Below are positions 1-64,000 of a stretch of 64,000 nt of DNA, in pieces. A program made the position numbers and the translations under genes. Source of the stretch: Siphonodentalium dalli (taxonomy: Eukaryota > Mollusca > Scaphopoda > Gadilida > Siphonodentaliidae); the NCBI GenBank assembly GCA_032622095.1, contig CP136061.1, positions 202,298,244 to 202,362,243 of the forward strand, read 5' to 3'. Positions within the stretch are counted from its first letter, which is position 1; each line of letters begins with the position of its first letter. Under the pieces are notes generated by a model that saw only the letters and a list, made by a program, of their open reading frames with translations, did not search any database and had not been told where the DNA came from.

Positions 1-2072
1 TGTTGGTAACAATATCTAGCCGAGAATTCCTCAGACATACAGACGAATGCGACCAGCAAATTTCAAAATTGGTCACTTGACCTCCCCATGAATATCTTCT
101 GGGAAATGCCAGGGAACGTGTGCCCATTATCGGGCCATTGTGTGTGACGCGGTCCCGCAATTTTAACACTTTCGAGGTAAATACACGTGGTTGTGAATTA
201 CGTCACGCCACGTGGGTCCAGGCGGAAGTTAACCTGACCCTTCCAATGCCGCGTACGTTAGTGATATGGAGTTATAGCGTGCGCGTTATGTTTTTTGACT
301 GACCGCAGTGCCCGATCCGCCGAATGTGAACATGTTATCAACTGTTACGGCAGTCCGTGGCCCACGGCAGTCAATTGCTGTGTCGAATATTGAAGCCTAC
401 TGATCAATTCAAGGTAAAATCGGGTAAAACTCGCTGATTTCGACGAAATTGTACACCTAGGTGCAGCATACGTGTCTCGGAAGCTGTTGCAATTGCTTTT
501 TCGAACAAAGCCATGAGACGAAAAATTAAAAAGGCACAATTAACTCATTGAAAAACAAAACAATTTAATTAAAAAAAATTAAAACATAAAAATTGTCATG
601 TTTCTGACGATTGCCGCCAGTGGCGGGCTAACCTGCTAGTCTATACTATATATTTTGAGACTTCGTATATATGTGTGTGTGTGTGTGTGTGTGTACTTCA
701 TAGAATCCAAAACGCGTGTACAGATTGAGATCAAATTTCGTATGTAAGTGTAAAATCCCACCGACACCGCCGTAGTCGCGGTTTAGAGAAGCTCAGAGCA
801 CCCGTTCTCCAATCTCAAATCACCGCAAAGGCACGGTGGGGGTTAATCAAGTGATTATTTAATGAGCGTTTGTTTTTGACGCATCTCTATAAAGAGCGTC
901 TGTTTCCCATTCAACGTTATTCGCATCTGCAGAGTTATACGGGAACGCAAACGTTATCGCTCGAAATTTATTCCCTGCGAGCACGGGTGGCCCGCTTTGT
1001 TTTTACAGTATATACCTTTGGTATATACCGAAATCATCCCAGATAATCACGAATATAGCATCAGATTTCTCCCCAGATATATCGTTATAAAGCTACTGGA
1101 ATCTGCCAATCTACGGGAAATTCCAGGGAATGCCGATTGAGCTCAAACTTGCTACCTACGGGAAGTGTCATATATATGAGTGTGTCCTTTATAGACTCTA
1201 ACCGATTGAGCTCAAACTTGCTAAATAAGAAAATAGCCCCCAAGCCGTAAATATCAACAACAACGATATTACTAAATACACGTTTTCGGCAATGTGAGAG
1301 TTTTCGGGGAGCCGTGATGCCAACAACAACGACCCGAAGACAGATTTCCCGACGGGAAGCGTTTGTTTTAAATTCAATGCAATGTTATCGTAGAGAGATT
1401 TCACGAAACAAAGAATGCGTTGTCTGTCGTTCCTAGGAAGGGGGGATTTATACGGGTAAATTTTTCCGCCAGAAACAAAAAAATTAAATAAAACAATTTA
1501 CAATTTAATTAAAACAATTTAAAATAAAAAAAAATAAACAATAAAAAAAACAATTCAGAAACAAAATATATTAAATTTAAAAAACATTAAATTCATATTC
1601 AAAAATAAAAAACAAAAATAAATAAAAACAAAATAATTACAAAAATGTCATGTTTCTGAAACAAAGCCATGGGACGAATGCCGCCAGTGGCGGGCTAACC
1701 TGCTAGTACCATATAAACCAGTATAAACCGAAGAAGTTTGATATATTATTAGAGACGAAGTTCCAATCAATAGGTATGTTATTTGATTGAATTTTTTTTA
1801 TTTTTTTTTATAAATGTACAATTAATGCATCAATACATTCTGGGGGGTATATTAGGGGGAATATTATCTGTCATTCTCTGAACAGTATTATATCACTTGG
1901 TGCACATTTCTATGCCACAATATAGCAAATATATTATAGCCTCTATTTCATTGCACGATTCCTCAGCAATACTGTATATTCATGGCTCTATTCAGAAATA
2001 TTCGCAGTGAACCTGGGGACTCAATCTATACATAGACCATTATGTATGGACTGTGTTTTTTTCTTGTTTTAG
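1..2072. other. Intronic or upstream DNA of the fibulin-like gene; AT-rich, with local repeats
   Basis: No coding exon was found. The stretch holds a (TG)n microsatellite (about 671-694) and a small palindrome near 1003-1030. A repeated module ending in a 'ccgccagtggcgggctaac' core occurs near 611-641 and again near 1678-1708, each preceded by A-rich DNA with an 'atgtcatgtttctga' block. A phrase 'ccgattgagctcaaacttgc' occurs twice (about 1133 and 1202). This points to an old duplicated repeat. Because the next exon starts in phase 1 with an EGF module, this is most likely an intron of a gene that begins outside the window. Confidence 0.5.
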
Positions 2073-2195
2073 ATATAGATGAATGCAGAATGTATGGTCA
2101 AATATGTGCCTCACACTCAACATGTGTCAACGTTCCAGGCAGCTATACATGTAACTGCAAATCAGGATATAAGAGTGTTGGAACACAGTGTATAG
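2073..2195 (+). CDS. Fibulin-like gene, calcium-binding EGF exon (first in window)
   Basis: The exon is bounded by acceptor ...tgttttag and donor gtatgt, 123 nt, phase 1 at both ends, as usual for EGF modules. It encodes one complete EGF domain that starts with the calcium-binding signature D-I-D-E-C, has six cysteines, and contains C-x-N-x4-Y-x-C (CVNVPGSYTC), the consensus for Asp/Asn beta-hydroxylation. Such modules in tandem form the rigid rods of fibulins, hemicentins and fibrillins in the extracellular matrix. It is the most 5' exon of this gene visible here. Assignment to one gene with the exons at 5227, 9154, 11691 and 13906 rests on matching strand, phase and order. Confidence 0.9.
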
Positions 2196-2429
2196 GTATG
2201 TATAGTCACCTAATACTGCTTCTGCCTTTTCTAAATTGTTTTAAACCAATGAATTACATTAAGTCGCCATTTTTAATGGGCTCCTGCGAACATTCAAGAT
2301 TTAATTTGATGTGAAATTTCTTAAAAGGTTTGATGATCATGAAAATTTGATAAATTTTGAATCCTCCCGCACCTGGAGACTCATAGGACTTTCTCAAATA
2401 TATAAACGAAAATGTCCTTAACACATTGA

Positions 2430-2730
2430 CTCATGGGCAAATACAGTGTCGGTCCGGAAACATGCCTATATGAGCATATATGAGCGAGGTCAAAGTCAAG
2501 GTCAAGGGCACGGTCGTCCCAGGATCAAAGTAGGCCTATATACCAAATTTGAGTCCGATCGGTTGAGGTCCAGAAACATGCCTATATGAGTGATTATGAG
2601 TGAGGTCAAGGACATGGTCGCATTATTCCCAGGATCAAAGCAGGCCTACATACCAAATTTGAGTCGGATCGGTCAAACAGTTTTCGAGTCACACACATAC
2701 AGACAGAAGTTCTAAGATATATAATAGATT
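2430..2730. repeat. Internally duplicated dispersed repeat, possibly the 3' end of an RTE-like LINE
   Basis: Two roughly 110-bp tandem units share 'ccaggatcaaag', 'ataccaaatttgagtc' and 'gatcggt'. The end reads 'gttttcgagtcacacacat' followed by 'acagacag' and an AT-rich tail. Such endings are common at the 3' ends of RTE-type LINEs or their SINE derivatives in invertebrates. No coding part is present, so the family is inferred and uncertain. Confidence 0.35.
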
Positions 2731-2732
2731 AG

Positions 2733-3208
2733 GTAAACACAGGCCTCAAAATATGGTGGTGGTCATTTGCAGAATGAGGTCCCCAGAGGGTGAATTTAGT
2801 GATGCTAGCCTGTTGTGCTAAATTCACCCTTTGGGGACCTCATTCTGCTTAGGTCTCATCTTCTCTGGAATGTATCTTTATTATCAAATTAACGAGTTTT
2901 TTAGTTTCTTTAGAAACTTATATAGAAAGTTTCTTTTTCTATTTTAGTTTTGTTTCTCTATATCCCCAAATTGGCAGACGATACAATACCCATGAGGTGC
3001 CCAATGGGTGCATATCACCATCTAACCCATCTGGGAACTTAACCTATGTCTAGGTCTACCATAGCAGATGAGACCATACATAATGAGGTCCCCAGAGGAT
3101 GAATTTGGTGATGCTAGCCTGCTGTGTCTGGTAGTGTCACTAAATTTACCCTCTGACGACCTCATTCTGCAAATGACCAGTACCATATTTTGAGGCCTAA
3201 GTAAACAC
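2733..3208. mobile_element. Long member of the 'aggcctcaaaat' palindromic MITE family with an 8-bp target duplication
   Basis: The element spans 2741-3200 and is flanked by an exact direct repeat GTAAACAC (2733-2740 and 3201-3208). The terminal inverted repeats start aggcctcaaaatatgg, and each end carries a hairpin built from 'gcagaatgaggtcccc' and its complement. An 8-bp duplication is typical of hAT-superfamily transposition, which is the inferred class. No transposase is encoded. Related copies lie at about 21807, 25364, 28225, 36243, 42370 and 55930. Confidence 0.7.
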
Positions 3209-3614
3209 CATTCTGGCTGCCTCTACCCTTGACCTCTAGGCAAAGGTCTCCGGTGCACTGAGCAGATTTATATTTCCCTCAATCACCACCCGATTGACGT
3301 CCTTCTTGCAGTTCATAATAATTTTTTCACTGAACATCCCGAAATGTAATTCAAATGACACATTTAAATGTTACTGACACTCTTAGTCAGAAAAAAGACT
3401 CACAATTGCAATGACTATTCGAAGTAATTGAATTCCAATAATTATCACCTTTGCTGAAAATTGAATTACTCATGATTGCACCGGAGTGTTACATGAAATA
3501 TATTGGATTACTTATGTTGCAATGAAGTATAATACTGTGTGCTTAACAGTCACTGCATTAATATTTTCCTCCATAATATTCACAGTACCCTTATCATTCA
3601 ATTTTCCAGTATAG

Positions 3615-4734
3615 GCCTATAATAGGGTCCTGCGAATTGGAGATTTTGATCGAATCGAATATTGAATCGAATTCTGGAAATCGAATCGAATATCGAATCG
3701 AATCATATCTGTGTGTTGCATTCTCAATTGGGCATGTTTTGTCAACGATTAGACGATTTGTGAAACGTTGTATCAACTACATGCACGAAGTTCCATCATA
3801 ACTTATGTTATGTGGCGATGAACCGTCATTTGCTATACTATTAACTTCAAATGATAATTGTCGAGAAAAAAAGGCAGATTTAAATAAAACGTCCATGCGG
3901 CTGTCACGACGATTAATATATAACCACTAAACGGATTATCAGAACTAAAATCACGCGAAATGTACATGCAAAATTGCAAATCAACATTCGGAATCACCCG
4001 TAGTTATAAACTTGGAAGATGCAACAACAGTCGCAGGGTAGCCTGATTATGTAGTGCTGGATGCTTCTTGGGCAGATGGTTCCATAGTTGGGTCATTGTC
4101 CCAGATGCTTGCGATTTATACACCAGGTTGGATTCATCTCACGTGTAAGTCCCTGCACTACCTGCAGCTTTATCATGTTTAAAATAAACATGAATAACGA
4201 CGACATTTTGTCAAGTGTCAAAGAACGCTCCGAAATTGAAAGTAAACTTCAAAAGAAAACATCGCCAAAATGCACATTTCGAACACGTGTTGTTTAAATT
4301 CTCAGCTATACTACTTAATGCAGAATCAGAGACGGATAGACGGCGGATAACGCTAGCGGTTGCTCAGTCTCATAGCTATTATTCACGCGCGTTGTCGGTC
4401 CATCGGTGATCTCCGAGCTTTTGGCTACCATGTTCAAAGCTAGAATTCAGGCGTATTTAGTAGTCCTATAGTGGCTAATTGCTGGCTATACTTATATTTA
4501 ATATATATAATCATGATGTACAATAAGAATTATAAGGTGCATATATACATCATTTTCTGTAATTAAATGGCACAAAAACAGCTAAGTTCGACGTGTGTAC
4601 TTGTCCGTAAACAGCCTACTTTTCCATCAGTGTATATTCGAAATTTCGAGTTGGCAATTTCGAATCGAATTCGAATCGAATTTGACTTTCGAATCGAATC
4701 GAATATCGAATATTCGCAGGACCCTAGCCTATAA
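3615..4734. mobile_element. Non-autonomous hAT-like transposon (1104 bp) with 8-bp target duplication
   Basis: The ends are TAGGGTCCTGCGAAT at 3623 and its exact complement ending at 4726, followed inwards by 'gaatcgaat' subterminal repeats on both sides. The flanks are an exact 8-bp duplication GCCTATAA (3615-3622 and 4727-4734). A (C/T)AGGG start, an 8-bp duplication and subterminal repeats are hallmarks of hAT elements. The inside has no transposase-like reading frame, so it is a deletion derivative or MITE in an intron of the fibulin-like gene. Confidence 0.85.
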
Positions 4735-5226
4735 TCAGCCAAAATATTACAGGGTGGGGCCGTGATGAATTGATAAATTACTCGTCATGTTTTCCATAAT
4801 CGCTGGTGACAATAATAAATTGTTAATGTCACTGAACTTTTGATCACTTTTTCAATTTAGGGTATGATTCGATGTGAAATCTCTATTCCAATTTGATTCA
4901 AATTTCGATTTGACGAAAAAAATTGTGATTCACACGAGCCTAATTTTTATCTACCATATTCCAATAACCACAGAGGTCCGGAAGTCACAGGACATGTTCA
5001 GACCGAATTGTAGACTGATCATTCATCATTTTTGGTGCTATATATTACGGGGAACTTTGGATTCTACACCGAAATCTTGTTACAAAATTGCTACATACAA
5101 CTCACTTGTAATGCATGAATATTGAATATTAAGTCTCTATTAATTCATGCTAATAATTCGAACACATGCATATACTTCTGTGAATAAATATTTCTGTTTC
5201 TGACTTTTTTCGTATATTTTTCGTAG

Positions 5227-5346
5227 ATATCAACGAATGTAAAGTTTCAACTCCATGTGAACAGGACTGTCAGAACACTTACGGAAGTTACGTCTGTCAG
5301 TGCAAAAGAGGTTACACACTTAATGTGGATAGACACACTTGTAAAG
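5227..5346 (+). CDS. Fibulin-like gene, calcium-binding EGF exon
   Basis: Acceptor ...tttcgtag, donor ...aaag/gtagca, 120 nt, phase 1-1. It encodes a complete EGF module opening D-I-N-E-C, with the [10 protein letters not shown] hydroxylation-type core and six cysteines; the first loop is short. This cysteine spacing (CxxDC then NTxGSY) is common in the fibulin and hemicentin EGF arrays. It joins in frame to the exons at 2073 and 9154. Confidence 0.92.
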
Positions 5347-5796
5347 GTAGCATCTTATTCCAAACCCACTTTCCCTATCTTGCCATGTCTACATCTCATA
5401 TTCATCACATGATTAACTAAAAAAAGAATACATTTTCAAACTATTACTTTATTAATATGCTTAAAAATACCATAAAAAAATGTTTTGCAGATTTTAATTA
5501 GAAACGAGCATTAGGTAAAAATTATATTAAAAATATTTTTTATAATCATCTCCGTTGGGCACCTGATAAAATCTAGAGACCCTAATTTATTATTATTTAG
5601 ATGAATCAACAGTTTTCAAGGTGTCAATATAGTAATCTATTTATTATGTATGGTGTAAATAAACATTCAACTATTGTTTGTGTTGAAAATGTGTTGTGGA
5701 GGAAATTTGTGGCGAGACAACTTATACAACAAAACTTATAAAATTTGAGGCTATTGAACTATAATCATCATCATAGCAGATCATAGTAGTATATTT

Positions 5797-6014
5797 TTGA
5801 CCCTTTCTTTAGTTATATAAATGGCCACCGTTTGTTGAACTTATTATCGGAACATTTCCCACCAAAGTACAGGAATGTTCTGCATTTGATATATCTAATT
5901 GTCAATCTGTTGTCTGCTAATATTCCTGAACATCCCCCCAGATGAATAATAAGCCATTCTAATGACTACTTTTATAACTGAATGGGAGATTCCATTTAGT
6001 AAAGAAAGGGTTAA
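5797..6014. mobile_element. TTAA-type MITE, family C (degraded left end)
   Basis: The right end reads aagaaagggttaa. The left end matches the family start (ccctttcttta) after a mutated TTGA. The middle carries the family phrase 'gttgaacttattat..gaacattt'. Family C recurs at 11436, 16367, 29961, 31636, 41768 and 49597. Confidence 0.65.
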
Positions 6015-6039
6015 ATATCTATAATATTGAAATATTTGA

Positions 6040-6430
6040 AAAATTTTGTGTATACTTGGCACATATATCAACCAGCATTGTATTAAACCTGCACACCTGC
6101 GATTTTGTGTTTGGTCGGTCTTATTTTGGTGGAGTTATTACCATTTTTTGACATAGAATCATACATCCTTGAATGCATCTTTTGTCTGAGACTGTATTCC
6201 GTCATTTTTCAGTCAATTTTTTTTAACTTGGCATAGATGTCAACCAGCATGGAAACCTGCGCACCTGCGATTTTGAGTTCAGTTTGGGTCATTTTGGCAC
6301 AGCTATTGTCATTTTCTACATGGAAAGGTTTTATGTTTTTTAATTTAGAGTTATTTACCCTTTCTCGACACATTAAAGATTTAGTGAATATGCACTTTGT
6401 ATCATATTGGTGTAATCAGTTCCTCCTACA
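6040..6430. repeat. Dispersed repeat with 'acttggcacagat..cacctgcga' units
   Basis: About 190-bp tandem units repeat the phrases 'ggcacatatatcaaccagca', 'cacacctgcgatttt' and 'ggtggagttatt'. The same units occur at 46670-47340 and, in part, at 31480. No protein is encoded. The family is unrecognised; a LINE 3' untranslated region is possible. Confidence 0.4.
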
Positions 6431-6880
6431 GTTTGTAGTATAGGGATCTGAAACCCAATAATCCTTCAAACCTGCCAAACCACTGTCAGAAAAAGTTAAA
6501 TGTTCACTTACGATTCCTGTTGGGCCTCAATGTTTTCTCAACTCGATACGTCCACACATATCATCTCGCTTGTCCATAAATTTTGCCTCTAAGTCCTTCG
6601 CAGTCTCTTTGAAAAGCCGACGGGAAATCCTAACAGATGTACGTCTCTAGATCTGTGATTCACTTTTCATTTTCAAGGACGATGCTGCTTTACCAAGATG
6701 ACGAAATAAATTGTTTCCAAATATGGAGTGCCTGTCAGGCATAGTAAACATTTGTGAGAATCGTAGTATTTAGTAGAAATTAGAAAAACAACAAAATGCT
6801 AAAGAATATTCAGTAATAAATATCGTTGACTGATAAAAACATGAAGATGAAGTCTACTAGATTGTGATGAGTATAATGCA

Positions 6881-7134
6881 CAAGCCTTGAAATAGTGTGT
6901 CTGTCATTTGCAGAATGAGGTCCACAGAGGGTGAATTTAGTGATGCTACCCCACGTAGCGGGCTAGCATCACCAAATTCACCCTCTGGGGACCTCATTCT
7001 GCTTACACCTTAGCAGAATGAGGTTCCCAGAGGGTGAATTTGGTGATGCTAGCCCGCTATGCGGGGTAGCATCACTAAATTCACCCTCTGGGGACCTCAT
7101 TCTGCAAATGACAGACACACTATTTCAAGGCTTG
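6881..7134. mobile_element. 254-bp double-hairpin MITE, family G
   Basis: The ends are CAAGCCTTGAAATAGTGTGT and its complement. Inside are two mirrored hairpins, each with 'gcagaatgaggt' arms around a 'gatgctacc..gctagcatc' centre. Same length as the copies at 13610 and 48018. The flanks (ATAATGCA / TGCATAAG) do not form a direct repeat here. Confidence 0.8.
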
Positions 7135-7945
7135 TGCATAAGGAATGTGTCGACTGTATTCTGCATTATAACATTTGTTTTTCACTATCATGGGAAAATT
7201 GTCAAATTGTTATTGACCTCCGATCTATATAACCAATATAACCAACCCCAAAGTAGGGTTTGTCATTATTATCGGCTATTTATAGAAATTGGATTCTGCA
7301 GTTGAAGTGATCTGCTATGAGGCTTATGACACTAACCAATGATCTTTTGCATGATCTGTGCCATGGAATGGATGGAATGGATGGAATCCCATCAAAGCAG
7401 AAATGAAAAGTAAACAAATGATCTAGAGACCAGACCTTTTAAGTTTTGAAAATGGCCATCTGGAGATTTTTGTGGAAGCGACCACCTCCAATTTTCAACT
7501 GCAATTCCTGTTCACCGACTGGTTTATTCTAAATATCACCTTCAATGGGCGATCACCTGTTAAATGTGGCAGCAACCACCTTATTTTCGGTTCAAAACAC
7601 AAATTCCACCTGTGTTGAGAGACCACCACCATTTATTAAAGAGAAAGAAGCAGACACTTCATTTGAACTAAGTAAAGTACTCAGAATTCCACTTGATACA
7701 GCTGGATATGGGCGAAATAAACTACAAAATGGACTTGTCTTATGGTTTAACCCCCAAAAGACACATTCCATCATTTATTAAAACAATTTAGAAAGCAGAA
7801 ACTTCATTTAAAATAAGTAAAAATGAACAAGAGTTACACAGGTTACAACCGGACATGCATGAAACCGAAAGTACAAAATAGACCCGTTTTACCCGCAAAT
7901 GAAATGGACAAATTCTATTTGCATGCTTTGTGACTTAGTGGTTAT
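7135..7945. other. Intronic DNA with no gene seen
   Basis: Only a short tandem 'tggaatgga' run (about 7363-7385) and unclassified AT-rich sequence. Short open frames here lack splice context and resemble nothing I recognise. Confidence 0.4.
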
Positions 7946-8675
7946 TTAAAGGGGAAGGAAACTATCGCATAACGAAAAGGCATGTGAATTAAGCAAGCTA
8001 TTAAAATTTTAGCGCGAATCTCCACACAAGATCGGAGGTATGTCATCTCAAACTAACCCGCGCAAGCAATTACGCCAGTACTTAACACCGCCATTTTGGA
8101 AGAAATATTATCTCACTTTATAGTTTGTGACACTTGGCTTTTTAATGCTAAACTGTATCACGTATGCTAGTTTGTTTTTAGATAAATAGATAAACAGCAG
8201 ATTTAATGTTTGTTGTGCACAATAAATGATTGTTGTGAATAAATTATAGTTTAATTCAGGAAAGTTTGTTTGGTTGTCATATTTGCACATATAGAAGTCG
8301 TGTGAGTTTGGCCAAGATTGTCACTTTCATATGTTATGCGACCATTAACTGGCCGTAAATTAATACATGTATGTAGTCTTCAATTGGCTGTGATTGCTTG
8401 GATTTTGTGCAGAATAACAAAAAAACATGCCAAAATGATTTTAGTGTGATAGCCTTTATATATATCTGTACAAAGGATGAGTAACGCGATGTGAAGCTGT
8501 GACGTCATGTTCCTATAAATATGGACACGCCGTAATTAGCAGAAGTTTTGTGTTACGTGATGTGATATCATTGTGATTGAGCTTAACTGAGAAAAGAGAG
8601 GTGTTTTATCGCACCATGGTCGATATAATAAATATATTAACAGCCTGATTTGTTGAGGGTTTCCTTCACCTTTAA
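7946..8675. mobile_element. TTAA-flanked non-autonomous element (730 bp), TTAAAGGGGAAGG type
   Basis: It begins TTAAAGGGGAAGGAAAC at 7946 and ends with the near-complement GTTTCCTTCACCTTTAA at 8675. TTAA at both ends is the target duplication of piggyBac-type transposition. No transposase is encoded. The ends resemble those of the nested element at 20895. Confidence 0.7.
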
Positions 8676-9153
8676 CAGCAGTGTGGTTATGTTTCAGTCT
8701 GGAAGCAATTAACAAATAGTTCTATTGAAATAAAGTAGATGCATAATTGCATATTTGTTTTGACAAACATTTGAACTGTCTCAGAACAATTCATTAATAT
8801 ATTGAGAAATGCCCAAACTGTGAAAAAGGGATTAGTGGCCGATTTTGTGTACTCATTATATCTGTTGTCATGTGTGGCCCTACTAATTAGCCATGTTGTC
8901 ACATGCAGGATAAAAGGGTGGTTATCTGTATTTTAGAGGTTTTCCATATGGCAATCCGGGAGTCTCACGGACAATCCGTGAAACTTAACAGCTCTGCTAG
9001 AGATCTAGATCTGTTAGGATTTCTGTCTGTATTTCAAAGAGACTCAGTCCTTCGTAGTTAGTTCACTGAAATTTATTTATAGAGTAGGCGAATAATCAGG
9101 CTCTTTATTAGGTTGTTGCCTACTTAAATTTTGATTACTATATACGTATACAG

Positions 9154-9285
9154 ATGTTGATGAATGCCAGAGAATTGGATATGGCCGTGGACGACTCTGT
9201 GGCGGATCCTGTCGGAACACCCCTGGATCTTATAAATGTGAATGTCCAGAAGGATGGAAGCTGTTTGATGGAAGATCATGTCGAG
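9154..9285 (+). CDS. Fibulin-like gene, calcium-binding EGF exon
   Basis: Acceptor ...cgtatacag, donor ...tcgag/gtatga, 132 nt, phase 1-1. It starts D-V-D-E-C and carries a Gly/Arg-rich first loop, then CRNTPGSYKC and a WKLFDGRSC end. Six cysteines are present. It fits the tandem EGF array of a fibulin or hemicentin. Confidence 0.92.
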
Positions 9286-9302
9286 GTATGACCACTTCTT
9301 TT

Positions 9303-10408
9303 TAGCTCAACTTTAAAAAGTTAATTTTGAGCTATTGCCATGGGTTGGCATCTGTCGTCCGTCCATGCATCCATCCATGCATCCGTCCATCATCATTTTC
9401 CGTTAGCACACCCTACAGGTCACATTTCTCATCCGATCTTCATCAAACTTTATAAGGATCTTCGTAGTGACCTCTAGATGGGAGCCTCCTATTTTTACCA
9501 AAATTCATTAAAAAACATGGCCACCAGCAGCCATCTTGGATTTCAAATCTGAATCAAGTGCACACCCTGCAGCCTGCATCTCACATCTGATGGTCACCAA
9601 ACTTCAAATGGATTTTCGGGGTGACCTCTAGATGGGAGCCTCCTATTTTGACCGAAAATCATTTTTTAAAATGGCTGCCGGCAGCCATCTTGGATTTCAA
9701 ATTTGAATCCATCTGCACACCCTGCAGCCTGCATCTCACTTCCAATCATCACCAAACATCATTTTGATCTTCAGGGTGACCTCTAGATGGGAGCCTCCTA
9801 TTTTGACCAAAATTCGTTAAAAAACATCTTGGATTTTACTCTGTATGACTAAATCCTTCAGCACACCCAACAGGCCACCTCCCACATCCAATCATCAGCA
9901 AACTTCATATTGATCTTCAGGGTGACCTCTAGTTTGGAGCCTCCTATTTTGACTGAAATTCTTTTTTTTAAATGGCTACCAGCAGCCATCTTGGATTTTA
10001 AATTTGAACCCATCGACACACCCTACAGCCCTCATTTATTGGAGAATTGTTTTGTAAATGTACAGGCACATTTAGGATTACATCTGGATGGGAGATTTCG
10101 AATTTGAACAATATTCAATAAAAAACATGGCTGCCAGCAGCCATTTTTGATTTTACTCTTTGCATCACTAAATACTTTGGCACACCCTACATGCCACATC
10201 CCTCATCTGATCATTATCTAATTCACCCCAAATTTCACATGGCTCTTCTGGTTGACCTCGGGTTTATCCATTTGATTGCAAATTTCAAATTGTTCTTCAG
10301 GTTGACCTCTGGTATTACTTAAACATTTAAACTTTCTGCATTCCTTATCCCTCCATATGTATGACATTATTCCCTTTCCATGTTGAGCTACAGTGTCATT
10401 GATGCTTT
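9303..10408. mobile_element. About 1.1-kb repeat with TAGCTCAACTT ends and internal tandem units (copy 1)
   Basis: The left end is tagctcaactt, the right end aagttgagcta-like (tgttgagcta at 10390) followed by cagtgtcattga. Inside are several roughly 180-bp tandem units built on 'gccagcagccatcttggatt' and 'gggtgacctctagatgggag'. A second copy of almost the same length is at 43012-44128; fragments lie at 22510-22900 and 24690-25140. No coding capacity. The inverted ends suggest a DNA transposon, class unknown. It starts only 17 bp after the EGF exon. Confidence 0.6.
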
Positions 10409-10620
10409 TGTAACGGGAGAAGGGTGGAATGCGGGAGTCGCACCGAAAGTTGGCAGCACCCGAAATCTCAGGCCACCTACACCCATCCAAGTACTAACCG
10501 GGCTCGACGTTGCTTAACTTCGGTGACGAGACAAGGCGTCTTAACCACTGGACCAAAGAAGCATGCTCCGTTGGAGCTGTTGATTAATCGGCCTTCTATA
10601 TTTACAATGCGACCGCTACA
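10409..10620 (-). repeat. 5S-rRNA-derived SINE-like unit 1
   Basis: Read on the - strand, the middle (10479-10530) matches the internal control region of metazoan 5S rRNA: 'accgaagttaagcaacgtcg', then 'gcccggttagtacttggatg'. Upstream is a tRNA A-box-like 'tggtccagtggttaag'. The ends are tgtagcggtcgc and gttaca. It is too short and wrongly flanked for a working 5S gene. A 5S-type SINE (SINE3 class) or 5S-derived pseudogene is the likely identity. Confidence 0.75.
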
Positions 10621-10729
10621 TTCCTCCCTTCCTCGTTTTGAGGTTCACCACCAAGTGATCCTCACCCAAGTTCCTCTCTCAGAGCGGTCGCACCATGACA
10701 CAGACTCTGAGGACCGGACGAGCCCCCAG

Positions 10730-10942
10730 TGTAACGGGAGAAGGGTGGAATGCGGGAGTCGCACCGAAAGTTGGCAGCACCCGAAATCTCAGGCCACCGG
10801 TCACCCATCCAAGTACTAACCGGGCTCGACGTTGCTTAACTTCGGTGACGAGACAAGGCGTCTTAACCACTGGACCAAAGAAGCATGCTCCGTTGGAGCT
10901 GTTGATTAATCGGCCTTCTATATTTACAACGCGACCGCTACA
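10730..10942 (-). repeat. 5S-rRNA-derived SINE-like unit 2 (tandem partner)
   Basis: A second, nearly identical unit lies 321 bp downstream in the same orientation, separated from unit 1 by a 109-bp spacer. It keeps the 5S box C region better: on the - strand 'cttggatgggtgaccgg' at about 10797-10813. Two close tandem copies could come from a dimeric insertion or local duplication. Confidence 0.75.
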
Positions 10943-11435
10943 CTTTATTAAAGTTTGGATCAGGCCATGCAAGGTAAATTTCCCATTTCTAAGGTAAAAA
11001 AAAATTGAAAAGCATGTGAGCATGCAGTTTTTAATTACGTGTTTTATTCTGGGGAACACAACAACAAAGCTTTCTGCGCCTGGATGGGCTAGCTCTGGGT
11101 TTAATATCAGTTGCCCATTATTACCCAAACAAAAATGTCCATAAAAGTTAGTTGATAGACTCCATGTCATTTATTTCACAAAAAATTCACCCAATAAAGT
11201 ATCATTGACACGTTATTTATTGAGTTTGAAGACGCAATTCATCACGACGGTCGTGTATGAATCAGAAAATTTAATCCAGAAATGGGTATGTTCGATCTCA
11301 GAAAGGAGAAAGTTTGTGGAAAAGCTTACCGCAATTATGTCGTACTGATTATAATTTTTCCGACATATAAAACGCGAATAAAAAGGTTGCTGGCTCTGGG
11401 TTTCTGAGAAATGGGAAATTGACTTTGCTTGGTCT

Positions 11436-11667
11436 TTAACCTTTCTATATTAAATAATCATTGATGAGTAGTTCCCTTGCTCAGATAATAAGTTTGTTTG
11501 TCTGAACATTTCCCACCAATGAAGATGAATACCTCAGCACTTGTATTATCTTTTCATCTGAGTGTCATCTGCTAATTTATCCTGAACACCCCTCCAAATG
11601 AATAGTCCATTCTAGTGTATACTTTTATAACGGATGGGAGAATCCATTTAGAATAGAAAAGGGTTAA
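11436..11667. mobile_element. TTAA-type MITE, family C (232 bp)
   Basis: It begins TTAACCTTTCTATATTAAAT and ends gaatagaaaagggttaa. TTAA stands at both ends. It ends 23 bp before the acceptor-bounded exon at 11691, so its right flank forms the region where the branch point and pyrimidine tract must lie. Confidence 0.8.
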
Positions 11668-11690
11668 TACATCTGTTTAATTCACTGCAG

Positions 11691-11835
11691 ATGTCAACGA
11701 ATGTGAGACTGGAGCTGCGTCATGTGCTCAGAGCGATGATGAAAAATGCTTCAATATAAGAGGAGGATTCAAATGTCCTGTCGTCACATGTCCAGAAGGA
11801 TTTGTACCATCATCCAGTCGCATACATAAAAACAG
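11691..11835 (+). CDS. Fibulin-like gene, last EGF-like exon
   Basis: Acceptor ...cactgcag, donor ...aaacag/gtaaga, 145 nt, enters in phase 1 and leaves in phase 2. It begins D-V-N-E-C and has the divergent ending 'CFNIRGGFKC...CPEGF' typical of the final EGF of fibulin-1/-2 and hemicentin, which runs into the fibulin C-terminal module. It joins in frame to the exon at 13906. Confidence 0.93.
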
Positions 11836-11851
11836 GTAAGACCGCTAAAGT

Positions 11852-12074
11852 TTAACCCTTTTATGACTGCAGCTTCCTGACAGTTTGCAAAAACCATCTG
11901 CCAATTCATTCTCTTACATATGCATTGATCTAACAATATTAACTTGACATTGTAAGCCAGTGCATTCTCTTATATATGTGAGGCTCCCTATGGGAGACTC
12001 GCTTATATAAGAGAATGCACTGGCACAGGATATTTAATGCTGCACCAGCTCAATTCCCATCATGAAAGGGTTAC
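11852..12074. mobile_element. TTAA-type double-hairpin MITE, family A (left hairpin partly lost)
   Basis: It starts TTAACCCTTTTATGACTGC only 16 bp after the preceding exon and ends catgaaagggtta. The right hairpin (gcattctcttata... with a ctccc/gggag tip) is complete and the left one is reduced. Confidence 0.75.
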
Positions 12075-12395
12075 AGTGTTAAAGTGAAAATGTTTTGTTG
12101 ATTGGTTGAACCTCAGCCATAAATGGTCCCAGGAATTATTTAGTTGCATTCTATTGCACAATAATTTGCATTATTTCTTTGAGTTTCTACAAAGATTTAA
12201 TATGATACAATTACTTGCATTCAACACAATTGATTACTAACTTAAATAATTTTGTTTTTTATGAATACATGTTGTAATCAATTTCCCATTCAGTATCCAA
12301 AGATTCCTTAATGGCAACAAGCCCATCTTGGATGTCAAATATTGCGCATTGATTTTGAGACACCCGCTTCATCAATAACATCCTAACAACCCATG

Positions 12396-12563
12396 TTAAC
12401 CCATCCATGACTGGAGCTTGCAAAAACCTTGTGCCAATGCATTCTCTTATATATGCGAGTCTCCCATAGGGAGCCTCCATATATAAGAGAATACATTGGC
12501 CTAACAATATTTACCTTGACCTTGTACGCCAGTGCATGGGAGACTTGCATATATAAGAGAATT
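12396..12563. mobile_element. Truncated family A MITE
   Basis: Starts TTAACCCATCCATGACTGG, has one complete hairpin (about 12437-12504) and half of the second, then ends abruptly at about 12563. Confidence 0.65.
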
Positions 12564-13609
12564 TAGTTTGGATGTCGATGAGCACGCTGAGTTATTGGAT
12601 AAGGAATTCCCCTGGCTGTTGGACAGCGAGATGAGGACAGTCTAATGGTTTTGAAAGTGAACCTCACACCACCAAACTTTTGCTACCATATCTGTATATA
12701 GTGGTGCCCGTTCAGTCTCAGACTAAGCAACCCTATCAATAGTTCCGACTAAGAAATTCACCAAATCGCTCGCGGTATACATCCAGAGCCAAACGTTGTA
12801 AGAATATGGAGGTGAATTCATGCAATCCTAACTTTTTGGCTTTTCCTATGCCCCATTATGACCCAAATCAATGAACGTTTATTTGGACCAAATCCAGCAA
12901 AATAATAAAATTCCATCGGCCGCAACTCCCTCTCATTTTGGGTCTGTTACACCATCACTGATGACTCGATTGGACTTGGGATTCCATCTCAGATTTAAAT
13001 TCATATTTTTTGCTAATAGCTTCAATGATGAGTTATCTCCTGACACTGATCCGATTTTCAGACTTGTCTATTTATATATACCTGAGTGTATTTCCAATCC
13101 TATAGTTGGGGCTGCCACGCCCATTGGCAGATTTTGCAGTCCGAGTCTGCACGATTCAGCCAGCAAAAGACGGACTCACTTCCATTATTGAAAAATACGT
13201 TCTTCCAGGCAATGCTCTTGGTTTCGTTCCTCATCGGGTTAACCCGGAAATAATAGGTCAGCTAGCCGTTTGTTCCACGATCATTAAAATTTAAATCTCA
13301 GGATGTGAACATACAGAATTATTTTTTCTATCACCATGGCACTGCTATTAGACATGCTAGAAAAAAATTAAATCGGTTGAAAAGGAATGAATTAGTTGAT
13401 AACGTAATTTTTTGGGTTGGAATATTTTGTGATCATGCTTTTATTTAAAGATTCAGTTTCATTGTCGATTTCAGCATAATATACATGGTTCCATACCACA
13501 CAATATCATGAATATGACCAATTAAGGCTGAAGCATATAATCAGTGTTTACATTAACAGGCCTGTAATAATTAACCATATTTATATATAAAGTTCTTTAT
13601 ACCCTTTTC
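12564..13609. other. Intronic DNA with no gene seen
   Basis: Unclassified AT-rich sequence. The open frame near 12871-13191 has no splice context that fits the gene and no recognisable domain. Confidence 0.4.
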
Positions 13610-13871
13610 CAAGCCTTGAAATAGTGTGTCTGTCATTTGCAGAATGAGGTTCCCAGAGTGTGAATTTAGTGATGCTACCCCGCATAGCGGGCTAGCATCA
13701 CCAAATTCACCCTCTGGGAACCTCATTCTGCTGAGGTGTAAGCAGAATGAGGTCCCCAGAGGGTGAATTTGGCTATGCTAGCCCACTATGCGGGGTAGCA
13801 CCACTAAATTCACCCTCTGGGGACCTCATTCTGCAAATGACAGACACACTATTTCAAGGCTTGCCCTTTTC
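13602..13871. mobile_element. 254-bp double-hairpin MITE, family G, with 8-bp target duplication
   Basis: The element at 13610-13863 is flanked by an exact CCCTTTTC duplication (13602-13609 and 13864-13871). Ends CAAGCCTTGAAATAGTGTGT and complement. The right duplication lies 34 bp before the terminal fibulin exon. Confidence 0.88.
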
Positions 13872-13905
13872 CAATTTATGTATAACCCTTGTTTGATCAT
13901 TTCAG

Positions 13906-14317
13906 CATAAGATGTAAGAAGATATCATTCCCGTGTTCACTAGGAGATAGAGAATGCAAAAACCAAACGCTTTCACATTCATACAACTTCCTGTCATTCC
14001 CAACAAACATCAAAGTTCCGTTGGACTTATTTGCAATGCGAGCTCCAGCGAAGCCTCAACGATCTTATCGGTGGGATCTGCGGCTTCTGAGTTCAACAAT
14101 GCCGACGGGAACTGACAACATTGAACTTGCGACCAGGAACTTCTTTAACCTTTATGACTACTACCCATCCAGGGCGGTCGTTTCGTTGATCCAGCCTGTA
14201 CAAGGACCGCAGGATATCGTGTTGGAATTAAACATGTTGATTAAGGAACGAGGATTCGATGCAGGAAACGCCAAAGCTGTTATCACTCTGTATATAACGT
14301 CACAAGAGAAGCCATAA
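13906..14317 (+). CDS. Fibulin-like gene, terminal exon with fibulin-type C-terminal domain
   Basis: Acceptor ...gatcatttcag; the exon enters in phase 2 and ends with TAA at 14315-14317. It encodes about 137 residues. The first part finishes the cysteine-rich linker (CKKISFPC...C). The rest is the roughly 110-residue fibulin module, including the hallmark FLSFPTNIKVP, a central 'SRAVVSLIQPVQGPQD' strand pair and a hydrophobic beta-strand end. Fibulins are secreted matrix glycoproteins that bridge elastic fibres and basement membrane. The LSFPTNI form looks most like fibulin-1D or fibulin-2; a hemicentin is not excluded because the 5' part is outside the window. Confidence 0.93.
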
Positions 14318-15154
14318 TTGTTCTTCATGTGGAAGTTGGTTAACATTTTTCAATGATATGAATTCTACTTGTATAGAATAGCAGTTCAGTAATCATGAGA
14401 TATTTATATCCACTTGGTTTCTTTAGAATACTAACTGCCATTGGATTGCAAAAAGCTAATATGTTGTAAAGGTAATTCATTCCTTTGAAGTGGGTTAACA
14501 TGCAAAATATAATAAATTTCTGTAAAATCATCATTATCAAGAAGAACGTGAGAAATTAGATACTTTATTCTTTATCCATCGTCAATGAATCTCCAATAAC
14601 GAGATGACATGTGTTGAAACCATTGTTATACAAACACTGTTGTTTTCACTACACTTACTGTGAAGAGCACTAGCCACTGGCACTCTACGACTTCCAAAAG
14701 CATAAACTTTCTTGCCAAATCCCTTTCATATCATCAGTGTTAATACTTGTTTTGTAATATGTAAATAATGAATAATATGGAAAAAATTCTATTTATGCCA
14801 AGAGCACTATAGTTTTTAATTAGGCAATTTAGACAATTAGGCCATTAAAATAAAATATTTGTATTCTCAGGCAATTAATTAGATCTCAATTTTGAGATAA
14901 GGGAGGGAGGCTATTTATTTATTTTAATTTTTTCCTCCAAAAATGGAAAACATACTCCAGAAAAAGAAAAAGAAAAAATCCGTTGTTCAAATCCAATAGT
15001 TCTAACATAAAATATGGATTAAAATGTTTGACGAGGCTTTTTAAACATTTCCGTGACAAAAATTTGCAGCAAAACACAGATGTTCAACTAAGCATTTGAA
15101 TCACAATTGCAATTTGTGATGTTTGTTGACAAAAACTTTTACATTGGGCAATTA
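14318..15154 (+). other. 3' UTR of the fibulin-like gene and AT-rich downstream DNA
   Basis: A polyadenylation-type AATAAA is at 14511-14516, about 195 bp after the stop codon. Downstream is AT-rich DNA with an A/T-rich run near 14920-14990. No further coding sequence seen. Confidence 0.5.
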
Positions 15155-15416
15155 TTAACCCTTCCATGACTGGAGCTTCCTGAAATTTTGCGAAAACCCT
15201 GTCGAATGCATTCTCTTATATATGCGAGTCTCCCATAGGGAGCCTCACATATATAAGAGAATACATTGGCCTAACAATATCTACCTTGACCTTGTAAGCC
15301 AGTGCATTCTTGTATATATGCGAGGCTCCCTATGGGAGACTCTCCTATATAAGAGAATGCACTGGCACACGATCTTTAATGCAGCACCATTGCACCTCCC
15401 ATCATCAAAGGGTTAA
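15155..15416. mobile_element. TTAA-type double-hairpin MITE, family A (262 bp, complete)
   Basis: Starts TTAACCCTTCCATGACTGG and ends catcaaagggttaa. It holds two hairpins in inverted order, each with a 'gcattctcttatatatgcga' arm and a ctcccatagggag tip. This is a good reference copy for the family. Confidence 0.85.
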
Positions 15417-15479
15417 TAATGAAGATATCAACAAATTCTATCTATTTTTCCATGTTCTTGTTGATAAGGATGAATCGCT

Positions 15480-15640
15480 GTAAATAGGAGGATTACATTA
15501 TGGCAGAAATGAACATTGATCATAGGAAATTCGTCCAGGCAACACACAACCTCACAGCAATGTCTGTCTATAAAGTTCCTAATATTTAATGATATTTCCA
15601 GCTCACAATGCATTTTCAGGTAAATATGTTCCATAGATTT
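15480..15640. repeat. Dispersed repeat shared with 40225-40375
   Basis: Both copies contain 'gattacattatggc', 'tataaagttcc' and 'caggt' in the same order over about 150 bp. Family unknown. Confidence 0.5.
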
Positions 15641-15649
15641 TCATTCCTG

Positions 15650-16366
15650 ATATAATTACACAGTATAATCAAATTTATTATATGCTCAATAGTGATTTAT
15701 AAAAAAAAATCACATTTAAATAAATTTTTATATCCGCCAGAAGGGGATATAGAAGTTTTCATGTTCACACTAGCTTGCATGTGTGACTGATTCATTTGTG
15801 TGTACCAATAATCTACCGGAAATATTTCAAAATCCTTGTGAATTAGTAGAGCTATTCTTTTCTGTTATAATTATAGTTGTAATAAAAATCTGTTTTATGT
15901 TGAAATTCGACACAATTATGGGAACATAAATGAAGAATACGGTAACGATATTTCTCTATTCTGTGGATGGTGAAGTGAACAATCAGCAAACAGCTGTTGG
16001 CTTCGATACATGGATTGAAGTCAATTGTGAGAACATTTATCATCATAATGGCAAATTTATTTGGAAACATGTATAATATAATTAATATCTAGTGTTTTTG
16101 CAAGCCGCTCGCAAAAATAAACATTTGTATTGCTCACTCATGACATAATTTTTGTCCACTCAAAACACTAGATATTCAATGTTTATGCCAATCACAAACA
16201 TTAATCTGCTATGATTTGGCCCAAATTGTGTGTACAGTGCATTAATCATAAAATGAAGATTGTCCCTTAATTTATGCAAACACCCTCACTGCAATAAATG
16301 GCGAATATATAGTATTTTATTGGATTCCGAAAATGATATCATGAGTGACTGAAACAAAGGCTTATT
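15650..16366. other. Intergenic AT-rich DNA, nothing recognised
   Basis: No supported exon, RNA gene or classified repeat. Confidence 0.4.
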
Positions 16367-16412
16367 TTAACCTTTCTTTACTAAATACTCATTAATGAGT
16401 AGTTCCCATAGG

Positions 16413-17434
16413 TAGTGTTGAAACGACTCTTAAGATTCTGGAGTCGAGTTATGGTACATGCAGCCGAGAATTATATAGCTATACCCATATCCTTATTTCC
16501 CTCTTCTCCTAATCGCAATTACCGGTGCTGTTCAAAGGACAATAATTCAGTGGGAAAATATCTGTTTATTCAGGAAATCACATGATAAAAATCTTCATAT
16601 TTGATTTAATTGATGAAAGAACTCATGTAATGATTATGTTCACAGATTAATAAAGCAAGTTATCAACACAACAGGTAAAAACAAAATTGTAAAATATCAG
16701 ATATTTCACATGCTACTAAACCGGAAGTATTTAACCTCTTCGCTGCTATGACGTCCGTAACTATTACGGACGTAAAAGTGCACGCCGTGTGCTATATGGT
16801 CCGTAGGTACTACGGACCTACTTCAGCAAACTAGAAGTAGGCCATTATACATAACTGGAACTCAGAGATTGGTGCATCGGAATAACTGTATCTCCAAGTT
16901 TCTAACAGTGTATGATGTTCCACGATTGTGAACGATTATAACCTTTCAATCGAGTCAGTTTTATAGTTCTTGTGGTATTCCCGTTATAGTTTCCCATTGG
17001 AAAATGGCAACAACGTCAACAGCCCAGCACACGACGTCATAACGTCATTAGCAGCGAAGAGGTTAATTAATCATGTGATTTTGATAAACCAGTGTTCTTC
17101 AACCACTCGTATTAATAAAAAATGTTCCATGTAACTGTGAGTCCCGAATGTCAATTTTACCGTCATGGAGCATGGAACACCTGGTGACCCAGTTATCTCA
17201 CGATTAGTCCATGGCTTATATGCTACATTTTGAGCATACTGACTACATTTTTAACACTGATCATCCACAGAAATGTTTGATCAATGTGCCATGTACCTAC
17301 GTTATAGTCTTTTAATTCTTATTGTGGGAAGTATATACAATATTCCGACTAGTCGACGGCAAAATACATAGTCAACATTGGGGATCAAGCTATCAATGTC
17401 GACCTTGATTAGTCGACTAATTATTTCAACACTA
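16413..17434. mobile_element. hAT-like non-autonomous element (1022 bp) inside a family C MITE
   Basis: The terminal inverted repeats are TAGTGTTGAAA. The flanks CCCATAGG (16405-16412) and CCCACAGA (17435-17442) look like a diverged 8-bp duplication. It carries a further TTAA element inside and no transposase. Confidence 0.65.
16731..17066. mobile_element. TTAA-type MITE, family E, nested
   Basis: Starts TTAACCTCTTCGCTGCTATG and ends gcagcgaagaggttaa. Contains short palindromes around 'cgtaactattacg' and 'ggtccgtaggtactacgg'. A degraded relative is at about 41490-41565. Confidence 0.8.
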
Positions 17435-17542
17435 CCCACAGAATAGGAAATATTCAGATAATAAATTGTTTGATGAACTATTATCTGAACATTTCCCTCC
17501 AATAAATGTCACTCCTTTTGCACTTTTATTATTGTCTTGCAC

Positions 17543-17960
17543 AGAAATTCACTAGTTACAACAAAAAATATTTATCCCACCAGGTTGTTATTAATAACAA
17601 GACAGGGTTGCCTTATATAACTACCTTTTATTAATCAATAAAGCAACAGGTAGTCGAAAACATGTTTATGGACCTTCAGCATTGTTGTTATTGGCGAAGC
17701 CCCTTATTTGGTCCCACCAAAACGCTAACCATGAGATCCTGGTGTATCCCATAGACCTGAAAAAGACTGAAGCATAAATAATGGGTGGGAGGGTGGGTGT
17801 GCAAGAAATATCGACCGATTGCGACAGTCACTTCCCAAGAAAAGAGAATTGTATACCCAAAGTACCCTGTGACCTGGCGCTAGACAAAATAGTTCCTCTC
17901 TCAATATCGACATGCATAAATCATCGCTTTAGGACAAATCAAAGGCATTATCTCAGTTAC
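17543..17960. other. Intergenic DNA, nothing recognised
   Basis: No supported exon or classified repeat. Confidence 0.35.
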
Positions 17961-18173
17961 ATTAATGCCCAAAGTATATGACCCTTTAACCACAGCAGAA
18001 TTATGGGAAATTTTTCAGGATTTTGTCGGAAATATGGCTCGTTGCCATTCACTGGAAAGCTCTCACCGAGAGCTTTCCGATGAATGGTAGCAAGCAATAT
18101 TTTTGACTAAATCCAGAAAAATTTCCCCATAATTCTGCTGTGGTTTAGGGGTCGATTATTTAGGACATTACTG
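17961..18173. mobile_element. TA-type palindromic MITE, family H (left end degraded)
   Basis: A long near-perfect palindrome centred near 18070 (gaaagctctcac/cgagagctttc) with 'cacagcagaattatgg' arms. The right end ggacattactg is followed by TA. Class inferred as Tc1/mariner-like from the better copies. Confidence 0.65.
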
Positions 18174-18506
18174 TAGCTGACAATTGCGATTGAAGCCGGG
18201 AAATGGATTGGTATTTACCAAGTGAAGTGTCTCCATATAGCCCGGTGACCATGTTTGTATTTTAAAGTTATTGTTCATTGCTGAAAACATAAACATTGGC
18301 TGCTGTTACAGTAGATTGTTTTCCAACATTGTTTTTAACATACATAATATTGTCACTGGGGGATTATTGATGAAAGTGAGAACAAATTTATTCTATTTTT
18401 TTTTCATGTTCTCCTTGGTAAGAAGTGCCTAACAAACTATGTATGATTTTTCAGTTGTACCCTTCACGAACGACTTCCATAACTTTAAGTATTAAATGTT
18501 CCTTCA
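18174..18506. repeat. Dispersed repeat shared with 57850-57993 and 58247-58310
   Basis: Common blocks include 'acagtagattgttt', 'ggattattgat' and 'tttttcagttgtaccct'. At 57994 the related copy is interrupted by a family G MITE. Confidence 0.4.
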
Positions 18507-18921
18507 ACCCTTTGACTTCTGAGTACATCCTACCATTCTGTCCTAAAAGAGCTATATAAGTTCAACAAATTGTTTAATAAACCAATTAGCTGTTCATCCC
18601 TACAAATGAATGAATGAGACCATATTAACTCTTTCAATACGGGAGCTCAGCTGGTGCAGCATTAAATATAATTTGCCTATGCGTTCACTTATATATGCGA
18701 GTCTCAAAAAGGGAGCCCTGCATATATAAGAGAATATACAAGGTCAAGGTAAATATTGTTAGGCCAATGTATTCTCTTATATACATGTATGCAAGGCTCC
18801 ATATGGGAGACTCGCACATATAAGAGAATGCACTGGCACAGGGTTTTCGCAAAATTTTAGAAATCTCCAGTCATGGAAGAGTTAACTACTCATTGGCTAG
18901 AATTCAGTTATCAAAGGGTTA
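18507..18921. mobile_element. TTAA-like element with a family A MITE nested inside
   Basis: The outer ends are caaccctttgacttctg and ttatcaaagggttaa. The nested family A copy (18625-18885) begins TTAACTCTTTCAATACGGG and ends catggaagagttaa, with both hairpins present. Confidence 0.65.
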
Positions 18922-18949
18922 ACTCGTGGCATATGAAGCCCATGCATAG

Positions 18950-19210
18950 TCAAAAATTCACCCTCTGGGGATCTTATTCTGCATGGCCTTATTTGCCATG
19001 GGAGACATACACTCAGATTGAAGTTCACAAATGGTGAATATTGTGATGTACACCCATTGGGAACCTTGGTTAAGCAATGTGTGGTCTGCCAATTTGGTAA
19101 TATGGAGAAACTAAACTAAAAAAGAAATAGAATCTGTGTGAAGAAGTTTCTATATAAATTTTATAATAAAGAAAGTGTCCAGAAAAAATGGGGCCTAAGC
19201 AGAATGAGAA
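18950..19210. mobile_element. Degraded fragment of the long family G MITE
   Basis: Contains 'aaattcaccctctggggat', 'gggagacatacactcagatt' and 'ctaagcagaatgag' in the family order, with the terminal parts lost. Confidence 0.5.
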
Positions 19211-19406
19211 TTAAACTCAGACTTGTGTCCATTGAATTCAGTTATATATTTCTAACTCTATGAGATTCTTACTAGTACCCTTGTCCGATTCAGATATGAT
19301 AGGAATTATAAAAGGCACAGCTAGGCATGACCACAAAAAAACATTAATGATAAAAAATGGTTCGCGGGTTATATATTTCCATATTCTATACAGCGCTGGC
19401 AACCAA

Positions 19407-19619
19407 CAGTAATGCTCTAAATAATCGACTCCTTAATCACAGCAGAATTATTGGTAACTTTTCAGGATTTAGTCCGAAATATGGCTTGTTGCCATTTATA
19501 GGAAAGCTCTCAGTGAGAGCTTTCAGATGAATGGCAACAAGCCATATTTCCGACTAAATCCTGAAAAGTTACCCATAATTCTGCTGTGGTTAAGGATTCG
19601 ATTATTTAGAGCATTACTG
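19407..19619. mobile_element. TA-type palindromic MITE, family H
   Basis: Starts CAGTAATGCTCTAAATAATC and ends with its complement ...gagcattactg. The whole copy is a palindrome with the 'gaaagctctcagtgagagctttc' type centre. Confidence 0.75.
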
Positions 19620-19624
19620 TATTA

Positions 19625-20835
19625 GTAATCTCCAGTAGATTCTGAAAATTATATCAAAGAGAGATAACTCTATATTTCAAATTGGAACATTGTAAAAGCT
19701 TAAAATATTTATATGTGACAAAGGTGTTCCGAAGTTGGTGTACATGTATTGCTATTTAACTCGGTAACTTATTGTCAATTAACTTCTCAGACAAGAACCA
19801 TGGATTGTAACAATGCTAAACGTCCCTTTCTGAACTTTTATTTAACTTTTTTTTAATTTAATATTAAAGTTTTATATAGGCCTAAATAATAGATTGAGAA
19901 TATACTGTATTTATTTGATAGTTATCTTGTTGTCAGTTGTTTGGTATCATGGTATCATTCTATGGCATACTCATTGATATAGTATTCATTCCTTAACCCT
20001 TTACCCAACAGAACGACCCTGTGCCAATGCATTCTCTTATATATGCGAGTCGACCATATGTCGCCTCGCATAAATAAGAGAATGCATTGGCTTAACACAT
20101 ATTATAAATGATAAAATTGTCAAAGAATGTAGAAAAATATTATAAAATTGTTAAAGAATGTAAGAAAAAATGTTAAAAAGTGTTTAAAAAAAGAGTTTTT
20201 TTAGGCCAATGCATTCTCTTATATATGCGAGGCGACCTATGGTCAACTCGCATATATAAGAGAATGCATTGGCACAGGGCATAACTGTAACCATCACAAT
20301 GTGGTCAATGAACCGGTTCCAATGATATCCATATTTGTATGGTGTTATTGAGACAGACCGAAGATATTTTAAATTGTTGAAGCTTTATTTGGGCGTTTTT
20401 GGCCGGTTTGTTGGGTAAAGGGTTAACAAAAGATATATTTTATAAATAACTGCTATTAAAATGTATTCTCCAGTAGAGTCTGAATATTATACCAAAGAGA
20501 GCTAACTCTATACCTCAAATTGGAACATTGTATAAGGTTAAAATATTTATATATGGCAAAGTGGTTCCGAAGTTGGTTTATTGCTATCTGACTCTACTCA
20601 GTAAACTTATCATTAAATAACTTCTCGGACAACCTCCATGGATTGTTACAATAATCTAACTGCGTCACTTACTAAACATTTATTTAAGATTTTTATTTAA
20701 TTTCAGAGTTTTAATATCCCTGAGAATACACCGTATTTACTTGATAGTTATCTTGTTGTCAGTTGTTTTGTATCATGATGTCATTTTATGGTGTATACTC
20801 ATTGATAATACACATTCCTTAATGTGTGATATGTT
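19625..20835. repeat. Local tandem duplication (about 370 bp), units 19625-19996 and 20460-20835
   Basis: Both units share 'tctccagtag', 'caaattggaacattgta', 'ttccgaagttggt' and 'gatagttatcttgttgtcag'. A family B MITE sits in the TTAA near the end of unit 1 ('attccttaa'). Unit 2 shows the uninterrupted TTAA at 20819-20822. Confidence 0.75.
19993..20426. mobile_element. TTAA-type double-hairpin MITE, family B (434 bp)
   Basis: Starts TTAACCCTTTACCCAACAGA and ends gttgggtaaagggttaa. It carries two 'gcattctcttatatatgcga' hairpins with a cgacc tip; in this copy the first tip has decayed. Sister copies are at 56359 and 58536. Confidence 0.85.
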
Positions 20836-21662
20836 TTAACCCTTTGAGTGCCAGGGGCCGATCTCATCGGCCCTAAACCTACAAAATAAGTCTGTTAAAG
20901 GGGTACTGTACGCCAAATGTTGTTGTTGGTTTTTATAGTCTCCGAGTCGGAGAATAAGGTAACAATTTTTTCATTATTTGAAAGTCGGTTGAGTACGAAG
21001 TAGTGTTACGGATGACAAATTTACCGGAATGCAAAAATACAAATTGTCGTTGTCGAGTAATTTGTGTACAGTTTTCAACCTAATGAAACAAATAAAAGTT
21101 ATATTATATGCATAGTAGTCCCATATAATCATTTAAGTTATTGTATCGTCGCTAGTCAGTGAGTGGCTTGAGTGTTCTCCCCGTATCATCATAATATTTT
21201 AAGCGATCGTGTGTGCGATCGGTTTAACAAGCCAGTATCCCTCATTTATTTTATTTTATTACGTAAATTCGTAATTTAATTGACGCCATTTTATGGCTCC
21301 AGTCATAAATTCAATTTATATCAAATTATTAACTTTTAAATTATAAAATTTTAAGATAGCCTATTAACCTGAGCGTTTACAGAATACATCTTCGACTCAA
21401 ATTACTTATGTTTCTCTATATTATCGATATTAGATCGTTGTTGTCACCGGAAATGTAATGAAAATGGCGTACAGTACCCCTTTAAAGAATATAAGAATAA
21501 ATTATTAAAATTGTAAAAAACCAAAAAAAAACAAAATTGTTAGGCCAATGCATTCTCTTATATATGCGAGGCGACCTATGGTCGACTCGCATATATAAGA
21601 GAATGCATTGGCACAGGGTATATGGGTTGGTACAAAAATCGACCTGGCACTCAAAGGGTTAA
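20836..21662. mobile_element. TTAA-type MITE, family D, carrying a nested TTAA element
   Basis: Starts TTAACCCTTTGAGTGCCAGG and ends ctggcactcaaagggttaa. It contains one cgacc-type hairpin at 21543-21611. Its left part is interrupted by the element at 20895-21485. Confidence 0.82.
20895..21485. mobile_element. Nested TTAA-flanked element (591 bp), TTAAAGGGGTACTG type
   Basis: Ends are TTAAAGGGGTACTGTACGCC and the exact complement. A TTAA lies at each end. No transposase inside. Confidence 0.82.
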
Positions 21663-21806
21663 TAAATGACTGTCATGAAATTGATTATCAGTTTTATCTC
21701 CAATAAAAAAGTTTTCATTATACAACCACAATTTATTATGATTGATTATTGAAATTTAGTTTGTTTAATGATTTTACAAATATATCAGTATATGTTGAAC
21801 AAGCCT

Positions 21807-22160
21807 GCAAATATTGTGTCTGTCATTTTGCAGAATTAGGCCTCATCTTCTGGGAAGTATCTATAGTCTCATATTAACATTTTATTTAGTTACTTTTTCC
21901 CTTCTGGAAAGTTTCTATATCCCCTAATTTTCAGAAGATAAAATGCATATGTGAGGTGACTAATGGGTGAACATCGCCAACTTCAAATCAGGAACTTCAA
22001 TCTGATCATAAGTCTCCAATAACAGTTGAGGCCTAAGCAGAATGAGGTTCCCAGAGGGTGAATTTTGGCGATTCTAGCCTGCCGTGCAGAATAGCATCAC
22101 TATATTCACCCTCTGAGGACCTCATTCTGCAAATGACAGACACACAATTTCAAGGCTTTA
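21807..22160. mobile_element. Long-type family G MITE
   Basis: Contains the 'gtgtctgtcatt' end, the AT-rich middle with 'ggaaagtttctatatccc', and a 'gcagaatgaggttccc' hairpin before the 'gacagacacac..caaggct' end. Confidence 0.6.
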
Positions 22161-22499
22161 TGTTTTTATAGCTGTGATAATAAAATTGTTCCCTTTGCCA
22201 ACAAAAAAAGAAACTTTTTTTTTATCGCATGAATTCTTAGAAATGATTTGGTCGTTGATCTTTATGGTGTCTTAATTACACTCCGGACATGTTACACATG
22301 CACTGGACATTTTTGTAGTGCCCCCAGTTAACTTTCCCAATGTAGGTGGGAGTCTCCCATCTCCAGTTCAGCTAGGGAAACAGTTTCTCCCAATTTCAGT
22401 GGACCATAGTGCCTGCATCCAGCTGTACCAAATAGAAGCCACATCAAAGCGACACCGATAATGCTCTCGATATGAAAATAGACTGCTGAGACGGCATCC

Positions 22500-22910
22500 A
22501 CAATTTTCATCAGGTCGCCCTGCAGGTTACATATCTTATCCGATTGTCACCAAACTTTATATGGATCTTCGGGATGACTTCGGGGTTTTCAAATTTGAAT
22601 GCATTAGCACACTCTGCTACTTTCATTTATTGGAGAATTATTTTGAAATTTTACTGGCTTATTTAGGATCACCTCTAGATGTGAGCTATCAAATTTTTGT
22701 GATGAAAAAACATGGCCACTGACAGCCATTTTGGATTTTCCTCTTTGTATGACTAAATCCTTTGGCACACCCCACAGAAACAGTCCAAATTTCCAACTGA
22801 AAAATTTCATTGGCATCCCCCCCCCCTTATAGTTTGGAATATAAACTATCAGAATAATTTTAATATACACATATTTGCCATTCTCAAAATTTGAGGCATC
22901 AAATATTCAG
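22500..22910. repeat. Fragment of the TAGCTCAACTT repeat family
   Basis: Contains the family units 'caccaaacttta', 'ggatcttcgggatgac' and 'agccattttggatttt', with a (C)n run near 22820. The ends of the element are missing. Confidence 0.55.
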
Positions 22911-23012
22911 TTGTTGAAAAGTTATATCATAGTCCCCCCTCCCACAGTCGCCACATCCTTGTTTCTATAATTATGGTGTCAGCTAGGGTAGGAATTTTAT
23001 TTTTATTTTTAT

Positions 23013-23160
23013 TTAACCCTTTCATGATGGGAGCTTCCAGAATTTTTACGAAAACCTGTGCCAATGCATTCTCTTATATATGTGAGTCAACCATAGGTCG
23101 CCTCGCATATATAAGAAAATGCATTGGTCTAACAAATGTTATATAATTTTTTATAATTGT
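23013..23160. mobile_element. Truncated family A/B MITE
   Basis: Starts TTAACCCTTTCATGATGGG, holds one hairpin with a caacc/ggtcg tip, then breaks off before a G-run at about 23172. Confidence 0.65.
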
Positions 23161-23271
23161 TAACCGGGAACCGGGGGGGGGGGGGGGCAAGGGGGGTATT
23201 TACCCCCCAATATTTTCCAAAGGTTAGTAAAAATATTTGGCAAACTAATGAAGTATCGCCGACGATCGCGG

Positions 23272-23822
23272 CAATGCACACCCCCACGATACATACCCAC
23301 ACCATACATACCTCCATGATACATACCCAAACTATACATACCCAAACGATACATACCCATACTAATCTATACATACCAACACTATACATACCCACACTAT
23401 GCATACCCACATTATACATACCCACACTATACATAGCCACACTATACATACCCACACTATACATACCCACACAATATATACCACCATTATACATACCCAC
23501 GCTATACATACCCACATTATACATACCCACACTATACATACCCACACGATACATACCCACACAATATATACCACCACTATACATACCCATGCTATACATA
23601 CCCGCACTATACATACCCACATTATACATACCCACACTATACATACCCACACTATACATACCACCACTATACATAACCACGCTATACATACCCCCACTAT
23701 ACATACCCAGGATACATACCCCCACGATACCTACCCACTATACATACCCACTATACATACCCACGATGCATACCCACACTATTCATACCCACACGATAAA
23801 TACCCCACGATACATACCCATG
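23272..23822. repeat. 15-bp minisatellite (cccacactatacata units)
   Basis: About 36 imperfect copies of a 15-bp unit, cccacactatacata, varying at a few positions (cacgat, caccact, catgct). Because 15 is a multiple of three and the unit has no stop in several frames, both strands show long but meaningless open frames of period five residues. Confidence 0.92.
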
Positions 23823-23829
23823 GTGATGT

Positions 23830-24690
23830 GTGTATCCATGTAGTCTACTTTCTCATGGAAGGTTTGTGACATATTTACTTTCTGAATATCTGGTCCCAGT
23901 TATGGGAGTAATTTCACATCATTAATGACTAGATAATAACACAACATGAATTCCCATATACCTATTTGTTCATTACACTTTCAATCGGCCTACCATTTTA
24001 TGAAATTAAATTACAATTGATAAATGATAAGAATGTTGATCTAATCTATGATAATGTAGTGGGTGGGAAAACAATGTCAGATGGGTCAGAAGCCACCAGA
24101 GAGCCACTTTAAGCTTCCAATGTCAGAAACCCCCTCTCGTGCTCTCCCCAACCGACGCCTTCGGGTCATCGCTTCGCGATGAATGGTTATACCCCCCCCC
24201 AATAAAATTTGCTTGCTACGCCCCTGATTGGTAGCTGAAATCTCACATTGAATGTGAGATATATAACATGGAGTCATTCTCTAAGGAACTTTATACACTA
24301 ACATGACCCATATTAAGATATTACTACAATCCTTGCATCTCCAACAGAAGTCACTGCAATCAAATGGATAAAAAGAAACTTTAATGGTGAAAGGCCTGAT
24401 TGGAATGTTAAGATGGAGCTGATAAGACAGACTCAAGTGTTTCTTCTGGAGAAGGATGTTTGCCTTGTAATGATGATAGCTGTTATACTGCCATCTGATT
24501 CCATGTTTTGATAAGCTATTTAAATGTTGTTTCCACTGTAAATCTGAACCACTTAAATAATTTAAACAGCACAGTTTCTTCGCCCACCCAACATTGATAT
24601 ATTTTTTCTTTGAGTACATGCAGGTACATGTCACCCATTTTTAAATGCAGTTTAAAAATAAAAAAAGGATATATATTATGTTATTTGTCC
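23830..24690. other. Intergenic DNA, nothing recognised
   Basis: A (C)n run lies near 24190, beside 'ttgcttgctacgcccctga'. The open frame at 24281-24634 (-) has no domain or splice context that I recognise. Confidence 0.35.
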
Positions 24691-25140
24691 GTCTGTCCAT
24701 TCACTTTTGGTCTCCGGATGATAATTTCTTCATCTGATCTTTTCCAAACTTTGTATGGATTTTCATGGTGACCTCTTGATTGGAGCTTATGATATTTTTC
24801 CAAAATTCGAGAAGCCATCTTGCATTTAAAATTTAAATTATTTTCTGAATTTTGTTAAAAATCATATGGCCATGCACTGGTAGCCATGTTGGATTTTACT
24901 CTTAATTTACATGACTAAATCCTTTGGCATACCATGCAGAACACATCGCTCATCCGATTGTCATCAAACTTCATTTGGATCGCCAGGGTTACTGTCGCCA
25001 CTTTTTCCAAAATTTTAGAAGCCATCTTGGATTTAAAATTTGAATCCATCAGCACATTGCATTTATTGCAGAACTGTTTTGAAACTTTACATACCATGGT
25101 TACCACATTTAACAAACAACAGATTTGAGACTTCATGTGG
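24690..25140. repeat. Fragment of the TAGCTCAACTT repeat family
   Basis: Contains 'ggtgacctcttgattggagc', 'gccatcttggatttaaaat' and 'gactaaatcctttggca'. An inverted short repeat (cagatttgagacttca) follows at about 25122-25165. Confidence 0.55.
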
Positions 25141-25270
25141 ACTGTTCACATGAAGTCTCCAATCTGTTGTTTGTCAAATTTAATTGCGGACATATTTATA
25201 TCTTCTGGCTGAAGAAGCTAGGCCCTTGGGAGGATAAATGTTTTTCAGTTGGATGAATTAATAATGTTCT

Positions 25271-25919
25271 TTAACCCTTTTATGATGGGAACTGAGTTGG
25301 TGCAGCATTAAAGATCCTGTGCCATTCTCTTATATATGCGAGTGTCCCATATAAGATAATCATGCCTGAGTTTAGTATGCCTGTCATTTGCAGAATTAGG
25401 AGGTCCCCAGAGGGTGAATTTAGTGATACTATCTCGCACAGCCTCATCTGCTATGGGAGACATATAGACTCAGTTTGAAGTTGCCAAATATTGAATATTT
25501 TGATGTACACCCATTGGGAACCTCAATTATGGAATGTGTCATCTGCCAATTTGGGAATATAAAGAAAATAAACTAAGTGAAGAAGTTTCTTTAGAAATTT
25601 AATAATAAAGATACATTCCAAAGAATATGAGGCCTTAACAGAATGAGGTCCCCAGAGTGTGAATTTAGTGATGCTATCCCGCTATGCGGGATAGCGTTAC
25701 TAAATTCACCCTCTGGGGACCTCTTTCTGCAAATTACAGGCACCTTATTCTCAGAATTGAAGTGAATGCACTGGCTTACAAGATCAAGGTAAATATTGAT
25801 AGGCCAATGCATTCTCTTATATATACGAGGCTCCCTATGGGAGACACGCATATATAAGAGAATGCATTGACACAGGGTTTTCGCAAAATATCAGGAAGCT
25901 CAATTCATGAAAGGGTTAA
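25271..25919. mobile_element. Family A MITE split by a family G MITE
   Basis: The left part starts TTAACCCTTTTATGATGGGA at 25271. The right part resumes at about 25760 with 'gcactggcttacaag' and ends atgaaagggttaa at 25919. Between them (about 25364-25755) is a long-type family G element with its own hairpins. Confidence 0.7.
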
Positions 25920-26952
25920 AAAACTAAGAAAAATAACCCTCTAGAGATCAAAGTTCTTATTTCAGAAACACTGCCCCATATCCAAGACGATTTAATGTCC
26001 AACTGCATAAATACTATGATTTTATTGCTTATTTTAATTGCTTAATATAGTAATGAAATAGGAAACTTTTCCTGAAGTAAAATTGTTTTGAGTCAGGGTC
26101 ATGGGGTGGGGGTGGCAAAGGGGGGTATTCAACTTACAATATCCAACCAAATTCCCAACTCCAGTGAACACTTTGTATGCGTGAATGAAAAGTAAGTACA
26201 GTCCATAGTGATATTACACATGTAGTTGGAGTTGTATTCATAATATATTCATAGCAAACAAGATATCTGTTTTGCCATGTACCAGTGAGAACTAGGTGGG
26301 ACCCTTGCTTAGAAAAATATATTATTTCTTCAATTTGCAAAAAAAATAAGAGTTGAAGTATGTCTGGAGGAGTTTAAACCCTCACTGTGTAGGCAGATGT
26401 TTGTTTTTAAAAGAAGAGTACTAAAGTATGTTTCATCTCAAAGAAGGTTATATTTCTAAATAAAATGGGGAAAGTCTTGAGATACAAATCTTACTTTTCA
26501 TAACAGTAAAATAACAGTAAACATGTGGTGTTTGTAGGATATACACGGGAATGTGATATCACCACACAACATATGGCCAGAGATATATTCTTTCAATCAG
26601 GTTTATGTCTGATTGAGTGTTTTGTGAGCAGTTGTTTATGTAAGACCAAAATTTCTCATCAACAATTTCATTTGGAATATATGCTGTTAAATTACAACAA
26701 GTCTCGGCATAGTTGGCTCAGTCATGGTTTCCATGATTTAATATTGTGAACGAATTTTTTTTTTCAGGGAGGAATTATAAACATTGATTTATATAAATTC
26801 TTAAGACTTATTTTCTGGTCTCAGGATATATTCAGAATCTCCATGGATTTATCAAAGCAGATTCTGTAACAAAAACAATTGTGTGAAGAAAGCTGTATTT
26901 TCTACACATAGAGTAAGTATTTTAGATAATTATTTAAACCCATCTACACATG
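25920..26952. other. Intergenic DNA, nothing recognised
   Basis: A stretch at 26765-26880 is repeated, with changes, at 27690-27800 ('ctcaggatatattcag', 'caaagcagattct'). An open frame at 26525-26749 has no recognisable domain. Confidence 0.4.
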
Positions 26953-27136
26953 CAGTAATGCCCTAAATAATCGACTCTTTAACCATGTGACAGCAGAATT
27001 ATGGGTAATTTTTCAGGATTTAGTTGGAAATATGGCTTTCCAATGAATGGCAACAAGCCATATTTCCGACTAAATCCTGAACAAATTACCCATAATTCTG
27101 CTGTGGTTAAGGAGTTGATTATTTATGGCATAACTG
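26953..27136. mobile_element. TA-type palindromic MITE, family H
   Basis: CAGTAATGCCCTAAATAATC start and its complement at the right; the central loop is shortened. Confidence 0.75.
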
Positions 27137-27300
27137 TACCATACTTCTCATAATTATTGTATTGTTTGATAATATAAAGAATTTTATTTGGGATATGTGC
27201 TGTTAAATTACACTAAGTTTCAGTATATAGCTGGCTAACATACTCAGTGGTTTCCTGATTTAATGTGTGAAAAAAACATTTCTAGACATATTTAAAGATT

Positions 27301-27660
27301 CACAATCCGAATTAATGCTCACAAATTACTATTTCTTTGGCTTCAGCACTGGCTTCAGGGGTTAAAAATATTTTATTCGAGGCGAGGAACCCACCCATCA
27401 TTAAAGATCAGATATAAATTTTTGAAATCTGTTATTTTTCACCACCTGGAATATTTGGCAAATATTCAACAAATGCTGACCGACATACTCTTGATACCAA
27501 ATTGTGTTGAACAAAGTGTTGATATATAACACTTTCTGGGCAATTTTATACTATAGTTGACAGTGGTTAGCATTATTTTTTGTCAATTAATTGATCCTGA
27601 TAACTGAAGTGGCATTTCAAGAAATGTTGTTGTTTAACAATATTGGAATCTGATGATATT
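27301..27660 (+). repeat. Left arm of a dispersed inverted repeat pair
   Basis: Matches the reverse complement of 32005-32319 over most of its length, with blocks such as 'cgacatactcttgatacca', 'cactttctgggcaatttta' and 'actatagttgacagtggtta'. The pair encloses the first coding exon of reelin. Family unknown. Confidence 0.75.
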
Positions 27661-27813
27661 GGGGCCTTCAAATCGTATTGTGCACCTTTAATATAAATGC
27701 TGATTTATATAAATTCTCAGACATATTTTCTTATCTCAGGATATATTCAGATTCTCAATGGATTTAACAAAGCAGATTCTATAATATAAAAATTCTGTTT
27801 GAGGAACATAATA

Positions 27814-28023
27814 CAGTAATGCCCTAAATAATCGACTCCTTAACCATAGCCGAATTATGGGTAATTTTTCAGGATTAAGTCAGAAATATGGCTTGTTGCC
27901 ATTCATCGGAAAGCTCTCACTGAGAGCTTTCCGATGAATGGCAATAAGCCATATTTCCGACTAAATCCTTAAAAATTACCTATAATTCGGCTATAGAGGA
28001 GTCGATTCTTTAGGGCATTACTG
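27814..28023. mobile_element. TA-type palindromic MITE, family H
   Basis: CAGTAATGCCCTAAATAATC start, ...gggcattactg end, TA on both sides, near-perfect palindrome with centre 'ctctcactgagag'. Confidence 0.85.
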
Positions 28024-28224
28024 TATTCTCTACACAGACTGTATATATTTGAGATATTTAACCCATTTAGGCCATGGTTAATTAATTATATGTTTAGCGT
28101 CAATTGCCACATTTTCTTTTTTTGGCAGACAATTGTAACGCATTTAATTAATTATTGGCAAACTGCACAATTCCATTGTTCGAAAGAGTGTCTATCTCTT
28201 CCTTTAACCTTCTTTACAGTAGCA

Positions 28225-28570
28225 GGCCTGAGAATAAGGTGCCTATCATTTGCAGAATGAGGTCCCCAGAGGGTGAATTTAGTGATGCTATCCCGCATAG
28301 TGGGCTAGAATCCCCAAATTCACCCTCTGGGGACCTCATTCTGCATGGCCTCCTCTGCTATGGGAGACATAGACTCAGATTGAAGTTCCCAAATGGTGAA
28401 TATTGTGATGTCCACCCATTGGGAACCTTGATTATGCAATGTATCATCTGCCAATCTGGGGATAGAGAAAATAAACTAAAAAATAATTAAGAATCTACTA
28501 GTATGTGAAGAAGTTTCTGTAAATAATTGATAATTTTAATAAAGAAACTTTCCAGAGAAGATGAGGCATT
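28225..28570. mobile_element. Long-type family G MITE, right end lost
   Basis: Begins 'gcctgagaataaggtgcc', contains one complete hairpin and the 'gggagacatagactcagatt' and 'ccacccattgggaacctt' blocks, and stops at 'gaagatgaggca'. Confidence 0.6.
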
Positions 28571-28683
28571 GTCTCTGTTGTCATTCAAGTGCAACGCTGT
28601 ACCTGCATGGCTATCATTTGCAGGATGTATTAAGTTTCAGAGACAGAATATCTGTGCAGAGTATGGTAACAATAGGACCCATA

Positions 28684-28884
28684 CAGTAATGCCCTAAATA
28701 ATCGACTCCTTAACCAAAGCAGAATTATGGTAACTTTTCAGGATTTAGTCGGAAATATGGCTTGTTGCCATTCATCAGTGAGAGCTTTCTGATGAATGGC
28801 AACAAGCCATATTTCCGACTAAATCCAGAAAAATTACCCATAATTCTGCTGTAGTTAAGGAGTTGATTATTTAGGGCATTACTG
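28684..28884. mobile_element. TA-type palindromic MITE, family H
   Basis: CAGTAATGCCCTAAATAATC start, ...gggcattactg end, TA on both sides. It ends 108 bp before the reelin start exon. Confidence 0.85.
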
Positions 28885-28993
28885 TATATTTGGAGAAAAA
28901 AAACGCCGAAATATGAGGGGGATTTACTTTTTTTGAGGTTTTTATTTATTATCTTGGATCCATAACTCTCTATCTCAATTACCTATTTCAGAT

Positions 28994-29192
28994 ATGAAGG
29001 TGTTTGCCATTCTTCTGTTGTTACCCCTGGTGGAATCACAGAGCTTTAATCTTCCTAATGCACCATCATTTTTCTTCATGTGCAACATCCATTCTAATGG
29101 AGATGAGTTCGAGTCGGTACCAAAAGAGGTCGCACTGAGCTTCTTTGTGGATGGTAATCCACAGTTCTACACACCAGGACAGTTTTATAACG
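28994..29192 (+). CDS. RELN: Reelin coding exon 1: signal peptide and start of Reeler domain
   Basis: ATG at 28994 follows an acceptor-like ...ctatttcag by only two bases, so a 5' non-coding exon probably lies upstream. The first 16 or so residues (MKVFAILLLLPLVESQ) form a signal peptide. Then come the Reeler motifs 'PSFFFMC' and 'VDGNPQFYTPGQFYN'. Donor gtaagt; leaves in phase 1. The start choice is supported by the signal peptide and the lack of any better upstream ATG in frame. Confidence 0.95.
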
Positions 29193-32100
29193 GTAAGTTC
29201 TTGGAGCTTATATTTCAAATATTAATCAATACTAAGGCATTCTCAATTGATCAAACCAGTGAGCTACATACAGTAATGCTCTAAATAATCGATAAAGTTT
29301 TTGTTTTTTTTGGGAAATTTTGTTTTGGGTATGCTTAATTAGCATGCTATAGCGAATTTAAAAACAAACTGGATAAATCCATAGGGGCATGTTATAACTC
29401 AAAACTATCACCAAGTATCCATAGTAATAATTTTGATGCCCATGAAAAACGTAAGATTTCCTGGCACTAAACCTACAAAATAAGCCTGGCACTAAAAAGT
29501 TAACCACATCAGAATTATGGGTAACTTTTCAGGATTGAGTCGGAAATATGGCTTGTTGCCATTCATCACTGAGAGCTTTCCAATGAATGGCAACAAGCCA
29601 TATTTCCAACTAATCCTGAAAAGTTACCCATAATTCTGCTGCGGTTAAGGAGTTGATTATTTAGGGCATTACTGTATATATGCTAGCATCTTGTATTCAT
29701 TAATATGTCAATGCATCATTGGGTTGGGTGGAATTTAATATTCTGATCATCATTATTTGAGTTTGTTTTTATTAAGTTTTTTTTATTAACTATTGTACAT
29801 ATGTTTGGTTATTTATTTGTTTATAAGTTGTGATATTAGATATGGTATCCACAAATAAACAAGATATTCTTTTCATGTGGATACCAGATGTATGTTATTA
29901 AAGATGTTATTATTATATTGTTTTATTATGATATAAAATAATCTGAAATGAGCTGAAAACTGAACCCTTTCTTTACTGAATGGATTCTCCCATTAATTTT
30001 ATAGAATTATAATTTGGAATAGTCTATTATTCATCTGTAGGAGTGTTCAGTAAATATAAAGCAGATGACAGACAGAAGAATTGATAATACATGTGCAGAA
30101 GAAGATTTATTCATTGGGGGGGGGGGAATTTTTAGATAACTGGCATTTCCTGAGGGAACTGCTCGCAAATGAGTATTTAGTATAAAAAGGGTTAAGCAAA
30201 TTAATACAGTAATGCCTTAATAATCGATTCCTTAACCACAGTAGAATTATGGGTAATTTTTCAGGATTTAGTCGGAAATATGGCTTATTGCCAGTCATCG
30301 GAAAGCTACCAGCCATATTTCCGACTAAATCATGAAAAATTACCCATAATTCTGATGCGGTTAAGGAGTCGATTATTTAGGGCATTACTGTATAAATGGA
30401 TGGTTTATAGGGATTTATTGTCATTTAAGCTGTTATATTATATGACTGGAGCTTCCTGAAACTTTGTGAAAACACTGTTCTGATGCATTCTCTTATATAT
30501 GTGAGTCTCCCACTGGGAGCCTCGTATATATAAGAGAATACATTGGCCTGAAAATAATTACCTTGACCTTGTAGGCTGGCGCTTGCTCTTATATGTGTGA
30601 GGCTCCCTATGGGAGACTCGCATATATATAAGGGAATGCAGTGACACAGGATCTTTAATGCTGGGAAAGTTTCAAACGGTGGCAAGCCTTGAAATAGGGT
30701 GCCTGTCATTTGCAGAATGAGGTCCCCAGATGTTGAATTTAATGATGCTACCCCACATAGCGGGCTAGCATCACCAAATTCACACTCTGTGGACCTCGTT
30801 CTGCTTTACACCTCAGCAGAATGAGGTTCCCAGAGGGTGAATTTGGTGATGCTAGCCCGCTATGCGGGGTAGCATCACTAAATTCACCCTCTGGGGACCT
30901 CATTCTGCAAATGACAGACACACTATTTCAAGGCTTGGTCCAATTAGTCCAATAAGTTACCAAAATTTAATAAAAACTTGACAGTAAAATTTAGAAAATG
31001 TCAAAGCATTGAAAAATATTCTGAAAATAATTATTTATTCAGATTAGATATTTAAACTTTTTATTACACAATAGCGGTGTTTGTTGGTAGTTTATCTTTT
31101 TCGCCATGATCTTCTTTGTGGTAATGTTTTTACATACTTTGATATTTTTTTAACATTTATCCACTGTGAGTGCCTATGATTCCTTTAAACTTTGGTATCC
31201 TATTGAACTGATTAAACTTTTATTGGGAATTTCACTGTAACAGTAATATTTACATAACAATTAGTGGTTTTGACATGTGGAATCTTAATTGTTATTCCAG
31301 AGTTATTAATAATGAAAATAAGAACAAAGTCAATCTATTTTTTCGTGCACCCTTTCATGATAGTTGTTTCACAGACTTTTATGTTATTTCACATGAACTC
31401 GCTTTAGCGTGTGTCAGTATCATTTTCACAACTTTGTCCTAGCTTTCATGACTTCATTTTCTTGTCACTTATTAAAGACTTGGCACAGATATATCAACTA
31501 TAGAACCTGTGTACCGCAAATTTTTGTTGGACTTAATTAGCATATGGATATGACCATCTTTCAACATGTAATAGTCATACACATGCTTTTATTCCTTCAA
31601 TTATTGGTCATCTATTTTGAACATCTACACAGATATTAACCCCTTCTATACTAATCACTCATTGATTAGTAGTTATATCCCATAGATAAATAAGTTAACT
31701 TTTGTTGAACTTATTATCTGAACAATTCCCTCAATAAATAGGGCTCCTTCTGGACTTTAGTTACTTGTTGTCTGCTTAAATTACCTGTACATTTCTCCAA
31801 ATCAATAATATAAAATTGCGATGTACACTTATTTAACTTGGTGGAAGAATTAATTTAGCACCATAGATATTTTGAGATTTGACAGACTCATTCGATCAGA
31901 GCTGGTTATATTGCTATGACTTTACTTTAATATGGGCTATGGTTATATATCCGCTTTGCAGCCCAAGTTTGCATATTCTGTGGGCGGGGACATCCTCAGT
32001 CCCCGTATCATCAGATTCCAACAACAACATTTCTTCAAAAGGCGCTTTAGTTATCAGAATCAATTAATTACCAAAAAATATTGCTAACCACTGTCAACTA

Positions 32101-35100
32101 TAGTATAAAATTGTCCAAAACGTGTAATATATCAATATCTTGTTCAATGCAAATTGGTATTGAGAGTATGTCGGTCGGCTCGTCGAATATTTGCTAGGCC
32201 GCCAGGTGAAAAATAACACATATAAAAAATCTCTATCTGTATCTGATTGACTTGAATCAAATATTTGTTACCCCTAAAGTCAAAGAAATAGTAATTTAAG
32301 AGCGTTAATTCGGATTACGTATATTTAATTTCAGTGTCAATAACATCAAGCCAGACATTCCAGGGTATGATTATAACGGGGTTGTATACACTGCCAAATA
32401 ACCATGCTGTGGGTACAGGAAGTGCAGGACAGAATCCGATTGGTCAAAGCTTCATGTGTTCGACTGTGCTACACCACTACCGTCCAACACCAACACAAAC
32501 TATACGATTCCTGTGGCAGGCCCCGCAGTCTGGAACTGGATGTGTCAGCTTTCTGTAAGTCTTGATCAGTTAACTCTTCCCTGACTGGAGCTTTCTGAAA
32601 TTTTTCGTAAACCCTGTGCCAATGCACAGGATCTTTAATGCTGCACCAGCGCAGCTCCTGTCATGAAAGGGTTAAATAGCATTTAGATGACTCTGTAGTG
32701 TTTGACCGTTGCGTTGGTCATGTCGTACATGCTTTATTGCCACATAAGGTATGTGTTTGGGTTTGTATTGTGTTAAATATAGAATCTCTCCATTGGGTGC
32801 TTTAACACAATGTATCTGATGCATCCCAGCCATCTAAATGGCTTAGTGGAACATCGGTATCCATGGCAGCTTTCAAGTTGGCTCGTAAATTATTTTGGCC
32901 AATTTTTTGGGCCATTTTTCAGAAACTTTGGCCAAATTGAAAAACAAATCTATAGGGGGTTTGGTTTAAACAATATTTATTCCTTCCCAAAACATTTGAC
33001 ATATTAATATATATTTTAAAAAACATGAAGAAAACATGAAAGTTAATGATTTTTATTGAGAATATAAAAAAAATAATAACAAAATCAAAGCAAGATAGTT
33101 TTGAAGGTTTTTAAGTCAGAAAATGTATATATTTTTTTTAGAGATTTGAGCAGTGGGTGGTTAGCATCACCCACAACACAATGCCCCTGGTAACTCTTCT
33201 GGTCAAATTCTTCAAAACAGTGCAAATTCAAGTCAGACTTGAGCTAAATTTGTGTTTTTATTTTTTCAAAATTTTGTTGAGTCAATAACAGTGTGCATAC
33301 AAAATCTCTTGTCTGAGGAGCTATTTGCTTGAATACATATATGATGTTTTAGGGCCACAGCATTTCAAGGATTTCAAGTTTTATTCAAAGATACTACAGT
33401 GTTCCAGGTCTGTGAGGCTGGAGGTAAGATTATGTAGCATGGTTCACAGGACTCAAATGGCCATAGTGTGTTCTCTTCCTACATATTTATTTAATGGTAA
33501 CCCATTGTTCCATACTGTTCTAAAAATAAACTTTTGAATGAACAATTCATCATTTTCAGGCATGACAGAACTTAACTCTTTAATGAAGGGAGCTGCTTTG
33601 GTGCAGCATTAAAGATCCTGCACCAGTGCATTCTCTTATATAAGTGAGTCTCCCATAGGGAGCCTCACATATATAAGAGAATGTACTGGTTTGCCAGGTC
33701 AATTTAGGTAGATATTGTTATGCCAATGCATTCTCTTATATATGCGAGGCTCCCTATGGGAGACTGTCATATATAAGAGAATGCATTGGCACAGGGTTTT
33801 CGTAAAATTTTAGGAAGCACCAATCATGGAAGTGTTGATTCCTTTCTTTCTTTCTTTCTTTTAAAAAAAAAACACCATAAATATGCATTGATTTGGTTTT
33901 TGAACCATAGAGCTGTAAAGTACTGTCAATTGATTAACAAAGAAGTGACAAAATGCCATAATATATTTGTGTTATATACACAATGTATTTGTATCGATTC
34001 ATGTATCGCGACAAGGCTACTTTTCGTGGCTATATAGCGACGAGGCGACCTTGGTCGCCTCGCCGCTATATGGCCATGAAAAGTAGCCTCGTCGCGATAC
34101 ATGAATCGTTACAAACACATTGTGTATATAACACATTTATCTACCATTGGTGTGACAGAATCCACCGCACAAATTACAATTTAGGAGTTTCTTAAATGCC
34201 AAAACTGTTGAATTTGTGTCCGACGATAAGCTTTCTTGAGTAAATTATCCCAACCTGCAAAGGTATCTGTGTTACGCGATTAGCTCGCTTTGCTAAATTC
34301 TCACAACCTGCAAGTTCACGCGAATATGCCTAACAGAAACTGTATTCAATGGACAAAATCTCTTACACTTATAATAAATACTGAACAAATAAATATTAGT
34401 TACTTTGTTATATGATATACCATAATACCCATGATGGTAGCCTAGTATGCAATCAAATAATGTTAAAACCTTCGAACTATTTGTTTATAGTACGCAAGTA
34501 TATACGTTGGAATGTTGTTTTGATTTTTCACGCGATTGATGTGACGTCAGTTCATTCATGATTTTTGAACCAGTCAACGATGTCATGACCGCCTTGTTTC
34601 GCAACTGCAGTAACGATACGGATGCTTTTATCGCCAATTCGTTATCGCCAATTGTATCAGGGAATTTCGTAGGAAATGGTAGATAAAATATCTAATCATC
34701 ATCGATAAGTATCGGCTACTTCTGGTAAAATGCTATCCAATATATAGGTGAGCGGGCAGCCACTCAACTATTCCTAGAAAGTTTCATATAAATTCCGAGG
34801 AATAAAATAAATATGAATCAAGGACACCTGTTCAGAAATCTCCAGCCAATTAATGTTGATTTCATTTAGTATTTTTCTCATATAATCTCAGGACAGTTTA
34901 AGAAAATGAAAATATAAAGAAAACAAGTTCTTTCAATGCTAAATATTCGTCAATCTATTTCTTTCATTTTGAATTTATGACTGTAAATTGGCTAATCGCA
35001 TTGATTAATAGAATATGAAAGACCATTATTAGGAGGGTATTAGAAAGTTTAATGAAAGTTGAAGCCAACTCCCATATATATAATCGTTATTGTTATAGTT

Positions 35101-38100
35101 ATTTCCTGTGTGCAATTTTAGCTCCTACATCATCGCCGTTGAGACCTGACATGGCTACAATACACAGCGATGGAGTCATCCTCAGAGACAACTTTGACAC
35201 AAATCCAGACTTCGACTACTCCCTGTGGTAGGTGTTATATATATCAACATAGGTATGTGGTTTGAGGATATCCATGGGGGGGTATCCATTGGCGGGGGGG
35301 GGGGGGGGGGTATTCATTGGCGAGGGGGGTATCCGCCTTGAAATTTCCAATTGCACCATCCCATTAAACCAGACCAAGTTTGTGAAATTCCATTTACACC
35401 CCCCCCCCCTTTGGGTTGTAACATCCAACACGGGTCCCTCACCTCAAGGTTTCCAATCTAACACCCTGCTCCCCCAAGGTTTGAAAATTTCCCACTAAAG
35501 GCCACTTCAGTCTGAAAGTCTAAAAACAACAAATTACCCACAAATTACTGGTTAGAAAATCAAACTATTTCAACCTATTTGTGGTGTGTGCCAGAAATGA
35601 TATTTCCAACTATTGAAATTTTTGACAAAAGTCTCACCCCCACTCCAACTCTCCACCACTTGCCATGTCCCTGTATCAACCAATAAAGTATGTGATCTAA
35701 ACTGCAGGTTAAATTTTATACATTTTACAGAGCAATGTTACGTATTGATGTTCCGAGTATGACTAAAAAATTATCAATGAGATTACACCATTGGGGCAGC
35801 AAATTTAAGAGGTTAATTATTAACCCTTCCATGACTGCAGCTTCCTGAATCAAGGCATTCTCTTATATATGGGAGTTTCCCATAGGGAGCCTCACATATA
35901 TATAAGAGAATGCACTGCCACAGGATCTTTAATGCTGCTCCAGCACAGTTCCCATCACAAAAGGGTTAATTATCATCTCTGGATTCCTCTTTCATCCCTA
36001 ATGATGAACTTCTGAATTGTGGGCTGTTGAATTGATGTTGTCACCGCTGTGCTGTAGAAAATTATAATGAAGATGTTGTGAAAGCTCTATGACTCGATCA
36101 TTCCATGCATGCAGACCTCTATTAATACCAGAAACTCTACTAGAAGTTCTAGAACTCTTGAAAGAAATAAACTGTTATCTCACTTTTGGTATGAATTTCT
36201 AATGCCTTTGCATCATAGTAGATCCATACAGCATGACATTTGGGCCTCAAAATATGGTGCTGGACATTTGCAGAATGAGGTCCCCAGAGGGTGAATTTAG
36301 TGACGCTACCTCCACAGCGGGATAGTGTCACAAAATTCATCCTCTGGGGACCTCATTTTGCATGGCTTCATCTGTTATGGGAGGCCTAGACACAGATTTA
36401 AATTCCCAGATAGGGAGGATGGTGATGTGTACCCATGTGCACCTTATTTTGCATTGTGTTGACTGCCAATTTTGGGGATAAAGAGAAACTATTTTAAAAC
36501 AAAAAAAGGACAATAAACTTTAGAAAGATACTTTCCAGAAGATGAAGCCTAAGCAGAATGAGTTCCCCAAAGGGTGAATTTAGTAATGCTAGCCTGCTGT
36601 ACGGGTAGCATCACTAAATTCACCCTCTGGGGACCTCATTTTTCAAATGTTCAGCACCATATTTTGAGGCCTGATGACTTACCTTTTTTCTTAACAATTA
36701 GTAACAATTAGTAACAATTAGTAACAATTAGTAACAATTAGTAACAATTAGTAACAATTAGTAACAATTAGTAACAATTAGTAACAATTAGTAACAATTA
36801 GTAACAATTAGTAACAATTAGTAACAATTAGTAACAATTAGTAGTAGACCCATGAAATTACAACCCATGGAAAAGTCATAAGTTGCTGAATCACGAAAAT
36901 TGATATCAATGAAATTCAAGCCATTTTCAGTATATTGCAACAAAGAGATATCATAAAGTCTACTGCCAGAAACATGTGACTGGATGGGCGGGTGATCCAA
37001 TTTACCAAACAGCTGCATTTCTAAAGGCACAGATGGCCTTTGTTGTTGGGTATAATTTAGAAATAACAGTTAATAAATTATTAAAAATTCCTCAAGAATA
37101 TACCAATAGTATAGTATAATGATAGTATGAATGTGATATTATCCATAAAACACACTTTGTGTGAGCCGAGCATTTGTTTATATACAGCATGTAAATAGTG
37201 AGCAATAAGCAAAACACTCAACACCATGGAGATTTTTTTAGGAGAGTGATTCGCAGCGACCCATTCAACACCAATATCTTGAGAGGCCAGGATTAGAAAA
37301 TGCTATACTGGTATGTTGTGAACAACTTGGTGGCATTTCTGTCCAAAGTTCTTTAGTGGGGTCTCCCGGTGTTGAGTGTTTTGCTTATGACATATACTCT
37401 TACGTACTGTTTGTTTTCATAACATGTTATTTGTTTACATAATACAGAGTACTAGCATGACAATAACATGCAATTTACATGATATTTATGATTGGTATAA
37501 GAACAAAGTTTGTCTATAATATAATATTTTTTCTGTTTATAGCGTTTTTAATGGATGTTACTGTTTTAACAACATACCCACCACCAACGCTTACTGTATC
37601 TTTAAGCCAAATTCAAATTATTTTTAGGATGACACATACAGGAGTGGACATTAACAACAATTGTGGAGCTGTTCTCCATGGTGATTCGGCTGTGTTCTGT
37701 GAGAAGGATGGACCCAGAGATTTTGTGAGATATTTACCCCCCATTAGGTTGTGTCACCCACATTATTAATGAGAATCAACATATTTTTATCCTGCCCAAT
37801 TATCCTGACAATTAAATGGGTTAACCATTTGGCAGGTAGTACGATATTTATGTCGTGTTATGGTTGGAGGCCTGGTGAAACGACATATATGTGGTTTATG
37901 GTAGTTTTAGGATAATTGTTAACGTGTCATAACTTCAAAAACTCATCTCTTAAAAGGAAATTTTTCATGGATATAATGTGGGTAGATATTATTTTTATTA
38001 TTTACATTGATCTGTGCTTTTAATAATGTTGTCTGTATGATTCATTTGTTACAATAGGCGATTGTTACAATATTACTCAGTTTGTTTGCAATGATATATT

Positions 38101-41100
38101 CACCATGGATACAACATATATAATGTACTCACCTGTCAAAGGGTTAAACTTAAAAAGTTTTTTTTTTAAAGTTTTTCAGTCATTGGAAATTTATTTACAG
38201 TTGTATCATAACATATACAAACAGAATTAATTATGTTTGAAATCTATGAATGAAAATACTGGGTGAGGCAAAATATATTATATACATGTATATGATATCA
38301 CAATGGCAGATATTCCTCACTCAAAATGGAGTGTGTATTGTTCTGTGTACTCAACTTCTCAAAACATATATCAAGATTGTTCTTCTTAAAGATGGTCTAT
38401 CTCTTCCTAAATACATTTTATATAGATTCCAGGGTATAAAATAAAAAATATGAGTCAAAGACATCTGTCTGGAAGCGATTTTTAGAACAGGCCATCATGA
38501 TCGTTCAGGCGATCTCATTTAGATATAGAGTTGTCCTGCTTGATACGCTCCACGAGGCGTAAAATGACAACAATTGATAGTATGTATTATGGCAGAAAAT
38601 TTGAAATAAAATCAACATTAATTTGATAGAAGCATTTTCGGACAGGGGTCTTTGATTCATATTTATTATTATATACCCAGGAAATTATACAAAACTTGTT
38701 ATTGGAAGACATAGATCATCTTTAAGGTTATTATATTTATTACAGGTAACTGTTCCACTGAATACAACAGCAGCTGCAGTTTTACAATTTGCTTTATGTG
38801 AGTAGCCAAAGAGACAAATAGTAATTTTATCTGCAAAAGTAAATTTATGCTGTGGAGAAGACATGACACAAAACTAAGCTAACCTAGACCATGGGAGGGA
38901 CATGCTAGTTCACAACAGGAACCAATTTTGCAGTTTAAATGGCTGTTTATTCACAAAATAATCTACCAATATAACATGTTAAGGTGGGAGCAAAATAACC
39001 ACCCCACAACATTAACCATGACAGAATAACACAACTGAACATATGGCAAGTTAAAAACTCATTTGAGCATATATAACAATAGTGTAAACATTATTTCATT
39101 TGAACGAAAGAACAGAACATCACATTGACAATTTATACATAGAACAAAACAGATAGTTCAAATGAGGATTGGATAACAAGCCATATATAAATCCTTTCCT
39201 CTAGAAATGTTATCCCGATTGTCAATACAGACAGCTACAGGGTAAAGAGGATGGGAATTTTGAATATTGTTCTGTGTTTTCTCATAAATGTAGGGAAGTT
39301 AGTTAAGCAAGTGGAGGGATGAGAAATGTGGAGGTGTGATAGAAGGGAGAAGATAATGAAATTGATAGGAAAGATAATGAAGTAGATAGGAAAGAAGTAT
39401 GATAAATGGTACATACAATAATGCCTCAGTCATAATCAAAATAATAATTAAGCAGGTGGTGCAAAATCCAATGAATATCAGTAAATAAAACTTAATACCA
39501 TTCCAAAAATACGTGTGGGGGGGGGGGGGGGGGGGGGGGCTCAGCACATTGAAAATAATTGTTGTAGATTGAGTGTAATAAATGTAACAATTAGTATTAT
39601 TATTTTATTATAATACGTTGTGAAAGCATGTAAGCTGAGATATCAATATCTACCAATATGAGGTGTTTCACCAAAAGTTATGATTATTTCTCAATGACTT
39701 AACAAACGATATCAGCTTTTCTTAACTCGAACTCTACTGAATAGATTCTTCCAATCGAATGGTCTATTAATAATTTTGAGTGGTTTTGAGGTAATAAAAT
39801 GAGATGACAGATAGAAAAAGATAATGCAAGTGAAGAATGATTCGTATTCATTTGTGGCAAATGTTCAGATAATAAGTTCAACAAACAACCTATAGATGCG
39901 ACGGTTTGTTGAACTTATTATCATAACATTTCGTATAAGGCAACTGCTTGTCAATGAGCTTACCGGTATAGTATAGAAATGGTTAGACAGTCTTATAATT
40001 CAGTTTACCAGCTTTGTTTGTAATTCCTGTCTGTTTGTGTTTGTCTCCAGCTGCCGGGTCCTGCGGACACCAAGGAACAAATGACAGCGACATCAACGTG
40101 TTATTTGGGACTGAGCATTGTACACACTGGCACCTCACAGAGAAAATTAAGTAAGTATAATTATACTTTCACTTCATTTTCGTTAATATTTCGCAATTGG
40201 TTTCTAAAATGCTAATGAATTTAATAGGATGATTACATTATGGCGGAAATGTACATTGAGTGTATGAACTTCATCACAGCAACACGCGACGTTATAGCAG
40301 CGTCACTATAAAGTTCCCAATATTAAACGATATATCCAACTCAAAATGTAATTTCAGGTTGATATCATTCTTTTATATTAATTAAATACAGTGACTCTCG
40401 ATGACGAAATTGTTTTTGTTGGTTTATCACAGAAAGTTGCATCCCGAATCGAGAAGTAAATATTTACAATTGAGTGTAGTTCAAACGTTGTTTTCTATGG
40501 AGTTGTAAAATCAATTTGGTTCATATTTTCGGCGATGTTAGTTGAATGCTACATTCATCCATTTGGCATAGCATCTGAGTACTAACTTATCAGTTTCACG
40601 CACCGGAACAAGTCCATAATATGTCTTTAATTCAATGTTCCTCCCTCCTATTGCAGACCGCCAACGGACATGGGTACTACAATCCATATGGTCCACTTAC
40701 CACGGGAAGCCAGGGGCACAGCAGTGTGCATCAGGTGGACTCAGGGAGACTATGGTGCCCTGACGCTCTCCGAGTCAACGGATGAACAGACATTCAACAG
40801 CTGCTGGGCAATTGATAACGTGCTCATCACCAACACTGCTAACCCACCGCAGTACCTTGAGGAATCTTTCGATCCTGTTGATACAAGTAACTGGCTGTTT
40901 TTCCCTGGAGCTGGAGTCAAAGTACATATATCTATTTTATGATTAATATTTGTATTTACTTCAGTATAATTTCACAATAATTTCTTATTTTTTTAACTCA
41001 TTCAATGCCAAGCAGTCAGCACCCTTGAGCGACGTACGTCATGACGTTATATTTTAATATTAGAATCATTTGGCTACCACCCTTTGCTACCATTATTGGC

Positions 41101-44100
41101 AGATGGCTCACCACAATTCTTGGTTTCATAGATAAAAAATTCAATGTAATATTACATGTAGTTAAAGAAAGTGACTTGGTCGCTGTCTTTATAAATGACA
41201 ATACACAACACCGGAGTACTTATGAACTTGCATTCTAGGCATTCAAGTAAATTACAATACCAACATCTTAACCATATTGGCGGACGTTCTGGTCTGCCAT
41301 AGAATGTGAGTTGACAATTTATTTGATCTTTAATTGCATAAATGCTTTTGTCAAATGTATTATCGTTCACAATCGTGGAATGTCATACACTATTTGAAAC
41401 ATCAAGATGCAGTTATTCCGATGCACAAATCTCTGAGTTCCAGTTATGAATAATGGCTTATGTAGTGTGCTGAAGTATGTCCATAGTACCTACAGACCAT
41501 GTGCCACACGACGTGCCCTTTTACGTCCGTAATAGTTACGGATGTCATAGCAGCAAAGAATATATAGTGTCAATTAATGAACCAGTTTCAATTCAGTCAA
41601 TTAACTAATTATTTCATTGCTATTATTGCTTCTGAATTGATACAACAAAATGCGAGAAGGATATAGCTGTGAAAACATAAAAATTTACTGAATGATATCT
41701 CGTCGCCTGCAGTAAACGTCATGGCGTCGGGCAATGAGATATCTCACCTATAGAGTTAAATTTAAATTTAACCTTTTCTATACTTAATGCACCATTCACG
41801 AGTAGTTATCCCATAAGAAATGTTCAGATAATAAGTTCAACAAACGTTTTTGAACGTATTATCTGAACATTTTCCTCAATAAATAGGACTTATTCTGCAC
41901 TTTTATTATCTGTCGTTTTCTTTTATTACATGAACACCCCTCCAAATGAATAATAGACCATTCCAATGTATACTTTTATAACTGAGTGGGAGAATCAATT
42001 TGGTATAGAAAGGGTTAACAGCTCTTGGAATTATTTTGTTGGATGCCACGGAATACTTCTAATGATAACTATATGTCTAAACTTTCCTTTATTTCAGCAC
42101 AACTGCCAATCAGACATGAATGCCTTGCAGTTCACAAGTCCCGATCAGAAGCATAACTTTGTGGTCAGCAGGGACATCAACTTAGCAGACACTGATATTG
42201 AGGATGATGCAATTCTCGATGAGGATTTTGATTCTCAGACTGTTTCTGATGCTGGGTTAGCATACCTATGTAAAATGTTTGATTCTATATGTTTATAGCT
42301 AGAAAATACTTTAATTTACATGATTCATTAAGAATCAAAAACAAATTTGTGTTAAAAATGATTAAAGGCAATAGAATATGGTGCTGGACATTTGCAGAAT
42401 GAGGTCCTCAGTGGGTGAATTTAGTGTTGCTACCCCAAACTGTGGGCTAGCATCACTAAATTTACCCTCATTCTGTTTAGGCCTCGATCATCCTCTCTGG
42501 AAAGTATCTTTATAATGCATAATCGAGGTGCTTGGGAACTGAGTCCAGCTCTCCCATATCAGATAAGACCATGCAGAATGAGGTCCCCAGAGGTTGAATT
42601 TGGTGATGCTAGCTCGCTATCATCACTAAATTCAGCCTCTGGGACCTCATTCCTCAAATGTCCAGCACCATATTTAGAGGCATGGGAACAGATAAAAACT
42701 ATGCTATCTCTATCTTAAAAATTCTTTAGTTTTTCATGTGAATGGATGATCATTAGTGATTATAATATTTATGGCAAAATATTTATTGAACGATATTTCT
42801 TTCCATTCTTCTCTAGTTGGCGGATAAGAGGTGGTAGGGTGGCTGGTTTATGTGGTGCGATTGATCACGATGAAGCAATGATCTTTGACGGAGCAGGAAA
42901 ACGACATATATGTACACCACTTGTGGATGCAGCCAAAGTGGGAAACGTCCGTTTCCATTTTGGTTTGGGTATGTGAACTCTTATAAACAAGTTCAGATTA
43001 AATGTTATTATTAGCTCAACTTTACTTTGTAAAGTTTGAGCTATTGCCATGGCTTGGTATCCGTCATCCGTGTGTGTGTGTGTGTGTTGGTGCGTGTGTG
43101 CGTGACTAGTCAACAATTTCCTTTAGCACGGGCTACAAGTCGTACCTATGGTCAGATCATTATGAAATTTGTCATGGGCATTGACATTGACATGTAGATG
43201 GGAACGAGTCATTTTGGGGTAATTCGGCAAAAAAACATGGCCGCCAGTGGCCATCTTGGATTTCAAAATTCAATCCATTAGCACGGGCTACAGGCCGGAG
43301 TGTTCATCTGATCATCATGAAATTTGTCATGGATGTTAATATTGAGATGTAGATGGGAGCAGCCACCAGCAGCCATCTTGGATTTTATTCTTTGCATGAC
43401 TAAATCCTTGGGCACAGGCTACAGGTCGTACCTTTGGTCGGATCACCATGAAATTCGTCATGGATGTTAACAATGACATGTGGATGGGAACAAGTTATTT
43501 TGGGGTCATTTGGCAAAAAAACATGGCTGCCAGTGGCCATCTTGGATTTCAAAATTCAATCCATTAGCACAGACCACAGGCCAGAGTGTTCGTCTGATCA
43601 TCATAAAATTTCTCATGGATGTTAATATTGAGATGTAGATGGGAGCAGCCAGCAGCCATCTTGGATTTTACTCTTTGCCTGGCTAAGCACGGGCTACAGG
43701 CCATGCTGTTTGTCTGATCATCATGAAATTTGTCATGGATGTTAATATTGAGATGTAGATGGGAACGAGTCATTTTGGGGTCATTCGGCCATAAAACATG
43801 GCCGCCAGCAGCCATCTTGGATTTTACTCTTTGCATGACTAAATCCTTTGGCACACCCTACAGCCCACTTCCCTCATCCTTTCATCACCAAACTTCATAT
43901 TAATCTTGATATTGATCTACTAGATGGAAGCTACCAAGTGTTTTTGAATTCCATTGGAAAATATAGCCATCAGCTACCATCTTGGATTTTACTTTATATA
44001 TCTCTTCATTTTGATAATCTAGTATTACTTAGATCTTTCAACTTTACGCATTCATTATCGCTCCATTGACTGTAACACATGAAATTATTCCCTTTCCAAG

Positions 44101-47100
44101 TTGAGCTACAGTGTCATTGACACTTTCATATAGAATAGTCTGGAAATCACATAATTTTGTCCGGAAATAAGATCACACACATACAGCAAGAGCTTTAACG
44201 CTTCCATGACTGGAGCTTTCCCTAATTTTCCAAAAACCCCTGTGCCAATGCATTCTCTTTTATATGAGATTCTCCCATAGGTAGCCTCGCATATATAAGA
44301 GAATACATTGGCCTAAGAATAGTTACCTTGATCTTGCGCGTAAGCCAGTGCATTCTCATTATATAAGAGAATACATTGGCCTCATGTTGCGCGTAAGCCA
44401 GTGAATTCTCATTTATATGCGAGGCACCTATGGGAGACTCGTATATGTAAGAGAATGCACTGCACATGATCTTTAATGCTGTACCAGCGCAGCTCCCATC
44501 ATGAAAGGGTTAATTATAACACTTCAAGACATTATACATTACACATACCATATAAATCATCCTTTTCAGTGTGGCAAAGCAATTAACCTGTTATCTATAC
44601 TTAGATTTTGTACAGAAAATTATGTTCTTATAATCAGATTGTTAATGCGAGTTCTCAATGTCCATATATGGATCAGAGAATAAAGTGGGCAGGTCTGAAG
44701 CCCTGATTGCATCATTAACCCTTTCATGAGGGGAGCTGCACTATAGTGCAGCATTAAAGATCCTGCGCAAGTGCATTCTTTTATTTGTGCGAGTCTCCAT
44801 AGGGAGCCTCACATATAAGAGAATGAACTGGCTTACAAGGTCAAGGTAACTATTGTTAGGCCAATGCATTCTCTTATATATGTGAGGTTCCCTATGGGAT
44901 AATCGGATATATAATGGAATGCGTTGGCACAGGGTTTCTGCAAAATTTCAGGAATGTCCAGTCATGGAAGGGTTAGTAGAGACTTAACCAACCCTCTGGC
45001 AGGTAGAACAACATTTATGTCATTTATAGTAGTTCTATGTTAATATCATGTTACCATGTATAGGTAAAGTCGTAAATTGTCTCTTATTAAGGGAAAGTTT
45101 TCACAGATATTATACAGATGAATATTATACTGTTATAATTTACGAAATGTCACCTTTGATCTGTTTTTATAGTAATTTAAATAGACAACTCGCAGAAATT
45201 CAAAGAAAATAACATGATTAGTCCTATTGGTAGAGTAGGCTATGTTTGCTCAAAGGCTAGCAGTTTGGGTCTCACTCAATTTGGTTTATGGATAAGGGGT
45301 GTAGACCTACATGTACATAAATGACTATTTTGAGGCTATTGTCAGATGGAATATGACTCCTCTGAAGTGATAAATTGAAATATTGAAATGCTTGATAATA
45401 ATGTTGTATGTAAAATAAGTTTTATTTGTTATACTTCTGACCATTTATTTGCTGAATATATTCACCCACAGATTTGATGTCATATATGACGTACTCACTC
45501 GCCAAAGTGTACCATATCTACAATGGAATGACATAATTTTTTGGTGTCCAGCCAGGTCCAGCTGTTACAAACTTCGGTTTTTCATGAATCCAGTGTAAAT
45601 AAATAAAAACTTTTGATTTAAGTTTAGTTAAAGATGGTCTATCTCTTCCTGTAACAAGATTTATATACTTTCCACTGGTTTCCTGGGTATAAAATAATAA
45701 ATATGAATCAAAGACCCCTGTCTGGAAATGCTTCTATCAATTAATATTGATTTTATTTCAAACTTTCTGGTATAATATACATACAATCAATTTGGGACAT
45801 TTTATGACTCGCGTTCATTTGGAGCGTACCAAGCGGGATAACTCTACCATTAAGAAGTTGCATTTTTCACGTTCTCTTTAATTTGATTTTTTAACAGGTA
45901 GTGGCATCTGTAATGCTCCTAAGTCAAGCAAAGCAGGTATAATGGTTTACATTGAGGATGAAGAGGGAAATACTTTAAATATTCTCAAGAGATACCAGTT
46001 TGATGAACACAAGGTATATATTATCACTTAGCCAATTGAAACAAATAAATGTGAAGCCAAGATAATTTAATCAAAACTACAGTCTATTCACGGAATGCTA
46101 TAAAACAATTGGTGTCACTAATAAGCCATTAACCCTTTTATAATGGGAGCTGTGCTGGTGCAGCATTAAGCATCCTGTGCCAGTGCATTCTCCTATATAT
46201 GTGAGTGTCACATAGGGAGCCTCACAAATATAAGAGAATGCATGGCTTACAAGGTCAATATTGTTAGGCCAATGTATTCTCTTACATATGTGAGGCTCCC
46301 TATGTGCAAATTGTTTAGGAACTCTGCATTGTTGGAATATGATGGCTCAAATGGCAGCCAATGTGTTTATAGTTTTATGACCACATTGATGCACAAAATC
46401 ATAAAAATCATAAAAAATAGGGATGTGTAAGTTGCAATGAGTTATATTCAACGATAAATTTGGCATTAAAGTCTGTGCTTAGTAGGCCTATTGTCAATCA
46501 TCACAAACATATCTTTGATCGTTCTTGTACGCATCTAGGCATTCTTTGAAATTTTTCATTTGCTTCACTGCAAGAACAAATTGAGGAAGATTATTCCAAG
46601 TTTGTAATAACCTCTGGGGAAAGAAGTTAAATCGCACGTCCTTGTGGCACTGGTTCATTTGTAATTATACACCCCGCAATGAGATGTGGGGGGGGTATAC
46701 TGGAATCAGCTTGTCCGTCTGTCTGTCGTGCCGTCTGTCCATCCGTCTGTCGAGCCATCCGTCTGCCCGTCCATCCATGGACACAAAATTGTCCGGAGTT
46801 TTTCTCAGTCGTTTTACGATCATTTTCCGTGAAACTTGGCACAGACATCAACCACCATGGGAACCTGTGCACCTGCGATTATGACATCTGTCGGACTTTT
46901 TTTGGTGGAGTTATCCCCCCTTTTTCGACTTAGAAATTTTTCGGAACATGTATAATTTTGTCCGAGCTTTTATTCCTACATTTTTAGGTCAATTTTTTTA
47001 AACTTGGCACATATATTTAGTACCATGGGAACCTGTGCACCTGCGATTATGACGTCTGTCCGACATTTTTTGGTAGAGTTATCCCCATTTTTCGACTTAG

Positions 47101-50100
47101 AAATTTGTTTGCAACATGTATAATTTTGTCCCAGCTTTTATTCCTACATTTTTAGGTCAATGTTTTTTAATCTTGGCACTGATATTTAGTACTATGGGAA
47201 CCTGTGCACCTGCGATTATGACGTATGTCCGACTTTTTTTTGTGGAGTTATTCCCCTTTTTCGACTTAGAACATTTTCGCAACATGCATAATTTTATCCG
47301 AGCTTTTATTCCAACATTTTTCGGTCAATAGGTTTAAGATTAGGGTTAGGATTGTGCACCTGCAATGGGAACTGTTGTTTTATTATTTTAACTAAATGTT
47401 TACTGACATGTGAAACATCTTAGTAGTTTAAAAACTCCCATTGGGACAGTCACACCTCTAGTTTATACTTGTGACCGTGAGTTCTCGAGTTGATGGCTGT
47501 ACTGAGTAGTAAGTTTTTGTTGACATATAGTCCATGCATTAGTTTGAATGTTTTTATTAAATCACCTCACACACGTCTATATTTGGGAGACATTAGGCCC
47601 AATGTTCGAAGAAGATCTCCATTTGATAGTTAAATTCTTTAGAGCAGGAATAAGTTTGATCATCATATGGACGAGATTCAGGTGGCATGGTGATCGTAAT
47701 GCTATGGTGAAAAGCGGAAGCAATATAAAGTGTATGTAAATATACAGATGTGACAGGAGGTTCAATTTTTTTTTTTTTACGTTAGGTGCCAAGAATGTTT
47801 TCCTTGCCAATTGACAACTCACAAAATAAACAAAAGCAGATAAGGGTTTGTTGGCTACAAAAGTTCAACTCAGGGCTCGGATCAGATGTGTGGGCACTGG
47901 ACAGTGTTAAAATGCTCCCGACTTTACCGGAATATTCTAGAAGCGCCAAGTCTAAGATCATACAGTTTGGAATGAACCTTAAGTGTGGTGCTGAGGATAA
48001 CACTAACAGGTAAAAGTCAAGCCTTGAAATAGTGCGTCTGTCATTTGCAGAATGAGGTTCCCAGAGGGTGAATTTAGTGATGCTACCCCGCATAGCGGGC
48101 TAGCATCACCAAATTCACCCTCTGGGAACCTCATTCTGCTGAGATGTAAGCAGAATGAGGTCCCCAGAGGGTGAATTTGGTGATGATAGCACGCTATGCG
48201 GGGTAGCGTCACTAAATTCACCCTCTGGGGACCTCATTCTGCAAATGACAGGCACCCTATTTCAAGGCTTGGTAAAAGTGCTTTATTAACCCTTTGAACC
48301 TTTCAAGACTGGAATTACGCTGGTGCAGCATTAAAGACCATGTGCCAGTGCAGTCTCTTATATATGTGAGTCTCCGATAGGGAGGTTCATATATATTAGA
48401 GAATGCACTGGATTCAAGGTCAAGGTAAATATTGTTACATCAATGTATTCTCTTACATATGCAAGGCTCCCTATTTGAGACTCGCATATATATGAGAATG
48501 CATTGGCACAGGGTTTTCGCAAAGTTTCAGGAAGTTCCAGTCATGGAAGGGTCAACGCTCTTTATACTAAATTCTCATTGACAAGTAGTTTATTTATGAA
48601 ATGTTCATATAATAAGTTCAACTTATTATCTGAACATTTGCCTCCCATAAATAAGACTCCTTCTGTACTTGTATTATCTGTTGTCTGCTTATTTTTCCTG
48701 AAAACCTCTCCAGATGAATAATAGACCATTCCAATGTATTATTTTATAAATGATCAAGTGGAGACTTTGTCCATAATGTCACCTCGCATCCCCAAAATGT
48801 GCATATAAGTCACCCGGATCTTAAAATCTCATCAAAAGTCTGATTTTATTACCCAGTATCAAGTAATTTTGGTTTCTATTATTCTATGTTAGTTTAGCTT
48901 CAAATTATACAACCTTTTCAATAATGTATTCAGTTTTTATTATATGAGCTAGATGATAGATGAAAAAGAATTTTAGATCCTAGGTGGCTTATTTACACAT
49001 TTGGGAAATCCTGGGCGACTTTATGCATGTAGCTATGTGACTAATTATCAATTTAGCTTTCATACCTGGATAATCCATGATGAATAGTTACTTGATTGAC
49101 ATTCATTCATTTGTAGGAATGTTTAACTAAGTGGAGCTCAGTTGCTCAATGGTTAGCGTGTTCGACACAGTGCCATGAGTTTGATGCTCACCAGCCAGTG
49201 GCTAGGTTTCGAGTTAAGCGGATTGTGACTGCACAGTTAAACACTGTTCAAATCTTGCGTCTAGTTGTGACCCTTCAGCAAGGTTGCTTGTACTGTGCTC
49301 GCTTTTGTCAAAATTGAGAACTAATTGACTGAGAACACAGATATTTTATTTTAGTGGCATAGCATGGAGTTTGTCTTCAAATTTGTTTGATTATAATTGG
49401 ATAAACTTATTAATTTTAATTATTGTTATTAATTTCAGAGTTGATTTAGATTACTCAACAGACCACGGTAAATCCTGGTATCCTCTGCATTCTCCATGTT
49501 TACCAGGCTCATGTGCCAGAAATTACACGTCCCTGGCTAGCACCTTCTCTTCTGAATGGATTCCAAGGTATATTAATTTGAAATCACTATCATTAATTAA
49601 CACTTTCTATACTAAATACTCATTGATAAGTAGTTATCGCTTAGGAAATGTTCAGATAATAAGTTCAACAGACAACCTGACCATAGGTCGTTTGTTGAAC
49701 TTCTTATCTTATTATTTCCCTACAATATATAGGACTATTTCTGTAGGCCCGCGCGGGCCTTCTTCTGTTATCTGTTTACATACAATTTTTTTTAAAGGTT
49801 TCTTTAGTCAACAGTGAAATCTGAATCACACTACCATATACATGTAGCCTGTATAATATGTTGTAACGTCCTACCCTTTGAGTGATGCGGGGGTTGGGTG
49901 TTAATAGAATTTCAAGGGTTCTGACTCTTCAAGAGTCCACGGAGTTAGGCAACAGATATTAACGTTAATCAATTTATTGAATAAAATGTGAATAAACTTA
50001 ATAATAGGCAATCAATACGTAAGATACCACACCCCGTCGTGGAGCCCCGCTTCCGAGGGTATAACAGACATGAATTCTTCAATGCCTTTATACCTGCAAC

Positions 50101-53100
50101 CAATCTAATCCCTGCTACGTCCAAAATGCATCCATCCTTAGCGATCTGTTTTCTGACTCTCCCAGAGCGGAAGCGTGACGTCAACGACGGCGTGTGGTAT
50201 CATACACAGAACGGAAACGTGGAATGGACTGAAGGTATCTCCTTCTGGAAGGTGACACATCATTACAATATATGTGATGGATAACCATATGACAAACTTC
50301 ATAATTTAATACTCTAGAGAGAAGTGTGTAGTCAAATCTAAAACCAGGTGTATTGATGTAAAAATAAAATACATGGGGTTATATAATAGAATTATATCTG
50401 AATATATTTTATTTTTTGCAGTTGGAAGGTTATTACATTGCCACTGCCATACTCAGCGCTGGTTCCACATGCACGATTCCGGTGGAAACAAGATCCAAAC
50501 TCAAGACCTAGTTGGGCACTGGACAATGGTAAAAACTTAATTGTTACTATTTAAAAAACTCAACTGTGTTTCATTCATAACATGAACTTGAATTTATGGA
50601 GAATTGTATTTGCATTTTTTAATAAAACTAAATTAAAATTCTTGGAATTATGGACATTTTATACATACGCCTATTGAAAAACGGTCGTATAGTGTAATCA
50701 GTCTGTATGTTTGTCTGTTTGTGTGTCTGTCCATCCGTCTGTAAACATTTTGGTTTCCAGATGGTAACATTAGTTTGTTTTTCGATCAATTCAAAACTTG
50801 GTGTGAGGTGTGATCACAAGAAAACACAGGTCAAATATAGAAGCAGATGGCCCCAGAAATGGCCACATTTAGGAACAGTCCCGACTCTGACACATTTTCA
50901 TATTTTTTTCTTTCACTTTCAGTGTACATTGGAAATTGTCCTGATGGATGTATGGGGCACGGAGAATGCAGACAGGGGGCTTGTCAGTGAGTTTACTCAT
51001 TCTTATATTCATATTATGATTATGATATCATGGTCCTGCTGGGAAATTATTTTGAAAATATGATTACGGTTATGCCATTATAGCAAAAAGTCTGAAGACA
51101 CATTCTATAATGCGTATAGCGCGCTATCGTAAATTTTCCTTTAAACTTTTCGGTTATAATTAACTCATAACCTTAAATGAAACAAGGGTTATTTAATCTG
51201 AGTATTGGTCAAAAACATCTTAGATTTTACCAGCATATATATGTCCATAAAATTTATACAAACCTTTCTATCATATCTTAAAAATTTTAAATTGCAAAAA
51301 TTACCAAAGAATTTTTTAATTACAGGTCTGCATTAATTATGAAATATGATTTTTGTTTCTTCTTTTCAGTTGTGATTTTGGTTACAGGGGAGATAGTTGT
51401 GAAGAGAACGTCGTCGCTAATCCTACTTTCCTGATGGAGAGTTTTGGTAACGCTGAATCCATCTCGAGCTTCTCGTTGTCTAAGATCCAGGGAGCTGAGC
51501 TGGGCTATGTCTGTGGAGTCCTGTCGACAGATAAAGCTATGGTCTTCAACAAGGATGGGCCAAGAGTTCTCATCACCGGCGATATGAATACCACAGATGC
51601 TAGGTTTGGCCACTTAAAATAACTTTATAAAATGGTTGACTGCCGACTCCCATTCAATTATGTGCAAAAAGTATGAGATAACTCATGGTCAGCAGCAGTC
51701 AACTGGTTAGTTAAAAAACTGACCTGGTTTGAGCAATGTATTGCTGCATGAGATATGTTAATGCCCCAGAGTGCAGATGAAATCATGACCAGAGCATCAG
51801 CCATGATTACTGAGTTTCACGCTGAATTAAAAAAGTATTATTGAGAGAGATATTCTTATTACCTCCAAGTATAGGAGAGATCGATACACATGACATATAA
51901 ATACAGTTGGATTAAAGTGGGCTCCCCTGGCCAGTGTGGTGGGCCGTTATGTACAAGTATGGAGAGGTGTTGGAAACCATGATAGTGAAGCATATATGCA
52001 TTTGAATGTTCACTACAGCTTTTGTTGCAGGAAAATCTGATTTGTCCAACAGATATGAAAGTTAGTCGTTACAACATGCGTGGGTGTTGAGAAGATAATT
52101 ACAATGGACGTGACACGGGTTGCTGTACGCCATTCCTTATCATTGTGCTGAGAACGTACAGGAACTTCGCAGAATATAGTACTAGTTCCTTGAGGCAGTG
52201 AGATATGTGTTCTGTTAGGGTTTCCACAGAACTTCCAAGGAGGGTTGCTACCAGGTCATCTCTGGCTAACGACGCAAGGTGAAAATATTCGGGTATGCCG
52301 AAACGAGAGATAATCCCTTCCCAAAAAGAGTTTCTAATAATGAGTGCGGCTGGAGAAGAGCATACGAACATGGCGTGGTCGATTTCGTTCGAGTACACTT
52401 CGCTGCAGAGATGACCCACTAAATTGTTGGCATAGGTAGTCCTGTTGAGAAGCAGTACTAAGTTTTTGAGATATTTCAACATGTGAGCGTTTCCATGGAG
52501 AAGTTTCCAGACTGCCCAGTTTGATAGGGGATTAGGGTGAACTTTCCACAGAATTCGCAAGGATGGATCGGACGAAACTTTGGTCTGCCACGAGGAAATG
52601 AACGTTCCCCTGACAGCTGCCTTCACAAGAGTTATCCACGTTGACAGTTTTGGGAAGACCCCAATGTCCAGGTAGTCATTCAAATAGTTCAAAAGATCGT
52701 ATTTGGCTAATATGCAGAACATTTCCTTTACAAAACCACTGGAGCGATTGTATAGTCTGTACAGGTGTGCTTTCAGGACAAACAGTCGTAATGGTAATTG
52801 ATGGCCGAACGGTAGATGGATAAGACGTCCCAGAAAGCAAAGTTTTTTGATATGCAGTTGAAATCCAAGAAGACCTAGCGATAGCCTAGTTGACGCTCGT
52901 TTTGGGAGGGATTGTGCGTATTTGAGACATGTTCTGGGGGCTTTGTTCATAATGGTGATGGCGGAACTTTGATCAAAAGGAACCACCACGACACTGTAGA
53001 GAGCTCTCGGTAGAACAACAGTTTTGAGGACATTTGTCATGGTGATGGGTGTAATGGATTTCATAAGTTTGTTACCCATGATATTGAAAAAGTTATTCCT

Positions 53101-56100
53101 CATTTTTGTCGACACAGAAGAGGCGGAATTGACCTGCTTCGCAAACTTGTCCTGAATTAAACCAAGATGGGCACATTCTGTAACTTCCTGAATAGTTTGA
53201 ATGCCCAACCTCCATATCCTTCCCGAGCGGTCATATGAGTTTTTATTCTCGTTGAATACAACAATTAATTTACTTCTGACTGAAAATATGGAGTATTGCC
53301 ATACATATTAGGCATATTTAAATGAGTGTTGTAATACATATCACACTTATTTAAACTAGTATTGGCATACATATTACACTTATCTAAATGAGTATTGTCA
53401 TACATATTATGCTTATTTAAACAAGCATTGTCATACACATTACACTTATTTAAACGAGTATTGTTATACATATTACACTTATCTAAGTGAGTATTGTCAT
53501 ACATATTATGCTTATTTAAACAAGCATTGTCATACACGTTACACTTATTTAAACGAGTATTGGCATACATATTACACTTATCTAAATGAGTATTGTCATA
53601 AACATTATGCAGATTTAAATGAGTATTTTCATACATATTTAAATGAGGATTGGCATACATATTACACATATTTAAAAGGTTATGTTAAAAATATTTAGGG
53701 AGCTATATGACAACACAGATATTTGTTTTTTAGACATACATGTTCTTTTGCGTAATTTGGGTCTTAATATCAACTATAAACAAATCAATTTTAATTGTAG
53801 TAGTTTTTGTTTATTGCCAACATATTCTTGTTTCTGAGAACATGGATACAATTTGAATGTCTTTAATTTCGATAGATACCTGCAGTTCCACATTAGAGTT
53901 GGAAGCGATTCACAGTCATCTAACTGTCCTGCTCCCGACGGTGAATCAGAAACCATTTTACTGGAGGCTTCATGTAACGGAGGAGTGACCTGGAATGTTC
54001 TCAAGACATTCCCAGTCAATGATTACAAGAGTGCAAGGTATATTTATACTTGTACTTATATGGGTCTAATATTTATTAAATTATAGCAATAACATAATTT
54101 TGGGGGCATTACAGTTTATTAGCGGCCCATCAGAAATTACTAATAGCCCAACATTCTATGAGAGCCCAGAGACGAAGAGCCGCTAACTAAACAGTAATAC
54201 CCTCCAAAATTATGTTATTGCTATTATTACCACTCGTTTATACCATAAACTATATATTGACATGTCTGCAAGGCATGTCATTTGTTCCTTAAAAATTAGT
54301 CAAATATTCCATCAAAACTATTTTATCAATTATTGTTTACAAATTAAAATTTGATGTATGATCATTGGTCACATGGCCAGGAGAATGTCTTGGGATAGGC
54401 AACTTTGACCTCAGATGACTACTTAAAGGAGGACTAATAAATTGCCTGATCAATAAAGAGCGTTTATCATCAGCTCAGAAGATATGTGGGACAATTAGTG
54501 CACAGAGGTAACAGTTACCTCTGTGCACTAATTGTCCCACATATCTTCTGATTGTAACATGACATGGGAATTGTCATGGGATAGGTGCCGTTGACCTCAA
54601 ATGACTTAAAGAGGCACTAATAATTAGCAATAAAGAGCATTTATTATCAGCTTAAAAGATAAATGGCAACTTTATCTCAAGAGTATCATGCAGTAGGCGC
54701 TGTTTACCTCAGGTGACTAATAATTATTTTAAATGACTTGAAGGGGCAACAATAATTTACTAATTCTTCACACGATTTTCATGCATGTCATGTTTATCAC
54801 CCACCATTTTTGATGGGCAATCCCCCAGTAAGTATATATTTTTTGTTCTAGAAATAGTTTATCTAAATCCAGGGTTCATGCTGCAGCTTGCCAAATTATC
54901 CAAATTCAAAAATAATTCACATTTGGCAAAAATTATTTTCATTTGGCAAATGTTTTGGAAAGCGAGTTCTCATTCCCACATTAAAGTAGAAACAATTTAT
55001 ACAGACTGTGGTTACATTGGCTAAATTGTATGTCATGAACAAAATTTTCTAGTAATGGCTTATGGAGGTAATGGGAAGTTAACACCTCTATCAACATGTA
55101 GTTAATCCGCTTGCATATCAGAGAGATTGGCAATTGATTGTGATTGTGATGTTAACATGACAATCATTCCCCTTTATTTAGGGGTATTCATAAGTTGATG
55201 CATACCTTATATTGGTAGGTGATCGGTTTATCATTTCTAGATAATCCACTGGAGGGACAATAATTATTACTGATTGAATTATTGTCTTTTTTCATGGAAT
55301 GTCTAAAACATTGGAAGTTTTACAAGTGGCTATTGTCAATTGTAAGAATCAATGTTCCATAAACCCCTATCGACCCAATATCATTTGGTAACTTCAAATT
55401 TTGAGAGAATTTGGCAAAAAATATTTTCATTTGGCAAAAGTAAATGTTGGGCCAGTTGCTTAAAACTCTAAATTATATTAGTAAATCAAAGTAATGTCCT
55501 CTTGGACCTCCTTCCACTGATATATCACGTCCTAACAATACTAAATTCATCCCAAAGTGATCGTCACAATGGACCAAGTTTAAATATTTCAGAATGGATT
55601 CTGTGTTGCTGCCATCGAGTGTCCGCAGAGATGGGTGTCGGTTTAGATGGTGGCAGCCCAGTCACTCAGGTCGCAACAAGGACGTGTGGGCGATTGATGA
55701 TATAAGCTTACACAAACAGCTTTATAACACTCTGGATGTCCAGATGGCTGATGTGGCCAACATAAGTGATTCTCTGACCATCGACGGTGGCAAACTACTC
55801 GACTCATACTGTGGTAAAATGAGAACTCTCAGGTAATATTCTAATATCTGGTTGTACCCGGTTTGCCATTTCCATTGAGACCATGTAGGAAATGTCATGA
55901 ATACCGCATCATCCTTGATTTCTGTGTCTATTATGGGCCCGCATCACCAAATTCACCCTCTAAGAACCTCATTCTACTTGGGCCTCAAATGCTATGGGAA
56001 ACCTAGGATCAGATTGAATTTCCCCAGTTGAAGTTTGTGATGTTCTGAAAATTAGGGGATATAGAAACTGAACAGAAGGGAAAAAGTAACTAAAAACAAT

Positions 56101-57740
56101 GTTAATTTGAGACTATAGATACTTCACAGAAGGCCTAAGCAGAATGAGGTCCTGGCCAGAGGGTGAATTTGGTGATGCTAGCCCACTGTACGGGATAACA
56201 TCGCTAAATTCACCCTCTGGGGACCTCATTCTACAAATGACAGACACGCTATTTGCAGGCTTGGTAGGATGGGACTAGACTCTGTATCTATTAGCCTATA
56301 TTTATCTATTCTGCAATAAAATCATAAAAGAGTACATAGGCAGAACACAATGTGCATCTTAACCCTTTACCCAACAGAAGGGCCCTGTGCCAATGCATTC
56401 TCTTATATATGCGAGTCGACCATAGGTCGCCTCGCATATATAAGAGAATGCATTGGCTTAACACATTAAAAATTATAAAATTGTTAAAGAATGTAAGAAA
56501 AAATGGTAAAAAGTGTTAAAAAAAAGATTTTTTTAGGCCAATGCATTCTCTTATATATGCGAGGCGACCTATGGTCGACTCGCATATATAACAGAATGCA
56601 TTGGCACAGGGCATAACTGTAACTATCACAATGTGGTCAAGGAGCCGGTTCCAATGATATCCATATTTGTATGGTTTTATTGAGACAGACCGAAGATATT
56701 TTAGGCTGTTGAAGCTTTATTTGGCCGGTTTTCGCCGGTTTGTTGGGTAAAGGGTTAATCAGAATCTTTTATCAAATGAGTTGCGGATGGTGCAAGGATG
56801 TATTTCAAGGCTTGCCATGGATTTTAAAGACATTATTTGAAAAAAAGATTTATTTCATCCATTATAATTTCAGCTTTGGTGGCAATGAAGTTCAAGGTGA
56901 CATGAGATTTATAATGACGGAAGCTCTGCAGATTAGTCCCGGGTACATGATGCAATTTGACTTGGTTATGGGCTGCCAGAAACCTTATGCCATGAACATG
57001 GATAACAAGGTCTACCTCGAGTACTCGACTAACCACGGGATGAGCTGGGATTTGGTGCAGGATCCATGCTACCCTCCAGATCCGTGCAGCACTCATCAAC
57101 CAGGAACCGCATTTGATGCTACAGAGTACAATAATTGGAAGAGGGTTACGGTGTTACTGCCAGAACATACCTGGTAAGCAGGGACATGGTAACAGGGGGT
57201 GTTTGGTCAGAATATAATAGTTGGAAATTTCATCCCTGATATAGACAGAACACAACGAACATCTTAATCGAGAATCTTTTATCGAATGAGTTGCGGATAT
57301 GTGCGCAGATATATTTTGTGAGAGCATAGCTCGAGCGAAATGTAACTATGCACCATCCACAATGTATTTATTCTATACAATTGTGTCAGACAAGTTCAAT
57401 TTATGACTGTCACCTTCATTAATACAAAAGATAATTTATTGTGATTTAAGTCGGATCGAATGCACCCTCAGACTATTGAACCCTCAGACTACTGAAACCT
57501 CAGACTATCGAATCCCTCGACTAACCGATTGTATCCCATTTATCTTTTTCTGACAGTCTTGGTATTGAACTTTCATAGCAATACTCTTGATTCATTATAT
57601 AGGTCACCAAGTACAAGGTTCCGATTTCGACAATCAGAATGGGGTGATGCGGATACATGGTCTGTGTCTCGGCTGTATGTTGGGCAACAGTGTCCCGACA
57701 TGTGTAGTGGACATGGACAGTGCAATGAAGGAATATGCAA
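28994..57740 (+). CDS. RELN: Reelin gene, 5' half (20 coding exons, continues beyond the window)
   Basis: Reelin is a large secreted matrix glycoprotein that in vertebrates signals through VLDLR/ApoER2 lipoprotein receptors to guide neuron position. Splicing the 20 exons listed below gives one frame of 3134 nt (about 1044 residues): signal peptide, Reeler domain (about residues 20-163), an N-terminal subrepeat-like region, reelin repeat 1 with EGF1, subrepeat 2A and the start of EGF2. All introns are GT-AG. The visible length matches the position of EGF2 in the vertebrate protein, so no exon appears to be missing. Exons for about 2400 more residues must lie past 64000. Its role outside vertebrates is less well known; function here is inferred from homology. 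Confidence 0.96.
29271..29674. mobile_element. Family H MITE with an internal insertion, in reelin intron 1
   Basis: Starts CAGTAATGCTCTAAATAATC and ends gggcattactg/TA. Between about 29292 and 29503 the palindrome is interrupted by foreign sequence that contains a 'ctggcactaaacctacaaaa' phrase related to the family D MITE. Confidence 0.7.
29961..30195. mobile_element. TTAA-type MITE, family C, inverted
   Basis: Left end tgaaccctttctttactgaa (TTAA decayed to TGAA), right end tataaaaagggttaa. It has a (G)n run near 30116. A family H copy follows directly. Confidence 0.65.
30207..30390. mobile_element. TA-type palindromic MITE, family H, loop-deleted
   Basis: CAGTAATGCCTTAATAATCG start, gggcattactg end, TA on both sides; the central hairpin tip is deleted. 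Confidence 0.8.
30440..30660. mobile_element. Family A MITE without clear outer ends
   Basis: Contains 'tgactggagcttcctgaa', both hairpins and 'ggatctttaatgctg'. The terminal AAAGGGTTAA is lost, and a family G element starts at 30683. Confidence 0.65.
30683..30937. mobile_element. Double-hairpin MITE, family G (255 bp)
   Basis: Ends CAAGCCTTGAAATAGGGTGC and ...ctatttcaaggcttg, with two mirrored hairpins. No direct repeat in the flanks (aacggtgg / gtccaatt). Confidence 0.78.
31636..31868. mobile_element. TTAA-type MITE, family C
   Basis: Starts TTAACCCCTTCTATACTAAT; keeps the 'gttgaacttattatctgaac' block. The right end is decayed (tttagcaccatag). Confidence 0.65.
32005..32319 (-). repeat. 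Right arm of the inverted repeat pair flanking reelin exon 1
   Basis: Reverse complement of 27301-27660 with scattered changes. It ends 15 bp before exon 2, so part of the exon 2 upstream region derives from this repeat. Confidence 0.75.
32335..32554 (+). CDS. RELN: Reelin coding exon 2: Reeler domain
   Basis: Acceptor ...ttaatttcag, donor ttct/gtaagt, 220 nt. Encodes the Reeler core: 'GMIITGLYTLP', 'GQSFMCSTVLHH' and 'IRFLWQAPQSGTGCVSF'. The two cysteines align with the domain's disulphide cysteines. Leaves in phase 2. Confidence 0.96.
32570..32675. mobile_element. Family A MITE remnant without hairpins (106 bp)
   Basis: TTAACTCTTCCCTGACTGG start and catgaaagggttaa end are kept, but both hairpins are precisely missing. 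It starts 15 bp after the exon 2 donor. Confidence 0.75.
33353..33423 (+). CDS. RELN: Reelin coding exon 3: end of Reeler domain
   Basis: Acceptor ...gatgttttag, donor ggag/gtaaga, only 71 nt. Encodes 'LATAFQGFQVLFKD...VFQVCEAG', the last strands of the Reeler domain with its final cysteine. It enters in phase 2 and leaves in phase 1, the only way exons 2 and 4 can be joined in frame. Confidence 0.94.
33572..33837. mobile_element. TTAA-type double-hairpin MITE, family A
   Basis: TTAACTCTTTAATGAAGGGA start; both ctccc-type hairpins are complete; the right TTAA is decayed to TTGA. A (CTTT)n run follows. Confidence 0.75.
33969..34134. mobile_element. 166-bp foldback element
   Basis: A near-perfect palindrome: gtgttatatacacaatgt at the left, its complement at the right, centre 'gcgaccttggtcgc'. 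No other copy was seen in the window. It is probably a MITE of unknown class. Confidence 0.65.
34135..35121. other. Reelin intron 3 remainder; includes a repeat fragment
   Basis: A piece at about 34780-34880 resembles the TTAAAGATGG-type element at 38386 ('aaataaatatgaatcaagga'). The rest is unclassified. Confidence 0.4.
35122..35227 (+). CDS. RELN: Reelin coding exon 4: linker after Reeler domain
   Basis: Acceptor ...tgcaatttta/g, donor tgtg/gtaggt, 106 nt. Encodes 'GAPTSSPL...IHSDGVILRDNFD', which corresponds to the conserved 'HSDSIILRDDFD' stretch of vertebrate reelin. Leaves in phase 2. Confidence 0.95.
35820..35969. mobile_element. TTAA-type MITE, family A, single hairpin (150 bp)
   Basis: TTAACCCTTCCATGACTGC start and cacaaaagggttaa end with one hairpin; one of the two hairpins has been lost. 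Confidence 0.75.
36243..36673. mobile_element. Long-type family G MITE
   Basis: Ends ggcctcaaaatatggtgctg and complement (ccatattttgaggcc), two hairpins and the AT-rich middle with 'gggaggcctagacacagatt'. Confidence 0.7.
36691..36843. repeat. 10-bp tandem repeat (gtaacaatta, 15 copies)
   Basis: Fifteen perfect or near-perfect direct copies of gtaacaatta without spacers. A simple satellite, not a CRISPR array. Confidence 0.97.
37628..37724 (+). CDS. RELN: Reelin coding exon 5
   Basis: Acceptor ...tttttag, donor ttt/gtgaga, 97 nt, ends in phase 0. Encodes '...NNNCGAVLHGDSAVFCEKDGPRDF', matching the conserved '[21 protein letters not shown]' part of the reelin N-terminal region. The bases after 37724 stay open but do not match the family, so the donor is placed here. 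Confidence 0.93.
37821..38147. mobile_element. TTAA-type MITE, family F (327 bp)
   Basis: TTAACCATTTGGCAGGTAGT start, acctgtcaaagggttaa end. A degraded relative is at about 44987-45516 (ctctggcaggtagaac ... cactcgccaaagtg). Confidence 0.72.
38386..38725. mobile_element. TTAA-flanked element, TTAAAGATGGTCTATC type (340 bp)
   Basis: Left TTAAAGATGGTCTATCTCTT, right complement ...agacatagatcatctttaa. It ends 20 bp before reelin exon 6. A right-truncated copy starts at 45627. Confidence 0.72.
38746..38797 (+). CDS. RELN: Reelin coding exon 6
   Basis: Acceptor ...atttattacag, donor ttat/gtgagt, 52 nt. Encodes 'VTVPLNTTAAAVLQFAL', the strand after the GPREL motif. Small but required to keep frame between exons 5 (phase 0) and 7 (phase 1). 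Confidence 0.93.
38798..40050. other. Reelin intron 6: AT-rich, (G)n run and a degraded family C MITE
   Basis: A run of 23 G is at 39517-39539. A degraded family C copy (about 39715-39990) has the 'gttgaacttattat' block. No coding sequence. Confidence 0.5.
40051..40150 (+). CDS. RELN: Reelin coding exon 7
   Basis: Acceptor ...tgtctccag, donor attaa/gtaagt, 100 nt. Encodes 'SAGSCGHQG...NVLFGTEHCTHWHLTEKI', matching 'GSCRFSYSDPSIIVLYAKN..WIQLEKI' of vertebrate reelin in position and pattern. Leaves in phase 2. Confidence 0.94.
40225..40375. repeat. Dispersed repeat shared with 15480-15640
   Basis: Same order of blocks (gattacattatggcgg, cactataaagttccc, atttcaggt). Confidence 0.5.
40657..40921 (+). 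CDS. RELN: Reelin coding exon 8
   Basis: Acceptor ...ctattgcag, donor gtcaaa/gtacat, 265 nt, ends in phase 0. Encodes 'HMVHLPREARGTAVCIRWTQ', 'CWAIDNVLITNTA' and 'SFDPVDTSNWLFFPGAGVK', nearly identical in pattern to the vertebrate 'CWALDNILIINSA' and 'LDPVDTGNWLFFPGATVK'. One of the best-conserved exons. Confidence 0.97.
40985..41570. repeat. Degraded TTAA-type MITE sequence in reelin intron 8
   Basis: The start resembles family D ends (ttaactcattcaatgccaag) and the right side resembles family E in reverse (ttttacgtccgtaatagtta, atagcagcaaagaa). Confidence 0.5.
41768..42018. mobile_element. TTAA-type MITE, family C (251 bp)
   Basis: TTAACCTTTTCTATACTTAA start and ggtatagaaagggttaa end. Lies 79 bp before reelin exon 9. 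Confidence 0.8.
42098..42255 (+). CDS. RELN: Reelin coding exon 9
   Basis: Acceptor ...ctttatttcag, donor gctgg/gttagc, 158 nt. Encodes 'HNCQSDMNALQF', 'FVVSRDINLADTDI' and 'LDEDFDSQ', matching 'HSCQSDGNSIYFHG' and 'ATTRDVDLSTEDI'. The last residues start reelin repeat 1, subrepeat A. Leaves in phase 2. Confidence 0.95.
42370..42690. mobile_element. Degraded long-type family G MITE
   Basis: aatatggtgctggacatttg at left, atgtccagcaccatattt at right, two damaged hairpins. Confidence 0.65.
42817..42968 (+). CDS. RELN: Reelin coding exon 10: reelin repeat 1A
   Basis: Acceptor ...ttctctag, donor tttgg/gtatgt, 152 nt. Encodes 'GGRVAGLCGAI...AMIFDGAGKRHICTPLVDA', equal in layout to '[29 protein letters not shown]'. 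Leaves in phase 1. Confidence 0.96.
43012..44128. mobile_element. About 1.1-kb repeat with TAGCTCAACTT ends (copy 2)
   Basis: tagctcaactttactttgta at left, ccaagttgagcta then cagtgtcattga at right. Holds a (GT)n run near 43074 and several tandem 'gccagcagccatcttggatt' units. Starts 43 bp after the exon 10 donor. Confidence 0.65.
44196..44513. mobile_element. TTAA-type MITE, family A, with an internal duplication
   Basis: TTAACGCTTCCATGACTGG start, catgaaagggttaa end. The second hairpin's left arm and the 'gcgcgtaagccagtg' linker are repeated (about 44335-44410). Confidence 0.75.
44715..44976. mobile_element. TTAA-type double-hairpin MITE, family A
   Basis: TTAACCCTTTCATGAGGGGA start, catggaagggttag end; both hairpins present, the second one partly decayed. 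Confidence 0.78.
44987..45516. repeat. Degraded family F-like element
   Basis: 'accctctggcaggtagaaca' at left and 'gacgtactcactcgccaaag' at right resemble the ends of the 37821 element. The TTAA is lost on the right. Confidence 0.5.
45627..45870. mobile_element. Right-truncated TTAAAGATGGTCTATC-type element
   Basis: Left end TTAAAGATGGTCTATCTCTT, and internal blocks 'aaatatgaatcaaagac' and 'ctgtctggaa' shared with 38386-38725. Confidence 0.6.
45898..46013 (+). CDS. RELN: Reelin coding exon 11: reelin repeat 1A
   Basis: Acceptor ...tttttaacag, donor cacaag/gtatat, 116 nt, ends in phase 0. Encodes 'GSGICNAPKSSKAGIMVYIED', matching '[21 protein letters not shown]'. Confidence 0.95.
46129..46308. 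mobile_element. Truncated family A MITE
   Basis: TTAACCCTTTTATAATGGGA start; first hairpin present, second cut off at 'gctccctatgtgc'. Confidence 0.68.
46670..47345. repeat. Tandemly structured dispersed repeat with 'acttggcac..cacctgcgat' units
   Basis: Three or four roughly 180-bp units share 'gaacctgtgcacctgcgatt' and 'ggagttatcccc'; the left edge has a G-run and (gtctgtcc)n. Related to 6040-6430 and, at its left, to 50690-50760. Probably a LINE 3' region; class unproven. Confidence 0.5.
47786..48009 (+). CDS. RELN: Reelin coding exon 12: reelin repeat 1A
   Basis: Acceptor ...ttttacgttag, donor aacag/gtaaaa, 224 nt. Encodes 'VPRMFSLPIDN', 'SDVWALDSVKMLPTLP' and 'KIIQFGMNLKCGA', matching 'RNVWAVDFFHVLPVLP' and 'HMIQFSINLGCGT'. 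Leaves in phase 2. The donor's first eight bases are also the target duplication of the MITE that follows. Confidence 0.96.
48010..48279. mobile_element. 254-bp family G MITE inserted at the exon 12 splice donor
   Basis: The element 48018-48271 (CAAGCCTTGAAATAGTGCGT ... ctatttcaaggcttg) is flanked by an exact 8-bp duplication GTAAAAGT at 48010-48017 and 48272-48279. The left duplication copy is the splice donor of exon 12. Confidence 0.93.
48286..48554. mobile_element. TTAA-type double-hairpin MITE, family A
   Basis: TTAACCCTTTGAACCTTTCA start, catggaagggtcaa end (TTAA decayed). Starts 6 bp after the family G target duplication. Confidence 0.72.
48555..48780. repeat. Degraded family C MITE
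   Basis: 'ctttatactaaattctcatt', 'aagttcaacttattatctga' and 'gaataatagaccattccaat' in the family order; ends lost. Confidence 0.55.
49125..49320. repeat. tRNA-derived SINE-like repeat
   Basis: It has an A-box-like 'gctcaatggttagcg' and a tail 'cttcagcaaggttgcttgta' followed by 'ctgtgctcgctttt'. The tail is shared with 59450-59690. Likely one SINE family with a variable head. Confidence 0.5.
49439..49567 (+). CDS. RELN: Reelin coding exon 13: reelin repeat 1A Asp-box strand
   Basis: Acceptor ...taatttcag, donor ccaag/gtatat, 129 nt. Encodes 'DYSTDHGKSWYPLHSPCLPG', an Asp-box (BNR-type S-x-D-x-G-x-x-W) turn found in every reelin subrepeat. Leaves in phase 2. Confidence 0.96.
49597..49775. mobile_element. 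Family C MITE, right end lost
   Basis: TTAACACTTTCTATACTAAA start, with 'ggaaatgttcagataataag' and 'gtttgttgaacttcttatct'. Lies 29 bp after the exon 13 donor. Confidence 0.65.
50422..50528 (+). CDS. RELN: Reelin coding exon 14: end of subrepeat 1A
   Basis: Acceptor ...tattttttgcag, donor acaatg/gtaaaa, 107 nt. Encodes 'WKVITLPLPYSALVPHARFRWKQ' (pattern) and 'SWALDN', matching 'WNRITIPLP...TRIRWRQ' and 'MWAIDN'. Leaves in phase 1. Confidence 0.96.
50923..50986 (+). CDS. RELN: Reelin coding exon 15: first half of EGF1
   Basis: Acceptor ...ctttcactttcag, donor tgtca/gtgagt, 64 nt. Encodes 'VYIGNCPDGCMGHGECRQGAC', the strand 'VYIGPSC' plus the first four cysteines of the EGF-like module. Leaves in phase 2. 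Confidence 0.95.
51370..51603 (+). CDS. RELN: Reelin coding exon 16: EGF1 end and start of subrepeat 1B
   Basis: Acceptor ...ttcttttcag, donor gctag/gtttgg, 234 nt. Completes EGF1 (CDFGYRGDSCEE) and runs into 1B: 'FLMESFGNAESISSFS', 'IQGAELGYVCGVLSTDKAMV' and 'FNKDGPRVLIT', nearly the vertebrate pattern. Leaves in phase 2. Confidence 0.96.
51630..53283 (-). mobile_element. 5'-truncated LINE, C-terminal part of a reverse-transcriptase polyprotein
   Basis: The open frame runs from about 53283 down to 52099; the part from 53208 is 369 residues. It corresponds to the region after the catalytic RT core, opening with an 'SKLIVVFNENKNS'-like thumb segment, and it contains a Cys/His cluster (HLC...CSS spacing C-x12-H-x3-C) seen at the C-terminus of many non-LTR retrotransposons. 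The catalytic core is missing; truncation occurs beside the minisatellite at 53284. The 3' UTR probably reaches about 51630. It lies antisense in reelin intron 16. Confidence 0.75.
53284..53690. repeat. 33-bp minisatellite
   Basis: About 12 copies of a 33-bp unit (catacatattacacttatct + aaatgagtattgt). The unit length is a multiple of three, so the - strand shows an 11-residue-repeat open frame (MYDNTHLDKCN-like). I regard it as non-coding. Confidence 0.9.
53876..54037 (+). CDS. RELN: Reelin coding exon 17: subrepeat 1B
   Basis: Acceptor ...tttcgatag, donor gcaag/gtatat, 162 nt. Encodes 'YLQFHIRVGSDS', 'CPAPDGESETILLEASCNGG' and 'VTWNVLKTFPVNDYKSA', matching 'FLQFTLRLGSKS...[21 protein letters not shown]'. 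Leaves in phase 2. Confidence 0.96.
54083..54224. mobile_element. 142-bp foldback element
   Basis: Inverted ends atagcaataacataattttg and complement, then 'cattacagttt..tagcgg' against 'ccgcta..aaacagtaata'. Starts 45 bp after the exon 17 donor. Class unknown. Confidence 0.6.
54476..54550. repeat. Perfect 75-nt hairpin
   Basis: Two 37-nt arms (cagaagatatgtgggacaat...) that are exact complements with a one-base centre. Neighbouring blocks 'ttgggatagg..ttgacctcag' recur at 54570-54720, so it is part of a larger, decayed repeat. Confidence 0.7.
55593..55832 (+). CDS. RELN: Reelin coding exon 18: end of 1B, start of subrepeat 2A
   Basis: Acceptor ...aaatatttcag, donor ctcag/gtaata, 240 nt. Encodes 'GCRFRWWQPSHSGRNKDVWA' and 'IDDISL', the reelin signature 'FRWWQP...DVWAID'. 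Then 2A begins with 'ISDSLTIDGGKLLDSYCGK'. Leaves in phase 2. Confidence 0.97.
55930..56270. mobile_element. Degraded long-type family G MITE
   Basis: Contains 'aaattcaccctctaagaac', the middle block 'gggaaacctaggatcagatt', a second hairpin and the end 'gacagacacgctatttgcag'. Confidence 0.6.
56359..56758. mobile_element. TTAA-type double-hairpin MITE, family B (400 bp)
   Basis: TTAACCCTTTACCCAACAGA start and gttgggtaaagggttaa end. Both hairpins are complete with the cgaccataggtcg tip. Confidence 0.88.
56874..57173 (+). CDS. RELN: Reelin coding exon 19: subrepeat 2A
   Basis: Acceptor ...tataatttcag, donor acctg/gtaagc, 300 nt, the longest reelin exon here. Encodes 'ISPGYMMQFDLVMGCQKPYA', '[20 protein letters not shown]' (Asp-box turn) and 'WKRVTVLLPEHTW', very close to '[20 protein letters not shown]' and 'WRRVIVLLPQKTW'. 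Confidence 0.97.
57603..57740 (+). CDS. RELN: Reelin coding exon 20: end of 2A and first half of EGF2
   Basis: Acceptor ...ttcattatatag, donor tgcaa/gtatgt, 138 nt. Encodes 'STRFRFRQSEWGDADTWSVS', 'LYVGQQCPDMCSGHGQCNEG' and 'IC', equal to '[22 protein letters not shown]'. Leaves in phase 2; the next exon, expected to begin with the fifth EGF cysteine, is not in the window. Confidence 0.96.
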
Positions 57741-57993
57741 GTATGTTCTTTGTATATAAATGTTGGTAGGATGTAATAAATGGAGACATATCTTGTGTGA
57801 TTCTTGTATCTGATCATAATAAACGTTTTCTATCTATTAGAGTTATTATTCGTTGTGAAAAATATAAATATTGGCTGCGGTTATAGTAAATTGTTTACAA
57901 TTATTGGTTTCAAAATGTAGAATACTATGGAAGATTATTGATAATGAAAATAAGAAATACAAAATTCTGTTTTTTCCTGTTATTCTTGGTAAC

Positions 57994-58246
57994 AAGCCTT
58001 GAAATAGTGTGTCTGTCATTTGCAGAATGAGGTCCCCAGAGGGTGAATTTAGTGATGCTACCCTGCAAAGCAGGCTAGCATCACCAAATTCACCCTCTGG
58101 GAACCTCATTCTGCTGAGGTGTAAGCAGAATGAGGTCCCCAGAGGGTGAATTTGGTGATGCTAGCCCACTATGCGGGGTAGCATCACTAACTTCAATCTC
58201 TGGGGACCTCAATCTGCAAATGACAGACACACTATTTCAAGGCTTG
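57994..58246. mobile_element. Family G MITE (253 bp) with a compensated hairpin tip
   Basis: CAAGCCTTGAAATAGTGTGT ... actatttcaaggcttg. The first hairpin tip reads ccctgcaaagcagg instead of ccccgcatagcggg, so the changed pair still matches. Confidence 0.8.
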
Positions 58247-58535
58247 TTTAACATAGTTTGTATGAATTTTCAGCTGTACCCTCTGATCACATTTGGGCAC
58301 TCTAAAATTATGACCATCCTTAATAATGTTTGTGACTTCAAATTCTGATTGTATGAATATATACAGCATCAGCTAACACTGTTTTGCACTGCCCATTTTT
58401 GTTTTTGGAGGGAAAAGTTGATTTGAAAATTTGACCACCCGGTTTTTATATATTAAAATCTTCCTTAGTTTTGTTGTATGTTGTTTTTATTAGATCCATG
58501 GTATCAACAAACTAATCAGTTTGTATTTTATAGCC

Positions 58536-58880
58536 TTACCCTTTACCCAACAGAACGGCCCTGTGCCAATGCATTCTCTTATATATGCGAGTCGACCATA
58601 GGTCGCCTCGCATATATAAGAGAATGCATTGGCTTAACACATTAAAAATTATAAAATTTAAAATTATAAAAGTGTTAAAAAAATTTTTTTTTTAGGCCAA
58701 TGCATTCTCTTATATATATATAAGAGAATGCATTGGCACAGGGCATAACTGTAACTATCACAATGTGGTCAAGGAGCCAGTTCCAATGATATCCATATTT
58801 GTATGGTTCTATTGAGACAGACCGAAGATATTTTAGGCTGTTGAAGCTTTATTTGGCCGGTTTGTTGGGTAAAGGGTTAA
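58536..58880. mobile_element. TTAA-type double-hairpin MITE, family B
   Basis: ttaccctttacccaacagaa start (TTAA decayed to TTAC), gttgggtaaagggttaa end. The first hairpin is complete with cgacc/ggtcg; the second has lost its tip. Confidence 0.82.
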
Positions 58881-59449
58881 AGTATTCTGCTAGCTATTCA
58901 CTGAAACAATGATTGGAGATTTTCCCACTGATGCTATAATTGTTTGGAGTTTTTTTAATCATATATAAGGTAAACAATCCCACATCAAGCCATTTACTGT
59001 GTTATTTTAAAACAAGAATTCTCCAAGAAATAAGATTTTCACATCCAGGAGATAAGAAATCATTCTTTCCAACCGGTCACTTCACTGGCACTCTGCCAAG
59101 TTCTGTTTCTGTTGCTTTCTATTGAAGGTTTGAGATACAACATTATAGCACTGAAATTTATTTGATCACATGGTACAAAATAAATCAATTCATTGGTTCC
59201 CAGTGGAAATAGAATGATATAGCACTAACATAGAAGTGAGTTTTGGAGATGAAACAGATTTCCATAGCATCTCATTCAATTTTGATAGATGTTACACAAG
59301 ATATCTGGTGATTTTCAAACAGGAAATCCCATGCCGAATCAAACGATACCAATATCTTAGTTTCCTGCCAAAATGAACTTAGAACACTACAACACTCAAC
59401 CTTCTCATTATAGATGAGTGAAGCACCTTATACTTCATTATTATCCAAC

Positions 59450-59690
59450 CTTGTGGAGTTCGGTAACCCAATGCTTAGAGTTTCAGACTTGTAATGGTGT
59501 TAACACACTCGCATGAGTTCGCACCCGCCTGTGGACTATCATCTCCACAACAGTGGCTTGGTTATGTGTGTGTTGAAGAACCACATGCTGTTTAAAGCTC
59601 ATGCCAGGTTGTCACCCTTGGGAAAGGTTACTTGTACTGTGCTTGCTTTGTCATACCTAGACAAGAAATATATATAGGGACCTGATTGTT
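59450..59690. repeat. tRNA-derived SINE-like repeat
   Basis: Has a B-box-like 'gagttcgcaccc' and a tail 'gaaaggttacttgtactgtg' followed by 'cttgctttgtcat', shared with 49125-49320. Confidence 0.5.
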
Positions 59691-60310
59691 GGGTAAGCAT
59701 TGTAAGCCGCTCTAGTGAAGCACCTGCAAAATGGCAGCAGACACAAGACTCGGCATTACTCAACAGTTGGGGTGAATCACTTAGGGTCAGCCTGCATATG
59801 ACGCTATATAAGCACCATTAATATTATCTAGAACCCTGGGAATCGGGGATTTACATTATGAATCAAATCTCAAATCAAATCTGGTAAGAGATTTGAAATC
59901 ACATCGTTATATTGAGTGTATCAACAGTGAAGAGGTGGAACAGTTCGGGAAACACTTCAATTGGTAACTGTAACGAACCGAAAACCTATTAATAACTGAC
60001 TGCCAATTGATTGTAGTCATCATACTTCATCGATCTCCATGTTGTACTGAAATCTGTCAATTTAATTGTATCATGCTGAATTCCTTGACCTATGGCAGTA
60101 TATATGGGATGGAGACTTGTGAGGCTTGTCAAATGAGTTTGGCTGTAATTCCCTTGTGACATTCAACTCCTGGAATCCCGGAGCCATGTTGTTTGGGAAG
60201 TCAAATTGACATTTAATAAATAATTGAGCTTAAACGCAATAAGGAATCTCTAATTGCGCTTAAGCGCAATAAGGGAAGATCTAATTGGGCAAGGAAATAT
60301 CTAATTGCGC

Positions 60311-63300
60311 TTAACTGTTTCACTGCCGATCGCAACTACAGTCAAATTACCCATACGCTGCCGATAACGACTTGATTCGAAATTGGGGACATGCTGCCAG
60401 CAGGACGGGTACATGTGGTGTAAATATGGCCATCCAGTGAATATGACGCATATGAGTTCAATTGATGGGCACATACATGACATTTTTATAAGTTCCAGAC
60501 TATATAACACAAGGAAACGTGTGAGATAGTGCAGATAAGAGGCAGTCTCTGTATATAGGACTATATAACATGAACCGTTATATAAGGGCACTTGGTGATG
60601 TCATGGTCACGTGGTCTTTTCATAGGTCACGTGTGTATCTCTAGCTATCACATTTTTACCTATAATATAAAATGGAAACTCAAATACAGCAACCTACCCA
60701 ATATGATATGTTCATCAAATGCTTATAACATAATGAAGTCAGAAAATACCAAAAACATACGGCCATACTGGTGTTATATGTAGATCCAAGATGGCCACCA
60801 AGGTCACGTGACAAATTCGAGGTGGCCAATGTGGCTCCACTATATCAATATGTCTATATGGTCAAACAACATAAGTCAGACATTTACAATCGATATATTG
60901 AAATGTTAATTCATTACCTGCACCTATACATGTATGTACATGGTATATGTGACCACTCACACATAAGTTCATGGTAATCACCACGGTCACGTGACCTATT
61001 CAAATATGGGTATGGGTCCCTCCCTGAAAGATGACAACTAACGTGAGAAATAAATATTGAGAATTACCAATTTCTGGCAATTTTCTGCTTCGATAGCACC
61101 CATATATACCCATTTACGTATGAATAGGCATCAAACACAGCCATTTGTGTGTAAACCAAGATGGCCACCAAGGTAACGTGAACTCTATGGTGGTGGCGTG
61201 AGTGGCTTTGAACTTGTGATGCCTATGTCAAGTCACATATGAAGTTTCAACACATTATTCCAAGCGATACTTTAGATACCCTATGTTACTTATATACACC
61301 CATATAATCTTGTATGCTTGGCAGTGGGGAATGTCTCTGTATCTGTATCTGTATTGTTACGTCCAAGATCCCAATAGTGGTAATGTAGGACGGTGACTGG
61401 GCAGATGTTAGTTGCGCGGCTTTTGTGTCTCTTCCTCTTTTGCTGGTACTAAAGCAGCAAGGAAGGTCTCTGGTGATTCCGACGACACAATATAATCATC
61501 CAGGTGGTTCCAGTCGATTGTGGTGCGAACAAAGAAGGAGTTCTCGTATTGTGCACAGTATGATCGTGGCACTTGGAAGCACTTGTTGTTTTTCGTTTCG
61601 TACTTCTTGACCAGGTTTGTTACTTGATGGTCACTGAATGTATTTGATGTAATCTTTCTGGTCTCTCTCTTTTTGGTGAGGAAATTGTCGGATGGCATAG
61701 CTGGTACCAGGTTCATTACCACCTTGTAAAAATACGACAGCCGCTGGATTTTCCTCCTCTCGTATAGTGGTGGTAGCTTTAGTTCACTGAGTATGTTCGT
61801 CATTGATCCAGGATGGTAGCTTCGATAGTCATTTTTAATGAATCTCCCTGCTTTCCTCTGTATTTTTTCTAGGAGATCAATTTCTTTTTGTTGGTATGGA
61901 TCCCAGATGGTTGAGCCATAGTCCATGATGGATCGGACTAGGGATAAGTATGCTATCTGTTTGAGTTTTCCTGGCATGAACTTCAGGTTGCGGCGTAGAA
62001 AGCCCAGTGTTGAATTTGCTTTCTTTGATATGTTGTTGATATTTGTTGTCCATTTTAGGTCGTTTGAGATTTCTAGTCCGAGGTATCTGTTGTGTGCCAC
62101 TTGTTTTAGGTTTTGTCCATCTAGCATATACATCTTGTCAAGTTTCTTTTGCATGCTCATCACATAGCACTTCTTTGCATTGAAGGACATTCCCCAGTGT
62201 TTGGCCCATCCTTCAAGGCTCTGCAGATCTTGTTGCAGTTGATGTTGGTCATTGATGTTGTTTATCTGCCGGTAGAGTAGGCAGTCATCGGCAAAAAGTC
62301 TGACTGTAGATTTGACACTATCTGGTAGGTCGTTTATGTGACATAGGAATAACAGAGGACCCAGAACAGTTCCCTGTGGTACACCGGAGTCCACGTCAAC
62401 TTCGTCTGATGTCTGTCCCTCCAGTAATACTCTCATTTTCCTTTGTGATAGGAAGCACTCTAGCCATGTGTGGAGTTGGCCACGGATCCCATACTGGTGT
62501 AGTTTATAAAGGAGCTTCTTGTGAGGTACCGTGTCGAATGCTTTGGAGAAGTCTAGGATGATCATGTCAACTTGTTTTTTCTTATTATATGATTTTGTCA
62601 GGTCGTCTATTGTTGTAAGAAGCTGCGATTCACATGAGTAGCCTGATCTGAAGCCGTGGTTGAGTTTTGTGAGGACATTGTTCTTCTCGAGGTGTTTCAG
62701 CATGTGTTTGCAGATACAATGTTCCAGCAGCTTACAAGCAACGGACGTGAGTGAGACTGGCCGATAGTTTCCTGCGGTGTGTTTGTCGCCTTTTTTGAAG
62801 ATGCTTGAGATGTTTGCTTTCTTCCAGTCATCTGGTAGCTGTCCGGTGTCTATTGAGTATTGGAATATGCTTGCCAGGCCTGGACCAAGTTCTTCTGCAC
62901 ACTCCTTAAGTATTCGGTTTGGTATGTCGTCTGGGCCAGCTGCTTTGGATGGATTTAGCTCCTTCAGTAGTTTGGTGACCCCCTCTCTGGTGATAGTCAG
63001 TGGTTGTATGTCAGATGGTATGTGTATCCTGGCTGTGGTTGATGGTCCTGATTTATCCTTCGTAAAAACTGACTTGAATTGGTTTAGGAGGATTTCTGCT
63101 TTCCCTTTACTGTCGTCCGTCAACGTTCCATTTGCTAATAGTGGTGCCACCCCGATGGAATCCTGCTTTTTCGCCTTGATGTATTTCCAGAACGGCTTGC
63201 TGTTCTTTTTCCCAAGCTGCTCGGCGATGGTGGTGTTCGTGTAATTCCACTCTGCTTGCCTCATAGCGTGTTTGCATTCTCTTTGGCACTGTTTATATTT

Positions 63301-63860
63301 TGTCCAGCAGTTGGTTTTTCTGGCTTTCTTATATAGACGTGCTTTTTTCCTCAGCAATCTTTTTTCTTTCCCGGTTAGCCAAGGCGGTTTATTTCTTGGC
63401 TGTAAGTGTTTGGAAAGGATGTGTTTATCCATTGATGTTTTCAGTTCAGTCTTGAATTTTGTCCATATTTCATCAATGTTTTCTTTCTGCGCTTTCATAT
63501 GTGCAACATTTGCTGATACTAATGATGCATCTAGTTTCATGTCTCCCCACGATGCTTTGCTGTAGATGTAGCACTTTCTGGATGGTATCTTGTTGTAGTG
63601 TGGTCTTGTGTCAATGTCAGTGACTACCATGTCGTGGTCTGATATACCAGGAATACTATGCGATGACTTCACCAGTGACGGGTTGGAGACGAATACGAGG
63701 TCTAAGGTGTTCTTTTCTCTTGTTGGTTCCCGGTGTATTTGGGTTAGTTCGTTGTCAAAGGGAGTCAGACACTAACAGCAAAAAGAAAAACCTACGGCTC
63801 TTGACTGTAAATTGTCGCAGCATCATTATCTGTGGTGCTGAGTGGCAGTGAAAGAGTTAA
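60311..63860. mobile_element. TTAA-flanked element containing a LINE
   Basis: TTAACTGTTTCACTGCC at 60311 and TTAACTCTTTCACTGCC (complement) ending at 63860: 16 of 17 positions agree, with TTAA on each side. The end type resembles the other TTAA families here. Between 60340 and 61336 it holds non-coding DNA with repeated 'aagatggccaccaaggt' and CACGTG motifs; the rest is the LINE. Confidence 0.7.
61337..63774 (-). mobile_element. LINE (Jockey/CR1-like group), 5'-truncated, reverse transcriptase intact
   Basis: One uninterrupted frame runs from about 63774 to the stop at 61408-61410; it gives 754 residues from the internal Met at 63672. The start is the tail of the apurinic endonuclease domain (ISDHDMV, with its catalytic Asp-His). 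Then come RT motifs: 'NPSKAAGPDDIPNRILK', 'NYRPVSLTSVACKLLEH', 'LDFSKAFDTV', 'SGVPQGTVLGPLLFL' and the active-site FADD at 62283-62294 (about residue 460). A stop lies just upstream at about 63777. The 3' end at 61337 shows a short tail of three atacag-type units. A complete frame suggests a recent insertion, but the missing 5' end makes it unable to move by itself. Confidence 0.92.
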
Positions 63861-64000
63861 GCGCAATTAGAGATTCCTTATTGCGCTTAAGCTCAATTAT
63901 TTATTTTAAATGTCAATTTGGCTTCCCATAATGTTGGGTTTACGTCATTCTTACTGAGATTATAATGAATTAAATAATTTGGCGATAGTGTTATCTGTAT

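Follow-up and report, generated by a model that had tools for sequence, protein, structure and literature searches.

Covariation between source lineages, and not robustly among resident copies, of a MITE-borne hairpin module in Siphonodentalium dalli

Introduction

When both partners of a base pair differ between copies of a transposon-borne hairpin, is the fold being maintained, and on which copies does the maintaining force act? The question is raised by a 64,000-nucleotide stretch of the scaphopod mollusc Siphonodentalium dalli (assembly GCA_032622095.1, contig CP136061.1, positions 202,298,244 to 202,362,243 of the forward strand), hereafter the window, in which elements with different outer ends share one long hairpin that occurs with two different tips. 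Covariation of this kind is usually taken as proof of a functional RNA fold. An earlier note, made from the window sequence, proposed that two pairs of the tip had changed together, and that the fold rather than the sequence is maintained, either by selection on an RNA or DNA hairpin or by palindrome correction during replication. Here, these proposals are followed up with copies from across the genome.

Materials and methods

The hairpin profile was built from five window hairpins, and the genome was searched over 2.23 Gb in nine contigs. Four lineage consensuses (B, the intermediate I2, and the twin hairpins H1 and H2 of A elements) were built from copies fetched in this analysis. The outer flanks of B hairpins were typed by fuzzy match and also by eye. 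CpG columns, columns 10 and 13 and the mismatch column 33 were excluded from the restoration counts, as were the 30 hairpins, out of 387, in which fewer than 60 of the 69 columns could be mapped. Where a hairpin had itself served to retrieve its locus, the columns constrained by the search pattern were left out too. The exclusions were decided on once the first-look result for the first sample was known, before retrieval of the replicate.

Results

One hairpin module in elements with different ends

The module, about 69 bases long and with the arms GCATTCTCTTATATATGCGA in the window sequence, is found close to each end of non-autonomous DNA transposons (MITEs) that are very abundant. Where elements were inspected, their twin hairpins proved to be inverted copies of one unit, each read from the outer flank inward. 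The A-type tip is CTCCC-ATA-GGGAG, found in the window at 15230, 15326 (reverse), 33650 and 33750 (reverse), and the B/D tip is CGACC-ATA-GGTCG, found at 21572 (reverse), 56417, 56565 (reverse) and 58593. The arms and both tips thus lie where the earlier note had placed them, exactly or within 8 bases. The elements and hairpins are the following.

15155 to 15416, no strand: A-type MITE, TTAA to TTAA, with ends TTAACCCTTCCATGA / TCATCAAAGGGTTAA (boundaries by eye)
15203 to 15274, + strand: A hairpin H1, tip CTCCC-ATA-GGGAG (sequence and profile)
15295 to 15369, - strand: A hairpin H2, tip CTCCC-ATA-GGGAG, outer pair G-C replacing A-T (profile)
20020 to 20095, + strand: B/D hairpin with the decayed tip CGACC-ATA-TGTCG (sequence and profile)
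20202 to 20276, - strand: B/D partner hairpin, same element as 20020 to 20095 (sequence and profile)
21540 to 21615, - strand: B hairpin, tip CGACC-ATA-GGTCG on the - strand; element end ..CACTCAAAGGGTTAA
33620 to 33690, + strand: A-type hairpin of the H2 type (profile)
33718 to 33793, - strand: A-type hairpin of the H1 type (profile)
56386 to 56461, + strand: D hairpin 1, tip CGACC-ATA-GGTCG; element start TTAACCCTTTACCCAACAG at 56359
56534 to 56608, - strand: D hairpin 2, tip CGACC-ATA-GGTCG (sequence and profile)
58562 to 58637, + strand: D hairpin 1, tip CGACC-ATA-GGTCG (sequence and profile)
58693 to 58740, - strand: D hairpin 2, tip deleted (profile)

The two hairpins enclosed by the A-type MITE at 15155 to 15416 are mutually inverted. 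The window contains 30 profile matches; a further 15 fall in twenty stretches of 7 kb placed at round coordinates on the nine contigs. Hairpin copies in which the two outer 10-base arms are both exact number 145,067 in the genome, against 0 for the control pattern.

The carriers differ at their ends. The A element, 262 bases long, has TTAA at both ends, which read CCCTT.../...AAGGG. The D element has TTAA at its start, at 56359 (this end only), and TTAA is absent at the edges of TATGTGACCCGCC..-ended carriers where these edges were seen. Classed by outer flank, 17 of 60 B hairpins in fetched loci lie in TATGTGACCC-ended elements and 27 in D, the latter divided between the left end (15) and the right end (12). 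The remainder consists of one hairpin in TTAACCCTTTGAGTGCCAGG-ending elements, one beside an A-type end, six with other flanks and eight too near the locus edge for flank typing. As these flanks belong to elements with unlike ends, the hairpin behaves as a module.

Several further observations were made on the copies and their surroundings. The B module was also seen in elements with ends TATGTGACCCGCCATATC.. (L009:820-1310, L020, L061 and L063). Tandem arrays carrying hairpins, with periods of about 11.2 kb and about 7.9 kb, lie at G000:C1:820029-926303 and C1:94237245-94292482 and inflate the copies listed. Deletions of the tip or of a single arm occur in single copies (window 58693 to 58740; L081, L088, L092, L094, L141 and L159). 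A recurrent G>T change at tip position 31 turns CCATAGG into CCATATG with its local palindrome CATATG, both at 20020 to 20095 in the window and in genome copies. The outer arm of one twin is combined with the inner arm of the other at L052:336-410, L094:242-308 and L097:145-220; these are 3 of the 223 hairpins, among 357, that can be typed on both sides, and an inversion of the segment between the loops would give this appearance. In the window, a D element lies upstream of a reelin exon at 56899 to 57168 on the + strand (Pfam Reelin_subrepeat-B, E 2e-18; PDB reelin, E 1.4e-24). A 787-codon open reading frame at 61411 to 63771 on the - strand has a reverse transcriptase domain (PF00078, E 7.2e-36) and is taken by us for a non-LTR retroelement.

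Three of four changed pairs are matched between lineages

The four consensuses vary at 7 of 66 stem sites. Six of these sites form three complementary pairs, and 3 of the 4 changed stem pairs remain paired across the lineages. The third compensated pair, at columns 10-70, is an addition to the two tip pairs of the earlier note: it is A-T in H1 and G-C in H2 of A elements, and B hairpins have the H1-like outer pair. The unmatched fourth change is a C·A mismatch at columns 13-67 in H1 of A. The T·C mismatch that adjoins the tip on its outer side is kept in both families in the window, as had been noted, and in all four consensuses, which also preserve the ATA centre. With the C·A of H1 uncompensated and the T·C present in all four lineages, perfect pairing is not required.

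In a pooled mutual-information scan the three lineage pairs come out on top (0.81, 0.53 and 0.48; the next value is 0.06). The highest value within a family, 0.30 at 37-43 in B, is due to the double mutants L077 to L080, which were fetched deliberately; elsewhere the maximum is 0.13.

There are few lineages, each founded by few copies, and a handful of sources might simply have happened to bear two-sided changes that then hitch-hiked with them. We consider this very improbable: random placement of the seven sites yields three two-sided pairs with P 4.7e-4, or about 1.7e-5 when complementarity is included, and at the restoration rate of resident copies (21 of 896 changed pairs in 357 hairpins) the chance of at least 3 of 4 matched pairs is 5e-5, bearing in mind that the lineage claim rests on only four lineages and four changed pairs. 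Matched changes are likewise predicted if the module is a dyad-symmetric site that is bound by a homodimeric protein in duplex DNA, so that its half-sites must match while the hairpin never forms. The constancy of the T·C mismatch and of the ATA centre would suit such a site. By reasoning, however, a fixed protein would disfavour changes in a half-site rather than compensate for them, and a 33-position stem is long for one site; we regard this as decidedly unlikely.

The tip changed through an intermediate lineage

That the two tip pairs changed together proved wrong in time. A lineage with one pair changed, I2 (G-C, C-G; CGCCC/GGGCG), has 169 exact 25-base copies genome-wide, and the alternative intermediate (T-A, A-T) has 2. 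A single block event for both tip pairs is ruled out by the I2 lineage.

For 80 I2 loci, fetched from the first 100 places among the matches listed (contigs 1 to 5), the A-type H1 outer end was found beside 75 by a fuzzy match that, on controls, recognised 40 of 45 H1 of A, 15 of 113 H2 and 2 of 51 B. A partner hairpin could be mapped in 71 of these loci (69 classed as H2 and 2 as H1 of A), and its tip was readable on both sides in 59. None of the 59 carried the new tip GC/GC; 45 partners carry TC/GA, two carry GC on the left side only, and the others are decayed. One twin had therefore changed while staying paired within itself, and its partner did not follow. Homogenisation between twins was accordingly not seen in the I2 loci.

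Outer-stem divergence is 1.8% in B, 5.1% in I2 and 6.6 to 7.1% in A, with many of these copies fetched by exact core matches. This ranking fits the order A to I2 to B, which is one of parsimony and not taken from a rooted tree.

Resident copies show no robust excess of paired changes

Genome-wide, young B copies are changed at position 26 in 1250 cases, at position 32 in 864 and at both in 11. About 10 to 12 double changes (10.4 to 11.9) are expected, using 91,000 to 104,000 unchanged B copies, a figure that is estimated rather than counted. The starting point is the 140,428 copies whose arms and mismatch are intact, and 26 of about 100 among the matches listed, some of which lie in a tandem array, were not exact B. 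Of the 11 doubles, 4 are paired, against about 5 to 6 expected from a hand count of the letters listed for the changes at positions 26 and 32. For this one tip pair, doubles in excess of expectation make up at most about 0.3 to 0.4% of single-change copies (95% upper bound). The more frequent change at position 26 would favour G·T on the element strand.

Restored pairs were counted in older copies as well. The first look, taken at 133 unconditioned hairpins, found 28 against 18.4 expected (P 0.0145), an excess that stems partly from CpG columns and from misassignment between H1 and H2. In the first sample of 274 hairpins, 141 of which were used only at columns left free by the fetching pattern, 19 pairs were restored against 10.5 in shuffles (P 0.0085), and 11 of the 19 were transversion pairs (5.8 expected, P 0.03); with CpG columns included the count was 31 against 19.2 (P 0.002). 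Two-sided changes at true pairs numbered 5.7 per 1000 cells in this sample, compared with 3.5 to 5.1 when the arms were slid by one to three columns. The same test on a replicate of 40 further loci found no excess (2 restored against 5.2), the replicate being made up of 40 I2, 34 H2, 5 B and 4 H1 hairpins and so not like-for-like with the first sample. Over all 357 hairpins, 21 pairs were restored against 15.0 in shuffles (P 0.07).

We read these counts as no robust covariation in resident copies, with a small effect possible. Taken with the matched changes between lineages, they place the covariation in the source lineages. The proposal that the fold is maintained is thus supported between lineages and not supported among residents. 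The outcome that was to count against it, no genome-wide excess of paired changes, was found for residents as far as they were tested, and was not found for lineages. Palindrome correction as a general process is not supported by the B doubles or by the combined restoration count.

Selection on an RNA hairpin, such as a pre-miRNA or a source of siRNA, would make use of a long and well-paired fold, and folded as DNA the four consensus hairpins lie 12.3 to 15.6 standard deviations below shuffles. Against it, an Rfam scan of the window returned 0 matches at the gathering score. Single transitions outside CpG columns left G·T in 185 cases and A·C in 187, and hence give no sign of selection on an RNA strand; this comparison is weakened because the twins, lying in opposite orientation, may offset a strand bias, and it is weak evidence against the RNA account also in that residents need not be the copies under selection. 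For residents, RNA selection was rejected on this pooled absence of wobble asymmetry and on the combined restoration result, and for the module as a whole we hold it to be very improbable indeed.

Closure of the T·C mismatch

Copying one arm onto the other should close the T·C mismatch. Among genome copies, T>G, which closes it, was counted 315 times and T>A, which does not, 241 times; for the opposite base, C>A (closing) was counted 859 times and C>G (not closing) 288 times. The single-change spectra of the sample are 217:71 for C>A to C>G and 79:144 for T>G to T>A. At the mismatch, T>G relative to T>A is thus 2.4 times the ratio of the sample, and closure by C>A is not raised (2.98 at the mismatch against 3.06). 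Sixteen loci with a closed mismatch were fetched (L061 to L076). A second hairpin was present in 10, and closure affected one hairpin only in 9 of these twin loci and both in L062. A rare correction in one direction is possible at the mismatch; it is too infrequent to explain three matched changes out of four between lineages. As the main cause, palindrome correction was set aside as unsupported at the one B tip pair and in the 357 hairpins, and the T>G excess stays unexplained.

These figures bear on template switching, in which one arm would have been written onto the other in a source copy; mutation rather than selection would then have restored the pairs. Such a mechanism has been described for RNA-gene hairpins (PMC8794818), and in its favour are the raised T>G and the surplus of restored pairs that the first older-copy sample showed. 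Template switching should, however, also hit residents, where excess doubles in B are bounded at about 0.3 to 0.4% of single-change copies for the one tip pair and the replicate of older copies has no excess, and it should not leave C>A closure at the background ratio. It survives if it is rare or tied to transposition, and overall we think it unlikely.

The paired change of family G

Family G has a hairpin of its own with a changed pair.

58054 to 58082, + strand: family G local hairpin CCCTGC-AAA-GCAGG, changed pair T58064-A58072

The motif, at 58061 to 58074, corresponds to CCCCGC-ATA-GCGGG in sister elements. The earlier note saw in it the same behaviour as in the tips. The paired change is real as a local hairpin, but the pair is a CpG on both arms in the sisters (CCGC to CTGC, GCGG to GCAG), and independent deamination of the two CpGs very probably explains it. 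The changes are C>T and G>A, one CpG on each arm. The evidence comes from only six local hairpins, in three family G elements: both changes occur together in one hairpin, a single CpG change in two and a different change in one, and two are intact. The CpG columns of A copies diverge by 14 to 28%, against 8.8% for the whole stem, and the window has a CpG o/e of 0.58.

Discussion

The matched changes may have arisen stepwise in source lineages, with selection for an intact hairpin at mobilisation. This is the explanation that we tentatively favour, stopping a little short of calling it probable. It would begin with an A-type element whose H1, and not H2, exchanged T-A for G-C at tip pair 2 and so founded the I2 lineage. 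A later change at tip pair 3, A-T replacing C-G, would have produced the young B module, which now sits mostly in elements with other ends. Copies with a broken stem would rarely become sources, and selection for the intact hairpin would act during mobilisation and cease once a copy is resident. The order of the steps, the rarity of broken-stem copies as sources and the selection at mobilisation are the parts that we infer. As the lineage pairs are matched and residents decay without robust repair, the fold seems to be important while copies spread and no longer thereafter. An unlikely, further-reaching form of this explanation is that mobilisation needs an extruded subterminal DNA hairpin, read by its machinery for shape and not for sequence, so that the module could be adopted as a cassette by transposons with unlike ends.

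In this hairpin, covariation lies between lineages and not robustly among copies, so that forces on source elements can be told apart from those on all copies. This is a caution for covariation tests that pool transposon subfamilies. With more than 100,000 copies, single and double changes can be counted exactly, and template switching, RNA selection and selection at mobilisation can thereby be tested against each other.

PiggyBac-like MITEs have TTAA target sites, and REPINs are mobilised in bacteria by a RAYT transposase. The elements described here resemble piggyBac-like MITEs, by description, in the A element, whose 262 bases are too short for a transposase gene and are flanked by TTAA; a TTAA target-site duplication (A) and a short, non-coding, high-copy element were both found. 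They differ from them in a subterminal hairpin module that is common to elements with different ends. A description of these elements was not found among the literature matches listed, as judged by titles and abstract openings. Compensatory changes in DNA-encoded stems are shared with the maintenance of hairpins by template switching (PMC8794818), and the absence of a robust excess of restored pairs in residents sets the module apart. The nearest parallel is found in the bacterial REPINs, which likewise consist of two inverted palindromic units with a spacer and for which compensatory changes are reported (PMC3116915); unlike them, the present module belongs to an animal genome, and its covariation lies within each hairpin and not between the twins.
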